DNA of 51,083 nt from Bryobacterales bacterium (GTDB lineage Bacteria > Acidobacteriota > Terriglobia > Bryobacterales > Bryobacteraceae): NCBI GenBank assembly GCA_019261985.1, contig JAFAQY010000005.1, positions 1-51,083 of the forward strand, given 5' to 3'. Position 1 is the stretch's first letter. Each line of letters starts with the position of its first letter. Positions 1 through 51,083 of this stretch are shown piece after piece. The notes under the pieces are model-generated. The model saw only the letters and a list, made by a program, of their open reading frames with translations. It ran no database searches and had not been told where the DNA came from. A program made the translations under genes and the position numbers.

Positions 1-118
1 CGAGGGTTTCACTTCAATGAGGCCGCGATGAATTCATCGCGGAAATCGCCGTACGGGTCGACGCACAGCGGATGCCCGGCCAACTTCAATGAGGCCGCGA
101 TGAATTCATCGCGGAAAT
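1..118 (-). CRISPR. Leader-proximal end of a type I-G CRISPR array (two repeats, one full spacer)
   Basis: Two identical 36-bp repeats lie at 11-46 and 83-118, separated by one 36-bp spacer (47-82); bases 1-10 are the end of another spacer, so the array continues past the left edge. Each repeat holds the 20-bp perfect palindrome CCGCGATGAATTCATCGCGG. Read on the minus strand the repeat ends in CTCATTGAAGT, which resembles the ATTGAAA(C/G) 5' handle of many type I crRNAs. I therefore infer minus-strand transcription, the same direction as the cas genes, with the leader at 119-304. On that reading the spacer at 47-82 is the most recent acquisition visible. Its target cannot be determined here. 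Confidence 0.93.
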
Positions 119-304
119 AGCCCCTCCCCTATCCTATTCAATTTTCAAATATCCGCGGCCCCACCCGCGAGTGGTACCCAAACCCTGTGCCTTCCCGCAA
201 ACCATCCACCCCGCTCGTAACCGCCAAATCCCGACCGCTCTACAAATTCCACCCACGCGAGCGCCCCCCGTCCCGCCGTTCACGACCCACCGCTCGCAAG
301 GCGG
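119..304 (-). promoter_or_regulatory. Probable CRISPR leader between cas4-cas1 and the array
   Basis: This 186-bp gap separates the stop of cas4-cas1 from the first repeat. The 45 bases next to the repeat are AT-rich in an otherwise GC-rich stretch (around TATTCAATTTTCAAATATCC), as expected for the leader end where integration and array transcription begin. No open reading frame or clear -35/-10 pair is visible. The leader assignment follows from the orientation inferred for the repeat handle. Confidence 0.55.
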
Positions 305-2077
305 CTAACGCGTCATGAATACCGGGTACTCCCCAATCTCGCCTTCCAACACCCTCGCCAGCAGCCGCGATTGGATCTCCAGCAATCGCCGGTAGCTCAC
401 CCGGTAATCAAATAGCGGATGCGTCACCAGCGTATCCATCCGTAACTCATATGCGCGGAAGAACCCCTTTCGCCCACCCGGAGTCAGCGCCATCGACCCG
501 CCCACCCGCACGAAATCGCGCGCGGCCACCATGCCGGTATTGATCGCGGTCAACACCGCCGAATCGGCGATCAACGGCCGGAACGGCTCCATCAGGTCCA
601 GCGCCAAGGCAGGCCGCCCAAACCGCGGCTGATGATAGTACCCGATGTAGGGATCGAACCCGACCGCATAACACGCCACCGTCAGATCTTTTGCCAGCAA
701 ACTATAGCCCAGCGAGAGCATCGCGTTCACCGGGTCGCGCGGCGGACGCCGGTTCCGCCCTTCGAAATCGAACGCGAAGTCCGCGGCCTCCCGCTCCTCG
801 TCCAGCTTGATCATTCCGCCGAAGGCGCCGAAATACAGCCGCGCCGCATTGCCCTCAATTCCCAGCAGCTCTTCCAGCGACGATGCGCGTTCCGCGCGAT
901 CCGCCATTTCTTTCAATCCATCCAGCACGGCGCGCGGAGGCTCCACATGATTCCGCTGAATCATCGTCCGCTGGTTCCGCGCCTTGCCCGCCACCAGGCG
1001 TCTCGCCAGCGACTTCGTGAAATAATCTTGCTCGGCCAGCCGGTATTGGCTGCGGCGCAGAAATACGTTCTTCTGGTTCAGGCCCGTCGTGATCCCGTAA
1101 AACCATCCGCCCATCGAGAAGTAGCAGATCGGCACCTCAGCCTCGCACAGCGCTTGCACTGCCTGGGTCGAGATCTGTACGTTCCCCATCAGGTTCACCT
1201 GACAGATTTCGCCCATTCTCACCTCTTGCAGCACCGACTTGTCTTCCCGCACCTGAAGCACCAAGCCCGACTTGCCCACTCGCACGCCCTGGCTGTTCAG
1301 ATACAGCGGGCGCAGATCCATCCGCGGTGTAATCATCGGCCGCACTTCGCGCTTTATCGGTTTCCGCGGCATCGCATCGAAAAGCCCAAGCTGCGCCGGC
1401 TCGGCCGTCGCTTCAGTCGAACCGCTCGCCCCACGCTCTACTGCCAAAGTCTCATCCGGCAGACAGATGCCCACCAGTGAGCACTTCGGGCACTTCGGAG
1501 AGTCCACCAGCGGTGGAGGAATCTGCCCTTGCCCGGCGGTGCTCCACGCAGCGCGGATCAGCGCCTCCGTCTCGGCGATCAGCGCGTCATCGAACGCCAC
1601 CCGCACGCGCTGTCCCGTTTTGCGGTAGTAGACGATGCCTTCCTCGCAGCGATACCCGTTATCCCGCAGAACGATTCCCTGCACCGCCAGTTGCGCGCGG
1701 TCCGATGGCCACAGTTCCAGCCCGCCTGAGCCCTCTCGTGGACGGCCATGCTTGTAATCTACCGGCGTTAGCATTCCGCCCTCAGCCTCCACTAAGTCGA
1801 GCTTGGCGATCACGCGCAGCCGTTCGCTCGCCAGCGTGACCGAGCGCGCGTGTATGGACTCCGGAAGATCGGCGGGCGCAGGCAGCGCGGTTGCCTTTTC
1901 GTCCACGCGCCGGTGCTGATTCTCGCCTTCGATCGTGTCCGAGCTTTCCTCGAACAGCCCTTCCACCCATTCGTAGTAGAAAAGCCGTGGGCAATAGGCG
2001 AACTCGTTGACCATCCGAGCCGGCAGATAATCCGGCACGCTCGTCCGTTGTTCGACAACAATCGGCAGCGCGCTCAT
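305..2077 (-). CDS. cas4-cas1: Cas4-Cas1 fusion, CRISPR spacer acquisition
   Basis: This 590-residue protein joins a Cas4 nuclease (about 1-215) to a Cas1 integrase (about 245-590), the architecture typical of type I-G/I-U. Cas4 shows the Fe-S cysteines C29, C196, C199 and C205 and the RecB-like nuclease residues D94, D107 and K109 (PVDYK). Cas1 shows E408 (IEGNAARLYF), H482 (YYHQPRFGRPA) and E497, matching the family metal site. Cas1 inserts prespacers with Cas2, while Cas4 trims ends and helps select PAM-containing fragments. It is the last cas gene before the array. The ATG at 2077 has no visible Shine-Dalgarno sequence because a hairpin element sits directly upstream, separating it from cas2. 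Confidence 0.96.
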   Translation of the reverse strand: MSALPIVVEQRTSVPDYLPARMVNEFAYCPRLFYYEWVEGLFEESSDTIEGENQHRRVDEKATALPAPADLPESIHARSVTLASERLRVIAKLDLVEAEGGMLTPVDYKHGRPREGSGGLELWPSDRAQLAVQGIVLRDNGYRCEEGIVYYRKTGQRVRVAFDDALIAETEALIRAAWSTAGQGQIPPPLVDSPKCPKCSLVGICLPDETLAVERGASGSTEATAEPAQLGLFDAMPRKPIKREVRPMITPRMDLRPLYLNSQGVRVGKSGLVLQVREDKSVLQEVRMGEICQVNLMGNVQISTQAVQALCEAEVPICYFSMGGWFYGITTGLNQKNVFLRRSQYRLAEQDYFTKSLARRLVAGKARNQRTMIQRNHVEPPRAVLDGLKEMADRAERASSLEELLGIEGNAARLYFGAFGGMIKLDEEREAADFAFDFEGRNRRPPRDPVNAMLSLGYSLLAKDLTVACYAVGFDPYIGYYHQPRFGRPALALDLMEPFRPLIADSAVLTAINTGMVAARDFVRVGGSMALTPGGRKGFFRAYELRMDTLVTHPLFDYRVSYRRLLEIQSRLLARVLEGEIGEYPVFMTR

Positions 2078-2086
2078 GCCGTGCTG

Positions 2087-2129
2087 GTGGAGCAGGCTTC
2101 AGCCTGCAACCTGGGCTTCAGCCCAGGTG
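2087..2129. repeat. Hairpin element copy A, between cas2 and cas4-cas1
   Basis: Two adjacent perfect palindromes, GCAGGCTTCAGCCTGC (2092-2107) and CCTGGGCTTCAGCCCAGG (2110-2127), follow GTGGAGC, a variant of the GTGGGGC end seen in the other copies. It is a short two-hairpin member of the family found throughout the window. It ends 9 bases before the cas4-cas1 start codon. Confidence 0.8.
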
Positions 2130-2138
2130 TTGTTTTGC

Positions 2139-2438
<300 letters not shown>

Positions 2439-3626
2439 CTAAACGGCGACTGCACTCCCCTGGAATCCTGAAATCCACACCGGAGTCGGAGGGGTAAGGT
2501 TAAATTGCCGACTAGGTGCCTTTCCTACCGCAATCCTCCGCGACTCTATCACCGCATCAACGCCCATCAACCGAAGACGCTCGCGTGAAGCTCCGTCATC
2601 CCTCCAGATCTCGCGCAGACCAAGCAAAGAATGAATTGAGCCCCGACAAAGAGGTGGCCGCCATAGTGGCCATCGCACTCGACAATTCTCCTGCCAATCA
2701 CCATCTGGTGCACGCCAAGACCGAACTCCCATGCCTCCGCGCATTGCCATTGTTGGGAAAAACCGCAGCGCTTCAAACGCGAGCCGGTTGGCTCCCCAGA
2801 TAGTCTGCGGTTCATTGCCGTCAGCTGTTGGATTGCGATCCATAAGGGCATACCGCCGGTCGTCGGCAGTATCCAACCTCAGTGAGTGTTTCTCCTCACG
2901 CGGCGTCCATGGTCCGAACAGAGCTTGGTGGAAGTGGGCCGCGGTGCAATGAAGCATTAACTCTTGCACGCTCTCGAGGAAACTCTGGCGACTACCTCCA
3001 TAAACCAGTGCCCAAGGTTGCGCCACCATGCGCTCTTCTGGAAGCGATGGATCGCCGACCCCATACGCAGCCGCGAGATCCACCCAGCGACGGTTCTTAG
3101 GAATAGCCCCTTGGCACGCCGCAACCATATGCGCGATCAGGTCCTCATTCCGCTCCGTAAGATTGCTGCCAAGCGCAATGCTGGGATCGGCTCCAGCGTC
3201 AATCAATGCCTTTTTAAAATCGGTTTCTTTGACACGGAACACTTCTTCCAAGGGGCACAATTCTTGGGTTCGCGCCGCCTTCGCTGCCTCGCGGCCCAGC
3301 TTGCGCCCCTTGATCTTTTCCACCATTTTCTTTACCGCGGTTTTCGCGCGTTTCATATCCCTCTTCGCCTGGACAGCTTGGTCTGCGCGTTCTCCACGTA
3401 CCCGCTTTAGCGTTTGGTACAACAAGTCGACGATAACCGCCCGCTTCTCTTCTTCTGCTGCCTCAGCTCCGAGGCCATTAACACACGCGGCGAGAATGGG
3501 CTTGAAACCGTTCCATCGAAGCGCCGCCTCGTAGCCCGCATCACCCAGAGCGAGCACCACGCCAAGAGCGGTAAGGAAGCCGAGTGGGTTATCGCCGTCT
3601 GGGCCCGTTAAGCGAATCTCAACCAC
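2439..3626 (-). CDS. Compact Cas8-like / Cas3-associated protein of a type I-G system
   Basis: This 395-residue protein starts at a GTG that overlaps the cas3 stop by 8 bases. The N-terminus IRLTGPDGDNPLGFLTALGV resembles the opening of Csx17/Csb3-type large subunits (a loop followed by an LGxLxALG helix). A lysine-rich helix lies at about 100-125 (KRAKTAVKKMVEKIKGRK), and DDRRYALMDRNPT and TIWGANRLAFEALRFFP stand in the second half. Csx17 is usually around 700 residues, so this is either a compact relative or the small protein that accompanies Cas3 in some I-G loci. By position it should take part in Cascade or in Cas3 recruitment. The family assignment is tentative; membership of the cas operon is secure. 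Confidence 0.7.
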   Translation of the reverse strand: MVEIRLTGPDGDNPLGFLTALGVVLALGDAGYEAALRWNGFKPILAACVNGLGAEAAEEEKRAVIVDLLYQTLKRVRGERADQAVQAKRDMKRAKTAVKKMVEKIKGRKLGREAAKAARTQELCPLEEVFRVKETDFKKALIDAGADPSIALGSNLTERNEDLIAHMVAACQGAIPKNRRWVDLAAAYGVGDPSLPEERMVAQPWALVYGGSRQSFLESVQELMLHCTAAHFHQALFGPWTPREEKHSLRLDTADDRRYALMDRNPTADGNEPQTIWGANRLAFEALRFFPTMAMRGGMGVRSWRAPDGDWQENCRVRWPLWRPPLCRGSIHSLLGLREIWRDDGASRERLRLMGVDAVIESRRIAVGKAPSRQFNLTPPTPVWISGFQGSAVAV

Positions 3627-6516
3627 CGCTCACCGCCAGTCGCTCCTCGTCTTCCGACCTCCGGTGGTCAGCGAGCCGGAGAATCGTCTCTAGCCACGCT
3701 AAACCCCACCACCCATACCTGCGAGAAAGACGCCAGTATCGCTCTGAAACACCACTGTCGAGCCTGTACAAACGGTGATCGCTCGTGTGATCCAACTTCA
3801 GCGGCCCGTGCTCAAGTGTTACCGCCGTCGGGCGTGGATCGTCAACTACGGGAACAAAGGGGCGGCCGAAGCCATGATGGCTCACGATTAAGTGCAGAAC
3901 CAGATCCCAATCGTTTGCCCTCTGCCGGACATCGTCTCGGTTTTGAATGAGTGCAAGAGATTGCACTTCGTGACGGCCGTCTCTGGGATAGCCGGAGCGC
4001 TCGCGGGCTAGACGGATAGCCGCGCGGTTTCGAGGACTCTGACTCGATTTGGCAAATGGAGCGTCCGCAAGCGCGGCGGCGACTTCATCGCCGTTATGCA
4101 GCCAAACTTGAAAACGCGGATCGGCTTTCCCCACGTCGTGCAAAACTCCAGCCAGCGCGATATCGGAAACCAGAGTTTTGGGCAAAGCCAGCGATTTAGC
4201 GAACCGCTTTGCGTATCCGCGCACGCGAACACAATGATTCCTCAACTTCACAGGCACACCCAACGACGAACCGTCGCCGGCTGTGCCTAAATCCTCACCT
4301 CGGCCGCGCCGCCCGGCGATCGCGTACGCCCCGGCTGTTTCGACCAGGCGACTACCGCGATCGGTTGAGAGCGCGAGCGCTAATCCGCTCAGCCAATCCG
4401 GAACAGCAGGAATAGATGCGAGACGACGCAGCACGTCGGTGGCTTCTGGCGCTCCCTCCTCACCCCCTGCCCACGCCACGAGATCGTTCGCAGCACGGTT
4501 GACGGGTTCCGGATCGGATAGGAAAGGCGCAAACTGTTTCAGCGCCTCAATACGCAGCACCTTGCGTCGTCCAGCGAAATACGCGACAGCATCGCCAATA
4601 TCCTTCACGAACCCCTGGTCCGCGGGATTCCATCCGTATTGGTCGCATCCGCCGTAGCCGGCCGGAAGGACCACAGTATCGCCGGGCGAGATCTTCGCTG
4701 CAGAGAGAACTTTCGAATCGTTGAGTCCGCGCCAACGCAGCACCAGTCTTCCTGCTGGGCCATTGCCTTGTTCTTCGCCAGCGGCGGCTTCAACGTCGCC
4801 ACAGTCATCCGCAAGCCTTTCCCCCGCCAACCATCGCCGGAACTCCCAAATCGGTATAGGGCAGCCTTCACCGGTCACGGGGGGCTGCACCGCTACTCGA
4901 TCTGGCCACGCGTTAGGTTTCCCCTCCTCCAGGTCCGCACGCCAAACGACAGTAACCTCGGGCGATGAACGCACGGTTCCGTGAAGGAACGCGGAGACCT
5001 CGGGTCCAGGATCAGGCGGCGGGTTTGTCTGCGCCAGAATATCCAAGTGAGATGGTAGGAGTGGGTACGCCCTTGCCGTCTCCTGACAGAGATGCTGCAG
5101 TTCACCGCCTTCTGGCAGAATCGATTCAAGCGCATTGACCCCAAAATCCACGCGCGCCGGGTGGCCGTCAGCATGTTGACTGAGCCAGTTCCACGTCCCG
5201 CTGAGGGCCTGACCATAGACACGGTCCGGGAATTTCGCGCCCGTCTCGTCTATCTCAATTTGGCGGCTAGCACTAACAATTAAACCTGGAAGACGATCAC
5301 CCAGCAGGTGTTGACGTTTAGCCCTGTCGCCGAGCCGGTCCACCCGGCCAAAGCGCTGGCGGAGCGCGTCCAAAGGTGCAACTTCCGTAACCAGGTAATC
5401 GAAATCGAGGTTCGCCCCAACCTCAATGCACTGAGTGGCGACCACCACTCGCGCTCCATCGGCCTCATCGCGCAGACCTGCACGAATGAACGGCAACCAG
5501 CTCTCAAGCAGACGATCACGCACCCAACCCCGCACACGGCCAGTCAGGAGGAGTTTGCGATCCTCCGGCATTCGAAGCTCATTAAAAATGCCACGAGCAT
5601 CGGAGACGCGATTCACAACTACGCCGATCACGCCGCCAGTCATTTGTTTCAATACCGCCTGCGTACGCTCAAGAATGGCCTCCATCAAAGCGCGGCGATC
5701 ACTCTTGCCTTTAGACTCCACCAAGAGCATCTCAGCAGGTTTCGACGCTGTGAGGCGCCTGTTCAGAATCTCGTCTTTCCGGTCGTCGTCATCCAACTCG
5801 AAATCTGCTACCTCGCCCGGCGTTGCCGACATGCGTGTCAGAGAAAGACTCGGTCCAATACTCTGCTCGGCAAAATCCTGCCAACGGTCTTTAATCGCTT
5901 GGGCAGTTTCGCAGAACGGCGCAGCGCAATGCGCCTCATCCACGATCAGCAGCGCGTCCCGCCCCAGCAGACCGGCATGGATTGGCCAGGAACGGGGGCC
6001 GTGGCCGCCATATGCGCGAAAGAGAAGGCGTGACCCCGTCTGGTCTACAGTTGAAAGCACTACGGCAGGTTGCGCAGGCGATCGTGCCCATTCGTCTTCG
6101 TCCGGAATGCCGCCCCGAAGAGTCGCTACAAGCAAAGGCTCTTCACCTCCTTGCAACAAAAGCGACCGGCTCACCTCATGCAGTGGATTCGTGGCTGAGT
6201 CGAGAGCGGCGCGTAACCGCTCGCGAATGGCGTTGGCTCGAAGAGCCGCCTCGTCCACGACGACTCGCCTGTCCACGATGAAAACGATCCGACGCCGCGC
6301 GGCAGGCGACCCAGCCGCAAGCGCTAGGACTGCGATATCGATGAGTGCCGTCTTCCCACTCGCAGTTGGCAACTTGATTAGCTCCGGCCACCGCGCACTG
6401 TCGGCTTGCTCTGGACATAGCCATTCCCGAAACAGCCGTTGCTGCCAAGGAAAAGGCTTCTTGTTGTCGTTCAGGGCTCTAAACCAATCTTCAAAACGTG
6501 AAGGATCGAGCCTCAT
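3619..6516 (-). CDS. cas3: Cas3 helicase-nuclease with C-terminal HD domain
   Basis: I place the start at the ATG at 6516, which overlaps the csb2 stop as ATGA, giving 965 residues; a longer frame upstream lies inside csb2. Superfamily 2 helicase motifs are clear: LPTASGKTA at about 49-57 (motif I), DEAH at 193-196 (motif II), SATP at 230-233 (motif III) and QRFGRVDRLGDR (motif VI). An HD nuclease follows at the C-terminus: HD at about 793-794, H near 849, HH near 880 and a late aspartate in RLADHRR. The helicase-then-HD order is the arrangement known for I-U/I-G Cas3, reversed from most type I systems. It unwinds and degrades target DNA once Cascade is bound. Confidence 0.95.
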   Translation of the reverse strand: MRLDPSRFEDWFRALNDNKKPFPWQQRLFREWLCPEQADSARWPELIKLPTASGKTALIDIAVLALAAGSPAARRRIVFIVDRRVVVDEAALRANAIRERLRAALDSATNPLHEVSRSLLLQGGEEPLLVATLRGGIPDEDEWARSPAQPAVVLSTVDQTGSRLLFRAYGGHGPRSWPIHAGLLGRDALLIVDEAHCAAPFCETAQAIKDRWQDFAEQSIGPSLSLTRMSATPGEVADFELDDDDRKDEILNRRLTASKPAEMLLVESKGKSDRRALMEAILERTQAVLKQMTGGVIGVVVNRVSDARGIFNELRMPEDRKLLLTGRVRGWVRDRLLESWLPFIRAGLRDEADGARVVVATQCIEVGANLDFDYLVTEVAPLDALRQRFGRVDRLGDRAKRQHLLGDRLPGLIVSASRQIEIDETGAKFPDRVYGQALSGTWNWLSQHADGHPARVDFGVNALESILPEGGELQHLCQETARAYPLLPSHLDILAQTNPPPDPGPEVSAFLHGTVRSSPEVTVVWRADLEEGKPNAWPDRVAVQPPVTGEGCPIPIWEFRRWLAGERLADDCGDVEAAAGEEQGNGPAGRLVLRWRGLNDSKVLSAAKISPGDTVVLPAGYGGCDQYGWNPADQGFVKDIGDAVAYFAGRRKVLRIEALKQFAPFLSDPEPVNRAANDLVAWAGGEEGAPEATDVLRRLASIPAVPDWLSGLALALSTDRGSRLVETAGAYAIAGRRGRGEDLGTAGDGSSLGVPVKLRNHCVRVRGYAKRFAKSLALPKTLVSDIALAGVLHDVGKADPRFQVWLHNGDEVAAALADAPFAKSSQSPRNRAAIRLARERSGYPRDGRHEVQSLALIQNRDDVRQRANDWDLVLHLIVSHHGFGRPFVPVVDDPRPTAVTLEHGPLKLDHTSDHRLYRLDSGVSERYWRLSRRYGWWGLAWLETILRLADHRRSEDEERLAVSGG

Positions 6517-7952
6517 GCTCCGCCTTCTTCGAGTTGGCGGAACAAGCCGTACCCTTGATGCCGGCCTGCCCCGACCAGCACCGGCCCCGCGACTTTCCGC
6601 GAAAACACCAGCCGAACATGGGCATGGGCTCTTTTTGGCTTCCCTGGCCTGCTCGGAAGCGGCGCGAATCGGCCAGACGGAGGAACACCCAAAATCCACG
6701 CCACCGGAGCAACCGTTACATCGCATAGAGCCGGCAAACCGGCAATGCGACAAGCCTCGCAAATCATACTGACAGCCTCGTGACCCCACAGGTCTTTCGG
6801 GTATCGTCCAAAAACAACGGGCGTCACGGTTGACCACACGGAGGCTGCGTCCGCCCACGTCTCCGGCTTCAATCCATTCCGTGATTCGCTGGTATTGCAG
6901 CGCTCTAGCTTCCAAACCCCGAGATCCCCAAGCTTTAAACATTCGACTCGGCCCAGCGCACGCAAGCAAGCCCTTCGCTCTTCGGGTGCGAGGTCGTCTG
7001 GTAATGCCGCCGCTACGCCTAGTAAATGCGAACGCGCGAAACGATGGCCCACATCGGGTAGGGGCAGCAGGGCAAGATGTGATCTCTTGCTGGGCTTCGG
7101 AGCATTCTCTGTACTATCACTTGAATGCCCACTGATTACCTCAGTGGGCGGCTGATCCGCTTTTTCCAATACCGCTCGCCGCCAGCCTGCGATTAACTTG
7201 GGCGTCGCTTCGAGCGGAAGCGAAGCACGATCACCGCTGAGGCGGAAGACAATTAAATCACCATGGTGTCCGCGCGGAATGAGGTTGTCTTCGGCCGGGG
7301 ATCCATAGCTCGCCCATGCTCCAATGCCCGGACGGCGCTTCGCCTTGTATGCTTCATTCAGCGAAGCCAAGCGGCCTGGGGTGGGAATGCGGAGTGTGAC
7401 CGAACCATCGGGCCGCGGCACCAGATTCGGTGCAAGATCAGCCCCATTTGCTATCACATCGACTGCGACAAGGCACGAAGGGTGCCCAACACTCGCAACC
7501 GCATGCGCCAGTTCCGTCAGAGAAGAATGATCGTCCCGGCTGGGTTCGATGCTTGGCCACCAGAAAACCACCACTTCATCGCTGAGAGTAGCTGCTGGAA
7601 TCCGCCGTGGCTTCCGGTCCCGACCGATCAAAGTCCCCGCGATAGGCGGCGTAATTTTACCCTTAACAATCGGGTCCCAGTTGTCGTTCACGGGAAAGTA
7701 CCGCTGAAGGGCATTCATACTGAGCACCTCACCGCAACGGATCAACGGCGCTGATTCTTCACAAACTTTTTCCAACCAGCGCAAAGCTACTCTCCCTCGT
7801 TCCGGCTCGTCAAGATCGCCCCATGCTTGGATGAGTGCGGAAAACAGCCGGTCAGGATGCGGAGGCCACTCGATCGCGTCTTTTTCATTCCCCCTGCGAA
7901 TATCCGCGGCCGTCACGGAGCCACGGAGGTACGTGATTCGAAACCCAAACAT
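6513..7952 (-). CDS. csb2: Csb2, Cas5-Cas6 fusion of type I-G Cascade
   Basis: This 479-residue protein of the GSU0054/Csb2 family carries the N-terminal signature FSALIQAWGDLDEPE and, further on, RYFPVNDN. Near the C-terminus the glycine-rich RAMP loop GAGRHQGYGLFR is preceded by KRAHAHVRLVF. In type I-G this one polypeptide supplies both the Cas5 role (binding the crRNA 5' handle) and the Cas6 role (cutting the repeat transcript). The catalytic residue for cleavage cannot be fixed by eye. The gene starts 8 bases after the csb1 stop and overlaps cas3 by ATGA, so the effector genes are translationally coupled. Confidence 0.9.
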   Translation of the reverse strand: MFGFRITYLRGSVTAADIRRGNEKDAIEWPPHPDRLFSALIQAWGDLDEPERGRVALRWLEKVCEESAPLIRCGEVLSMNALQRYFPVNDNWDPIVKGKITPPIAGTLIGRDRKPRRIPAATLSDEVVVFWWPSIEPSRDDHSSLTELAHAVASVGHPSCLVAVDVIANGADLAPNLVPRPDGSVTLRIPTPGRLASLNEAYKAKRRPGIGAWASYGSPAEDNLIPRGHHGDLIVFRLSGDRASLPLEATPKLIAGWRRAVLEKADQPPTEVISGHSSDSTENAPKPSKRSHLALLPLPDVGHRFARSHLLGVAAALPDDLAPEERRACLRALGRVECLKLGDLGVWKLERCNTSESRNGLKPETWADAASVWSTVTPVVFGRYPKDLWGHEAVSMICEACRIAGLPALCDVTVAPVAWILGVPPSGRFAPLPSRPGKPKRAHAHVRLVFSRKVAGPVLVGAGRHQGYGLFRQLEEGGA

Positions 7953-7960
7953 TTGCGCCC

Positions 7961-9271
7961 TTAGTCTCGGTCTTCAGCGGCTAACCGTCGGCTCAGAGCG
8001 ACAGCCTTCGCCAACTCGTTCGCTGGTTTCAGCGTTAAACAGCCGCTTTTCCACGGCGCATCCGCTTCCGTGGTCGGCCAGGGAAGCTTGCATCCTTTTG
8101 CCGCTTCGACCGCTTCGGCAAGTAAACGCGGCGCATCTTTCGGGGCCAGGGTAAAAGGTTCTTCACTGCCCGGTTTCAGCAGGGCAAAGACCAGCTCGCC
8201 CTTTGGAACCAGATCGCACCGCGAGCGCAAACTAAAGCCGGAGGCCCACTGGCGCGCCACTGAACTGAGCGCCAAAGCTGCCAGAACGGTCCTCGCCTCA
8301 ACATTAGCTTTCTCTTGATCCGCCTCCGAATCTTTGATCGGAAATCGCAGCCGACGCAACGCAGGCAAAGAAAGGACCGTAATCTGACGCGCATACTCGA
8401 TCGTTACGCCACCATGGTTGTACTCGTCTTCACCGGGCTTCCTGCTCTTCGGCGGAACCTTAAGTGATGGAGTCACATTGCCGAGCCCCACATTCGCCAG
8501 CTTGGCGTTCCCAGCTCCCTTTTCGACGGGCGACCAGGTTCCATCGGCATTCTCCTTAATCGGCAGACTCTCTCCGGCCACCACAAGCAACTGGTCTACA
8601 CGGCTCGCAGGTCTGCGGTTATCCTTAGTAGCCCCGACGCCAAAGATTTCGGAGACAAGCGCGCGCTGAAATTTCTCTCCCAGCCCCCCGCGAGCTCCAT
8701 GGGAATCCCACATCCCGAATATCAACGCCGTCGGGCAGAGCCCGAAAAGCCCGGTCGCATTCGCGGAGCTGGCCTCATCGATCAGGCGTCCCCCAGCGCT
8801 CGACTTGTTGATATCTTTCGGATGACGGAAAGCCACCTTCTTCCCTTCGATTTCGATTTCGCTGGCTAGGAAAACAGCATCGGCGATGCGATGCGGCGCC
8901 TCTAGCGCGCTGAACAGCCCAACATCCTTAGCCTCCGATTCCGCAAAATCGATTTGGACGAGCGGGAAAGGCTTCCTGTCCTTCTCGGACTGACGATGCC
9001 ATTCCAATAGCGCGAGCTCAAGCCGATTCGCTTGAGACTGAACAGAATCGAGGAGAACGCAATCTACGGGTTTGCCGTCGATCATGCGCGTCTCGCGCGC
9101 ATACACGCCGCCCTGGTAAGTGGGCGGGAAAACCTTGTCGCCTTCGCCGCCCGCGGGGTCAAGATCCGTCACCGCCCGAAACGCCATGGCAGTGCCTTGT
9201 ACCGCCTCTCGAAGGCATTTATACGTCAACGGTTGCACCATCGGTTTGGTCTCTTCGGGTTTAGGGCTCAT
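7961..9271 (-). CDS. csb1: Csb1, Cas7 backbone subunit of type I-G Cascade
   Basis: This protein of about 436 residues belongs to the GSU0053/Csb1 family. The diagnostic stretch is GGVTIEYARQITVLSLPALR, followed by RLRFP, with GLFGLCPTALIFGMWDSHG in the middle. Cas7 copies form the crRNA-binding filament of Cascade. Two in-frame ATGs lie 6 bases apart (9277 and 9271). AGGAG abuts the first with no spacing but sits 6 bases from the second, so I choose 9271. It is the first gene of the cas operon, and its promoter should lie between 9278 and about 9480. Confidence 0.92.
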   Translation of the reverse strand: MSPKPEETKPMVQPLTYKCLREAVQGTAMAFRAVTDLDPAGGEGDKVFPPTYQGGVYARETRMIDGKPVDCVLLDSVQSQANRLELALLEWHRQSEKDRKPFPLVQIDFAESEAKDVGLFSALEAPHRIADAVFLASEIEIEGKKVAFRHPKDINKSSAGGRLIDEASSANATGLFGLCPTALIFGMWDSHGARGGLGEKFQRALVSEIFGVGATKDNRRPASRVDQLLVVAGESLPIKENADGTWSPVEKGAGNAKLANVGLGNVTPSLKVPPKSRKPGEDEYNHGGVTIEYARQITVLSLPALRRLRFPIKDSEADQEKANVEARTVLAALALSSVARQWASGFSLRSRCDLVPKGELVFALLKPGSEEPFTLAPKDAPRLLAEAVEAAKGCKLPWPTTEADAPWKSGCLTLKPANELAKAVALSRRLAAEDRD

Positions 9272-9277
9272 GTCCAT

Positions 9278-9481
9278 CTCCTACTCGTTGAATAAGGCAA
9301 CGGCTCCGGCCGCGGCCAATGACATATACGGTATGAATCCAAATATAAACCAGGATTCGCAAAAAAGTGATGAGTTGCCGAAAATAATTAACTCAGAAAA
9401 TTCCTACTCCCGTACCACCCAGGCATTCGTCCGATGGCAGTCTGCCGCACCCTGCAGTCCAGCGGCGCCCGGCGAAAAACC
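9278..9481 (-). promoter_or_regulatory. cas operon upstream region with an inverted repeat
   Basis: This 204-bp gene-free stretch precedes the first cas gene and is clearly AT-rich at about 9320-9410. GAATCC (9335-9340) and GGATTC (9353-9358) form an inverted repeat 12 bp apart around an A/T-rich core, laid out like an operator or short hairpin, about 60 bp from the csb1 start. I cannot identify a convincing -35/-10 pair, so the promoter position is inferred from context. Confidence 0.4.
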
Positions 9482-9657
9482 ATGGAGGTCCGCGACACCG
9501 TCAAGCTGATCTAGAAGGACGGATGGTGGCTGAAGCGAACGCGGGCAGATCACCGGGTCTACACACACGCCAGCAAACCCGGAATCGTTGTTGTGCGGCC
9601 ACCTCGGCTCCGACCTCGCACCGACACCTTATGAGTATCCTGAGACGCGGGGCTGAA
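9482..9657 (+). pseudogene. hicA: hicA toxin remnant (nonsense plus frameshift)
   Basis: From the ATG at 9482 the frame reads MEVRDTVKLI, then a TAG at 9512-9514 where HicA proteins have the glutamate of the LIEKDGW motif. It continues KDGWWLKRTRADHRVYTHAS and KPGIVVV, an unmistakable HicA double-stranded RNA-binding core including the catalytic histidine (DHRVY). After about 9597 the match moves to another frame, ending in HLMSILRRGAE just before hicB, like the TLxSILRQAG tail of the family. The toxin mRNA interferase therefore cannot be made intact, although its intact antitoxin gene follows directly. Confidence 0.8.
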
Positions 9658-9864
9658 ATGAAATACGCAGTCGTTATCGAACGGACGAAAACAGGTTACT
9701 CCGCGTACGTGCCAGATCTTCCCGGCTGCATAAGCGTGGGGGCGACGCGGGAGGAGTTGGACAACAACATTCGTGAGGCCATCGATCTCTATTTGGACGA
9801 ATTGCGCGAGCAAGGCATCCCCATACCTGTTCCCTCAACGGATACGGAATACATCGCCGTTTAA
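9658..9864 (+). CDS. hicB: HicB-family antitoxin, partner of a dead HicA
   Basis: The ATG at 9658 gives a 68-residue protein, MKYAVVIERTKTGYSAYVPD, then LPGCISVGATREELDNNI and REAIDLYLDELREQG. This is the partly degraded RNase H fold of HicB antitoxins, with the typical YVPDLPGC motif. There is no C-terminal DNA-binding extension, which many short HicBs also lack. A longer reading frame upstream runs through the hicA remnant and should not be taken as the protein start. HicB normally binds HicA and blocks its RNA cleavage; here the toxin is broken. The stop codon overlaps a degenerate CRISPR repeat. Confidence 0.85.
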   Translation: MKYAVVIERTKTGYSAYVPDLPGCISVGATREELDNNIREAIDLYLDELREQGIPIPVPSTDTEYIAV

Positions 9865-9896
9865 TTCAATGAGGCGCGACGAATTCATCGCGAAAT
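9863..9896 (-). CRISPR. Solitary degenerate CRISPR repeat
   Basis: These 34 bases align along their whole length with the 36-bp array repeat at 11-46. There are two substitutions (9864 and 9880) and two single-base deletions, one in each palindrome arm, so the hairpin CGCGACGAATTCATCGCG is largely retained with one mismatch. No second repeat is visible on either side. It begins on the hicB stop codon, about 590 bp upstream of the cas operon start and almost 10 kb from the array. Confidence 0.85.
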
Positions 9897-9978
9897 AATC
9901 CCTAGGCCGGCCCGCCGTTCCCGATTCATTCTATCGAGACGATTAGCCAGATTACACGTGCGTTAGCTTGGCCCTTGC

Positions 9979-9987
9979 TGTTATACA
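9979..9987 (+). promoter_or_regulatory. Candidate extended -10 promoter of the brnT-brnA remnant
   Basis: TGTTATACA fits an extended -10 element (TGnTATAAT) with no good -35 box. Transcription from it would start only a few bases before the GTG at 10000, giving a nearly leaderless message. Confidence 0.3.
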
Positions 9988-9999
9988 CTTTGTACCACG

Positions 10000-10298
10000 G
10001 TGCGCTTCGAATGGGATTCTCACAAAGACCGGATCAATCAATCCAAGCACCGCAGCCTGGATTTCGAAACCGCTGCCCGCGTATTCGACGATCCGAACCT
10101 GCTTCTCAGGCCGGGCCGCATCCTCGAAGGCGAACAGCGGTGGCGCGCGATCGGAGCGGGTCTCCACCGCCTTGCTGCTCGTAGCGCACCCGTAGCAGGA
10201 AGGACGAAGCCAATGGTGAAGAAATCATCCGCATCATCTCGGCGCGCGAGGCGAATCAGCAGGAGCGCCGAATCTATATTCACCAAGCCTCTTGCTAA
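10000..10298 (+). pseudogene. brnT: brnT toxin remnant (two frameshifts and a stop)
   Basis: From the GTG at 10000 the protein reads RFEWDSHKDRINQSKHRSLD then FETAARVFDD, the classic BrnT N-terminus. Near 10160 an extra G in GCGGG shifts the frame; the neighbouring frame then reads VSTALLLVAHP and meets TAG. A further shift is needed to reach DEANGEEIIRIISAREANQQ and ERRIYIHQASC, which ends at TAA 10296-10298 and is a textbook BrnT C-terminus. All pieces are present in order, so this was a complete ribonuclease toxin that has decayed, or it carries several sequence errors. The continuous frame from 10000 to 10554 is a chance fusion of brnT and brnA. Confidence 0.78.
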
Positions 10299-10554
10299 GC
10301 GGCAGAAAGAGGCATTGAACCGTATCGCCAAACGGCAAGCTCGCGGCGACGATTCCGGTATCGATTACACCGATATCCCGGCGTTGACTGCGGACGAGCT
10401 CGCGCAATTCCGCCGCGCGCCAAAGGTTCTGGTTGCCGCCCGGCTAGACCGGGATGTTTACGATTGGCTCCTGCAGTACGGCGAAGGTTATTCGACCCGA
10501 ATCAACTCCATCTTGCGGGCGGTCATGTACAGGTCAACCCAGGAAACTTCCTAG
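10213..10554 (+). CDS. brnA: BrnA-family antitoxin, partner of a dead BrnT
   Basis: The C-terminal 90 residues match BrnA antitoxins: FTKPLAKRQKEALNRIAKRQ, IDYTDIPALTADELAQFRRA, then the ribbon-helix-helix part VLVAARLDRDVYDWLLQYG and STRINSILRAVM. The first in-frame ATG (10213) gives 113 residues with a basic N-terminal extension not usual for BrnA; the family length would fit a start near 10276, where the codon is ATA. BrnA neutralises BrnT and represses the shared promoter. The coding frame is intact although the toxin is not. It converges with the ribbon-helix-helix gene at 10579. Confidence 0.75.
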   Translation: MVKKSSASSRRARRISRSAESIFTKPLAKRQKEALNRIAKRQARGDDSGIDYTDIPALTADELAQFRRAPKVLVAARLDRDVYDWLLQYGEGYSTRINSILRAVMYRSTQETS

Positions 10555-10578
10555 GATGGCATCCGCATTTGTCTGCGT

Positions 10579-10833
10579 TCATCCGGGGCCCAGTACACTC
10601 TTTCTGAGATTCTCTCTCGGCACGTCTTCGCCATAGCCTTTTCGCAGGTCCTCGGCTTCCGGGAAGTCAGGGAACGCCCCCGCAAGCTCCAGAAACTCCA
10701 CCGGCCAGGAATCCTGAGCCGCTTGAGCCACCCGGTCCGCGATCCACTTGCTTACGCTGACCTTTGCGCTTTTGGCGGCCTTCCTTACCTTCCGCTCAAC
10801 ATCATCATTGAGGTAAATCGTAATACGCGCCAT
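10579..10833 (-). CDS. Ribbon-helix-helix (CopG-like) antitoxin, orphan
   Basis: This 84-residue protein begins MARITIYLNDDVERKVRKAA, a ribbon-helix-helix DNA-binding fold, followed by VSKWIADRVAQAAQDSWP and an acidic tail (LAGAFPDFPEAEDLRKGYG). This pattern is typical of VapB-like partners of PIN-domain toxins. GGAGG lies 11 bases before the ATG at 10833 and 8 bases before an in-frame GTG at 10836, so the GTG may be the real start. A VapC gene would be expected just downstream, but only 24 bases separate the stop from brnA on the other strand and no PIN motif is seen. It is the third antitoxin in a row without a toxin. Confidence 0.75.
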   Translation of the reverse strand: MARITIYLNDDVERKVRKAAKSAKVSVSKWIADRVAQAAQDSWPVEFLELAGAFPDFPEAEDLRKGYGEDVPRENLRKSVLGPG

Positions 10834-11065
10834 CACGCCGATAACCTCCGCATTTTTTCCTTCCCCTCCACTCGCTTGCCGCCAAAACTCCCCCGGCATT
10901 GCCGCTTCAACCGCCACACTTCCTTTAATGGAACTGTATCGCGAATCCATCACCGGCCGCTCCGCAGCAGCCACGCGGGAAAACCGGCGCCGCAACTCTG
11001 ATTTTGCGAAACGAACCCAACAAGTCATTGAAAACACTACACCGCGTCCAAAACCGAACCCAATT

Positions 11066-13690
11066 TCACTCGCCGCTCTGCTGCAGCAGCTTCGCTACCA
11101 GCGCCGTCCAACCCGTCTGATGGCTTGCCCCAATCCCCGCCCCGGTGTCGCCGTTGAAGTATTCGTAGAACCACAGGTAATCCTTAAAATTGGGATCTGT
11201 CTGAAAGCGCTCCGAATTTCCGTACACCGGCCGGCCCCCGCTCGCATCCCGCAGGAAAATTCGAGACAAACGGCGCGACAATTCCGCCGCCACTTCGCTC
11301 AAATTCATGCAATTTCCCGATCCCGTAGGATATTCGATCTTAAAAGAGTCGCCAAAATACCAGCAATATTTTTGCAGCGATTCGATCATCAAAAAATTCA
11401 CCGGAAACCACACCGGCCCGCGCCAGTTCGAATTGCCGCCGAACAGGTCGGTGGTGGATTCAGCCGGTTCGTAATCCACGCGGTATTCGCGATGGTTGTG
11501 CGGCAGCACGAACGGGTGGTCTTCATGATATTTCGAAATCGCCCGCAGCCCGTGGGGCGACAAGAATTCTCGCTCGTCCAGCATTCGCTGCAGCACTCTC
11601 CGCAGCCGGTCTTTATCCAGCACGCTGAGCAGACGCCGCGACTCGACCCCCTCCGGCGAAAACGACGCGATGTTGCAGCACAGGTCCGGCCGGTGCCGCC
11701 CGAACCACTCCATGCGGCGGCGGAAACCCGGCAGGCGGTCGATCGTCGCAGGCTCCAGCGTGTCCACCGCGAAGATCGGTATCAGCCCCACCATCGAGCG
11801 CACCGCCAGCTTAATCGAGCCGCGGTCCGGCACCCGCAACCGGTCATAGAAGAACCCATCCTCTTCGTCCCACAAACCGTGCCCTTCCGGCCCGTTCATG
11901 GCCGTCGCAATGTAGAGAAAATGCTCGAAGAATTTGCTGGCGATGTCCTCATAAATCAGATTCACGTGGGTCGCCAGTTCCAGCGCGATCTTCAGCATGT
12001 TCAGGCAATACAGCGCCATCCAACTCGTCCCATCGGACTGCTCGATGAAACCGCCCATGGGCGCCGCCATCGACCGGTCGAAGGGCCCGATGTTGTCCAT
12101 CCCCAAGAATCCGCCCTCGAAGATATTGCTGCCCTCGGCGTCCTTGCGATTCACCCACCACGTAAAGTTCAGCAGCAACTTGTGGAACACGCTCTCGAGA
12201 AACGGATAATCCGGCACGCCGTTCAGCTTCCGGTCGATCTTGAATACGCGCCAGCAAGCCCACGCATGCACAGGCGGATTCACGTCCGCGAAAGACCATT
12301 CATACGCCGGAATCTGCCCGTTGGGATGGAGATACCATTCGCGCAAAAACAAGCGCAGTTGCGTCTTGGCGAAATCCGGATCCACCATCGCGAGTGGAAT
12401 CGCGTGGAACGCGAGGTCCCATGCCGCGTACCACGGATATTCCCATTTGTCCGGCATGGAAAGGATGTCTTCGTTGTAAAGATGGATCCAGTTGGAGTTG
12501 CGCCCCATCAAGCGATTTCCAGGCGGCTCCGGCTGGCCGGGATCGCCCTTCAGCCAGGTGTCCACCACGAAGTGATAGAACTGCTTCGACCACAGCAGCC
12601 CGGCAAAAGCCTGGCGTTGCACCCGCCGTCCATCTTCGGAAAGCGTCGCCGGCGCGAAGGAATAAAATTCGTCGGCTTCGAGAATACGCTCGGCGAACAG
12701 GCCATCGATATCGCTCACCATGCGCGTCGATTCGGTCGTGTTCGTCAGCCGCAGCCGGATCGTGCGGCTCTCGCCGCCTGTGAGATCGAAGCGGTACCAT
12801 GCGCAAGCCTTGGTGCCCGTTTGTGCCGGGTTCACCGCGTCGACTTCGCCATTGATAACGTACCTATGAAAGCTGTCCTTGACGTACGGCGAAGCGCCAT
12901 CGTGCCCCCAGAGCCTTCGCGCGTCGGATTCGTTTTCCGTGAAAAGCAAGGGCGGACCGCCCTCGAACGTCATTCGATACAAGCCGAGCGTCGCGTCTTC
13001 GATTTCCATCGTGCTCGCATCGGACTGGCGCAAAACCGGCTTTCGAATTCCTGGTTTCCACAACCACGTGTTGCGAAACCAAACCGTCGGCAGCACATGC
13101 AGCGTGGCCGGAACTGCCGCGCGGTTCACCGCCGTTATACGGATCAAAATGTCATCCGTATCTGCTTTTGCATACTCGATGAAAATATCGAAGTAGCGAT
13201 TCTCGTCGAAAACACCTGTATCGATCAGTTCCAGCTCGGGGTCTTTCCGCGTGCGCAGCCTGTTCGCGCGGATGAGATGTTCATAGGGGAATTCGCTCTG
13301 CGGATATTTATACAGGCACTTCATGTAGGAGTGCGTGGGCGTGGAATCCAGATAGTAGTAGCACTCTTTCACGTCCTCGCCATGATTGCCTTGGTGGCCG
13401 GTCAAGCCGAAGAGGCGCTCCTTCAGGATTGCGTCCTTTCCGTTCCAAAACGCCAGCGCAAAGCACAACCGCTGATGATTGTCGCAAATACCCGCGATCC
13501 CGTCCTCGGTCCAGCGATACGCGCGCAGATGGGCCTGTTCGAAGGGAAAGTAGCGCCATGCGTCGCCGTCCGTGCTGTAATCTTCGCGTACCGTGCCCCA
13601 GGCCCGTTCGGCCAGGTAAGGACCCCAGCGGCGCCAGTGCCGCTCGCGCCGTTGCGCTTCAATGATCCGAAGTTTCTCGGCGTCGATCAA
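11066..13690 (-). CDS. GH63-like glucosidase (MGH1-type glycoside hydrolase)
   Basis: This 874-residue protein resembles the large bacterial glucosidases of the GH63/MGH1 group. Recognisable segments are [40 protein letters not shown] and, near the C-terminus, [19 protein letters not shown], which belong to the (alpha/alpha)6 barrel. No signal peptide is seen, so it should act in the cytoplasm on an alpha-glucoside or mannosylglycerate-like substrate; the substrate cannot be told from the sequence. The start is a TTG overlapping the yraN stop (TTGA), indicating translational coupling. It ends a chain methyltransferase - yraN - glucosidase. Confidence 0.85.
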
Positions 13691-14100
13691 CGGCGGTTCA
13701 CGCCTCGAAATAAGTTAATCTGGGGCCGTTCTCCCAGCAGCACGGTGACCACGTCGAATCGAATCCGCTCTTGCGGGGTATCGGTCTTGCTGCCATACTC
13801 CAGCGCAATGCGCCGCATGTGGCGCAGCTTCTCCGGATCGATGGCGCGGTCCGGCGGGCCATAAGCGCCGCTTTCGCGCGATTTCACCTCCACGATGACG
13901 AGAATATCGCCATCCCAAGCGACGATATCGGCCTCTCCATCGCCGGAGGGAAGACGGTAATTCCGCGCGACGATAACGTACCCCTGTTTCCGTAAATACC
14001 GGTGCGCCAGATCCTCGCCGCGCCGCCCCGCCGCTTGCGACGGCTCCCAAATTTTGCGCCGCCGCGCATCGCGCAGCGAGTCGAGCAACGCTGCGATCAT
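13687..14100 (-). CDS. yraN: YraN/UPF0102 family nuclease-fold protein
   Basis: This 137-residue protein carries the family core: [20 protein letters not shown], then [20 protein letters not shown], which holds the E..D..ExK residues of a restriction-endonuclease-like fold. The biochemical role of the family is not established, though some members act on Holliday-junction-like DNA. The ATG at 14100 overlaps the stop of the methyltransferase (ATGA), and its own stop overlaps the glucosidase TTG. Length and motif order are normal. Confidence 0.9.
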
Positions 14101-14624
14101 TTAATGACTTTCAGCCTCCACTCAATTACCTTGCCGCGCACCAAATAACAAAGGTAATACTCCCACCACAGTCGCAGCCGCGGCGAAGCGTTGATCAGCC
14201 ATTCGAGTCCCAGGTATTTCCACAAAGCTAGTAGCTTCACCCGGACCGAACTCTCATCGAATCGCGCTCTAGAGTAGTACCCGTAACCTCCGTGATTCTC
14301 CCCGAAGTACCGCATTGAGAAGCTGTTAAGGTGCCAACGATGCGTCGGATCGCAAAACGAGCTGAAATCTGTGTAGTGAGGAGTAACGATGAAAACTTCG
14401 CCGCCCGGCCGCACCAGCCGGTGGAATTCTTCCATGGACCGAATCACATCGGAAACGTGCTCGATCACATGCACGGCCTGAAGAGCGTCGAAAGACGAAT
14501 CGCGAAAAGGATAGGGAAAACGGTCCAGCTCGACCAAAGCATCGGCGCGCGAAGCAGGATTACGGTCAATCCCGATCGCGCCAATTTTTTTGTTGATACC
14601 GCACCCAACGTCCAAAATTCGCAC
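14097..14624 (-). CDS. Class I SAM-dependent methyltransferase
   Basis: The protein has motif I VRILDVGCGINKK, an acidic end to strand 2 (ADALVELDRFPYPF), the post-II segment SFDALQAVHVIEHV and VRPGGEVFIVTPHY, a Methyltransf_11-type fold. The frame extends upstream to 14780, but that part is only the translation of hairpin element copy B, so I place the start near the GTG at 14624 (175 residues); this leaves motif I at the very N-terminus and the exact start is uncertain. The substrate is unknown; HRWHLNSFSMRYFGE and a basic-aromatic C-terminus are seen in lipid and cell-surface methyltransferases. Confidence 0.72.
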   Translation of the reverse strand: MRILDVGCGINKKIGAIGIDRNPASRADALVELDRFPYPFRDSSFDALQAVHVIEHVSDVIRSMEEFHRLVRPGGEVFIVTPHYTDFSSFCDPTHRWHLNSFSMRYFGENHGGYGYYSRARFDESSVRVKLLALWKYLGLEWLINASPRLRLWWEYYLCYLVRGKVIEWRLKVIK

Positions 14625-14652
14625 GGAATTAGTCTGGCAGCTTCTAGCGCGT

Positions 14653-14780
14653 GTGGGGCAGGTTGCCAAACCTGGAGCGGGTTGCCAACCCGCTTGCCGA
14701 CCTTTATACCAACCCCGCCCAGCGCGGTGGCAACGCCCAGCGCGGTTGGCAACCGCGCGCCGGATGGCATCCGGCCCCAC
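14653..14780. repeat. Hairpin element copy B (full length)
   Basis: The element opens GTGGGGC and closes GCCCCAC. Inside are CAGGTTGCCAAACCTG, GCGGGTTGCCAACCCGC, a linker containing CCGACCTTTATACC and CCCCGCCCAGC, then GCGCGGTTGGCAACCGCGC and GCCGGATGGCATCCGGC. It carries an extra GCGCGGTGGCAACGCC-like unit before the third hairpin. It lies between the purE stop and the methyltransferase start. Confidence 0.9.
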
Positions 14781-14783
14781 AAC

Positions 14784-15269
14784 TCACAGTGTCTCGCTCA
14801 ACACCTTTTCCGCCTGCGCGGCCCGGAACGCCTTCAGCTTTTCGCTCAAGTCCCGGCGATGCGTCGCCAAAATCGCAATCGCAAGCAGCGCGGCATTCGT
14901 AGCTCCGGGTTTGCCGATACTGAGCGTCCCGACCGGAATGCCTCCCGGCATCTGCACAATCGACAGAAGCGAATCCATCCCGCGCAGCGCCTGGCTTTCC
15001 ATCGGCACTCCAAGCACCGGCAGAATTGTGTGGGCGGCCAGAACGCCGGCCAGGTGCGCCGCGCCGCCCGCGGCCGCGATGATCACCTCCAGCCCTCGGT
15101 CCCCGGCGGTCGAAGCCCATTCGGTCGCAGCCACCGGTGTCCGGTGCGCCGACAAAATCTTTCTTTCGTTCGGGACGCCGAACTGATCCAGAGTGTCGCA
15201 GCAATGGCGCATGGTCTCCCAGTCGGACTTGCTTCCCATCACCACGCCTACCAGCGGCTGCGAATCCAT
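14784..15269 (-). CDS. purE: N5-carboxyaminoimidazole ribonucleotide mutase
   Basis: This 161-residue PurE has [20 protein letters not shown] at the N-terminus, SAHRTP further in, and [20 protein letters not shown] forming the phosphate and substrate site. It moves the carboxyl group from N5-CAIR to C4 to give CAIR in purine biosynthesis, as a cytoplasmic homo-octamer. It starts 6 bases after the isocitrate dehydrogenase stop, so the two are cotranscribed. No purK is seen nearby. The stop lies 3 bases from hairpin element B. Confidence 0.95.
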
Positions 15270-15275
15270 GTTCGT

Positions 15276-16715
15276 CTATTGTCCCTGCGCGAGAGTGAAA
15301 CCCGGCTTGCCGTCATAATTGCGCAAGCTCTCGGTCAGCGCGATATCCAGGCCAAGGTCGGCAACGCGCCCGATCAGCGCCACAACTTCCTTCGGCGTGG
15401 TGCCGTTCTTGTCCACGAAGCGGCACCGGTAGGAATCGGTGCAGAACGTTTCCGGCGCGCCGTCCGGCCAAACCTTCGTCCCGCGATTCGACATCATCTC
15501 CAGAGCCAATCCGTTCGACCCGGCCTTGGCGACCAGTTTGGCCAATTCCGCCGTATTCTTCGAAGGCCATTCCACGTAAACATCCACGCCCACCAAATCG
15601 CGCTTCGGCGCCGGGCGCTTGGAAAGTGGAGGCAGAGGGCGTTGCGGCGCGGTCGAATACTCGACGGCTTTCAAAACCTGCGGCTTCTGTCCCAGGCGCG
15701 CGACTACCGCCTGCGCGAATTCCTTCGTCCCTACCTTCTGCTTGCTCTTCCCTTGTTCGTAAATATCGTAGGTGTGGATACCGTCTTCCATCGTGCGAAG
15801 CCAGCCGTTGTGGATGCGCTCGGCAATCTCGGGCAGCCCGATGTGTACCAGCATCAGCAGCGCTCCATGCAGCAGCCCCGAGGGATTTGCCATGTTCTGG
15901 CCCGCCCGCCGCGGAGCCGAGCCGTGAATGGCCTCGAACATCGCCGCTTGATCGCCGATATTGGAAGACCCGGCCAAGCCCACCGAACCCGCGATCTGCG
16001 CCGCCACGTCGGAAAGTACGTCGCCATACAGATTCGGCATGACGATCACGTCGAACGCCTCCGGCGTGTCCGCCATTTTCGCCGCCCCGATGTCGACGAT
16101 CCAGTGTTCCTTCTCGATTTCCGGATACTCGGCGCCGATCTCATCGAAGATCTTGTGGAACAGGCCGTCCGTCATCTTAAGGATGTTGTCCTTGGTGAAG
16201 CACGTGACCTTCTTGCGTTTGAACTTCAGCGCGTATTCGAAGGCGTAACGGACGATCTTCTCGCTACCCGGCCGGGAGATCAGCTTAATCGCTTGGATTT
16301 CGTCAGGGCTGGTTTGATACTCGATCCCCGCGTACAGATCTTCTTCGTTCTCGCGCACCACCACCAGATCCATCACCGGATGCTTGGTACGGACGAACGG
16401 ATGATAGGAGACGCAGGGCCGGATATTCGCGTAAAGCCCCAGCATTTTGCGTGTCGTGACGTTCAGGCTCTTGTATCCGCCGCCTTGCGGAGTGGTGATG
16501 GGCGCTTTGAGAAAAACCCTGGTGCGCCGCAGCGATTCCCAAGCGCTCGGGGCGATGCCGGAGGTGTTGCCGGAGAGGTAAACCTTTTCGCCGACTTCGA
16601 TAGTTTCGATATCAAGGGGCGCGCCTGCGGCTTCGAGGATCTCGAGCGTGGCCGCCATAATCTCAGGACCGATGCCGTCACCGTGCGCGACTGTAATAGG
16701 GATGCGTTTTGCCAT
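15276..16715 (-). CDS. icd: Isocitrate dehydrogenase, C-terminally extended type
   Basis: This 479-residue protein belongs to the isocitrate/isopropylmalate dehydrogenase family. IPITVAHGDGIGPEIMAATL opens the fold; RENEEDLYAGIEYQ holds the substrate-loop arginine and tyrosine, and NLYGDVLSDVAAQIAGSVGL the metal aspartates. About 140 residues beyond the usual core (after about 340) match the extended isocitrate dehydrogenases known from Thermus, normally NADP-linked. It catalyses oxidative decarboxylation of isocitrate to 2-oxoglutarate in the TCA cycle. Cofactor preference is inferred from the family. It is the first gene of an apparent icd-purE unit. Confidence 0.9.
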   Translation of the reverse strand: MAKRIPITVAHGDGIGPEIMAATLEILEAAGAPLDIETIEVGEKVYLSGNTSGIAPSAWESLRRTRVFLKAPITTPQGGGYKSLNVTTRKMLGLYANIRPCVSYHPFVRTKHPVMDLVVVRENEEDLYAGIEYQTSPDEIQAIKLISRPGSEKIVRYAFEYALKFKRKKVTCFTKDNILKMTDGLFHKIFDEIGAEYPEIEKEHWIVDIGAAKMADTPEAFDVIVMPNLYGDVLSDVAAQIAGSVGLAGSSNIGDQAAMFEAIHGSAPRRAGQNMANPSGLLHGALLMLVHIGLPEIAERIHNGWLRTMEDGIHTYDIYEQGKSKQKVGTKEFAQAVVARLGQKPQVLKAVEYSTAPQRPLPPLSKRPAPKRDLVGVDVYVEWPSKNTAELAKLVAKAGSNGLALEMMSNRGTKVWPDGAPETFCTDSYRCRFVDKNGTTPKEVVALIGRVADLGLDIALTESLRNYDGKPGFTLAQGQ

Positions 16716-16757
16716 TTTTTCGGGAGCGAGACGCTGAACAACTACAATAACATGCAG

Positions 16758-18023
16758 CTACGGAGTGCCAGAAGCAGCCGGCCTGCGGCTGCTGATTTTT
16801 ACGACTCGGCCAGCGCATTTCGCCTCTCGTCCTTGAATCTGACAAGTCACCAGGTTGTGCCTGCCACTGTCTTTATCGGGGCTGGTCAGACGCATTTCCC
16901 AGCCGGCGCCCTGGCGCGTGAAAAGCGTGTAGCCGAACGCTTGCCGGTTTTCGCTTTCCGCGACCACAACGCCGTGAATATCCATTCCGTTCACCTGTGC
17001 CGGGATGGGATCGGAAAGTTTCGTGCCGCCATCGCCCGCGACGATTTGCACCGGTCGGGTGCCCCCATAGCTCAAGACCTCGAACAAATGCGTATGACCG
17101 GAAAGCACCATATCGATACCCTGCGGCGCGGCTTTTTCCCAGGCTTGCTGGAGGGTCACGGTGTCTACGGCGGGCGGCTGATTCGGCACGCCCGCGCGCA
17201 CTCCCCAGAACGGATGATGATCCACCAGCCAGGCATTACGGGCATGCAGCGAAGCCAGTTGCGAAGAGTATGCAGCCGTTTGCTCACCGGCAGATTGATT
17301 GTCGTTGACCGCGGACGAATCGAAATTTATCGCCTGAAATTTTCCAAGCTCCACCGAATAGGGGCGCGAGATGTTTTCGCACATGCCGGTCCACGGCCTC
17401 GGGTCCAGGTAATAGAACCAGCCGCGCCAGGAGCGCTGGCAGTTCTCATGATTCCCGCGCACAAACATCCACGGGGCCGCCGCAAGCAGCTTCGCGGCAG
17501 GCTTGAAGAAATCCGCGTTCCAGGCCCCCCAATTGTCGCCGGAGGGACTGCCTCCGCAAACCCCTTGCTTATCCCGAGGGCAGGGGTCCTCGCGATAGAG
17601 ATAATCGCCGACATGAATCACCAGGTTGGGACGAACAGCCGCCGCGGCTCCAGCAACGGTTTGAAACGGCCACAGTGCTGGATCGTTGCAGTCCTGAAGC
17701 TGCACTCCTTTAATCCTGCAACCGGTGTCGCCAAACACAGCCACTCGCACGGGATCGGGATGAGGCAAAACCAGCGGCCTTCCGTTCACACTAGCCGTTT
17801 TCGTATTCGGAGGAATTTCCAGCTCACAGGCGGGACGAAAACCCGGAGGAACAGGTTCGCGCGGCAGCATCGGCCGCAACGCGTTCCCCACCCGGATGGA
17901 AGGACATTGGTCCGGAGTGGAAACCACCACCCGTGCGATGGCCCGCCCGCCTTCGCCAAGCTCGACCCAGACGGGCGTAAGAGTTTGACCCTGTGCGGCG
18001 ATCGTTGCCCAAAGCAACAGCAA
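16758..18023 (-). CDS. Secreted calcineurin-like metallophosphoesterase
   Basis: The metallophosphoesterase motifs are in order: VAVFGDTGC, VIHVGDYLY, FVRGNHENC, VDHHPFWG and SGHTHLFEV, supplying the two-metal site. A short hydrophobic segment LLLLWATIAAQGQ looks like the core of a signal peptide, so it is probably exported. The frame runs upstream to 18254, but that part translates hairpin element C and antisense of the rhodanese gene. I put the start near the TTG at 18023, which is uncertain because it leaves almost no basic n-region. The substrate is unknown; purple-acid-phosphatase-like proteins are the nearest likeness. Confidence 0.78.
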   Translation of the reverse strand: MLLLWATIAAQGQTLTPVWVELGEGGRAIARVVVSTPDQCPSIRVGNALRPMLPREPVPPGFRPACELEIPPNTKTASVNGRPLVLPHPDPVRVAVFGDTGCRIKGVQLQDCNDPALWPFQTVAGAAAAVRPNLVIHVGDYLYREDPCPRDKQGVCGGSPSGDNWGAWNADFFKPAAKLLAAAPWMFVRGNHENCQRSWRGWFYYLDPRPWTGMCENISRPYSVELGKFQAINFDSSAVNDNQSAGEQTAAYSSQLASLHARNAWLVDHHPFWGVRAGVPNQPPAVDTVTLQQAWEKAAPQGIDMVLSGHTHLFEVLSYGGTRPVQIVAGDGGTKLSDPIPAQVNGMDIHGVVVAESENRQAFGYTLFTRQGAGWEMRLTSPDKDSGRHNLVTCQIQGREAKCAGRVVKISSRRPAASGTP

Positions 18024-18038
18024 GCATGTCAGACCCGT

Positions 18039-18120
18039 GTGGGGGCGGATGCCATCCGGCGCGCGGTTGCCAACCGCGCTGTTCGGGGTTGGTCGCAACG
18101 CCCGCAAGCGGGTTTGGCGC
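18039..18120. repeat. Hairpin element copy C (partial)
   Basis: In reverse orientation relative to copy B it shows GTGGGGG, GCGGATGCCATCC, GCGCGGTTGCCAACCGCGC, then a degraded remainder with GGGGTTGGTCGCAACGCCC and GCGGGTTTGGCGC. It fills the gap between the rhodanese stop and the phosphoesterase start. Confidence 0.78.
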
Positions 18121-18127
18121 GCGGGCT

Positions 18128-18505
18128 TCACTTCTCGATCGGCAACCCCGCTGCATTCCACGCGCGCCATCCGCCATCCAGCGAAATCGCGTTCGCGTAC
18201 CCCATCTTCTGGAGCGCATCCGCGGCCAGCGCCGATCGGTATCCCCCGCCGCAATACAGCACCAGCGTTGTATTCTTATCCGGGATCGCGGATTCGATAT
18301 CGCGCTCGATCACGCCCTTGCCCAAGTGGACAGCTCCCGCGGCATGCCCGGCCGCGAACTCGTTATCCTCGCGGACATCGATCAGCACGTGACTATTAGC
18401 CGGCATGTTCTTGTACTGCTCGATATCGATTTGCTTGACCCGCGACTTCGCGTCGTTCACCAGGGTCAAAAATCCGGGACTGTGATGCTTGTGAGGAATG
18501 CTCAT
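18128..18505 (-). CDS. Rhodanese-like sulfurtransferase
   Basis: This 125-residue single-domain rhodanese has HVLIDVREDNEFAAGHAAGA (the CH2A-type motif) and the active-site loop LVLYCGGGYRSALAADAL with the catalytic cysteine; the family end GGWRAWNAAGLP is also present. It should carry persulfide sulfur in the cytoplasm. The particular acceptor is unknown. It is followed on the same strand by hairpin element C and the phosphoesterase, possibly as one transcript. Length is normal for the family. Confidence 0.92.
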   Translation of the reverse strand: MSIPHKHHSPGFLTLVNDAKSRVKQIDIEQYKNMPANSHVLIDVREDNEFAAGHAAGAVHLGKGVIERDIESAIPDKNTTLVLYCGGGYRSALAADALQKMGYANAISLDGGWRAWNAAGLPIEK

Positions 18506-18734
18506 TTCGCCGTCTCGATTTTCTCATAATCGCTACGGGTGGCTTCCCCCAGTGTGCAGCCTAAAATCGTGCATACTCAAGTGAAACGAAGATCTGAACG
18601 GCGTCGCTGGTTTGTCCTGCAAGTCCAGTCGCCAGTGCGCAGCCGGAAATCGTCATTGATGAACGAGTGCAGGCCATTCCAGCTCGCCTGCGGAGGGGCT
18701 TTGGTGAGCTGCTGAAGTGGGCGGAATAGCGAAA

Positions 18735-20351
18735 TCAGCGGCTGCTCATTTGCAGTCCCGTGAACTGATACTCGTATTTCCATGCATGGCGAGCTCCGAG
18801 CATGAGTCCATCGGCGCCGAAGGTCATGAGCGCCGCGGGTGTTTGGGTAACGTCGATCTCAGCCGACGCGGGGCAGTCAACAAGAAAATCGTTCAGCGCG
18901 AAGCCGGGCGGCGTGAACGTGTACGTGCCGGCAGATCCTGACAAAATCGCCTCCATGTACATCTCAAATCCGCCGGCGAAGGTTCGGACCTTCACGTCCA
19001 CGGCACTTTGATCGTCACCGCCGGTCCAACTAACGGTTAGCGGCTTGTTGCAGGAAAGCGTGGTACCGGGCGGGAACTGCGAAGTCACCTGGATCGGGCC
19101 TGGGATAGCCACGGTGGAACTGAAGGGGCCTACATCTTTTCCTCCGACGGTGGACAACGTGTGTGGCCCGGCGCCTACCGTGCCCGAGGGGAGGGAAACC
19201 GAGATTTCGCCGCCCGGGCCAAGGGGCGTTGAGATTGTGGCTTGGCCGGTCACCCAAGCCATGATCGTCCCGGCATCGAGCGGAGCGGGGAGCAGGTTGC
19301 GGCAATCGGGTCCAGGATTCTGAACGAAGCCGTTCAATAGCGGTCCCCAGGGCGGCTTTGGCGGAAGCGCGGGGAAGTAGTTGCCCTCGGCCTGGCTCAT
19401 CCGAGCATAGAACTGTTCGGAAGGAGGCCCGGTATTGGAGTAGGTTTTGCGCCATTCGAAAACGGCAAGCGAGATGGGGTGCGGAACGCATGCTCCGCGT
19501 CCCATGTGGTGCTTAACGGGACCGGTTGGCTAGTCTTCCGAATAGCAGCAGCCGGAGCGGAACCTGGCAACCCTCCGCGACCCCATCAGGGATCCGGAAA
19601 TTTGCCTGGTCGATACCGACCGTTCCTGGCGCGTGGCCCCAGTACTGGCTGCTGGCGTAAGCACCACCGGTGCTTCCTATCGTGAACGATCCACCCGGCC
19701 ACGCGGCGGCATTGAATCCTTTCTGCGGCGTGTAACCCGCTGGCTGGCCGTCTGGGGGCATGATCCCTCCGCCATGGCCCACAAGTCCAAACCCGGTAAA
19801 ATAGACCGAAATCCAATCGCCCGGCTGAACGCTGGCGCTGGGCCCATGGACCTGCACGCCTCCGTCGGGGAGCGAGTTGAGCAGCGCTCCCTGCCCGCAG
19901 CCTGATCCGTCCAGGGTCAATATGCCGGGGCCTTGCTGCGCAACATATACGGCTACAGGATCGCTCGTTCCCACGGGCATCGTGACGACCACGTGTGTTG
20001 GAAAGTCGTATATTCCGCCATAGCTATATATGCTCGTCGGTACTTGAAAGTTGATCTGGTTTGGCGACACGTAAAATAGCGGGGCCGATATTGCGCCACC
20101 GTAGTCAGTAAACGTCACTTGAACACCGCCCATCTGAAAGGGGAGTGGAAACCCCGATGCCCGTTGCGTTACCGGCGATAGATTCTGCCCGAATATCGAC
20201 GCGATAGACCCGGGGCCGAGCCAGCTCCCTGGCCCGACGCAGCAGCGAAGCTGGCGCCATTAACAATACCACCCGGATTGATCACAGGCTTCTGGGCGCA
20301 GAGATCCGCTGCCGCACAGCAGAAAAGAGCAACAAATGCCCGGAGCGTCAT
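18735..20351 (-). pseudogene. Secreted TIGR03437-type protein, broken by frameshifts
   Basis: The 5' piece (20351 down to about 20215) starts MTLRAFVALFCCAAADLCAQ, a signal peptide, then PGGIVNGASFAAASGQG, the usual opening of acidobacterial TIGR03437 proteins. The match then moves to the neighbouring frame (LGPGSIASIFGQNLSPVTQ), which continues GAISAPLFYVSPNQINFQVP to a stop at 19513. A second break is needed near 19520 to pass into the last 250 residues (19505-18735), which contain FEWRKTYSNTGPPSEQFYAR and two beta-rich parts. Either the gene is decaying or the assembly carries indels here. The TIGR03437 domain is typical of secreted or surface proteins of Solibacter-like bacteria; its role is unknown. 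Confidence 0.7.
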
Positions 20352-20593
20352 TGTCCCTGCCTCAGCCCGGTGACGGTAAAGACTCGGCTAACCGCAGCCC
20401 CCATGGGTAGGGTCTGCCGGAGCCCTGAGCGCTTATTCCCGTTCCAAGTTCAATCCTGAAAGGATGTGTATTTGGCTAGACAGAAATTTTAACCGTCGCT
20501 AGTCGAGGTAGTCAATGAAAAAATACGGTAATGACGCAGACAAATGCCTAGGATTTTTCCGATAATGCGTGACGGTTTGGCTGGAGGGCGGCC
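20352..20593. other. Gene-free spacer upstream of the broken TIGR03437 gene
   Basis: About 240 bases between the murA stop and the TIGR03437 start hold no credible reading frame. On the minus strand, 20350-20430 contains several self-complementary GC-rich words (such as CCGGCAG and CTGCGG) and could fold as a structured leader, but I do not recognise a known riboswitch. The part at about 20460-20560 is AT-rich and may hold the promoter. Confidence 0.3.
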
Positions 20594-21868
20594 CTATTTC
20601 GCCGACACCCTTCGAATGCGGGCGCCCGCGCCGGCGAGTTTCGTCTCGATTTTCTCATAGCCGCGGTCGATGTGATAGACGCGGTCGATTACTGCTTCGC
20701 CTTTCGCCGCCAGACCGGCGAGGACTAGCGAGGCGCTGGCGCGAAGGTCACTCGCGATCACCTGGGCGCCGGAAAGCGGCGTGGGTCCGGCGACGATTGC
20801 CTGCCGTCCTTCCAGCCGGATGTTCGCGCCCATGCGCGCCAGTTCCAAGGCGTGCATGAAGCGGTTCTCGAAAATGGTTTCGGTGATGAAGGAAATCCCT
20901 CCCGCTTGCGTCATCAGCGCCATGAACTGCGCCTGCAGATCCGTCGCGAAGCCGGGGTGTTCTTCGGTCGTGACATCCACGCTCTTCAAAGGATTCGGCG
21001 TCCGCACACGCAGAGTGTCCGCCGCCTCCGTCACTTCGGCTCCCGCCTGACGAAGCTTCGCGATCAAGGCTCGAAGGTGCTCGGGCACGCAGCCGGTCAC
21101 GGCCAGATCGCCGCGAGTCAGCGCTCCGCCGATCAGAAACGTCCCGGCCTCGATGCGATCGGCAATCACCGTGTGCGACGCGCCGTGCAGCGTCGCCACG
21201 CCCTGGATGTGAATTACCGGCGTCCCCGCGCCTTCAATTTGCGCGCCCATCGAAGTGAGCAGCCCGGCGACATCCACCACCTCCGGCTCGCGCGCCGCGT
21301 TGCGGATCACGGTTTCGCCTCGCGCCAACACGGCGGCCATCATTATGTCTTCGGTCCCGGTGACGGTGATGCGGTCGAAGATGATATCGGCTCCGCGCAG
21401 GCCTTCCGGCGCCTCGGCCTCAATATAGCCGTGCTGCTGGCGAATTCTTGCGCCGAGCTGCTCCAGCCCGGAAGTGTGCAGATTGATCGGCCGCGCGCCG
21501 ATGGCGCACCCGCCCGGCAGCGACACGCGCGCGCGCCCAAATCGCGCGACCAGCGGCCCCAGAACCAGGCTCGAAGCGCGCATGGTTTTTACGAGATCGT
21601 AGGGAGCCTCGGGCTCGCGGATTTCGGCCGCGCGAATGGTTATGCGGCTTTTTTTCCCCGCCGCCTTTTCCACACAGATCTCCGCGCCGATGTGCTTCAC
21701 CAGGTTGAGCATGGTCTGGATGTCGCGCACGGCGGGCACGCGGTCGAGCGACACTTGCTCGGAGGTCAGAAGGCACGCGGCCAAGGCCGGCAGAGAAGCG
21801 TTTTTCGAGCCACTGACGGCAATCGAGCCTTCGAGCGGGGTTCCACCTTGAATTATGAATCGATCCAA
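20594..21868 (-). CDS. murA: UDP-N-acetylglucosamine 1-carboxyvinyltransferase
   Basis: This 424-residue MurA has the N-terminal [15 protein letters not shown] with the active lysine K22 and the loop [14 protein letters not shown] with the fosfomycin-target cysteine C121. The C-terminal half includes [19 protein letters not shown]. It transfers enolpyruvate from PEP to UDP-GlcNAc, the first committed step of peptidoglycan synthesis, in the cytoplasm. The start is a TTG immediately after the murQ TAA with no spacing, so translation is probably coupled to murQ. A cysteine rather than an aspartate at the loop predicts fosfomycin sensitivity of the enzyme. Confidence 0.95.
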
Positions 21869-22801
21869 TTAACGAAGAACCTCCGCAAGTTTTCCGTCCG
21901 CTCGCGCCAATAATTCCTCGGCTTCTTTTCGAGGTAGATGCATTTTCTCCATAACGATTGCGGTACGCACGCTGCGGCCGCCTTGATCTAAGAGCTCGGC
22001 GGCCCGCTGGAAGTCCACTCCTGTGATCTTTTGAACGATTCGCCGCGCCCGGTCTTGAAGTTTGGAATTCGAGGGCTGCACATTTACCATCAAATTGCCG
22101 TACACGTGCCCGAGCTTCACCATTACAGCCGTACTGATCATGTTCAGCACCAGTTTCGTGGCGGTACCCGCGCGCAGGCGGGTGGACCCGGCGATGACCT
22201 CGGGTCCGGGCTGGGGTTGGATGGGATAATCGACCGCTCTCGAGAGTTCCGAGTCCTGTGAGCAACTGATGCCGCACGTTACGGCGCCCACGCGGCGCGC
22301 TTCGGCCATCGCGCCCAGGACATACGGCGTCCGTCCGCTAGCTGAAATGCCGGCGGCGACGTCTTGCGCGTTGAAGCCCGCGCGTCGCAGATCGCTCGCG
22401 CCCGCGGATGGATCGTCTTCGGCTTTCTCAACCGAGCGGCGCAAGGCCGTGTCTCCGCCGGCAATAATCGCTTGCACAAGGTCCGGAGAGGTATGAAAGG
22501 TGGGGGGACATTCGGCGGCGTCGAGCACGCCGAGGCGTCCGCTGGTGCCGGCGCCGTAGTAAAAAAGCCGGCCGCCTTTTTGAAGCGCGGACGCGATGGC
22601 TTCCACGGCTCGGGCGATGGCAGGAATTTCGCGGGCGACGGCGGCTGCGATTTCGGCATCCGCCTGATTCATGATCTGGAGTATTTCGATGGTGGGTGAA
22701 CTGTGAAGCTCGCGGGAAGGAGCGTATACCTGCTCGGTCAGTAACTTCTCAAGCATTGCGGGCCATGGCGAAGTTCCATTGTAGCGGGGACTCGCGCTCA
22801 C
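21869..22801 (-). CDS. murQ: N-acetylmuramic acid 6-phosphate etherase
   Basis: This 310-residue SIS-domain protein contains GGRLFYYGAGTSGRLGVLDA, AAECPPTFHT and AGSTRLRAGTATKLVLNMIS, all standard for MurQ. It removes the lactyl ether of MurNAc-6-phosphate to give GlcNAc-6-phosphate in cell-wall recycling. The start is the GTG at 22801; an internal ATG at MLEKLL would be shorter but drops part of the N-terminus. It lies downstream of the ErpA-type gene, with hairpin element D between, and directly abuts murA. Confidence 0.93.
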   Translation of the reverse strand: MSASPRYNGTSPWPAMLEKLLTEQVYAPSRELHSSPTIEILQIMNQADAEIAAAVAREIPAIARAVEAIASALQKGGRLFYYGAGTSGRLGVLDAAECPPTFHTSPDLVQAIIAGGDTALRRSVEKAEDDPSAGASDLRRAGFNAQDVAAGISASGRTPYVLGAMAEARRVGAVTCGISCSQDSELSRAVDYPIQPQPGPEVIAGSTRLRAGTATKLVLNMISTAVMVKLGHVYGNLMVNVQPSNSKLQDRARRIVQKITGVDFQRAAELLDQGGRSVRTAIVMEKMHLPRKEAEELLARADGKLAEVLR

Positions 22802-22843
22802 TCAGCCGCGTATGATCGAGGTGAACTTTTTTCGAACTTCAAT

Positions 22844-22885
22844 GTAGGCGGGCTGAAGCCCGCCGCAGGCTTAAGCCTGCCCCAC
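22844..22885. repeat. Hairpin element copy D (two-hairpin form)
   Basis: GGCGGGCTGAAGCCCGCC (22847-22864) and GCAGGCTTAAGCCTGC are perfect palindromes, followed by the closing GCCCCAC. This is the short version of the family, using the GGCT/AGCC arm. It sits between the erpA stop and the murQ start. Confidence 0.85.
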
Positions 22886-22912
22886 ACAGCGGGCAAGTTT
22901 TGCGACCAGGTA

Positions 22913-23236
22913 TTAGACGCTAAAGGAACTGCCGCACCCGCAGGTGGACTTAACGTTCGGATTATTGAATTTAAAACCCGAACCTTCCATCGTTTCAACA
23001 TAGTCCACTTCGGCGCCGTCCAGGTACAGCATGCTCGCCTGGTCGATGAAGATCTTCAGATCGCCGAAATTATATGTCTTATCGAGGAAGCCGGGACTGT
23101 TCTCGAAAGCCATGGAATAGCTGAAACCCGAGCATCCGCCCCCGACAACGGAGATTCTGAGGCCGGCCGGCTTAGGCTCCTGGGTCGCCAGGATTTCATT
23201 CACTTTTCCGACCGCAACATCCGTCAATTGAACCAT
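22913..23236 (-). CDS. erpA: ErpA/IscA-type iron-sulfur cluster insertion protein
   Basis: This 107-residue A-type carrier ends in the pattern STCGCGSSFSV and has GGGCSGFSYSM upstream, giving the three cysteines that hold the cluster. It passes Fe-S clusters to apo-enzymes in the cytoplasm. Whether it is ErpA, IscA or SufA in function cannot be told; no isc or suf genes are in the window. It is divergent from the sigma factor gene and upstream of murQ on the same strand. Confidence 0.9.
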   Translation of the reverse strand: MVQLTDVAVGKVNEILATQEPKPAGLRISVVGGGCSGFSYSMAFENSPGFLDKTYNFGDLKIFIDQASMLYLDGAEVDYVETMEGSGFKFNNPNVKSTCGCGSSFSV

Positions 23237-23263
23237 AAGGGGTATTCCGACTCCTTCTTAGAA

Positions 23264-23269
23264 ATTATA
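23264..23269 (-). promoter_or_regulatory. Candidate -10 box for the erpA transcript
   Basis: A perfect TATAAT lies on the minus strand 28 bases upstream of the erpA ATG, in an AT-rich stretch, with AAGGAG between it and the start. No good -35 box is seen at 17 bases, so this is a moderate call. Confidence 0.35.
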
Positions 23270-23465
23270 CTATATTCCGGCTCCGAGGCCGGTCGTTTAG
23301 CGTCCTACAGCCTAAGATGCAACAGGCGAGGAAATGATTCCGGCTCCGTGTCGAAACCGGCAGGGGCAAATATATGCATTCCGGCGGCCATGGCAAAAAA
23401 GTCTGCTATTTTGAAGGAAACAAGTCTGAAACCCCGGTTTGCCAAGACGCGTCGGAAAGGTAGTC

Positions 23466-24185
23466 ATGAACGGCCTCACCGAAGTGCTTGGCTTCCCAGC
23501 AGTTGTTCCCTCAGTAACGGCTCCTGCTGCCGGGGAACGGAACCGGATCCGAAGTCGCGTGGACCACAAAAATAGCGAAGAGGCCGCCCTTGTCCGGCGC
23601 GTCCAGGCCCGGGATGAAATTGCGTTTCGCGAAGTCGTCGAGCGGTACCAAAGCAAGGTCTTTTCGATCATCTTCGGCATCCTGCGCAATCATAACGACG
23701 CCGAGGATATCGCGCAGCAGGTTTTCGCGAAGGTCTATTTTTCAATAGGCAACTTCGACTTCCGGAGCTCGTTGCTTACCTGGATCTACAAGATCACGGT
23801 GAACGAGTGCTATGACTATTTGCGCAAGAAGCGCGTTCGCAAGCTGGTTTACGAAAGCGATTTTTCACAGGAAGACGCGCAAACGCTGGAAGGATCCGAA
23901 CCGGCCGTGGATCCCACGATGCGGGTGGATACACAACTCGCCCAGCGCGATCTAATCCTGAAGTTGCTAGCAAAGCTTTCGGATGGAGACCGAGACCTGC
24001 TTTTGCTTAAGGAAGTGGAAGGCCATTCGGTGGAAGAACTAGCCGCGATGACCGGCTTGAACGAGAATACGATCAAGGTAAAGCTCTTTCGAACCAGGCA
24101 GAAGCTACTCAAAGTGGCACAACGTCTTAATCGCGCTCAGGGATTGTTAAAGGAAACGGCCGGTAGGGAAAACAGCGGGCGTTGA
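23466..24185 (+). CDS. ECF (RpoE-like) RNA polymerase sigma factor
   Basis: The ATG at 23466, preceded by GGAAAGG, gives 239 residues; an earlier ATG at 23439 lacks such a site. Region 2 is clear (FREVVERYQSKVFSIIFGIL, then HNDAEDIAQQVFAKVY and TWIYKITVNECYDYLRKKR), and region 4 follows (LLLLKEVEGHSVEELAAMTG, NENTIKVKLFRTRQKLLK). It directs RNA polymerase to a stress or envelope regulon. The next gene encodes a zinc-finger anti-sigma factor, as usual for this group. About 45 N-terminal residues before region 2 are not conserved in the family. Confidence 0.93.
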   Translation: MNGLTEVLGFPAVVPSVTAPAAGERNRIRSRVDHKNSEEAALVRRVQARDEIAFREVVERYQSKVFSIIFGILRNHNDAEDIAQQVFAKVYFSIGNFDFRSSLLTWIYKITVNECYDYLRKKRVRKLVYESDFSQEDAQTLEGSEPAVDPTMRVDTQLAQRDLILKLLAKLSDGDRDLLLLKEVEGHSVEELAAMTGLNENTIKVKLFRTRQKLLKVAQRLNRAQGLLKETAGRENSGR

Positions 24186-24239
24186 ACAGACCCGCGTGGA
24201 TGGGTTGTATTTTAGATTGAGGGACTGAGGGAAGATACC

Positions 24240-24704
24240 ATGCATCGGCATGTGCGGGATAAGATTGAGTCGGTGCTCGCAGGATCGCTGGAAACGTCTT
24301 CGCAGCAGCACCTTGAACAGTGTCCGGAATGCAGCCGGGAGCTGGCAGGCATGCGCGAGCAAGCCGCCTTGCTGCGCTCGCTTCGCGCTCCAGCGGGCCT
24401 AGAGCCGCGAGTTGGTTTCTATGCTCGCATCCTCGAACGGATCGAAGCGCAAAGACCGATATCTATCTGGAATTTGTTTTTCGATTCCGCTTTAGGACGC
24501 GGCTTGGCCATGGCGTCTATGGCATTTGCGCTAGCCATTGGCGCGTACCTGTTTTCGACGGAACGAGCGGAACAAAGAATCGTGGTTAGCGGCCAAGTGG
24601 TCGGGCAGCCGGATTGGGTGCTCTCGGAAGATGTCGCCAATCCGGGGGTGGCCCCGGACGCCGATGCGGTATTGGTGAACCTAGTCACCTACCGGGAGCA
24701 GTAA
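24240..24704 (+). CDS. Zinc-finger anti-sigma factor, single-pass membrane protein
   Basis: This 154-residue protein starts with a ZAS-type zinc finger, SSQQHLEQCPECSREL (HxxxCxxC), which binds the sigma factor. A transmembrane helix follows at about 83-103 (GRGLAMASMAFALAIGAYLF), and a short extracytoplasmic tail completes it. It should hold the upstream ECF sigma factor at the membrane until a signal arrives. The gene lies 54 bases after the sigma gene and 3 bases before the next one. Confidence 0.82.
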   Translation: MHRHVRDKIESVLAGSLETSSQQHLEQCPECSRELAGMREQAALLRSLRAPAGLEPRVGFYARILERIEAQRPISIWNLFFDSALGRGLAMASMAFALAIGAYLFSTERAEQRIVVSGQVVGQPDWVLSEDVANPGVAPDADAVLVNLVTYREQ

Positions 24705-24707
24705 CCT

Positions 24708-25130
24708 ATGATGGTGGTGGGCAAAGCTGTTAACGAGGGTGAAGCGCCGTGGCAGAATCCCCGAATCTTGTCCACCTTGTTTCTGGTTTTTCTGGCCGGA
24801 GCCGCATCCGGCGCTCTCTCGATGCAGTTGGGGTTGCACGACAGACTGCACCGCGTAACCGCGGCTTCCCGCGAAACCAGCCGCGACGCGGTGTTGCAGA
24901 AATTCAAGACCGAGCTCGACCTTTCCGGCGATCAGTCGCAAAAGATCGCACTGGTGCTTGACGATTACCGGATGTATTATCAGAGCCTCCAAGATCAGTT
25001 TGACGATCTGCGGTCCACCGGCAGAACACGAATTCTGCAAATTCTCAATCCGGAGCAGCGGGACAAGTTCGAAAAGATGATGAACGAACTGGCTCCGCAG
25101 TTGGCGCCATCGACGAATTCCAGTAAGTAA
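24708..25130 (+). CDS. Membrane-anchored periplasmic helical protein, Spy/heavy-metal-sensor-like
   Basis: This protein of about 140 residues has an N-terminal membrane anchor (STLFLVFLAGAASGALSMQL) and a helical domain with KTELDLSGDQSQKIALVLDD and ILQILNPEQRDKFEKMMNEL. The LxLTxEQ...LNPEQRxKF layout is that of Spy/CpxP-like and periplasmic heavy-metal sensor proteins. As third gene after a sigma/anti-sigma pair it may be the sensor or a chaperone of this envelope-stress module; this is inference. Two ATGs in a row (24708, 24711) make the start ambiguous by one codon. Confidence 0.65.
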   Translation: MMVVGKAVNEGEAPWQNPRILSTLFLVFLAGAASGALSMQLGLHDRLHRVTAASRETSRDAVLQKFKTELDLSGDQSQKIALVLDDYRMYYQSLQDQFDDLRSTGRTRILQILNPEQRDKFEKMMNELAPQLAPSTNSSK

Positions 25131-25172
25131 GTATTAGGCCTGTCATCAGGCGAGGCGTGGAATACAAGGGTG

Positions 25173-25328
25173 ATGGCAGATACGCGCGAAGCACCTCCAG
25201 CTCTGGATTATGATCCCGCCGACGTTGAGCGGATTCAGCAGTTGCTGGATGCTCTGCAAGCGACCGCAGACCCAGACGAGCGTTCTAGGATTAAGCAGCA
25301 GCTTGCAGATTTGACTTTCCGCTCCTAG
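25173..25328 (+). CDS. 51-residue acidic helical protein
   Basis: The ATG at 25173 (or an in-frame GTG at 25170) opens a 51-codon frame reading MADTREAPPALDYDPADVER, then IQQLLDALQATADPDERSRI and KQQLADLTFRS. It is acidic and would form two amphipathic helices. AAGGG precedes the start, though closely spaced for the ATG. It lies between the sigma-factor module and uvrB on the same strand with 43-base and 91-base gaps. I do not recognise the family, but the composition and ribosome site look like a real small gene. Confidence 0.55.
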   Translation: MADTREAPPALDYDPADVERIQQLLDALQATADPDERSRIKQQLADLTFRS

Positions 25329-25419
25329 ATGCCGCGCAGGCAGGTAGCGCGCGGCCAACGGATCGATTAATCGCATCCGGAAACACGACCCCGCAAGACA
25401 AATGTACGATTGAATCAGG

Positions 25420-27419
<2,000 letters not shown>

Positions 27420-27423
<4 letters not shown>

Positions 27424-28196
27424 AGCTCCAGGGAATGGGGCTGGTTTGCACCGGAAGCGTGACCCAGTCCTTCTTGGCCCGGATGCCCGCGCTGCTCGCG
27501 CGTCTCGGCCCGGTGAAGGCATCTTCTTTCCGAGTCGGGCGCCAAATCTCGCGTTCGCTTCGCGCGGGGCAATCGGCGTCGCATTTCTCGGCGTTGGAAA
27601 CATGCCCGGTGGTATGGTTTGCGATGCCGGAAACCATGCTCGAGCGCGCACTGAGTGAATTCGCAACGCAGACGCCAATTCATAAAACAATGGTGGTGTT
27701 GTGCGATTGCGAGCGCCAAAGCAGCCGGCCGGGGATGCTATCCCGCACAGGCGCGCGCGTTGCGTCGCTGAATGCGGTGCCCGAATTCAACGAGCGGCTA
27801 TTCATCGCCGAAGGACATCCGGATACCCTGCGCGCGATTCGCCGGCTGACGGAATTGGAAGACCGCAAGCTCATCGAACTCCAATCCGGCATGAAGCCGC
27901 TGTTCTTCGCCGGAACGCGATTCGCCGCCCCGTTGCTGCTGCCCTGGATCGCGGCGGCGGTCGAGAGTCTGCGGCTGGCGGGCTTCACGCGCGCGGAGGC
28001 CGCTGCTGTCGGAGAGAATATCGGTATTCGGACGCTGTACAGATATACCAAAGCCGGACCGAGGGCGTGGAACCGCAAGACAGCCGCCAGCCTACGGCAC
28101 GGGCTGGAGCACGATCTGGAAACGATTCGCGGCCGCGACCGCCGGCTGTCGGAAATCTACGAGCAAGGGATCCGCATCGCGCTGGCGAAGTTTTGA
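27420..28196 (+). CDS. Rossmann-like/DUF2520 oxidoreductase-type protein
   Basis: This 258-residue protein has an N-terminal beta-alpha segment ([20 protein letters not shown]) in the place of a nucleotide-binding fold, [12 protein letters not shown], and a helical C-terminal half ([20 protein letters not shown]). The layout resembles ProC-like proteins with a DUF2520 C-terminus. The usual GxGxxG is replaced by [10 protein letters not shown], so dinucleotide binding is doubtful. Its ATG overlaps the uvrB stop, so the two are made together, though no functional link to repair is known to me. Confidence 0.6.
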
Positions 28197-28198
28197 GA

Positions 28199-28392
28199 TG
28201 GGGCCGGATGCCATCCGGCGCGCGGTTGCCAACCGCGCTGGGCGGGGCTGGTGGAAGGGTCGGGAGGTTGGCAATGGCAACCCGCTGCAGGTTGCGGCTT
28301 TCGCAATCTACGCGCACTCCGCGCTGGGTGGGGTTTGTGGAAAGATCAAGAAGCGGGTTGGCAACCCGCTGCAGGTTGGCAACCTGCCCCAC
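28199..28392. repeat. Hairpin element copy E (double length)
   Basis: The left part reads GCCGGATGCCATCCGGC and GCGCGGTTGCCAACCGCGC, followed by a linker that is the complement of the copy B linker. The right part ends GCGGGTTGGCAACCCGC, CAGGTTGGCAACCTG, GCCCCAC. The middle holds a second linker copy, so two elements in the same orientation appear to have joined. It fills the space between two convergent genes, ending 5 bases from the NamZ-fusion stop. Confidence 0.88.
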
Positions 28393-28396
28393 TGGG

Positions 28397-30739
28397 TCAG
28401 TACTTCAAGAACGGCTTGCGCCGCGACATGAACGTTGCTCGATCAGCGGTCATCGATTTTTCTATAACGACGGGATCGGCTCCGCTCTTCATCAGCTCAA
28501 TCGTGCGCCGATTTCCGATGGAGAGCTTGCATTTTTCGAGATCGAGCTTCCCGGGGTAGAGCTTGTTCAGCGCGAACGCAAGCTCAAGGCCGAGGCGGAT
28601 GCTGTTCAAGGCTTCGCGATCGGCAATCGCGAAGCGGACACCCTCAACAGCTTTGCCTTTGAGAGCAGAATCTGTTGGCGTAAACCGAATCGCCGCGAAC
28701 CGAATGCCCGGAATCGGGCGCGCGTTTAGAAAACGGGCCAACTCGTCGCCCCGAATCCATTCCGCGCCGATCTGCTCGAAGGGCGTATCTGTGCCTCGGC
28801 CGACTGAAAGGTTCGGCGCCGACTCGAGCATCGCCACGCCAGGGTAGAGAATGGCGGCGTCGATGCTGCGAAGATTCGGCGACGGATTTACCCAGGTCAG
28901 TCCAGTCGAGTCGAACCAATCCCCGCGGGACCAATTTTTCATCGTCACCACCCGCAGATTCGCGCCGATCTTGTTTTCGGCGTTCGCCATTGCCGCCAGC
29001 TCGCCCAGAGTGAGGCCGTGGCGGACCGGCAGGCTATAGCAGCCTATGCCGCTTTCCAAATCCTTGTCGAGCATTGGTCCCTCTACGCGCAGACCAGTGA
29101 TGGGATTCGGCCGGTCAAGCACGTAGAAGGCGATTTTCGCCGTCGCCGCCCGCTCCATGGCGGCGAGCATGGTGCACCCGTAGGTGTAAAACCGCGCGCC
29201 CGCATCTTGCATATCGAAGATAAGCGCGTCCATTCCGCGCAGCATCTCGGGAGTCATGCGGAAACGGCTGTTTTGATACAGGCTCCAAACCGGCAGACCA
29301 GTCGATTCGTCTCTCGAATCCGCCACATTCGGTTGATCCAGCTTGCCGTTGATGCCGTGCTCGGGCGAGTACAGCGCGGCCACATCGATCCCGGCTTGGC
29401 GCATCAGGTCGACATTCCGGCGGCCGGCGCGGTCCAGGCCGGTTTGATTGGTGATTAACCCGACGCGCTTTCCTTTGAAAGGCGCAAACTGCTGCTGCTC
29501 CAGAACGTCAAGACCCGTCTGAGTCTCGCGGTAGACAGCCGCGGCCACGATAGTCCCGATCCCGCGCCGCAGGGGCGCGATGCTTTTCCCGCTGTTCGGA
29601 TGTACCGCATTGGTCAGCAGAATTACATACGTGTTTGAGCCCGGATCGACCCACAGCGACGTTCCCGTGAATCCGGAGTGCCCATAGGAGCCGCGCGGAA
29701 AATCCCCGCGGGGCGCCGAGTACGGAGAATCGATGTCCCACCCCAGGCTGCGGATGGCCGATTGACCGGGCGGCGACGCGGGCGCCGTAAATCTGTCGAC
29801 GGTTTCCGGCGAGAAGATCGGCTTGCCCTTATCGAGCATCATTTGCGCATAGCGGGCCAGGTCGGCCGCCGTGCTGAACACACCCGCGTGGCCCGCGACT
29901 CCCCCCATGTAGCGGGCCGTGGGGTCGTGCACCACGCCGCGGAGCGGCTGGCCGGTGGCCGCATCGATCTCGGTCGGCGCGACACGCGCTCGCAGTGAAG
30001 CGGCAGGCCGGAATGTAGTCTCGGTCATTCCAAGCGGCGTAAAAATCTGCTCGCGCGCGAATTCATCCAGAGGCTTGCCGCTGAGGCGCCGTACGATTTC
30101 GCCAAGCAGCTCGAAATTGATATCGCTGTAGACGAAGCGCCGGCCCGGAGGGTTCGCGGGCTTCTCAAGCAGGGCCTTCGCTATACCGGTGTCATAGCCG
30201 CTCCACGGCGGTTGCAGATCGAGGTCGGCGCGCAATCCCGAGAAATGGGTCATCAGGTCGCGAACGGTAATGTTTTTGCCGCCCTGAAATTCGGGAAGAT
30301 ACGCAGTGACAGGATCGTCAGGGCGGATCTTAGCCTGCTCATAGAGCTTCATGATCGCCGGGGTGGTCGCGACCACTTTTGTAAGCGATGCGATATCGAA
30401 AATGGTGTCGAGCGTCATCGGCTCGCGCGCGGGGGTCAGCGCACGGTTGCCGTACGCTTTCCAATATACGATGTTGCCATCGTGGCCAACGACGAGAACC
30501 GCGCCGGGAATCAATCCATCGCGGATGGCCTGATCGATGCGCGCATCGAGCGCGGAGGATGCCGAAAAGGTGGCTTCAGCGGATACGGACTGGGCGAGCC
30601 CGAGCAGCGTAAGCCCGAGCAGTGGAAGTAAGGCAAGCGGTTTCGAAATCGCGCACAGGCGGGTTGGCAACCCGCCGCAGGCTGGCAGCCTGCCCCACGG
30701 GACGCGTGCAAAGGACCACAGGCCTGTTTTTGCTGCCAT
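28397..30739 (-). CDS. Beta-lactamase-family serine hydrolase fused to NamZ-type exo-beta-N-acetylmuramidase
   Basis: The N-terminal half (about 60-385) is a class C-like serine hydrolase with SLTK (IASLTKVVAT), YSD (FVYSDINFELL) and GHSGFTGTS. The C-terminal half (about 395-780) is the DUF1343/NamZ domain: RVGLITNQTGLDRAGRR, YSPEHGINGKLD and FDMQDAGARFYTYGC. NamZ removes MurNAc from the non-reducing ends of peptidoglycan fragments. A hydrophobic segment LALLPLLGLTLLGLAQSVSA predicts export. The start is uncertain: the ATG at 30739 lies 9 bases after the mutS-like stop but its N-terminus translates hairpin element F; an in-frame TTG at 30670 gives a more normal signal peptide. Confidence 0.9.
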   Translation of the reverse strand: MAAKTGLWSFARVPWGRLPACGGLPTRLCAISKPLALLPLLGLTLLGLAQSVSAEATFSASSALDARIDQAIRDGLIPGAVLVVGHDGNIVYWKAYGNRALTPAREPMTLDTIFDIASLTKVVATTPAIMKLYEQAKIRPDDPVTAYLPEFQGGKNITVRDLMTHFSGLRADLDLQPPWSGYDTGIAKALLEKPANPPGRRFVYSDINFELLGEIVRRLSGKPLDEFAREQIFTPLGMTETTFRPAASLRARVAPTEIDAATGQPLRGVVHDPTARYMGGVAGHAGVFSTAADLARYAQMMLDKGKPIFSPETVDRFTAPASPPGQSAIRSLGWDIDSPYSAPRGDFPRGSYGHSGFTGTSLWVDPGSNTYVILLTNAVHPNSGKSIAPLRRGIGTIVAAAVYRETQTGLDVLEQQQFAPFKGKRVGLITNQTGLDRAGRRNVDLMRQAGIDVAALYSPEHGINGKLDQPNVADSRDESTGLPVWSLYQNSRFRMTPEMLRGMDALIFDMQDAGARFYTYGCTMLAAMERAATAKIAFYVLDRPNPITGLRVEGPMLDKDLESGIGCYSLPVRHGLTLGELAAMANAENKIGANLRVVTMKNWSRGDWFDSTGLTWVNPSPNLRSIDAAILYPGVAMLESAPNLSVGRGTDTPFEQIGAEWIRGDELARFLNARPIPGIRFAAIRFTPTDSALKGKAVEGVRFAIADREALNSIRLGLELAFALNKLYPGKLDLEKCKLSIGNRRTIELMKSGADPVVIEKSMTADRATFMSRRKPFLKY
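30658..30698. repeat. Hairpin element copy F (two-hairpin form)
   Basis: GGCGGGTTGGCAACCCGCC (30658-30676) and GCAGGCTGGCAGCCTGC (30677-30693) are perfect palindromes, closed by GCCCCAC. It lies in the 5' end of the NamZ-fusion reading frame, before the signal peptide. Confidence 0.85.
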
Positions 30740-30748
30740 CGGAAAGAG

Positions 30749-32542
30749 TTAAGCTTGTCCTACGTCCAATCCTACCGCGCGCATTAGCGCGAGAGCATTG
30801 CTGCGCGTCACGACTCCGGCGCGCAGGCGGTAATCGAACCGGATTTCGCCGCCTTCGAGATAATCTTCGAAATGGACGTTCGCAGCGCGGCCGTCGAGGC
30901 TCGCTACGATATCGGCGAGGGCTAGATCGTGCGTCGTAACCATCCCGATGGCCCCGTGCTCGACCAAGCCGCGGATCAATGCCTCGGCGCCGATGCGGCG
31001 ATCGTGTGAATTGGTTCCACTGAGCAATTCGTCAAGCAGGAACAGCGTTGGACGTCCGCTGCGCGCGAGGTCCATTACATCGCGAAGCCTGCTAATTTCG
31101 GCATAGAACCTAGACCGATGATCGATTACGGAGTCGTTCGCGCGCATGCTGGCGCCGATGTTCAGCCGCGAAACACGCAAGCGAGCAGCTGCAACCGGCG
31201 CGCCCGCCCATGCCAAAACGGTGTTCAGGCCAACGGCTCGAAGCAGCGTGCTCTTACCCGACATATTGGATCCGCTCACGATCCACAGCCGGGTTCGATC
31301 GCCGAGCGAGACGTCATTGGCGACTGCTTCTTCCGGTGCAATCAAGGGATGGACCAACCCGGCTGCATCGAAGAGCGGCTCTGAGGATTCCAGCAATTCG
31401 GGAAATACGGTTTGGGGCCGCTCATACGCGAATGCCGCAAGCGAGCAGAGAGCTTCGAACTCACCGACCGCGGCCATCCACCGGCCGACATGCGGACCGC
31501 ACTGCTCCCGCCACGCTTCTACAGCCATCGCGAATTGAGAGGTCCACAACAGCGGTGCGGCAATGGGCGCGAAGAACTGATTTCGCGCCGAGTATAGATG
31601 ATGGACGAGCCTTCGCAAATGGTGGATCTTCCGCGAGGCTACATGCCCCTCGACAGCGATCGACGCCCGCAGCGCCGCCAAACCCGGCGACTTGAACGCT
31701 TCGCGCTCCAGACGCTCTAATAAACTCCCGAGCAATTCCAACTCTTGCGCCGGCGTGCTTGCGGACGCAACGACCTTAATCGCGGATTGGCGCACCCAAA
31801 AGCCGAAAATGACTTCCAGCAGAACTGCAGCCAGGAACCAGCGCAAGCTGAGAGCTTGCGCCAGGAATAGAGCCAGACCTGCGACGGCAGCCGCCGCAAG
31901 AACAAGCGCAACGATGCGCGCACCCGGGAAAAACGCGACGGGGGGCTGCTCGCCCCAGCTCTTAAGCGCCCGGTCGTCCACGGCTGCGCGAACCTCTTCG
32001 CCCATAAGCGCGAGGTCCTCGCGCAGATCGATGCGGTCGCGCAGCTCCGCCACGGCTTGCTGCCGTGCAATCGCGTCTTCCCGCTCGCCTGGCGCGAGCA
32101 GCCATTCGGCGAGGATGCGTTCGCCGGCCGACGTGCGCGCGGTCGAAAGAAGCTCGAACAGCGAGCCGCGGCCGAACAGGTCGAGATCGTCGGCATAGCA
32201 ATGCTTAGGGTCGCGGAACCGCTCGCCTTGCGAACCGTCGCCTATCCAACGATTCTCGATCCGCGCCAGCGCCCGCTCATAATACGCGGCCGCGCGCGAG
32301 GCCTTTTTGAGCGAATCGTCCACGCGCCCGTGCGCCACCGCCATGGGGATAAAAGCGACGACCGGCGCGAGCAGCCACCACGGCGAGATCCATCCGCCAC
32401 CGAGTGAAGCGGCGGCGATCGCCACAGCCGCAACGCCCACCAACAGGCGCGCGTTGCCGAGCTGACGATAGCGCCGGTCCCAGTGCCGGCGGGCATCGCG
32501 CCAGTGAGCAAGGCGGGATTGATACTCCTGTCGCGGATTCAC
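30749..32542 (-). CDS. Membrane-associated MutS-like ATPase
   Basis: This 597-residue protein keeps only the ATPase part of MutS: Walker A GSNMSGKST at 424-432, Walker B LFLLDELLSGTN near 500, and the following TTHDLALADIVASL. Hydrophobic pairs at about 30-70 (LLVGVAAVAIAAASLGGGW, LLAPVVAFIPMAVA) and about 210-250 predict four membrane helices, absent from true mismatch-repair MutS. The mismatch-binding domain I (with FxE) is also lacking, so a role in mismatch recognition is unlikely; such membrane MutS homologues have no agreed function. The GTG start overlaps the preceding phosphoesterase stop as GTGA. Confidence 0.82.
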   Translation of the reverse strand: MNPRQEYQSRLAHWRDARRHWDRRYRQLGNARLLVGVAAVAIAAASLGGGWISPWWLLAPVVAFIPMAVAHGRVDDSLKKASRAAAYYERALARIENRWIGDGSQGERFRDPKHCYADDLDLFGRGSLFELLSTARTSAGERILAEWLLAPGEREDAIARQQAVAELRDRIDLREDLALMGEEVRAAVDDRALKSWGEQPPVAFFPGARIVALVLAAAAVAGLALFLAQALSLRWFLAAVLLEVIFGFWVRQSAIKVVASASTPAQELELLGSLLERLEREAFKSPGLAALRASIAVEGHVASRKIHHLRRLVHHLYSARNQFFAPIAAPLLWTSQFAMAVEAWREQCGPHVGRWMAAVGEFEALCSLAAFAYERPQTVFPELLESSEPLFDAAGLVHPLIAPEEAVANDVSLGDRTRLWIVSGSNMSGKSTLLRAVGLNTVLAWAGAPVAAARLRVSRLNIGASMRANDSVIDHRSRFYAEISRLRDVMDLARSGRPTLFLLDELLSGTNSHDRRIGAEALIRGLVEHGAIGMVTTHDLALADIVASLDGRAANVHFEDYLEGGEIRFDYRLRAGVVTRSNALALMRAVGLDVGQA

Positions 32543-33291
32543 CCTGACTGCACACGAAATGCCGAGAACGCTTCGAGCATAGCTGCCTCCGAGGGCGGCC
32601 GCAAAACGTAGCGCTCGGCGAATTCCGCCGCCTCCGGATAACCGGTTAGCCGAATGCGCGCAGCCGCGGCATCGAGATCGTAATTCGTGTGGCGGAGCTG
32701 AATGTCCGGCCCCAGCAGCAGCCAGTCGCCGCCTGGCTGCCCAAACGGCATTCCCACGCTTCCGGCGTTTACAACGCGAGTTCGCCCGATCATGCGATCA
32801 AATTGCATATGGGTATGCCCGCACACGACGACGCTCTCACTGACTGCTTCAAAGGCCGGCAACAGCCGCTCTTCGGGTGTCACTTTGGTGAAGATGTCGT
32901 CTGGGTTTTGAGGCGTAGCGTGGCAGAACAATACAGATCCCAAACCGGGTATATCGAGCGTCAGTGTCATGGGCCAGGAGGTTAACGCTTGTTCTTCCCG
33001 CGGTCGAAGCTGCTGCGCGGTCCATCGGATGGGAAGCCGGTACTGCTCCGGAACCTTAACCGGATCCTTCCCCGCTAGCTGCTGAAGCACGGCCACCTCG
33101 CCATTGCCTCGAATGAACTGCATAGGAATATCGAGATCGAGCAGGCTCCCCAATGATTCGCGCGGCATGGGTCCGGGGAGGACGTCACCGCCGACCACAA
33201 CACAGTCCACGTTTGTTTCGCGAATATCCGTGAGCACCGCCTCCAGCGCGGGAAGATTCGCGTGGATATCGTATATTGCGGCGACCCTTAT
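32539..33291 (-). CDS. YfcE/MJ0936-like metallophosphoesterase with apparent ATA start
   Basis: The full protein should begin RVAAIYDIHANLPALEAVLT, where DxH (YDIH) is the first metal motif. Later motifs are VVVGGDVL, IRGNGE (in place of GNHE), VVCGHTHMQFDR and NAGSVGMPFG. The codon in front of RVAA is ATA (33291-33289), with GGAGGT 5 bases upstream at correct spacing. The nearest in-frame GTG (33237) would delete the DxH motif, and the ATG at 33304 is out of frame. So either ATA is the start or an ATG has mutated. Its stop overlaps the MutS-like gene, making this the operon head. The fold suggests a phosphodiesterase or phosphatase; the substrate is unknown. Confidence 0.8.
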   Translation of the reverse strand: MRVAAIYDIHANLPALEAVLTDIRETNVDCVVVGGDVLPGPMPRESLGSLLDLDIPMQFIRGNGEVAVLQQLAGKDPVKVPEQYRLPIRWTAQQLRPREEQALTSWPMTLTLDIPGLGSVLFCHATPQNPDDIFTKVTPEERLLPAFEAVSESVVVCGHTHMQFDRMIGRTRVVNAGSVGMPFGQPGGDWLLLGPDIQLRHTNYDLDAAAARIRLTGYPEAAEFAERYVLRPPSEAAMLEAFSAFRVQSG

Positions 33292-33305
33292 AAATGACCT
33301 CCATG

Positions 33306-33414
33306 GTGGGGCAGGATGTCATCCTGCGGCGGGTTGCCAACCCGTCTGCCGACCTTTTGGCCTACCCCGAACAGCGCGATTGGCAATCGCGCGCAGGTTG
33401 GCAACCTGCCCCAC
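33306..33414. repeat. Hairpin element copy G (full length)
   Basis: Between GTGGGGC and GCCCCAC lie CAGGATGTCATCCTG, GCGGGTTGCCAACCCG, a linker with GCCGACCTTTT and ACCCCGAACAGC, GCGCGATTGGCAATCGCGC and CAGGTTGGCAACCTG. It differs from copies B and H by paired changes in the arms. It begins 3 bases from the Shine-Dalgarno sequence of the ATA-start phosphoesterase. Confidence 0.92.
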
Positions 33415-33454
33415 ATATTCGACCCTGCGCAGACCACAAAACCAGTAGTTTGCT

Positions 33455-34489
33455 CTACCCTTTACGCGCGGACATCGCCTTCGCGCTCGGCTGCTGATGT
33501 CCTAAAATCGCGTGCGGCCGGTACGGTTTTTCTAGCGCCGCCACTTCGTCGGCCGATAACTTCAGATCTACGGCTCCGATCAGATCCTTCAGGTGCTCGG
33601 CCTTGGTCGCGCCGACAATCGGCGCGGTTACACCCGGCGCCTGCAGCACCCACGCGCACGCGACTTGCGCCGATGAAACGCCGCGACGCGCGGCAACTTC
33701 CGCCACCGCATCGGCGACTTTAAAATCGTCCTCCGAGTAGTACATGTCCTTCGCGAACGTGTCTACCTGCGACCGCGTGGTGGACCCACCTTCGCGTTTT
33801 CGGGTTCCGGTCAGAAATCCGCGCGCCAGCGGACTCCACGGGATCACCGCCAAGCCCTGGTCCACGCACAACGGAATGGTTTCGCGCTCCTCCTCGCGGT
33901 ACACCAGGTTGTAATGATTCTGCATGGAAACGAAGCGATGCCAGCCATGCTCCTTGGCTGTGTACAGAGCCTTCGAAAGCTCCCAGGCCGCCATGCTGCT
34001 CGCCCCCACGTAGCGAACCTTCCCGGCGCGAACCAGCGAATCGAGCGCGTCGAGCGTTTCCTCGATTGGCGTTTTCGGGTCCCAGCGATGGATCTGATAA
34101 AGGTCGATAAAATCCATGCCCAGGCGCCGCAGCGAATTATCGCAGCCCTCAATGATGTGCTTGCGGCTGAGTCCGCGCCGGTTCGGCCCCAGTCCCATAA
34201 CGCCGTGAACTTTGGTGGCCAGCACGATGTCGTCCCGGTCCGCCATCTCGCGCAGCAGCGACCCCACGATCTCTTCGCTTTGCCCCGCCGAATACACGTC
34301 GGCAGTGTCGAAGAAATTAATGCCGGATTCGAGCGCCATCGCGAAATGCCCCCGCGCTTCGTCCTTGCCTACGTGCCACCCGCGAGTGCCGGTCGCCCAC
34401 GCAGGATAATCGCCGCTTCCATAGCTCATGCAGCCCAAACAAATTCTCGAAACCGTGATTCCGGTGTTGCCAAGAGATGTGAATTGCAT
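33455..34489 (-). CDS. Aldo/keto reductase
   Basis: This 344-residue protein starts MQFTSLGNTGITVSRICLGC and has the catalytic set of the superfamily: D and Y in FFDTADVYSAGQSEE, K in IVLATKVHG, H in LYQIHRWDPKTPIEETLDAL. The NADPH-binding end is IPWSPLARGFLTG and PIVGATKAEHLKDLIGAVDL. It reduces aldehydes or ketones with NADPH in the cytoplasm; the substrate is not evident. GGGAG sits 7 bases before the ATG. Hairpin elements flank the gene on both sides (H upstream, G downstream). Confidence 0.93.
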   Translation of the reverse strand: MQFTSLGNTGITVSRICLGCMSYGSGDYPAWATGTRGWHVGKDEARGHFAMALESGINFFDTADVYSAGQSEEIVGSLLREMADRDDIVLATKVHGVMGLGPNRRGLSRKHIIEGCDNSLRRLGMDFIDLYQIHRWDPKTPIEETLDALDSLVRAGKVRYVGASSMAAWELSKALYTAKEHGWHRFVSMQNHYNLVYREEERETIPLCVDQGLAVIPWSPLARGFLTGTRKREGGSTTRSQVDTFAKDMYYSEDDFKVADAVAEVAARRGVSSAQVACAWVLQAPGVTAPIVGATKAEHLKDLIGAVDLKLSADEVAALEKPYRPHAILGHQQPSAKAMSARKG

Positions 34490-34506
34490 CCTTGAACTCC
34501 CTTGAA

Positions 34507-34615
34507 GTGGGGCAGGTTGCCAACCTGCAGCGGGTTGCTAAGCCGCTTCCCGACCTTTTGAGAAACACCGCCCAGCGCGGTTGGCAACCGCGCGCCGGAT
34601 GGCATCCGGCCCCAC
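34507..34615. repeat. Hairpin element copy H (full length)
   Basis: Same order as copy B: GTGGGGC, CAGGTTGCCAACCTG, GCGGGTTGCTAAGCCGC (one imperfect pair), linker CCCGACCTTTTGAG and CACCGCCCAGC, GCGCGGTTGGCAACCGCGC, GCCGGATGGCATCCGGC, GCCCCAC. It lies between the DUF1810 stop and the aldo/keto reductase ribosome site. Confidence 0.92.
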
Positions 34616-34627
34616 AAGCGGGTTTAC

Positions 34628-35071
34628 TCAGTTTAGCAATGGGCGGCCGTCGCGCAGCCGCTGCAGTGTCAGGGCATCGGGCTGCCCGTCAAAGTATTTG
34701 TCCAGGGCTTGTTTGAAAACCGGATTTTCCGGCGCGGCGATTGAGAAAAGCGTCATCGAGGAACGGAATTTCAGGTCGTCGGGATAGCCGAAGATTTCGC
34801 TTGCCGAGCGCCCGTCGATAGCGTTCACAAGGCGGGTGCACTCCGTCAGCCTCGGCCCAAGGACCGGATGCCGGAGATACGCCTCAGCCTCGGCGCGCGA
34901 AGAGACCGCATACGTGATTGCGGTAGAGCTGTGCCCCAAACCGCGAATCTGCGGGAAGATGAACCACATCCAGTGGCTGCCCTTTGTTCCGCTTCGCAAT
35001 TCCGCGCAGACATGGCCGTAAACGGGATCCTGCGCGTCGAGAAAACGCTTGAGATTATAGGGATCGCTCAC
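34628..35071 (-). CDS. DUF1810 family protein
   Basis: This 147-residue protein matches DUF1810: FLDAQDPVYGHVCAELRSGT, HWMWFIFPQIRGLGHSSTAI, YAVSSRAEAEAYLRHPVLGP. The family is widespread and of unknown biochemical role. The length is typical and no signal peptide or membrane segment is seen. The ATG at 35071 lies 2 bases after the stop of the M50 protease, so the two are in one transcript. Confidence 0.88.
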   Translation of the reverse strand: MSDPYNLKRFLDAQDPVYGHVCAELRSGTKGSHWMWFIFPQIRGLGHSSTAITYAVSSRAEAEAYLRHPVLGPRLTECTRLVNAIDGRSASEIFGYPDDLKFRSSMTLFSIAAPENPVFKQALDKYFDGQPDALTLQRLRDGRPLLN

Positions 35072-35073
35072 AT

Positions 35074-36192
35074 TTACACGACTGGTTCCATTCCGAATCT
35101 TCGGAGCATCACGAATTCCGACAAATTATCAGTCGTGAGGAGGCCCACCAAGTTGTCGCGGTCCATCACGAGCGCGCATGGGCCGGCCTGCGGCATCATG
35201 CGCATTGCATTCCCTAAATCCATGTCCGGTTCGACACGCAAGAAGTCTCGGTCCATCACCCCGGCGACATAGGCGTCCGGCCCCTCCCTCGCGAGCGCTC
35301 GCACCAGCAGATTGCGGCTCAACAGGCCCATCACTTGACCCGCGTGAACCACCGGAAAATCCTGCTGCGACGTAGAGAGCAGCAGGTTGGCGGCTTGGCG
35401 AATCGTGTCTCCGTGACTCAAAGTGCGGAAATCGGTGACCATCGCGGCGCGAACCGGAACGCCGTGAGTCATTATGCGGCCGACCGCCGCGGAGGCTTCT
35501 TGCGCCGCGCCCAAATAAATGAAAATCCCAAAGAAGACCAGCATGAATTGCGTCGCCAGCAGGCCATAGAGGATCATCGCAATTGCCAGCGTGCGGCCCA
35601 TCCAGGCGGCAACCCGCGTGGCCTCGGCTTCCGGGCGAACGAAGCTCAAAACAGCGCGCAGCACGCGGCCTCCGTCCATGGGGAACGCCGGAATGAGATT
35701 GAAACTGCCCAAAAGAAGATTGCCGAACGCCAGCCGCATCAGCAGGTTTTGATCCGTTCCTTCAATCAGCTCGGACCAGTTCACCTGCGTATTCTGACGC
35801 GTGAAAACGAGATAGCCCAAAATCGCGGAGCCGAGAAGCAGATTCGACATCGGCCCTGAAAACGAAACCCACATCTCCTCAATGGGCTTAAGCGGGCGTT
35901 CCATGCGCGAGATGCCGCCCAAGGGAAACATGACAATTTCGGTAGTGCGAACGCCAAAACGCGCCGCCACAAAGGCGTGCACGAGTTCGTGCACCAACAC
36001 GCTCGCGAACAAGCCGACTAAGAGAAGGAAGTAGCTCGCGGAACGTTCGCGCGCGCCGCCCGCGGCCGATAACAGGAAGATCAAAAGCACCAAAAACGTA
36101 AAATGGAAGCGCACGGGAACGCCAAATAACCGGAAGGCGCCGAGTGTTCCGGGGCTTCTGCCGCGGTCCGCGGCTGGGTTGGAGCGCTCCAC
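35074..36192 (-). CDS. Site-2 protease family (M50) with CBS domain pair
   Basis: This 372-residue membrane protein has the zinc motif HELVH (68-72) in a hydrophobic helix and the second site NLIPAFPMDGGRVLR, whose aspartate completes the metal site. At least four membrane helices are visible. After about residue 245 comes a CBS pair (HAGQVMGLLSRNLLVRALAR; MDRDNLVGLLTTDNLSEFVM). Such M50-CBS proteins cut substrates inside the membrane, with CBS sensing adenine nucleotides; the substrate here is unknown. The start is a GTG. Confidence 0.92.
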   Translation of the reverse strand: MERSNPAADRGRSPGTLGAFRLFGVPVRFHFTFLVLLIFLLSAAGGARERSASYFLLLVGLFASVLVHELVHAFVAARFGVRTTEIVMFPLGGISRMERPLKPIEEMWVSFSGPMSNLLLGSAILGYLVFTRQNTQVNWSELIEGTDQNLLMRLAFGNLLLGSFNLIPAFPMDGGRVLRAVLSFVRPEAEATRVAAWMGRTLAIAMILYGLLATQFMLVFFGIFIYLGAAQEASAAVGRIMTHGVPVRAAMVTDFRTLSHGDTIRQAANLLLSTSQQDFPVVHAGQVMGLLSRNLLVRALAREGPDAYVAGVMDRDFLRVEPDMDLGNAMRMMPQAGPCALVMDRDNLVGLLTTDNLSEFVMLRRFGMEPVV

Positions 36193-36323
36193 AGGTTAAC
36201 CATACCAAAATAACTGCGGTGCGACCTCTCGGGTGGATGTCGATTTTCCGAGGCACAGGCGTCGTTTTAACGAGAACGCCAAACCTGGCGACGAAACAGA
36301 GATAAGTAAAGGAGAATAAACCT

Positions 36324-36659
36324 ATGTCGCAGTTCCTGCTGCTTCTTCACGCCGATCCGACGGTCTTTCAAAAGCTCAGCCCGGAGCAGAGAGAGAAAAC
36401 CGTCGAAAAATATATGGCTTGGACCAAAAAGCCCTTCGCGGTCGACTCCAAACGCCTGGCTGCGGAGCCAGGCCGCGTGATCCGTGCGAGTAACGGCCAG
36501 CCGAAAGTAACGGACGGGCCGTATAGCGAGACCAAAGAAGTTCTGGGCGGTTTCTATTTAATCGAGGCGGCCAGTTACGAGGACGCAGTTAAGAAGGCGA
36601 TGGATCACCCGCATCTCGAGAACGGAACCATAGAGGTCCGGGAATTGTACCGGATGTGA
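36324..36659 (+). CDS. YCII/DGPF-domain protein
   Basis: This 111-residue protein carries the family motif VTDGPYSETKEVLGGFYLIE and ends VREL, typical of the YCII (DGPF) group, whose members are often found beside ECF sigma factors and have unclear function. AAAGGAG lies about 9 bases before the ATG, a strong ribosome site. It is transcribed divergently from the M50 protease and convergently with the next gene. Confidence 0.9.
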   Translation: MSQFLLLLHADPTVFQKLSPEQREKTVEKYMAWTKKPFAVDSKRLAAEPGRVIRASNGQPKVTDGPYSETKEVLGGFYLIEAASYEDAVKKAMDHPHLENGTIEVRELYRM

Positions 36660-36665
36660 ACGCGC

Positions 36666-36694
36666 GAGTGGGGCGGGCTGAAGCCGCCCCACTC
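36666..36694. terminator. Hairpin element copy I, possible two-way terminator
   Basis: GAGTGGGGCGG and CCGCCCCACTC form a perfect 11-bp stem around a 7-base loop GCTGAAG, followed by TTCTTATG. It uses the same GTGGGGC/GCCCCAC ends as the larger hairpin elements, reduced to one stem. It lies between two convergent genes, where a two-way terminator would be expected, but the T-tract is weak. Confidence 0.6.
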
Positions 36695-36706
36695 TTCTTA
36701 TGTCCA

Positions 36707-37498
36707 TTAGTGGCTTTCCGGAACCACCCCAGACTTCAGATGCCCTTCCAACAGGTCCTTGTTATTCTCCTCGCAGGAGTATTCCATGATCTCCCAGTCC
36801 GGGCGTAGCGTCCACACGCGCACGCTGTTCCAACTGCGGGTATAGGTCTTGGGATCGTCGATCGTCAGCACGTAATCGATGTGCCCCAGGTCACGGCGGG
36901 TAAAGCGCTCGATCGTGTGCAGTTGATCGCTGTGAGGATGCCCGTCCGTATCGATGCGCGTCTTTCCGTTGAAAGCGATGGTGTCGATCACCAGCGTGTC
37001 GCCTTCCCAGTGCCCGACGGAGTTTCCGAACCAGGTGGGATCGGGATTTTTGGGATGCGGACGGCCATCGATCGGAGTAACGTGGAACCAACTATTCTGC
37101 TCGTATAACATCGCGATGTACTTGTCGTTTTGCACGATCTGAATCGGGTGCGGTCCGCCGACGCTGCGCAGCAAGCCGAACGGCAGGCAGCTGCCGGTGT
37201 AATCGCCCTTTGTGGCGTCGTAGCTGTCCCATTGCTGCTTCCCCCATGCCGTGTAGGGAAGCTCACCCGCGCCCTTGCAGCAGGCCATGTTCTTGGTGAC
37301 ATCCGCCATGCGCGGGCTCTGCCAGACTCCGCCGAAATCGGGCTTCCCGTTTGCTAGCCTGGGCGCCGGACCTTTCGGCGGTTGATACGCCGGCTGCTGG
37401 CCGTTCGCAGGCTGAGCCGAATAGGAAACGGCAAGCGCCCCCGCCAAGATTGACGCCGCCGCCAAGACTGAACCGGAAAAGGGACTACGCATTCTCAT
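36707..37498 (-). CDS. Secreted acidobacterial protein of unknown function
   Basis: This 263-residue protein begins with a signal peptide (SGSVLAAASILAGALAVSYS) and then ANGKPDFGGVWQSPRM. The C-terminal half contains WFGNSVGHWEGDTLVIDTIA and DGHPHSDQLHTIERFTR. This wording is common in numerous secreted paralogues of Acidobacteria; none has a known activity as far as I know. Two cysteines (CCKG) lie in the middle. It should be periplasmic or surface-located. It is alone on its strand here, ahead of scpA which points the other way. Confidence 0.8.
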   Translation of the reverse strand: MRMRSPFSGSVLAAASILAGALAVSYSAQPANGQQPAYQPPKGPAPRLANGKPDFGGVWQSPRMADVTKNMACCKGAGELPYTAWGKQQWDSYDATKGDYTGSCLPFGLLRSVGGPHPIQIVQNDKYIAMLYEQNSWFHVTPIDGRPHPKNPDPTWFGNSVGHWEGDTLVIDTIAFNGKTRIDTDGHPHSDQLHTIERFTRRDLGHIDYVLTIDDPKTYTRSWNSVRVWTLRPDWEIMEYSCEENNKDLLEGHLKSGVVPESH

Positions 37499-37626
37499 CC
37501 ACCTCGTTCATGTAGGCTACGCCCGCAGGGAGCGCGTGTCAAGGAACGGCTTGAGTTGGTCGAAAACACCTCGCGAGCGTACGTAAACAGCCGTTTTTCG
37601 CCGCACCCCTGCTATCATTCAACGTA

Positions 37627-38409
37627 GTGGCTTCTTCCCCACTTAATTTCCACCTGGAGCAATACGACGGCCCGCTCGACCTGCTGCTGGACCTGATCCG
37701 GAAGCAGGAGATCAATATTTACGACATCCCGATCGCACGGATTACGCAGCAGTACCTCGACTATATTCAGCGCGCGGCAGAGATGAATGTGGAGCTGAGC
37801 GCGGAGTTCGTCTACATGGCCGCCACGCTCATCCACATTAAATCGCGGATGCTGCTTCCGCGCGACCCGGAACTGGAGAAAATCGCGCCCGAGGAAGATC
37901 CGCGCCAGGAGCTAGTCGAGCGCCTGATCGAACACGAACGCTTCAAAACCGCCGCGGGGATGCTGCACGAAAAGCTGGTAATCGAGGAAGCGGTTTGGTC
38001 GAATCCACAAATCGAGCAGTTCCGGGCGGAGGACGATAATCCCGGCCTCGCGGTCACGTTGTTCGATCTCGTGAAGACGTTTCAGGCCGTGCTGGAGCGT
38101 GCGAAAAAGCGGCCGATTTACGAGGTCACCACCGAAGAAGTTTCGGTGCCGGACATGATCCGCTATTTGCGACAGCTCTTCGAAAGGGAGCGCAAAGCGG
38201 TTTCCGCGCGCGAGCTGTTTGAGCGGCAGCGCAGCCGGCGAGCGATGATCTGCCTTTTTCTGGCGATGCTGGAATTGGTAAAAGCGCAGGCGCTCGGGCT
38301 GGTGCAGACGGACGCACGCGGCGAAATCGGTTTGAAGCGGCTGGAAGGATTTGAAAACGCCTTCGGGTCCGGCGAAGTGATGAACGCCATCGAGGAAGGG
38401 TATCGCTAA
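37627..38409 (+). CDS. scpA: ScpA, kleisin subunit of condensin
   Basis: This 260-residue ScpA opens FHLEQYDGPLDLLLDLIRKQ, then INIYDIPIARITQQYLDYIQ and AAEFVYMAATLIHIKSRMLL-type segments. The C-terminal winged helix (RSRRAMICLFLAMLELVKAQ) contacts the SMC head. With SMC and ScpB it compacts and segregates the chromosome. The start is a GTG; scpB follows after 3 bases. No smc gene is in the window. Confidence 0.95.
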   Translation: MASSPLNFHLEQYDGPLDLLLDLIRKQEINIYDIPIARITQQYLDYIQRAAEMNVELSAEFVYMAATLIHIKSRMLLPRDPELEKIAPEEDPRQELVERLIEHERFKTAAGMLHEKLVIEEAVWSNPQIEQFRAEDDNPGLAVTLFDLVKTFQAVLERAKKRPIYEVTTEEVSVPDMIRYLRQLFERERKAVSARELFERQRSRRAMICLFLAMLELVKAQALGLVQTDARGEIGLKRLEGFENAFGSGEVMNAIEEGYR

Positions 38410-38412
38410 CAA

Positions 38413-39186
38413 GTGGAAGACCTGTTCGTAGCCGGCACAGGGCCGGCCGGGCTCTCGCCTGAAGAAAGCACCCCGCCGGAGGGGGAGGCTGGGGCGGGCT
38501 CCGTTGTGCCGGCTAGTTCATTCGTCGAGGAGCGGCCGGCCGCGCCGGAGGACACGCAGCTAAAGGCTATTCTCGAAGCCATCGTTTACATTACGGATGA
38601 GCCGCTCTCGACGCAGCAGGTCGCGGCCGCGCTCGGGAGGCCGATCGACGAAGTAAAGCGTTTGCTGGATGAACTTACGGCGGAATACGCGCGGCCTGAG
38701 CACGGCTTGAGCATCCGCGAGGTCGCGGGCGGGTACAAAATGGCCACCAAAGCCGAGCACCACGAAGCCGTTCGCGCCTTTGTGAAAAAGCTGACACCTC
38801 CGTTAAAGCTATCTCTGGCCGCGCTGGAAACGCTGGCGGTGGTCGCATATAAACAGCCGGTAACGGCGCCCGAGATCATGGATATCCGCGGAGTGCAGGG
38901 CGCGGGAGTGCTGAAGACCCTACTGGACCGCAAGTTGATCTCCGAGGCGGGACGTAAAAAAGTAGTAGGCCAACCGATCCTGTACAAGACCACGAAGGAG
39001 TTCCTGGTTCAGTTCGGGCTGAGGGACTTGAGCGAGCTGCCGACGCTTAAAGAGTTCGAGGAACTCGGGCGCCTGGAGTTGGTGGAGGAGGCTCCGGCCG
39101 CTGCGGAGAATTCGGAGCAACAGGCCAACGACAAATCGTCCACGCCTCCGCCGCCTGAAGTACCACAATCTTCCGAAGATGCCTGA
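38413..39186 (+). CDS. scpB: ScpB, segregation and condensation protein B
   Basis: This 257-residue protein has the paired winged-helix core: LKAILEAIVYITDEPLSTQQ, then LSIREVAGGYKMATKAEHHE, LETLAVVAYKQPVTAPEIMD and IRGVQGAGVLKTLLDRKLIS. Acidic, proline-rich tails extend from both ends, longer than in many ScpB. It dimerises and binds ScpA at the centre of the SMC ring. The start is a GTG after a GGAAGGG near the scpA end, and it overlaps the following pseudouridine synthase by 8 bases. Confidence 0.94.
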   Translation: MEDLFVAGTGPAGLSPEESTPPEGEAGAGSVVPASSFVEERPAAPEDTQLKAILEAIVYITDEPLSTQQVAAALGRPIDEVKRLLDELTAEYARPEHGLSIREVAGGYKMATKAEHHEAVRAFVKKLTPPLKLSLAALETLAVVAYKQPVTAPEIMDIRGVQGAGVLKTLLDRKLISEAGRKKVVGQPILYKTTKEFLVQFGLRDLSELPTLKEFEELGRLELVEEAPAAAENSEQQANDKSSTPPPPEVPQSSEDA

Positions 39187-39916
39187 GGAGCGGCTGCAAA
39201 AGATTCTCTCGCAAGCCGGCGTTGCGAGCCGGCGCAAGGCCGAGGAGCTGATTGTTCAAGGACGGGTGACTGTGAATGGCGCGGCTATAACAGAACTCGG
39301 CTCGAAAGCGGATCTTCAACGCGATCACATAAAGGTCGACGGCCGCCTGCTCCACGCGCCAAAACGTCATGTCTACATCGCTCTGAATAAGCCGAAGGGT
39401 TGCGTCACCACCGCCTCCGATCCCGAAGGCCGGCAGACCGTGATGGACCTGCTGCGGGGAGTGCGCGAGCGCGTGTTTCCCGTTGGCCGCCTGGATTATA
39501 ACAGCGAGGGGCTGTTGCTGCTGACCAACGACGGTGAATTCGCGCATCGCATTACTGCGCCCGCCAATCACGTTAAGAAGACGTATGTGGTGAAGGTGAA
39601 CGGCGCGCTTACCGCGGAGCAGGCACAGGAGTTCCGGGACGGGATTCCGATGCATGGCCGCAAGACTTCGCCTGCCGAGCTGAAACAGATCAAGCATGGC
39701 GCAAATCCCTGGTATGAGATCCGCATTTCCGAAGGCCGCCAAAATCAAATTCGCGTAATGTTTAACCATTTCGGGAAACTGGTGGAAAAACTTCGACGCG
39801 TGAGGATTGCTTTTTTGGAGCTGGATTTGCCGCCCGGCCGATACCGTTCCCTTACTTCCGCCGAAGTGGAGCGTTTCCGAAAACTCCTTAAGATCGCCGA
39901 TGACGAACATAGCTGA
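39179..39916 (+). CDS. RsuA/RluB-family pseudouridine synthase
   Basis: This 245-residue enzyme has an N-terminal S4 RNA-binding domain (RLQKILSQAGVASRRKAEEL) and the catalytic motif VGRLDYNSEGLLLLTNDGEF with the active aspartate in GRLD. It converts a uridine of ribosomal RNA to pseudouridine, most likely 23S (RluB-like), judged from its place after scpA-scpB, a common cluster. It overlaps both neighbours, so the four genes from scpA to the CoA-binding protein are one operon. Confidence 0.93.
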   Translation: MPEERLQKILSQAGVASRRKAEELIVQGRVTVNGAAITELGSKADLQRDHIKVDGRLLHAPKRHVYIALNKPKGCVTTASDPEGRQTVMDLLRGVRERVFPVGRLDYNSEGLLLLTNDGEFAHRITAPANHVKKTYVVKVNGALTAEQAQEFRDGIPMHGRKTSPAELKQIKHGANPWYEIRISEGRQNQIRVMFNHFGKLVEKLRRVRIAFLELDLPPGRYRSLTSAEVERFRKLLKIADDEHS

Positions 39917-40307
39917 ACTTTTTCAAAACACCCGCACGATTGCAGTCGTGGGCTTATCCTCGAATCCAATGCGCGCAAGCAACGGCGTGGCGGAGTATCT
40001 GAAACGCGCGGGTTATCGCATTATCCCCGTAAATCCGAACGAGAGCCGGGTGCTCGGGGAAAAATGCTATGCGCGACTTGAGGACATACCGGAGAAGATC
40101 GACATGGTGGATATTTTCCGCCGGCCGGAGTACGTGCCCGATATCGTGGAATCGGCGATTCGAGTGGGAGCGAAATCGGTGTGGATGCAGGAAGGCGTAA
40201 TTCACGAGCAAGCGGCCGAACGGGCGCGGGAGGCTGGTTTGACCGTTGTGATGGACCGCTGCACGTTGAAGGAACACCGGAAACTCATTCGGGCTAAGGT
40301 ACAATGA
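39900..40307 (+). CDS. CoA-binding (YccU-like) protein
   Basis: Starting at the ATG at 39900 inside the end of the preceding gene, the 135-residue protein reads TIAVVGLSSNPMRASNGVAE, RIIPVNPNESRVLGEKCYAR and SVWMQEGVIHEQAAERAREA. This is the CoA_binding_2 Rossmann fold, with the GLS..P loop expected to hold CoA. The exact role is unknown. It ends the scp operon, with a terminator-type hairpin pair downstream. Confidence 0.9.
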   Translation: MTNIAELFQNTRTIAVVGLSSNPMRASNGVAEYLKRAGYRIIPVNPNESRVLGEKCYARLEDIPEKIDMVDIFRRPEYVPDIVESAIRVGAKSVWMQEGVIHEQAAERAREAGLTVVMDRCTLKEHRKLIRAKVQ

Positions 40308-40309
40308 AA

Positions 40310-40413
40310 GTCCCCGATTCGAAGGGGACCAAGAAGTCACAATCCTAGATTCAACCCAGAACGACGCGGCGAAGGGGAGTCCGGCCTTACGGCAGACTCC
40401 CCTTCTCGTTTTT
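40310..40413 (+). terminator. Double hairpin ending in a T-tract (terminator, possible small RNA)
   Basis: GTCCCC/GGGGAC (40310-40329) forms a first stem directly after the stop codon. A second, 10-bp stem GAAGGGGAGT/ACTCCCCTTC (40371-40405) is followed by CTCGTTTTT, a standard intrinsic terminator. The 40 bases between the stems are unpaired by eye. The terminator is well supported; that the pair is also a stable small RNA is only a possibility. Confidence 0.75.
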
Positions 40414-40454
40414 GGCGGGCGGCCTGGCGAACTAGCCACCTGTATACTCGGGTT

Positions 40455-40814
40455 ATGGATGCGGCTCTCCCGATCGCGATGCGCTGGTTGCACATCGCAT
40501 CGGTGATTGTGCTGCTCGGAGGTATATTCTACGCGCGTGTAGTGATAGGCGACCTGGCGCGTGGATTTAGGCCTGTGGCCTATTGGGCAATCGGTGCAAT
40601 CCTTGCCTCCGGAATCTATAATTTTGTGAGCAAGACGGCGGTCTCAACCAACTATCAAGTATGGTTCGGAATCAAAATGCTGGTTGTTCTGCACGTATTC
40701 GCGACAACGATTTTGTATCGCGGCAAAAAACGTCTGTTAACCGGGATCGTGATCGCGGGCGCAATAATCGTGGCGATTTCGGGTTACCTGCGATGGATAT
40801 CGCTTCCCAGATAA
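40455..40814 (+). CDS. Small four-helix membrane protein
   Basis: This 119-residue protein is mostly hydrophobic with four predicted membrane helices: MRWLHIASVIVLLGGIFYAR, YWAIGAILASGIYNFV, FGIKMLVVLHVFATTILYR and LTGIVIAGAIIVAISGYL. The opening resembles the CopD/DUF2214-like style of small membrane proteins with a histidine near the first helix, but I cannot assign a function. It overlaps the following ygfZ gene by 22 bases, suggesting joint expression. Confidence 0.75.
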   Translation: MDAALPIAMRWLHIASVIVLLGGIFYARVVIGDLARGFRPVAYWAIGAILASGIYNFVSKTAVSTNYQVWFGIKMLVVLHVFATTILYRGKKRLLTGIVIAGAIIVAISGYLRWISLPR

Positions 40815-41749
40815 GCGCCGGGTACCGGGCGTTGCACGAAGGCGCCGCGGTGCTCGATTTATCGGATCGAGGCAAGATTCGGGCCACCGGCGAGGACCGC
40901 GCGCGCCTGCTGCATGCGTTGACAACCAACGACGTTCAGACGCTGCAAACAGGCCAGGGATGTTACGTGTTCTTCTTAAACGCGCAAGGCCGGATCCTGG
41001 GCGACGCCAACCTGTTTTGCTTTGCCGATCACCTGCTGTTGGATACCGAGCGTGAAGCTCGAACGAAGCTATACGAGCACATTGACCGGTATATCATCGC
41101 CGACGATGTTACGATCGACGATCAGACGGAGCTGATCGCCACCCTCAGTTTGGAGGGGCCTTCCGCCGCTCGGATTCTCTCGGAATTCGACGCACCGCTT
41201 CCCGACGCTCCGTATGCGTGGACGGCATGGGAAACTCGTGTCATCGCTAAAACCGATTCCACAGGCGCCGGTGGTTTTTTCGTCTTTCTTCCCGCGCCGG
41301 AGAAGGCCGATTTTCTGAAACAGCTGGCTGAGGCGGGCGCAGTTGCGGCCACCGCCGAAGACGCGCGGATTGCGCGCATCGAGCACGGGCGGCCGCGCTA
41401 CGGTGAAGAGATTACAGAGCGGTACCTGCTCCAGGAGACGGGCCAGATGCAAGCGGTAAGCTTCAGCAAGGGATGCTACCTGGGGCAGGAGATCGTCGAG
41501 CGAGTGCGCAGCCGCGCGCAAATTCATCGCGTGCTGAAGCGGCTCGAGATCGACACGGCCGAGGCGCCGGCTGCCGGAACGAAGCTCAAGATCGGCGATG
41601 CCGATGCCGCGGAAATCGCCGGCGCTGCGTTCTCGCCCGAGCTCGGCAAAGTTGTGGCATTGGCTTACGTGCGAACGCCGCATGCGGAACCCGGGACTGA
41701 AATGTCGCTCGAGGGGATGAAGGCGCGTGTAATGCCTACGGCCGCTTAG
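40793..41749 (+). CDS. ygfZ: YgfZ, tetrahydrofolate-dependent Fe-S cluster protein
   Basis: From the ATG at 40793 the 318-residue protein shows the YgfZ signature FSKGCYLGQEIVERVRSRAQ with the conserved cysteine of KGCYxGQE, on a GcvT-like fold (LLHALTTNDVQTLQTGQGCY). A longer frame runs upstream through the membrane-protein gene in another frame and is not used. YgfZ helps maintain or repair Fe-S enzymes such as MiaB using folate. It and the ErpA-type gene at 23 kb are the two Fe-S maintenance genes of the window. Confidence 0.92.
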   Translation: MDIASQISAGYRALHEGAAVLDLSDRGKIRATGEDRARLLHALTTNDVQTLQTGQGCYVFFLNAQGRILGDANLFCFADHLLLDTEREARTKLYEHIDRYIIADDVTIDDQTELIATLSLEGPSAARILSEFDAPLPDAPYAWTAWETRVIAKTDSTGAGGFFVFLPAPEKADFLKQLAEAGAVAATAEDARIARIEHGRPRYGEEITERYLLQETGQMQAVSFSKGCYLGQEIVERVRSRAQIHRVLKRLEIDTAEAPAAGTKLKIGDADAAEIAGAAFSPELGKVVALAYVRTPHAEPGTEMSLEGMKARVMPTAA

Positions 41750-42375
41750 TGCCCATGCACGGGCGGCGGCTCAGGCTCAACGGGAAAAACGAACTGCTCG
41801 CCCGCGATGTCGGCGATCAATTTGCCCGATCCTAACGGTTTGCTGTTATTGGGGTAGAACACGGCTCCATCCGTGGACTGGCCGGGCTGGAGCTTCGTTG
41901 TCACGAGCGCGATGGCAGATGCTGCCGCGGCGGCCTTCATTTTGTTGGATCCGAATTCCGCAAGCGCATCCTGCCGGCGCGCTTCGTACCCGTTGGTGGA
42001 ATGCATCTGGGCGTTGCCATAAAGAGCGGTCTCATAAGCAACCACCAACTTGCTGACGTCGCTCCGGCTGGCCTTGGCCATGAGCGAGCTTACTAGGGTC
42101 TTGGCAGGCAGCGCCCGAATGGCGAAACCGTCGTCGCGTTCGAAGCGAAAATCCTCCGGCCGGACGGTCCAGGAAACCGGCGACCCATTGGAAATCGATA
42201 CCTGGAGAATGGCGTAGCCGCGCACATGCGTGGGAAGCTGCGCGAACATAATAGTGACTCCGCCGCGGGTCAGCGCCTTGTACTTAAGGCCATTCGATTC
42301 AAACGGGATAATCTGCGATGGCGATGCACGAGCGAGAGCGAGAGCAAGCAGAACGGGCGCAACCCTGAAGAGCAT
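41746..42375 (-). CDS. Secreted protein of unknown function
   Basis: I start at the ATG at 42375, giving about 209 residues with the signal peptide MLFRVAPVLLALALARASPS; the longer frame to 42534 reads antisense through the tRNA gene and is rejected. The mature part contains TIMFAQLPTHVRGYAILQVS, SPVSWTVRPEDFRFERDDGF and LQPGQSTDGAVFYPNNSKPL, resembling beta-rich domains of acidobacterial secreted proteins. No catalytic motif is recognised. It converges with ygfZ, overlapping by 4 bases. Confidence 0.7.
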   Translation of the reverse strand: MLFRVAPVLLALALARASPSQIIPFESNGLKYKALTRGGVTIMFAQLPTHVRGYAILQVSISNGSPVSWTVRPEDFRFERDDGFAIRALPAKTLVSSLMAKASRSDVSKLVVAYETALYGNAQMHSTNGYEARRQDALAEFGSNKMKAAAAASAIALVTTKLQPGQSTDGAVFYPNNSKPLGSGKLIADIAGEQFVFPVEPEPPPVHGH

Positions 42376-42451
42376 ATATAAACATGATAGTGTGCATGCG
42401 TTTCGCGTGCAGCAATCCGGGCATGCTATTGTGATGTTGTCCACCAAGATC

Positions 42452-42527
42452 GGGCCTGTGGCGCAGTTGGGAGCGCGCTTCCATGGCATGGAAGAGGTCG
42501 AGGGTTCGAATCCCTCCAGGTCCACCA
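42452..42527 (+). tRNA. tRNA-Ala (anticodon GGC)
   Basis: A full 76-base cloverleaf is visible: acceptor GGGCCTG pairs with CAGGTCC (one G-U), the D arm contains GCGCAGTTGGGAGCGC, the anticodon stem CTTCC/GGAAG encloses ATGGCAT with anticodon GGC, and the T arm is GAGGGTTCGAATCCCTC. The discriminator is A and CCA is encoded. The anticodon reads GCC and GCT alanine codons. Confidence 0.95.
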
Positions 42528-42583
42528 ATCTCAAGGCTCTCTGCTTACATTAACCCTGTTGATGCGTACGTAAAGATTGGAGA

Positions 42584-43779
42584 TCATGGCGCGAAATACC
42601 CAGCGAGATCCAGGATCAAATCCGTCGGGGTATTCGCATACGCGCTGATTTCGGTGTTCGTGGTCGGTACAATCGCCATGTTGCTGGTAATCGCTCCGTC
42701 ATTGGCGTTTAAGGTCGATGCATGCGGCAGCATCGCGCCTTGCGGCCATAGCGTCAGGTACGGCAGCGGCGCGGGCGGCGCCACCGTTGCGTTGAACACA
42801 TACGCCTGCGCCGAGGGCGTCCCCCCGCAAACATTGCCCGTCGTGCTCACTCCCAGCACGTTGTCGTCCATGGACCCGCTGAACGGCCCGGATCCTCCGC
42901 GCGCCATCCGCGTGTCCGTCACCCGGCACGGCGTTAGCGGATAGAACGACAGCCCTCCCGCCCCCGGCGGCGCAAAATAGCCGTTGATATCCACGATCAC
43001 GTCGGTGGCGTCGTGCACGAAAATATCGATGCTGCCGGCGGAATCGGTGCCTGCCGGTATAATCGCCGCGTTCGCGACGATCGTTCCGGTTGGCGCGTTA
43101 AGAATCGACGCGCTGGGCTCGGGCTGTCCATGTGGCCACGCCGACAACCATCCCAGCGGCGCCCCGGCTACGGGCACTACCGTGAAATTCAAGGAATACA
43201 CTTGCGCCGTCGGCGGAATCGTGCAGTTGGTGCTGGACTGAACCGGCAGCGTGCGGCTGGTCCCGCTGGTCGCGCCCACAAAAGGCGGCGTCAAGCTGGG
43301 CGGACCATAAAGGCCGGCGAACCCATGGCCCATCCGGGTATCCATCACCCGGCACGGCGTCATCGGATAAAACACCAACCCGCCCGGCGTGGTGTTGGGA
43401 ACAAAGTAGCCGTTGATGTCCACGATCACGTCGGTGGCATCGGTGACATACACGCTCACCGCGCCGCCGGTTCCCGCCGGAACGATCGCGGCATTGGCCT
43501 TATAACGCCCGTCCAGTGAATTCAGCGTGGAAGCGTGCGCGGGCTGCGGTTGGCCGCTAGGCCAGATCGTTAGAAAACTCAAGGTCGAGTGCGGAACTAC
43601 CGTCACGTTCATCGAATAGGCCAGAGCTCCGGGAAACGTGCCGCAAGCGCCGGTGGGAATGGGGATGCTGCGACTGGTGTTAGCCGAAAGGTAGGGCACG
43701 CCAAACGCGCCGGTGAAGGGTCGGCCGGGGCGCGTGTCCATCACCCGGCAGGGTGTGATGGGAATGAAGGTTAGCCCGC
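42584..43779 (-). repeat. Long direct repeat, copy 1 (encodes three PCRxxDTR domains)
   Basis: This stretch and 48176-49357 are near-identical over long runs in the same orientation. Differences are scattered substitutions plus a few short in-frame indels, for example near 43035 and 43228. Homology fades just upstream of the TFIPITPCRVMDTRPG codons. Both copies end at the stop codon of their genes. Confidence 0.88.
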
Positions 43780-46700
43780 TCGCATTAGATAACGTAATAC
43801 TCCCACTCGACCCGGTAATTGTGGGTACGAACAGGTCCGTAGCGGTGATGGTTTGACTCCCAATTGTGACAAATGAGGCGGTGAAAGTGCCTACGCCATT
43901 GATGAGCGCCGTGTCTGGTGGCAGACTCGACAACCCGTCGCTACTAGCAAAGTGCACCGGGTCGGAATAAGTTGTGGCCGGATTGTTGCTCCCATCCAAT
44001 GCAGTCACGGTGAATTGAATTGGCACTCCGGGATTTGCGGCAAAGGAGGATGGAACTATTGAGAAATGGGTTGCTGTACCGGAACTGGCGAGGCCGGCGG
44101 CTGCGAGGTAAGTCGCATTAATCGTCAGAGCCGCTGTTCCCGAGGGGACGAAAACAGAACTCGAGCGCGAACCTGAACTTCCATTCACCGTGGAAGATTG
44201 GAACGCGTAGGTTGCTCCGCCGCTGGTTAGCGGATCCGCGAAACTGACCCTGCATAATACGGAGGCGTTCCAATTCAGGGTTGCGGGGGTGATGAAGGTA
44301 CCCGAAGCGCAGCCCGCGCCGGTAATTGTAACCGACGCGCCGGAGGGCGTCGAGGTAATGGCTGCGCCAACCGCCGGAACATTGATCGTAAATGTCACCG
44401 CATTGCTGGTGCCGCCCGCTGTCGCCACAGTTACGCTCTGTGGGCCGGCTGTTGCCGCGCTGGAGATGGTAAACGCTGCCGTCACCGTCGAGGCCGTCGA
44501 AGTTACGCCTGTGATTGTAATCCCAGGGATTGAGTTAATGGTCGCCCCGCTCAGGTTAGTCCCATTCAGTGTTACTCCAACTGCCGGGCTGCCAGCCACA
44601 CCGCTGTTAGGGGAAATTGAGGTTAGCGCGGGTATCGGAGCACTAATCGTGAATGCGACCGAGTTGCTGGTCCCGCCCGCCGTCGTAACAGTCACGTTTT
44701 GGGGTCCGGTCGTAGCTCCGCTCGCGATCGCAAAAGTCGCTGTCGCTGACGAAGCCGTCGAGCTGACTCCTGTGATCGTGATGCCCGGGACCGGATTGAT
44801 CGTTGCCCCGCTCAGGTTGGTACCGTTGAGAGTTACAGAAAACGCTGCGCTGCCCGCGGAGGCACTGTTGGGTGAGATCGAGCTCAACGTTGGAGGTTGC
44901 GGAATAACCGTGAACACCACAGCGTTGCTGGTTCCACCCGCTGTTGTGACCGTCACATTCTGCGGTCCTGACGATGCTCCACTCGCGATCGTAAACGTCG
45001 CCGACACAGAGGTCGCGGTCGAACTTACGCCCGAAATAGTAATTCCAGAGATGGCGTTGATGTTTGCTCCACTCAGGTTGGCGCCGTTGAGCGTTACAGC
45101 AAACCCCGCATCGCCGGCGACGCCGTTATTAGGCGAAATTGACGTCAACGATGGCGACGGAGGATTGATGGTGAAGGTCAGCCCGTTGCTAATTGCGCCA
45201 GCGTTGGTTACGGTTACGGTTTGAGGACCGATTGCGGCGCCAAGCGCAATAGCAAACGTGGCCGTGACGGTCGTCGCAGTTGAGCTAGCAGGCGTAATCG
45301 TGATGCCGGGGATCGCGTTTATTATTGCTCCGTTCAGGTTAGTACCATTCAGCGTTACTGCGAACGTCCCGCCTGCAACACCGTTATTGGGCGAAATGGA
45401 AGCGAGCGCCGAGGCCGGAACAACTGTAAATCCGGCGGGAGAGGTTGCGACTTCCGTGCCAGTCGTGACAATCACGTCCCGCGCCCCAAGCGGCGCGGTC
45501 GCGGCTATACTCACATTCACGGATAAATGAGTGGCGTCCACGACCGTAATGGCGCCTGCAGTTATCCCCGTCCCTGAAAACGCGACCGCGCTCATTCCCG
45601 CGACGAAGTGGGTCATGGTCCCCGTAATGGCGAACGCAAAGTTCGCCGCTCCTTGAGCGCCGGTACTGGGATTCACGCCGCTGATTGCGGGCCCCGCGGA
45701 TTGGGTGATCGTAATCGTTTGCCCAGCGATAGTAACCGTTCCGGTTCGCGCGGACCCATTACTTGGCGCGACCGAATAAGAAATCGAACCAGATCCCGTA
45801 CCGGAGGCCGTCGACGTCAAAGTGATAAAGGAATTGTTGCTCGTCGCGGTCCACCCGCATTGCGGCGTCGTTGTGATGGATATACTGCCGGCGCCACCCG
45901 CCGAAGACACAGCGGACGGAGACGAGAAAGTGAAATCGCAGGTGGCGATAACCGACCAAAATGCGTCATCCTTTCCGCCTCCGAATGTGGCTTGAATCGG
46001 GTTGGCGGTAGGAAAATCGCTTGATTTGGTGTTCCCGGTGATGTAGGCTTGCGCGAGTGAGTCGACGACTATACTTCGAGCGATGTCGTCGTCACTTCCG
46101 CCCAAATATGTGGAAAACGCAATCGTAGTGCCTGCGCCGCTGATCTTGGTCACGAATACGTCCGACGATCCGCCACCGTACGCCGATTGAACCGGGTTTA
46201 CGGTCGGGAAATTGGTAGACGATGTCTGGCCGGTAAAATACCAGTTGCCGATTGAATCGAAGGCAACACCCCTGCCGATGTCGGTGCCATTCCCGCCTAG
46301 ATAGCTTGAATATACGAGGCCACCGCTCGGGCTCAATGCCGTCATGAACGCATCCACCCCGCCGCCGCTCGTGGTCTGTAGTCCGTTCAGAATTGGAAAG
46401 GTTGTGGACATGGTTTGGCCGGTAATGACGAGATCCCCATTGGCGGCGACCGCCGCGCCTCGTACGGAATCCTGTGCCGCGGACCCGCACACATAGGTGG
46501 AGTAAACCAAACTTCCGCTGGAGCCGAGCACGGTAACGTAGCCGTGAGCCGCAGCCGGAGGCCCTGACGTCCAGCCGCAAAAACTTGGTTGCATCGCATT
46601 TTGTAGCGGAAAATTTGTGGACGTCGTATCTCCGTAAATGTAGGCGTTGCCGGAGCTATCTATCGTAAGGCCGTTCGCGTAATCGATGCCGTTTCCGCCA

Positions 46701-48013
46701 ATGTAAGTCGAATAGATAAACGCCGTACCGCCGGGCGCTAATTTGAAAGCGTATGCATTATTGATTCCGGCAAGATGGGTCTGGATGGCGCTTTGGGTGC
46801 GGAAATTAGTCGACTTGGTCCAGCCCGCGACGTACACATTTCCTAGGCTATCGACGGCAATTCCATTGGAGGGATCTTGACCGTCTCCGCCTACAAATGT
46901 GGAAAAAACAATCGCATTCCCCGCGCTGTTCAGCTCTAACACGTATGCATCGGAGGCGCCTCCACCATAGGTGCTCTGAAGCGGGTTCACCAAAGGAAAG
47001 GTGGGCGATTTCGTGCCGCCGGTGAGATAAATATTCCCGCTTGCATCGATAGCCGCCGTGGCGCCGGTCTGGTCGTCGTAGCCGGCGATGTAGGTGGCGA
47101 AGAGCAGCGTTCCGGACGGGCTTATTTTGGCGATAAATGCCGCTGGCCCGGTTCCGGTAAACGGTTGTCCGATTCGCGTGCCTGGAAGGGTGCTGGACGC
47201 AGTAAATCCAGAGACGTAAATATTTCCGGCCGCGTCCAGGTTGACTGTGCTTGCGTAATCGTCTCCCGCGCCGCCGAAATACGTGGAAAACACCAGCACC
47301 GGATCAATTACTAAAGGCTCCGCGGCGTCGTAACCAGTAACTGCGAATCCGATTTGCCTTCCACCCAGGGCGATATACCGGCCGCGCACCTGTCGCCGGC
47401 CTTCCGGGGTGTCCTGGTAAACGACTGGCCTCCGTTCGCGTATTTCCGCTTGCCCGACCGTCAGTACCAGATCGCCGGTTTCATCGATGCGGATGCGGTC
47501 CGCACCTGAGATTTGGAGGCGGATTTTGCCCGGGTCGGCGTGGGCTCCCAGGAGCAAATCATATTCCAGATGCTCGCCGTTTCCGTAGTAGGCAACATCG
47601 ATTCCGGGGTAGATTTGTCGATACTCGACGCGGCTATAACGCGGCATCTCCTTCTGCCATTTCGCCGGATCGTTGCCGATAAAATACGTGCTCTTAGCCG
47701 TCTGCGGCTCAAGTGCCTGGCCATGTTTTCTACGATTCGCCCCAATGAACTTCAGGCTGACCGTATCCAATTGGGCCGGTCTGCCGCTAGCATCCGGCTT
47801 TGCCAAGTGCAACCAAGCTTCGCCCGGTGATAAAGAGACGCTGTAGCCCAAGCCATGGGACACGAAATCAACCCTAGGATCCGCTTGGCCGCGATTCGGC
47901 TCAAACCCTTGCGATAGAACGGAAAGCGGTTGGCTGGAACTGGGTACGTTGGCGCCGTAAATGGTAGCCGTAAAAAGACCTATACTACCTGCGACGAATT
48001 GCCGCAGTGGCAT
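42584..48013 (-). CDS. Giant secreted SBBP/BACON/TIG-repeat protein
   Basis: This 1809-residue protein begins with a signal peptide (MPLRQFVAGSIGLFTATIYG). An N-terminal domain (GFEPNRGQADPRVDFVSHGL, then VAYYGNGEHLEYDLLL) leads into SBBP beta-propeller repeats at about 255-690 (FSTYLGGxGxD...GNxYxxGxTxSxxFP). A BACON-like domain (CGWTATSNNSFITLTS) follows, then five TIG-like repeats (SISPNxGVAG..VTLNGTNLSGA), an Ig-like unit and three C-terminal copies of a domain from PCRVMDTR to DVIVDINGYF. It is likely a surface adhesin or matrix protein; no enzyme motif is seen. The last 1.2 kb is nearly duplicated in the gene at 48176. Confidence 0.85.
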   Translation of the reverse strand: MPLRQFVAGSIGLFTATIYGANVPSSSQPLSVLSQGFEPNRGQADPRVDFVSHGLGYSVSLSPGEAWLHLAKPDASGRPAQLDTVSLKFIGANRRKHGQALEPQTAKSTYFIGNDPAKWQKEMPRYSRVEYRQIYPGIDVAYYGNGEHLEYDLLLGAHADPGKIRLQISGADRIRIDETGDLVLTVGQAEIRERRPVVYQDTPEGRRQVRGRYIALGGRQIGFAVTGYDAAEPLVIDPVLVFSTYFGGAGDDYASTVNLDAAGNIYVSGFTASSTLPGTRIGQPFTGTGPAAFIAKISPSGTLLFATYIAGYDDQTGATAAIDASGNIYLTGGTKSPTFPLVNPLQSTYGGGASDAYVLELNSAGNAIVFSTFVGGDGQDPSNGIAVDSLGNVYVAGWTKSTNFRTQSAIQTHLAGINNAYAFKLAPGGTAFIYSTYIGGNGIDYANGLTIDSSGNAYIYGDTTSTNFPLQNAMQPSFCGWTSGPPAAAHGYVTVLGSSGSLVYSTYVCGSAAQDSVRGAAVAANGDLVITGQTMSTTFPILNGLQTTSGGGVDAFMTALSPSGGLVYSSYLGGNGTDIGRGVAFDSIGNWYFTGQTSSTNFPTVNPVQSAYGGGSSDVFVTKISGAGTTIAFSTYLGGSDDDIARSIVVDSLAQAYITGNTKSSDFPTANPIQATFGGGKDDAFWSVIATCDFTFSSPSAVSSAGGAGSISITTTPQCGWTATSNNSFITLTSTASGTGSGSISYSVAPSNGSARTGTVTIAGQTITITQSAGPAISGVNPSTGAQGAANFAFAITGTMTHFVAGMSAVAFSGTGITAGAITVVDATHLSVNVSIAATAPLGARDVIVTTGTEVATSPAGFTVVPASALASISPNNGVAGGTFAVTLNGTNLNGAIINAIPGITITPASSTATTVTATFAIALGAAIGPQTVTVTNAGAISNGLTFTINPPSPSLTSISPNNGVAGDAGFAVTLNGANLSGANINAISGITISGVSSTATSVSATFTIASGASSGPQNVTVTTAGGTSNAVVFTVIPQPPTLSSISPNSASAGSAAFSVTLNGTNLSGATINPVPGITITGVSSTASSATATFAIASGATTGPQNVTVTTAGGTSNSVAFTISAPIPALTSISPNSGVAGSPAVGVTLNGTNLSGATINSIPGITITGVTSTASTVTAAFTISSAATAGPQSVTVATAGGTSNAVTFTINVPAVGAAITSTPSGASVTITGAGCASGTFITPATLNWNASVLCRVSFADPLTSGGATYAFQSSTVNGSSGSRSSSVFVPSGTAALTINATYLAAAGLASSGTATHFSIVPSSFAANPGVPIQFTVTALDGSNNPATTYSDPVHFASSDGLSSLPPDTALINGVGTFTASFVTIGSQTITATDLFVPTITGSSGSITLSNASGLTFIPITPCRVMDTRPGRPFTGAFGVPYLSANTSRSIPIPTGACGTFPGALAYSMNVTVVPHSTLSFLTIWPSGQPQPAHASTLNSLDGRYKANAAIVPAGTGGAVSVYVTDATDVIVDINGYFVPNTTPGGLVFYPMTPCRVMDTRMGHGFAGLYGPPSLTPPFVGATSGTSRTLPVQSSTNCTIPPTAQVYSLNFTVVPVAGAPLGWLSAWPHGQPEPSASILNAPTGTIVANAAIIPAGTDSAGSIDIFVHDATDVIVDINGYFAPPGAGGLSFYPLTPCRVTDTRMARGGSGPFSGSMDDNVLGVSTTGNVCGGTPSAQAYVFNATVAPPAPLPYLTLWPQGAMLPHASTLNANDGAITSNMAIVPTTNTEISAYANTPTDLILDLAGYFAP

Positions 48014-48175
48014 CTGGATTTCCCTCCGAGGTAATGCTGTAACTGCGATTATAGAATGCGGTGGGCAGACCTAAAGGGTCTTTTACTAGTACCGCCATCT
48101 GGGATGTTCTGGCACAAAAGAACCAGGTGGGCCAAAAGCGCGGTTTTATAGATATAAAAGCCGGCAACTCCGCGG
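48014..48175. other. Spacer between the two paralogous secreted-protein genes
   Basis: These 162 bases separate the stop of the 885-residue gene from the start of the 1809-residue gene. No reading frame is credible. On the minus strand it contains TTTATATCTATAAAACC, AT-rich and a possible promoter for the large gene, and a purine-rich stretch GGGAAATCC just before its ATG. Confidence 0.35.
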
Positions 48176-49357
48176 CTATGGCGCGAAATACCCAGCGAGA
48201 TCCAAAATCAAATCCGTCGGGGTATTCGCATACGCGCTGATTTCGGTGTTGGTGGTCGGCACAATCGCCATATTGCTGGTGATCGCCCCGTCAATCGCAT
48301 TCAGGGTGGAGGCCCGCGGCAGAGTGGCGCCTTGCGGCCATAGCGTCAGGTACGGCAGCGGCGCCGGCGGCACTACCGTCGCGTTGAATACATACGCCTG
48401 CGCCGAGGGCGTTCCCCCGCAAACATTGCCCGTCGTGCTCACTCCCAGGATGTCGTCGTCGATCGATCCTCCAAACGGCCCCGGACCTCCCCGCGCCAAG
48501 CGCGTGTCCATCACGCGGCAGGGCGGCAAGGCATAGAACGACAGCCCTCCCGGGCCCGGGGGCGCAAAGTAGCCGTTAATATCCACGATGGCGTCGGTGG
48601 CGTCGTGCACGAAAATATCGATGCTGCCTCCTGCCCCCGCCGGAATAATCGCGGCATTGGCCACGATGGTTCCCGTAGGCGCGTTCAGAATTGACGCGCT
48701 GGGCTCGGGTTGGCCCGTCGGCCATGCCGACAACCATCCCAGCGGCGCCCCGGCTACGGGCACTACCGTGAAATTGAAGGAATACACTTGCGCCGTCGGC
48801 GGAATCGTGCAGGTGCTGGACTGAACCGGCAGCGTGCGGCTGGTCCCGCTGGTCGCGCCCGCAAAAGGCGGCGTCAAGCTGGGCGGACCATAAACCCCCG
48901 TGAACCCGTGGCCCACCCGAGTATCCATCACCCGGCACGGCGTCATCGGATAAAACACCAGCCCGCCCGGCGTGGTGTTGGGAACAAAGTAGCCGTTGAT
49001 GTCCAGGATCACGTCGGTGGCATCGGTGACATACACGCTCACCGCGCCCCCGGTTCCCGCCGGAACGATCGCGGCATTGGCCTTATAACGCCCGTCGAGC
49101 GAATTCAGCGTGGAAGCGTGCGCGGGCTGCGGTTGGCCGCTCGGCCAAATCGTTAGAAAACTCAAGGTCGAGTGCGGAACTACCGTCACGTTCATCGAAT
49201 AGGCCAGGGCTCCGGGAAACGTGCCGCAAGCGCCGGTGGAAATGGGGATGCTGCGGCTGGTGTTAGCCGAAAGGTAGGGCACGCCAAACGGGCCGGTGAA
49301 GGGTCGGCCGGGCCGGGTATCCATCACCCGGCACGGGGTGATCGGAATGAAGGTGAG
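48176..49357 (-). repeat. Long direct repeat, copy 2
   Basis: Counterpart of 42584-43779, about 5.6 kb away on the same strand. The last 150 bases and the middle domain are the most alike; the domain next to the stop shows more codon changes, including altered residues near the third DTR motif. Confidence 0.88.
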
Positions 49358-50833
49358 GCCGGATGCCGGCGAGACGTTGATAGGCGAACTGGTCCCGGTG
49401 ATCGAAGACGTGAATAAGTCGCTCGCAGTCATCGTTTGCGAGCTCGCCGTAGCCAGAGATGCCGTGAATGTGCCCACTCCGCTGGTCAGCGTCAGATCGG
49501 GCGGTAACTGCGCGAAGTTGTCGCTGCTGGTTATATGTACCGGATCGGAGTAGCTGGTCACAGTACGATTGCTCGAGTCCAGAGCAGAAACCGTGAACTG
49601 TACTGGCATGCCGGCCACTATCGTAGAGGTTGTGGGTATTACGGAGAAGTGGGTGGCGGCGCCCGGGCCCGCGCCGCCCACCATGGAGTAAGTCGCGTTT
49701 ATCCTCCATGTGCTCGTGCCTGAATCGAGCACGAGTGGGTTGGCGCGCGATGGGGCCGAACCGTTCACCGTCCAAGATTGAAACCCGTAGGATGCCGGAC
49801 CGATGATCACCGGATCCCAAAAACGGACCGAACACGTTGTGTTTGGAACCCAGCCAAGTTTTGCCGGAGTGACGTATGTTGCCGGTGTGACCAAAACGCC
49901 CGGTGCGCACCCTGTTCCGCTAATAGTGACCGGCACGCCTTCGGGGGTCGACGTCAGATTCACCAGCACGCCGGTGGCGTTGATGGTTCCACTTGTGCCC
50001 AGGATGAAGCCGGATAGCGCGTCGCCCACGGTGATGGTTTGCGGGCCGGGAACAGACAGCGTTGTCGAAAAGACTCCCATCCCACTGGTGAGGTAGCCCA
50101 GGTTCGGCATGCCGTACGGCAGCTCAAGCACCACCAGATCGGAGTAATTCGTGACGACATTATTATTTGCGTCTAGGGCTGCGACAGTGAACGAAAATGG
50201 GGTGCCTACGCTTACGCTCGCCGGCGTGCCGGTCACTGCAAAGTGAGTGACTGCCGGCATGAATGGCGTCACGATAGGAGCGGGGATGGGTATACCGGAG
50301 CCGCCGTTCGCAGGTTCACTTTGAGTGGGATCGCCTGCGAAAGTTTTCACGGTTGGATTCGTCGAATCGAAATCTAGCTGAAATAACGCGACGCCCCCGG
50401 TGGTCGGGATTGGATTGCCCAAGCGATCGAAAATCATCACAACGAATTCGTCCGGAATTCCAGAGTCCACATTCGTGGTGTAGGAGACGGTAAATCCCAG
50501 ATTATTACCGGGAGTGAGTTGAAACGTGCACCAAGCTTGGCCGGACGCATCGCTCATGCTAAGCTCCAGAAATTCGCCGGAAGCGCTCCCCTGGGAGCAA
50601 AAATTGCCGGAGTTGGAGGAACCGAGGCTCGAAGCCCCGAGCCGGAAATCGCTCACTATGACAGCATTGTTTCCATCTCCTGCGATTCCGCCGTCCGCGA
50701 GTTCAAACGTGATCTGGAAGGGGCCGGCCGCGCTGCCGATCAACGGGCTGGTATCCAGCGTGACCAGGATCTGCTTCGCATGCATCTGACCAGCAATCGC
50801 CAACACGCCCGCGATCCAAATTTTTCCGCTCAC
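48176..50833 (-). CDS. Secreted Ig-like protein with three C-terminal PCRxxDTR domains
   Basis: This 885-residue protein starts with a signal peptide (MSGKIWIAGVLAIAGQMHAK). An N-terminal beta-rich domain follows (DTSPLIGSAAGPFQITFELA; VVMIFDRLGNPIPTTGG), then two Ig-like units (THFAVTGTPASVSVGTPFSF; THFSVIPTTSTIVAGMPVQF) and the same three C-terminal domains as the 1809-residue neighbour. The ATG overlaps the upstream gene by ATGA. It is probably a surface protein; no catalytic motif is visible. The N-terminal part is unlike the neighbour's, so the two genes share only their 3' modules. Confidence 0.82.
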   Translation of the reverse strand: MSGKIWIAGVLAIAGQMHAKQILVTLDTSPLIGSAAGPFQITFELADGGIAGDGNNAVIVSDFRLGASSLGSSNSGNFCSQGSASGEFLELSMSDASGQAWCTFQLTPGNNLGFTVSYTTNVDSGIPDEFVVMIFDRLGNPIPTTGGVALFQLDFDSTNPTVKTFAGDPTQSEPANGGSGIPIPAPIVTPFMPAVTHFAVTGTPASVSVGTPFSFTVAALDANNNVVTNYSDLVVLELPYGMPNLGYLTSGMGVFSTTLSVPGPQTITVGDALSGFILGTSGTINATGVLVNLTSTPEGVPVTISGTGCAPGVLVTPATYVTPAKLGWVPNTTCSVRFWDPVIIGPASYGFQSWTVNGSAPSRANPLVLDSGTSTWRINATYSMVGGAGPGAATHFSVIPTTSTIVAGMPVQFTVSALDSSNRTVTSYSDPVHITSSDNFAQLPPDLTLTSGVGTFTASLATASSQTMTASDLFTSSITGTSSPINVSPASGLTFIPITPCRVMDTRPGRPFTGPFGVPYLSANTSRSIPISTGACGTFPGALAYSMNVTVVPHSTLSFLTIWPSGQPQPAHASTLNSLDGRYKANAAIVPAGTGGAVSVYVTDATDVILDINGYFVPNTTPGGLVFYPMTPCRVMDTRVGHGFTGVYGPPSLTPPFAGATSGTSRTLPVQSSTCTIPPTAQVYSFNFTVVPVAGAPLGWLSAWPTGQPEPSASILNAPTGTIVANAAIIPAGAGGSIDIFVHDATDAIVDINGYFAPPGPGGLSFYALPPCRVMDTRLARGGPGPFGGSIDDDILGVSTTGNVCGGTPSAQAYVFNATVVPPAPLPYLTLWPQGATLPRASTLNAIDGAITSNMAIVPTTNTEISAYANTPTDLILDLAGYFAP

Positions 50834-51083
50834 TGGCTCGGACTCCCGCTGAATACCCTTATCGCTGTGCCCGCCGAAGCGGGCCTGTAAAGCCGAATAG
50901 TGGGGAAAATCGTCTGCCCAGGAGCAAGGCCATTGCTCACCAAAACCATTGGACTGTTATCGCCAAGCGGAGTTTGACACGTCGTCCCCGCGAATGTGCC
51001 CGTCAGTGGGCAGGAATATAGACCGGTAGGTCCGCAGGATCCCGCAAACCCGTCGAGCACCAAATAAACCGGGCCCGGAACCG
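50830..51083 (-). CDS. C-terminal end of an extracellular protein (cut by window edge)
   Basis: The frame is open from the right edge to a TGA at 50832-50830 and overlaps the next gene by ATGA. The visible part reads VLDGFAGSCGPTGLYSCPLT, GDNSPMVLVSNGLAPGQTIF and PTIRLYRPASAGTAIRVFSG, with four cysteines and a beta-rich composition like the neighbouring secreted proteins. The N-terminus is outside the window, so no domain can be named. Confidence 0.6.
   Translation of the reverse strand, partial: VPGPVYLVLDGFAGSCGPTGLYSCPLTGTFAGTTCQTPLGDNSPMVLVSNGLAPGQTIFPTIRLYRPASAGTAIRVFSGSPSQ

What the first reader, a model, noticed from the sequence alone, without database searches (positions are those of the whole stretch)
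14653..34615. A family of modular, covarying hairpin elements scattered through the locus
Nine copies are visible (2087, 14653, 18039, 22844, 28199, 30658, 33306, 34507, 36666). The full form is GTGGGGC - hairpin 1 - hairpin 2 - about 30-base linker (CCGACCTTTT ... CCCCGCCCAGC) - hairpin 3 - hairpin 4 - GCCCCAC. Each hairpin is a perfect or near-perfect palindrome with a TGCCA/TGGCA or TCA/GAA centre, and the arms change in step between copies: GGTT/AACC, GGAT/ATCC, GGCT/AGCC. Short copies contain exactly two hairpins. Paired changes imply selection for folding in DNA or RNA rather than mere copying. I do not know this family; REP/BIME elements and MITEs are the nearest known concepts.
Basis: partly seen in the sequence, partly recalled or inferred. 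Interest (0 to 1): 0.78.

Follow-up and report, generated by a model that had tools for sequence, protein, structure and literature searches.

The report
Double-hairpin mobile repeats with cognate transposase
These are many short hairpin repeats, apparently spread around a soil bacterium's genome by a small single-strand DNA transposase; they belong to a known kind of repeat (REP elements) but carry two hairpins at each end instead of one.

Summary
The copies belong to a large genome-wide repeat population: one outer-hairpin pattern matches 358 times in the own genome, 0 in its control. The unit is GTGGG + 7-bp hairpin + 8-bp hairpin, with strongly covarying stems. The genome has four uninterrupted REP-associated tyrosine transposase (RAYT/TnpAREP) genes; three lie between inverted copies of these units, where a full element has its linker. 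Across related genomes, 56 of 73 such genes carry a double-hairpin unit on at least one side, against about 1 of 146 flanks in the control. Unit sequence follows the transposase tree, and copy number tends to follow the cognate transposase. Three features differ from textbook REPs: two hairpins behind one GT[AG]G foot; both hairpins of a unit share their apex but not their base; and in gene-less elements the two inner hairpins never had identical stems (0 of 51, against 13 of 34 around transposase genes). Mobility was not shown: no empty site was found.

The parts
2087..2128 (+). two-hairpin unit, class B1 (GTGGA foot, TTCA apices, spacer between hairpins); same class as the ends of RAYT L011
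   Evidence: lies next to the start of the ORF 305-2077 on the minus strand
14653..14780 (.). full four-hairpin element, class A (left unit 14653+, right unit 14780-), with a partial internal duplication seen by eye
18039..18079 (+). two-hairpin unit, class A, right-end type (GCGCG inner hairpin)
22847..22885 (-). two-hairpin unit, class B2 (GTGGG foot, TTAA/TTCA apices)
28198..28392 (.). inverted class A full form with apparent decayed units inside; fills the gap between the stop codons of two convergent ORFs (28196 and 28397); left foot reads ATGGGG
30658..30698 (-). two-hairpin unit, class A, left-end type
33306..33414 (.). full four-hairpin element, class A, 109 bp
34507..34615 (.). full four-hairpin element, class A, 109 bp
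36668..36692 (.). single-hairpin remnant with GTGGGG...CCCCAC at its two feet

Best explanation
The repeats are non-autonomous REP-type elements of a double-hairpin variant. A RAYT/TnpAREP transposase (HUH, one tyrosine) reads the GT[AG]G foot and the folded hairpins on single-stranded DNA at each end, cuts and rejoins that strand, and so spreads copies into intergenic DNA. An autonomous copy is end - RAYT gene - inverted end; the full form is the same pair of ends with a short linker (4-45 bases in 51 elements, 27 in the two intact window copies) in place of the gene. Two-hairpin copies are single ends or decayed full forms. Shown here: architecture, covariation, linkage to the gene, matching of ends and gene across genomes, co-occurrence, shared apices within a unit, unlike inner hairpins in gene-less elements. 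Inferred: mobility, action on single-stranded DNA, two transposase subunits per end reading the two like apices, and that unlike inner hairpins stop the two ends from collapsing into one long palindrome across the short linker.
For: Own genome: 5 Y1_Tnp (PF01797) matches, 4 without a stop inside the match. L010 lies between GTGGGGCAGGTTGCCAACCTGC-hairpin 2 and its inverted copy; L011 and L012 lie between class B1 and B2 units (the downstream unit of L012 has a mismatch and is missed by the detector, but is listed); L009 has single-hairpin GTAG repeats. Against NCBIfam REP_Tyr_transpos (cut-off 80), L009 scores 88.3 and L010, L012, L011 score 79.6, 76.2, 68.5. L010 matches PDB 4ER8, TnpAREP, by sequence (E 3.9e-6), and its AlphaFold model (mean pLDDT 84.2) finds 4ER8 first (E 3.5e-8). 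Relatives: 73 distinct RAYT loci, 34 with a double-hairpin unit on both sides, 22 on one, 17 on none; reversed control about 1 of 146 flanks. A gene's two ends resemble each other (0.76) far more than other genes' ends (0.19). Protein and unit distances correlate (Mantel r 0.60, n 56, p 0.0005); unit types follow the tree. Copy number: class A is 9-358 in the 11 of 41 genomes where a clade-A RAYT was fetched, and 5 or more in 3 of the other 30 (controls 0 throughout). Apices: hairpin 1 and 2 of one unit match 0.63 against 0.39 shuffled, bases do not; same with 21 RAYTs under 60% identity, p 0.0005. Inner stems identical (innermost 7 bases) in 0 of 51 gene-less elements, 13 of 34 RAYT loci, Fisher p 1.3e-6.
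Against: No empty site was found, so movement is not demonstrated. 17 of 73 RAYT loci show no double-hairpin unit with my detector, and the label needs 13 changes on the tree, so it was gained or lost several times or is missed in decayed ends. Some genomes hold many copies of a class without a fetched cognate gene (GTGGC class: G063 93, G004 35, G200 19, G017 11; GGACC class: G004 75, G063 52, G205 25, G176 21), although not all their RAYTs were fetched; for the GGACC class the 5-or-more comparison is not significant (p 0.08), and at low counts the gene's own ends are among the copies. DNA folding of all 51 full forms puts base pairs across the two halves; both outer hairpins are local in only 2 of 51 and both inner ones in 36 of 51, so four free hairpins are not the predicted ground state. 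The own genome's commonest class A inner hairpins (29 GCGCGRTT and 17 RGCGG-type of 52) are not those of its resident RAYT (GGCCGATT/GGCCGGTT). With RAYTs thinned to under 50% identity only 3 are left and the apex test is not significant (p 0.17).
Confidence: 0.86

Rival explanations
1. The repeats are kept because the host uses them, for example as RNA hairpins that stop transcription or protect mRNA ends, or as protein-binding sites; the paired changes come from that use and the transposase link is historical.
For: They avoid long open frames (32 of 98 units inside stop-to-stop frames of 300 codons or more, which cover 71.5% of the sampled sequence); 28198-28392 fills a convergent gap between two stop codons. 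REPs elsewhere are said to have such roles (abstract openings of PMC3733652 and PMC2817692).
Against: Classes with separate transposases in one genome, stems that follow the transposase tree, and absence of the class A pattern from 14 of the 19 same-genus relatives searched, with 1-28 matches in the other five, fit a mobile element better.
Confidence: 0.1
2. Ordinary MITEs moved by a DDE transposase.
For: Inverted terminal repeats, non-coding, high copy number.
Against: No direct repeat of 2-9 bases flanks any of 12 strict full forms in the sampled own genome; ends are hairpins with compensatory changes; the gene lying between such ends is a Y1 HUH transposase.
Confidence: 0.02
3. The rule that inner hairpins of gene-less elements differ is not functional: perfect long inverted repeats with a short gap are deleted by the cell or lost in short-read assemblies, so only unlike pairs are seen.
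For: A hypothetical element with two like ends would pair 41-55 bases across the halves; long perfect palindromes are known to be unstable (recalled). The data are draft genomes, and 21 of the 51 elements come from one genome.
Against: Outer stems are identical (innermost 6 bases) in 25 of 51 gene-less elements, so partly like ends survive; in G113 all 21 elements pair a CGGC type with a CGAG type (20) or a CGAA variant of it (1), where 11.2 mixed pairs are expected at random, as if these were fixed left and right ends.
Confidence: 0.35

Closest known systems
REP elements with RAYT/TnpAREP (REPtrons)
   Same: GT[AG]G foot, hairpin, intergenic high-copy repeats, cognate HUH-Y1 transposase gene between inverted copies, each gene with its own repeat class (PMC2817692 passages; PMC6006769 sections 12-13).
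   Different: Two contiguous hairpins behind one foot instead of one; the second hairpin has no foot of its own; both hairpins share the apex but not the base.
REPINs (inverted REP doublets, PMC3116915 passages)
   Same: The full form is an inverted doublet with a short linker; the outer parts of the two halves can pair across.
   Different: REPIN halves are described as pairing into one long hairpin; here the inner hairpins of the two halves were never identical (0 of 51), and both stay local in the predicted fold of 36 of 51.
[not shown]
   Different: E. coli units are single hairpins with a bulge; here units are double hairpins with mostly perfect stems.
TIRtrons/TIRYT genes (PMC3733652, section 16)
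   Same: Tyrosine transposase genes between inverted repeats; an Acidobacteria group; the legend of Figure 9 mentions 'double palindromic TIRs', and two Pseudomonas TIRs are degenerate GTAG units adjoined to unrelated stem-loops.
   Different: Apart from those Pseudomonas cases the TIRs of Figure 8A are called unrelated to REPs; the figures themselves could not be read here, so whether the Acidobacteria cases are the same element is open.
IS200/IS605 ends (IS608, ISDra2)
   Same: Same fold of transposase, hairpin ends with a 5' guide, unlike left and right ends (the last two from PMC8266576 and recall).
   Different: Y motif is Y..NP, not Y...Q; one hairpin per end (recalled).

Membership tests
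REP/RAYT (REPtron) | High-copy, extragenic, palindromic repeat | tested here: met
   358 outer-hairpin pattern matches, control 0; depleted in long frames; covarying stems
REP/RAYT (REPtron) | GTAG or GTGG tetranucleotide at the foot of the hairpin | tested here: met
   GTGG in 72 and GTAG in 18 of 90 RAYT-flanking units (the filter itself asked for GT). In the window each of the nine places has GTGG at one end at least (the left foot at 28198 reads ATGG)
REP/RAYT (REPtron) | Cognate RAYT gene between inverted copies of the same repeat | tested here: met
   L010, L011, L012; 34 of 73 loci both sides, 22 one side, 17 none
REP/RAYT (REPtron) | HUH motif, Y..NP motif, guide-contact residues | tested here: met
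   H109, H111, W147, Q148, R157, Y168, N172, P173 invariant in 15 of 15; D153 in 13 and H154 in 12 of 15 (last two counted by eye); PDB 4ER8. The E. coli contact residues W94, Q95, E100, H101, R104 are from PMC6006769
REP/RAYT (REPtron) | One hairpin per REP unit | tested here: not met
   Two contiguous hairpins; of 90 units 84 have a first stem of 7 or 8 bp, and 77 a second stem of 8-10 bp
REP/RAYT (REPtron) | Cognate transposase binds and cuts the repeat as single-stranded DNA | not testable with these tools
   needs protein
REPIN | Inverted doublet that pairs along its length into one long hairpin | tested here: not met
   Inner stems identical in 0 of 51; the outer parts do pair across in the predicted fold of all 51, and in 8 of 51 no hairpin at all stays local, so single copies can come close to it
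MITE of a DDE transposase | Target-site duplication | tested here: not met
   0 of 12 full forms for 2-9 bases
TIRtron (PMC3733652) | Tyrosine transposase gene between terminal inverted repeats; some with motif GGGGWSAS | tested here: inconclusive
   Inverted repeats present; the motif does not fit GTGGGGCAGG by eye; figures and supplements were not read
IS200/IS605 | TnpA with Y...Q motif | tested here: not met
   Y..NP in 15 of 15; NF033573 IS200 model below its cut-off for all four own proteins

The most novel reading that the evidence does not exclude
In this lineage of Acidobacteriota the REP/RAYT system has turned into a four-hairpin element with fixed, unlike left and right ends: at each end two transposase subunits read two hairpins with the same apex, the bases are free to drift, and unlike inner hairpins are needed so that the short, gene-less copy keeps two hairpins exposed instead of folding into one palindrome. 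I know of no description of such transposon ends for REP, REPIN or IS200/IS605 elements, and seven searches of the open-access library listed none.
Probability: 0.35. Interest if true: 0.7.

Novelty: new variant of a known kind. Interest (0 to 1): 0.55.

Why it matters
How REP sequences spread, and how a transposase that processes one hairpin copies a doublet, are open questions. Here are hundreds of natural ends, dozens of them beside their own transposase gene, with covarying stems and a split between a shared part (apex, foot) and a free part (base). That gives direct predictions for binding stoichiometry and for why doublets have the shape they do. It also accounts for repeats that fill intergenic DNA in a group of soil bacteria.

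Tried and rejected
Rfam: no family beyond a tRNA. DDE-type MITE: no target duplications. Empty sites: orthologous regions in relatives were found, but the same-genus matches listed are 65-79% identical, too far to align intergenic gaps base by base; I did not pursue it. The loci of the strongest PF01797 hits (L084-L112) gave 2 detector hits against 1 in the control, and were set aside as other groups; four of them, with L116, served as outgroup. A first class-B scan has a noisy control (55 hits, 9 in the reversed sequence); I rest no count on it. Di Nocera's figures and supplements could not be read. The fold prediction went against my first idea of four free hairpins, so that idea was narrowed to the inner ones.

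Rows dropped: of 85 RAYT loci handed to, 5 gave no open frame and 7 repeated another's core, leaving 73. Of 12 strict full forms, L023:5097 (215 nt, several units) was left out, and window 34507 (missed by the strict detector) was added by hand. Of 20 stretches one (L222, a RAYT locus) was left out of these. The full forms of other genomes were picked by me from the capped listings, as neighbours in opposite orientation. Of 80 loci, 14 gave no open frame. Own-genome sampling used mostly contigs known to hold GGTTGGCAACC, so densities there are biased upward. Strict 'solo' counts (74 of 98) are too high, because many solos still carry linker sequence.

Papers. Seen: PMC3733652 (section 16, passages), PMC6006769 (outline with abstract, sections 12, 13, 15 part 1, passages), PMC8266576 (outline with abstract, section 20, section 23 part 1, passages), PMC3116915, PMC2817692, PMC3174227 and PMC12306157 (passages). 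Searches for prior description: (seven, of an open-access library; listings capped at 15-30 papers); no title or abstract opening listed describes double-hairpin REP units in this group, but subscription journals, supplements and figures are not covered.
Full report
What is there. The nine places exist as described. Three are full forms (14653, 33306, 34507), four are two-hairpin units (2087, 18039, 22844, 30658), one is an inverted full form with apparent decayed units inside (28198-28392), and one has a single hairpin (36668-36692). The window is contig 122 of a 6.49-Mb draft genome. A pattern for the outer hairpin of the main class matches 183+175 times in that genome, with 0 in the reversed control. 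The 23 best named relatives of the transposases are all from Acidobacteriota records, many labelled Bryobacterales or Bryobacteraceae (titles), so the host is probably of that group.

Architecture and covariation. The main class (A) reads GTGGG, a 7-bp hairpin with a 3-base loop, then at once an 8-bp hairpin with a 3-base loop. Found by foot and loops alone, 54 units (38 distinct) occur in 824,827 bases, and none in the reversed sequence. Of the stem cells not used for finding them, 413 of 456 are Watson-Crick pairs, against a mean of 300 and a maximum of 321 in 500 shuffles. The pair-counting tool agrees on three of its five measures: 98.5% of cells paired against 80.2, 72 cells changed on both sides against 28, covariation score 0.447 against 0.134, and 0.018-0.060 when slid. 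A general detector finds 98 units, control 0. There are at least three classes in this genome: A (loop GCC and relatives), B1 (GTGGA foot, TTCA apex, spacer of 1-2 bases) and B2 (GTGGG foot, TTCA-like apex, no spacer).

The transposase. Five PF01797 matches lie in the genome. L010 sits between class A ends, L011 between B1 ends, L012 between B2 ends, each where a full element has its linker. L009 has single-hairpin GTAG ends, and that repeat too is dispersed (GTAGGACAAGCTT 24 times in the sample, reversed 0). The fifth match has a stop inside. Against the NCBIfam model for REP-associated tyrosine transposases, L009 passes the cut-off and the other three fall below it (79.6, 76.2, 68.5 against 80). 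L010's only solved relative by sequence at E 0.001, and its best by fold, is TnpAREP, 4ER8, solved with a REP hairpin. The HUH histidines, W, Q, R and Y..NP are invariant in 15 aligned proteins.

Relatives. A profile of these proteins finds members in 83 of 200 genomes of the order at E 1e-20. Of 73 distinct loci read, 34 have a double-hairpin unit on both sides, 22 on one and 17 on none; reversed flanks give about 1 of 146. Stems differ between clades, yet each gene's two ends are alike (0.76 against 0.19; the own partner is the best of 34 in 22), and unit distance follows protein distance (Mantel r 0.60, p 0.0005). On the maximum-likelihood tree the GCAGGTT/GGCCGATT type (clade A), the GGACC type and the GTGGC type each go largely with a clade. 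The label double-hairpin needs 13 changes, so it is clustered (0 of 500 shuffles as low) but not one clean gain. In 41 genomes class A pattern matches number 9-358 where a clade-A gene was fetched (11 genomes) and 0-30 elsewhere (30 genomes; Mann-Whitney p 3e-7). The GTGGC and GGACC classes go the same way (p 2e-5 and 2e-4) but with high counts in several genomes without a fetched cognate gene. Among 66 readable loci of the named collection, double-hairpin ends that look real appear in 11, all from Acidobacteriota records by title. Two further detector hits (L291, L316) look like single hairpins with a chance neighbour. Single GT[AG]G hairpins on both sides appear in 8 loci of other phyla and 5 of Acidobacteriota; no chance control was run for that scan. 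Some of these 80 loci match earlier ones in sequence.

Two regularities. First, the apex (loop and two pairs) of hairpin 1 matches that of hairpin 2 in the same unit (0.63 against 0.39 shuffled), while the four basal bases do not (0.40 against 0.43). With only 21 proteins under 60% identity the result stands (p 0.0005), with 12 under 55% too (p 0.001), with 3 under 50% not (p 0.17). In the own genome 78 of 80 classifiable units have like apices (18 of 98 unclassified). Second, in 51 full forms without a gene, from eight genomes, the inner stems (innermost 7 bases) are never identical, whereas 13 of 34 pairs around RAYT genes are (Fisher p 1.3e-6). Outer stems show no such difference (median identity 0.875 against 1.0, p 0.56). 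In genome G113 all 21 full forms pair one CGGC-type inner hairpin with one CGAG-type (20) or a CGAA variant (1); 11.2 mixed pairs are expected at random (p 1e-4). In the own genome 6 of 6 strict class A full forms pair a left type with a right type. The elements thus seem to have distinct left and right ends. Caution: 21 of 51 are from one genome, 12 from the own and 11 from a third, and the assemblies are drafts.

How it most likely works. By analogy with E. coli, Stenotrophomonas and Marinomonas TnpAREP (PMC8266576, parts read), the enzyme uses the GT[AG]G foot and the hairpin, in some systems its loop, on single-stranded DNA. Shared apices suggest that the same protein reads both hairpins of an end. 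This is inference; no binding was tested. Predicted folds: with the short linker, a hypothetical element with two like ends pairs 41-55 bases across its halves; the real ones pair 5-51. In 36 of 51 real elements both inner hairpins stay local while, in 34 of these 36, neither outer one does: the outer parts pair with each other into a terminal stem from which two inner hairpins project. In 8 of 51 no hairpin stays local, among them window 14653. So unlike inner hairpins keep two hairpins exposed in most copies, not in all.

Comparison with what is known. The genes, the foot, the inverted arrangement and the gene-repeat pairing are those of REP/RAYT systems (PMC2817692, PMC6006769). The one-hairpin unit of REPs and the end-to-end hairpin of REPINs (PMC3116915) are not met. 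E. coli BIMEs are a precedent for pairing unlike REPs. Di Nocera and colleagues (PMC3733652) already noted tyrosine transposase genes of Acidobacteria with inverted repeats, some TIRs 'double palindromic', and double structures in Pseudomonas; their figures were not readable. Hence the verdict: a new variant of a known kind, with two regularities that seven searches of the open-access library did not turn up.

Noticed in passing
window 1-123 and 305-2077: Two copies of a 40-base repeat 72 bases apart beside an ORF with Cas1 and Cas4 domains (Pfam 5e-89 and 2e-14): probably the edge of a CRISPR-Cas locus with a Cas4-Cas1 fusion; a related motif lies at 9875.
   Followed up: no
window 42584-48013 and 48176-50833: Two long neighbouring ORFs share stretches of 89-96% identity, perhaps a tandem duplication.
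   Followed up: no
for example L207, L208, L216, L230-L232, L236-L238 (genomes G113 and G165): Many GTGGC-class full forms sit, by eye, inside a further inverted repeat of about 35 bases (CCTGTCAGGAAATAACCATGCC...CGAC on both sides), as if part of, or inserted into, a larger palindromic element.
   Followed up: partly
L009 (own genome C119): A co-resident RAYT with single-hairpin GTAGGACAAGCTTCAGCTTGTCC repeats; the same genome thus holds single- and double-hairpin systems side by side.
   Followed up: partly
own-genome units, positions before the foot: The base before the foot differs by class: G in 23 of 24 class B1 units, T or A in 50 of 66 units that the script labelled class A (that label is loose), perhaps a trace of target choice.
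   Followed up: no
L128 (genome G022): A RAYT lacking roughly 25-30 residues of an N-terminal stretch that the other 14 aligned proteins share has single hairpins with GTAG at its flanks; one case only, but it may hint at what that stretch does.
   Followed up: no
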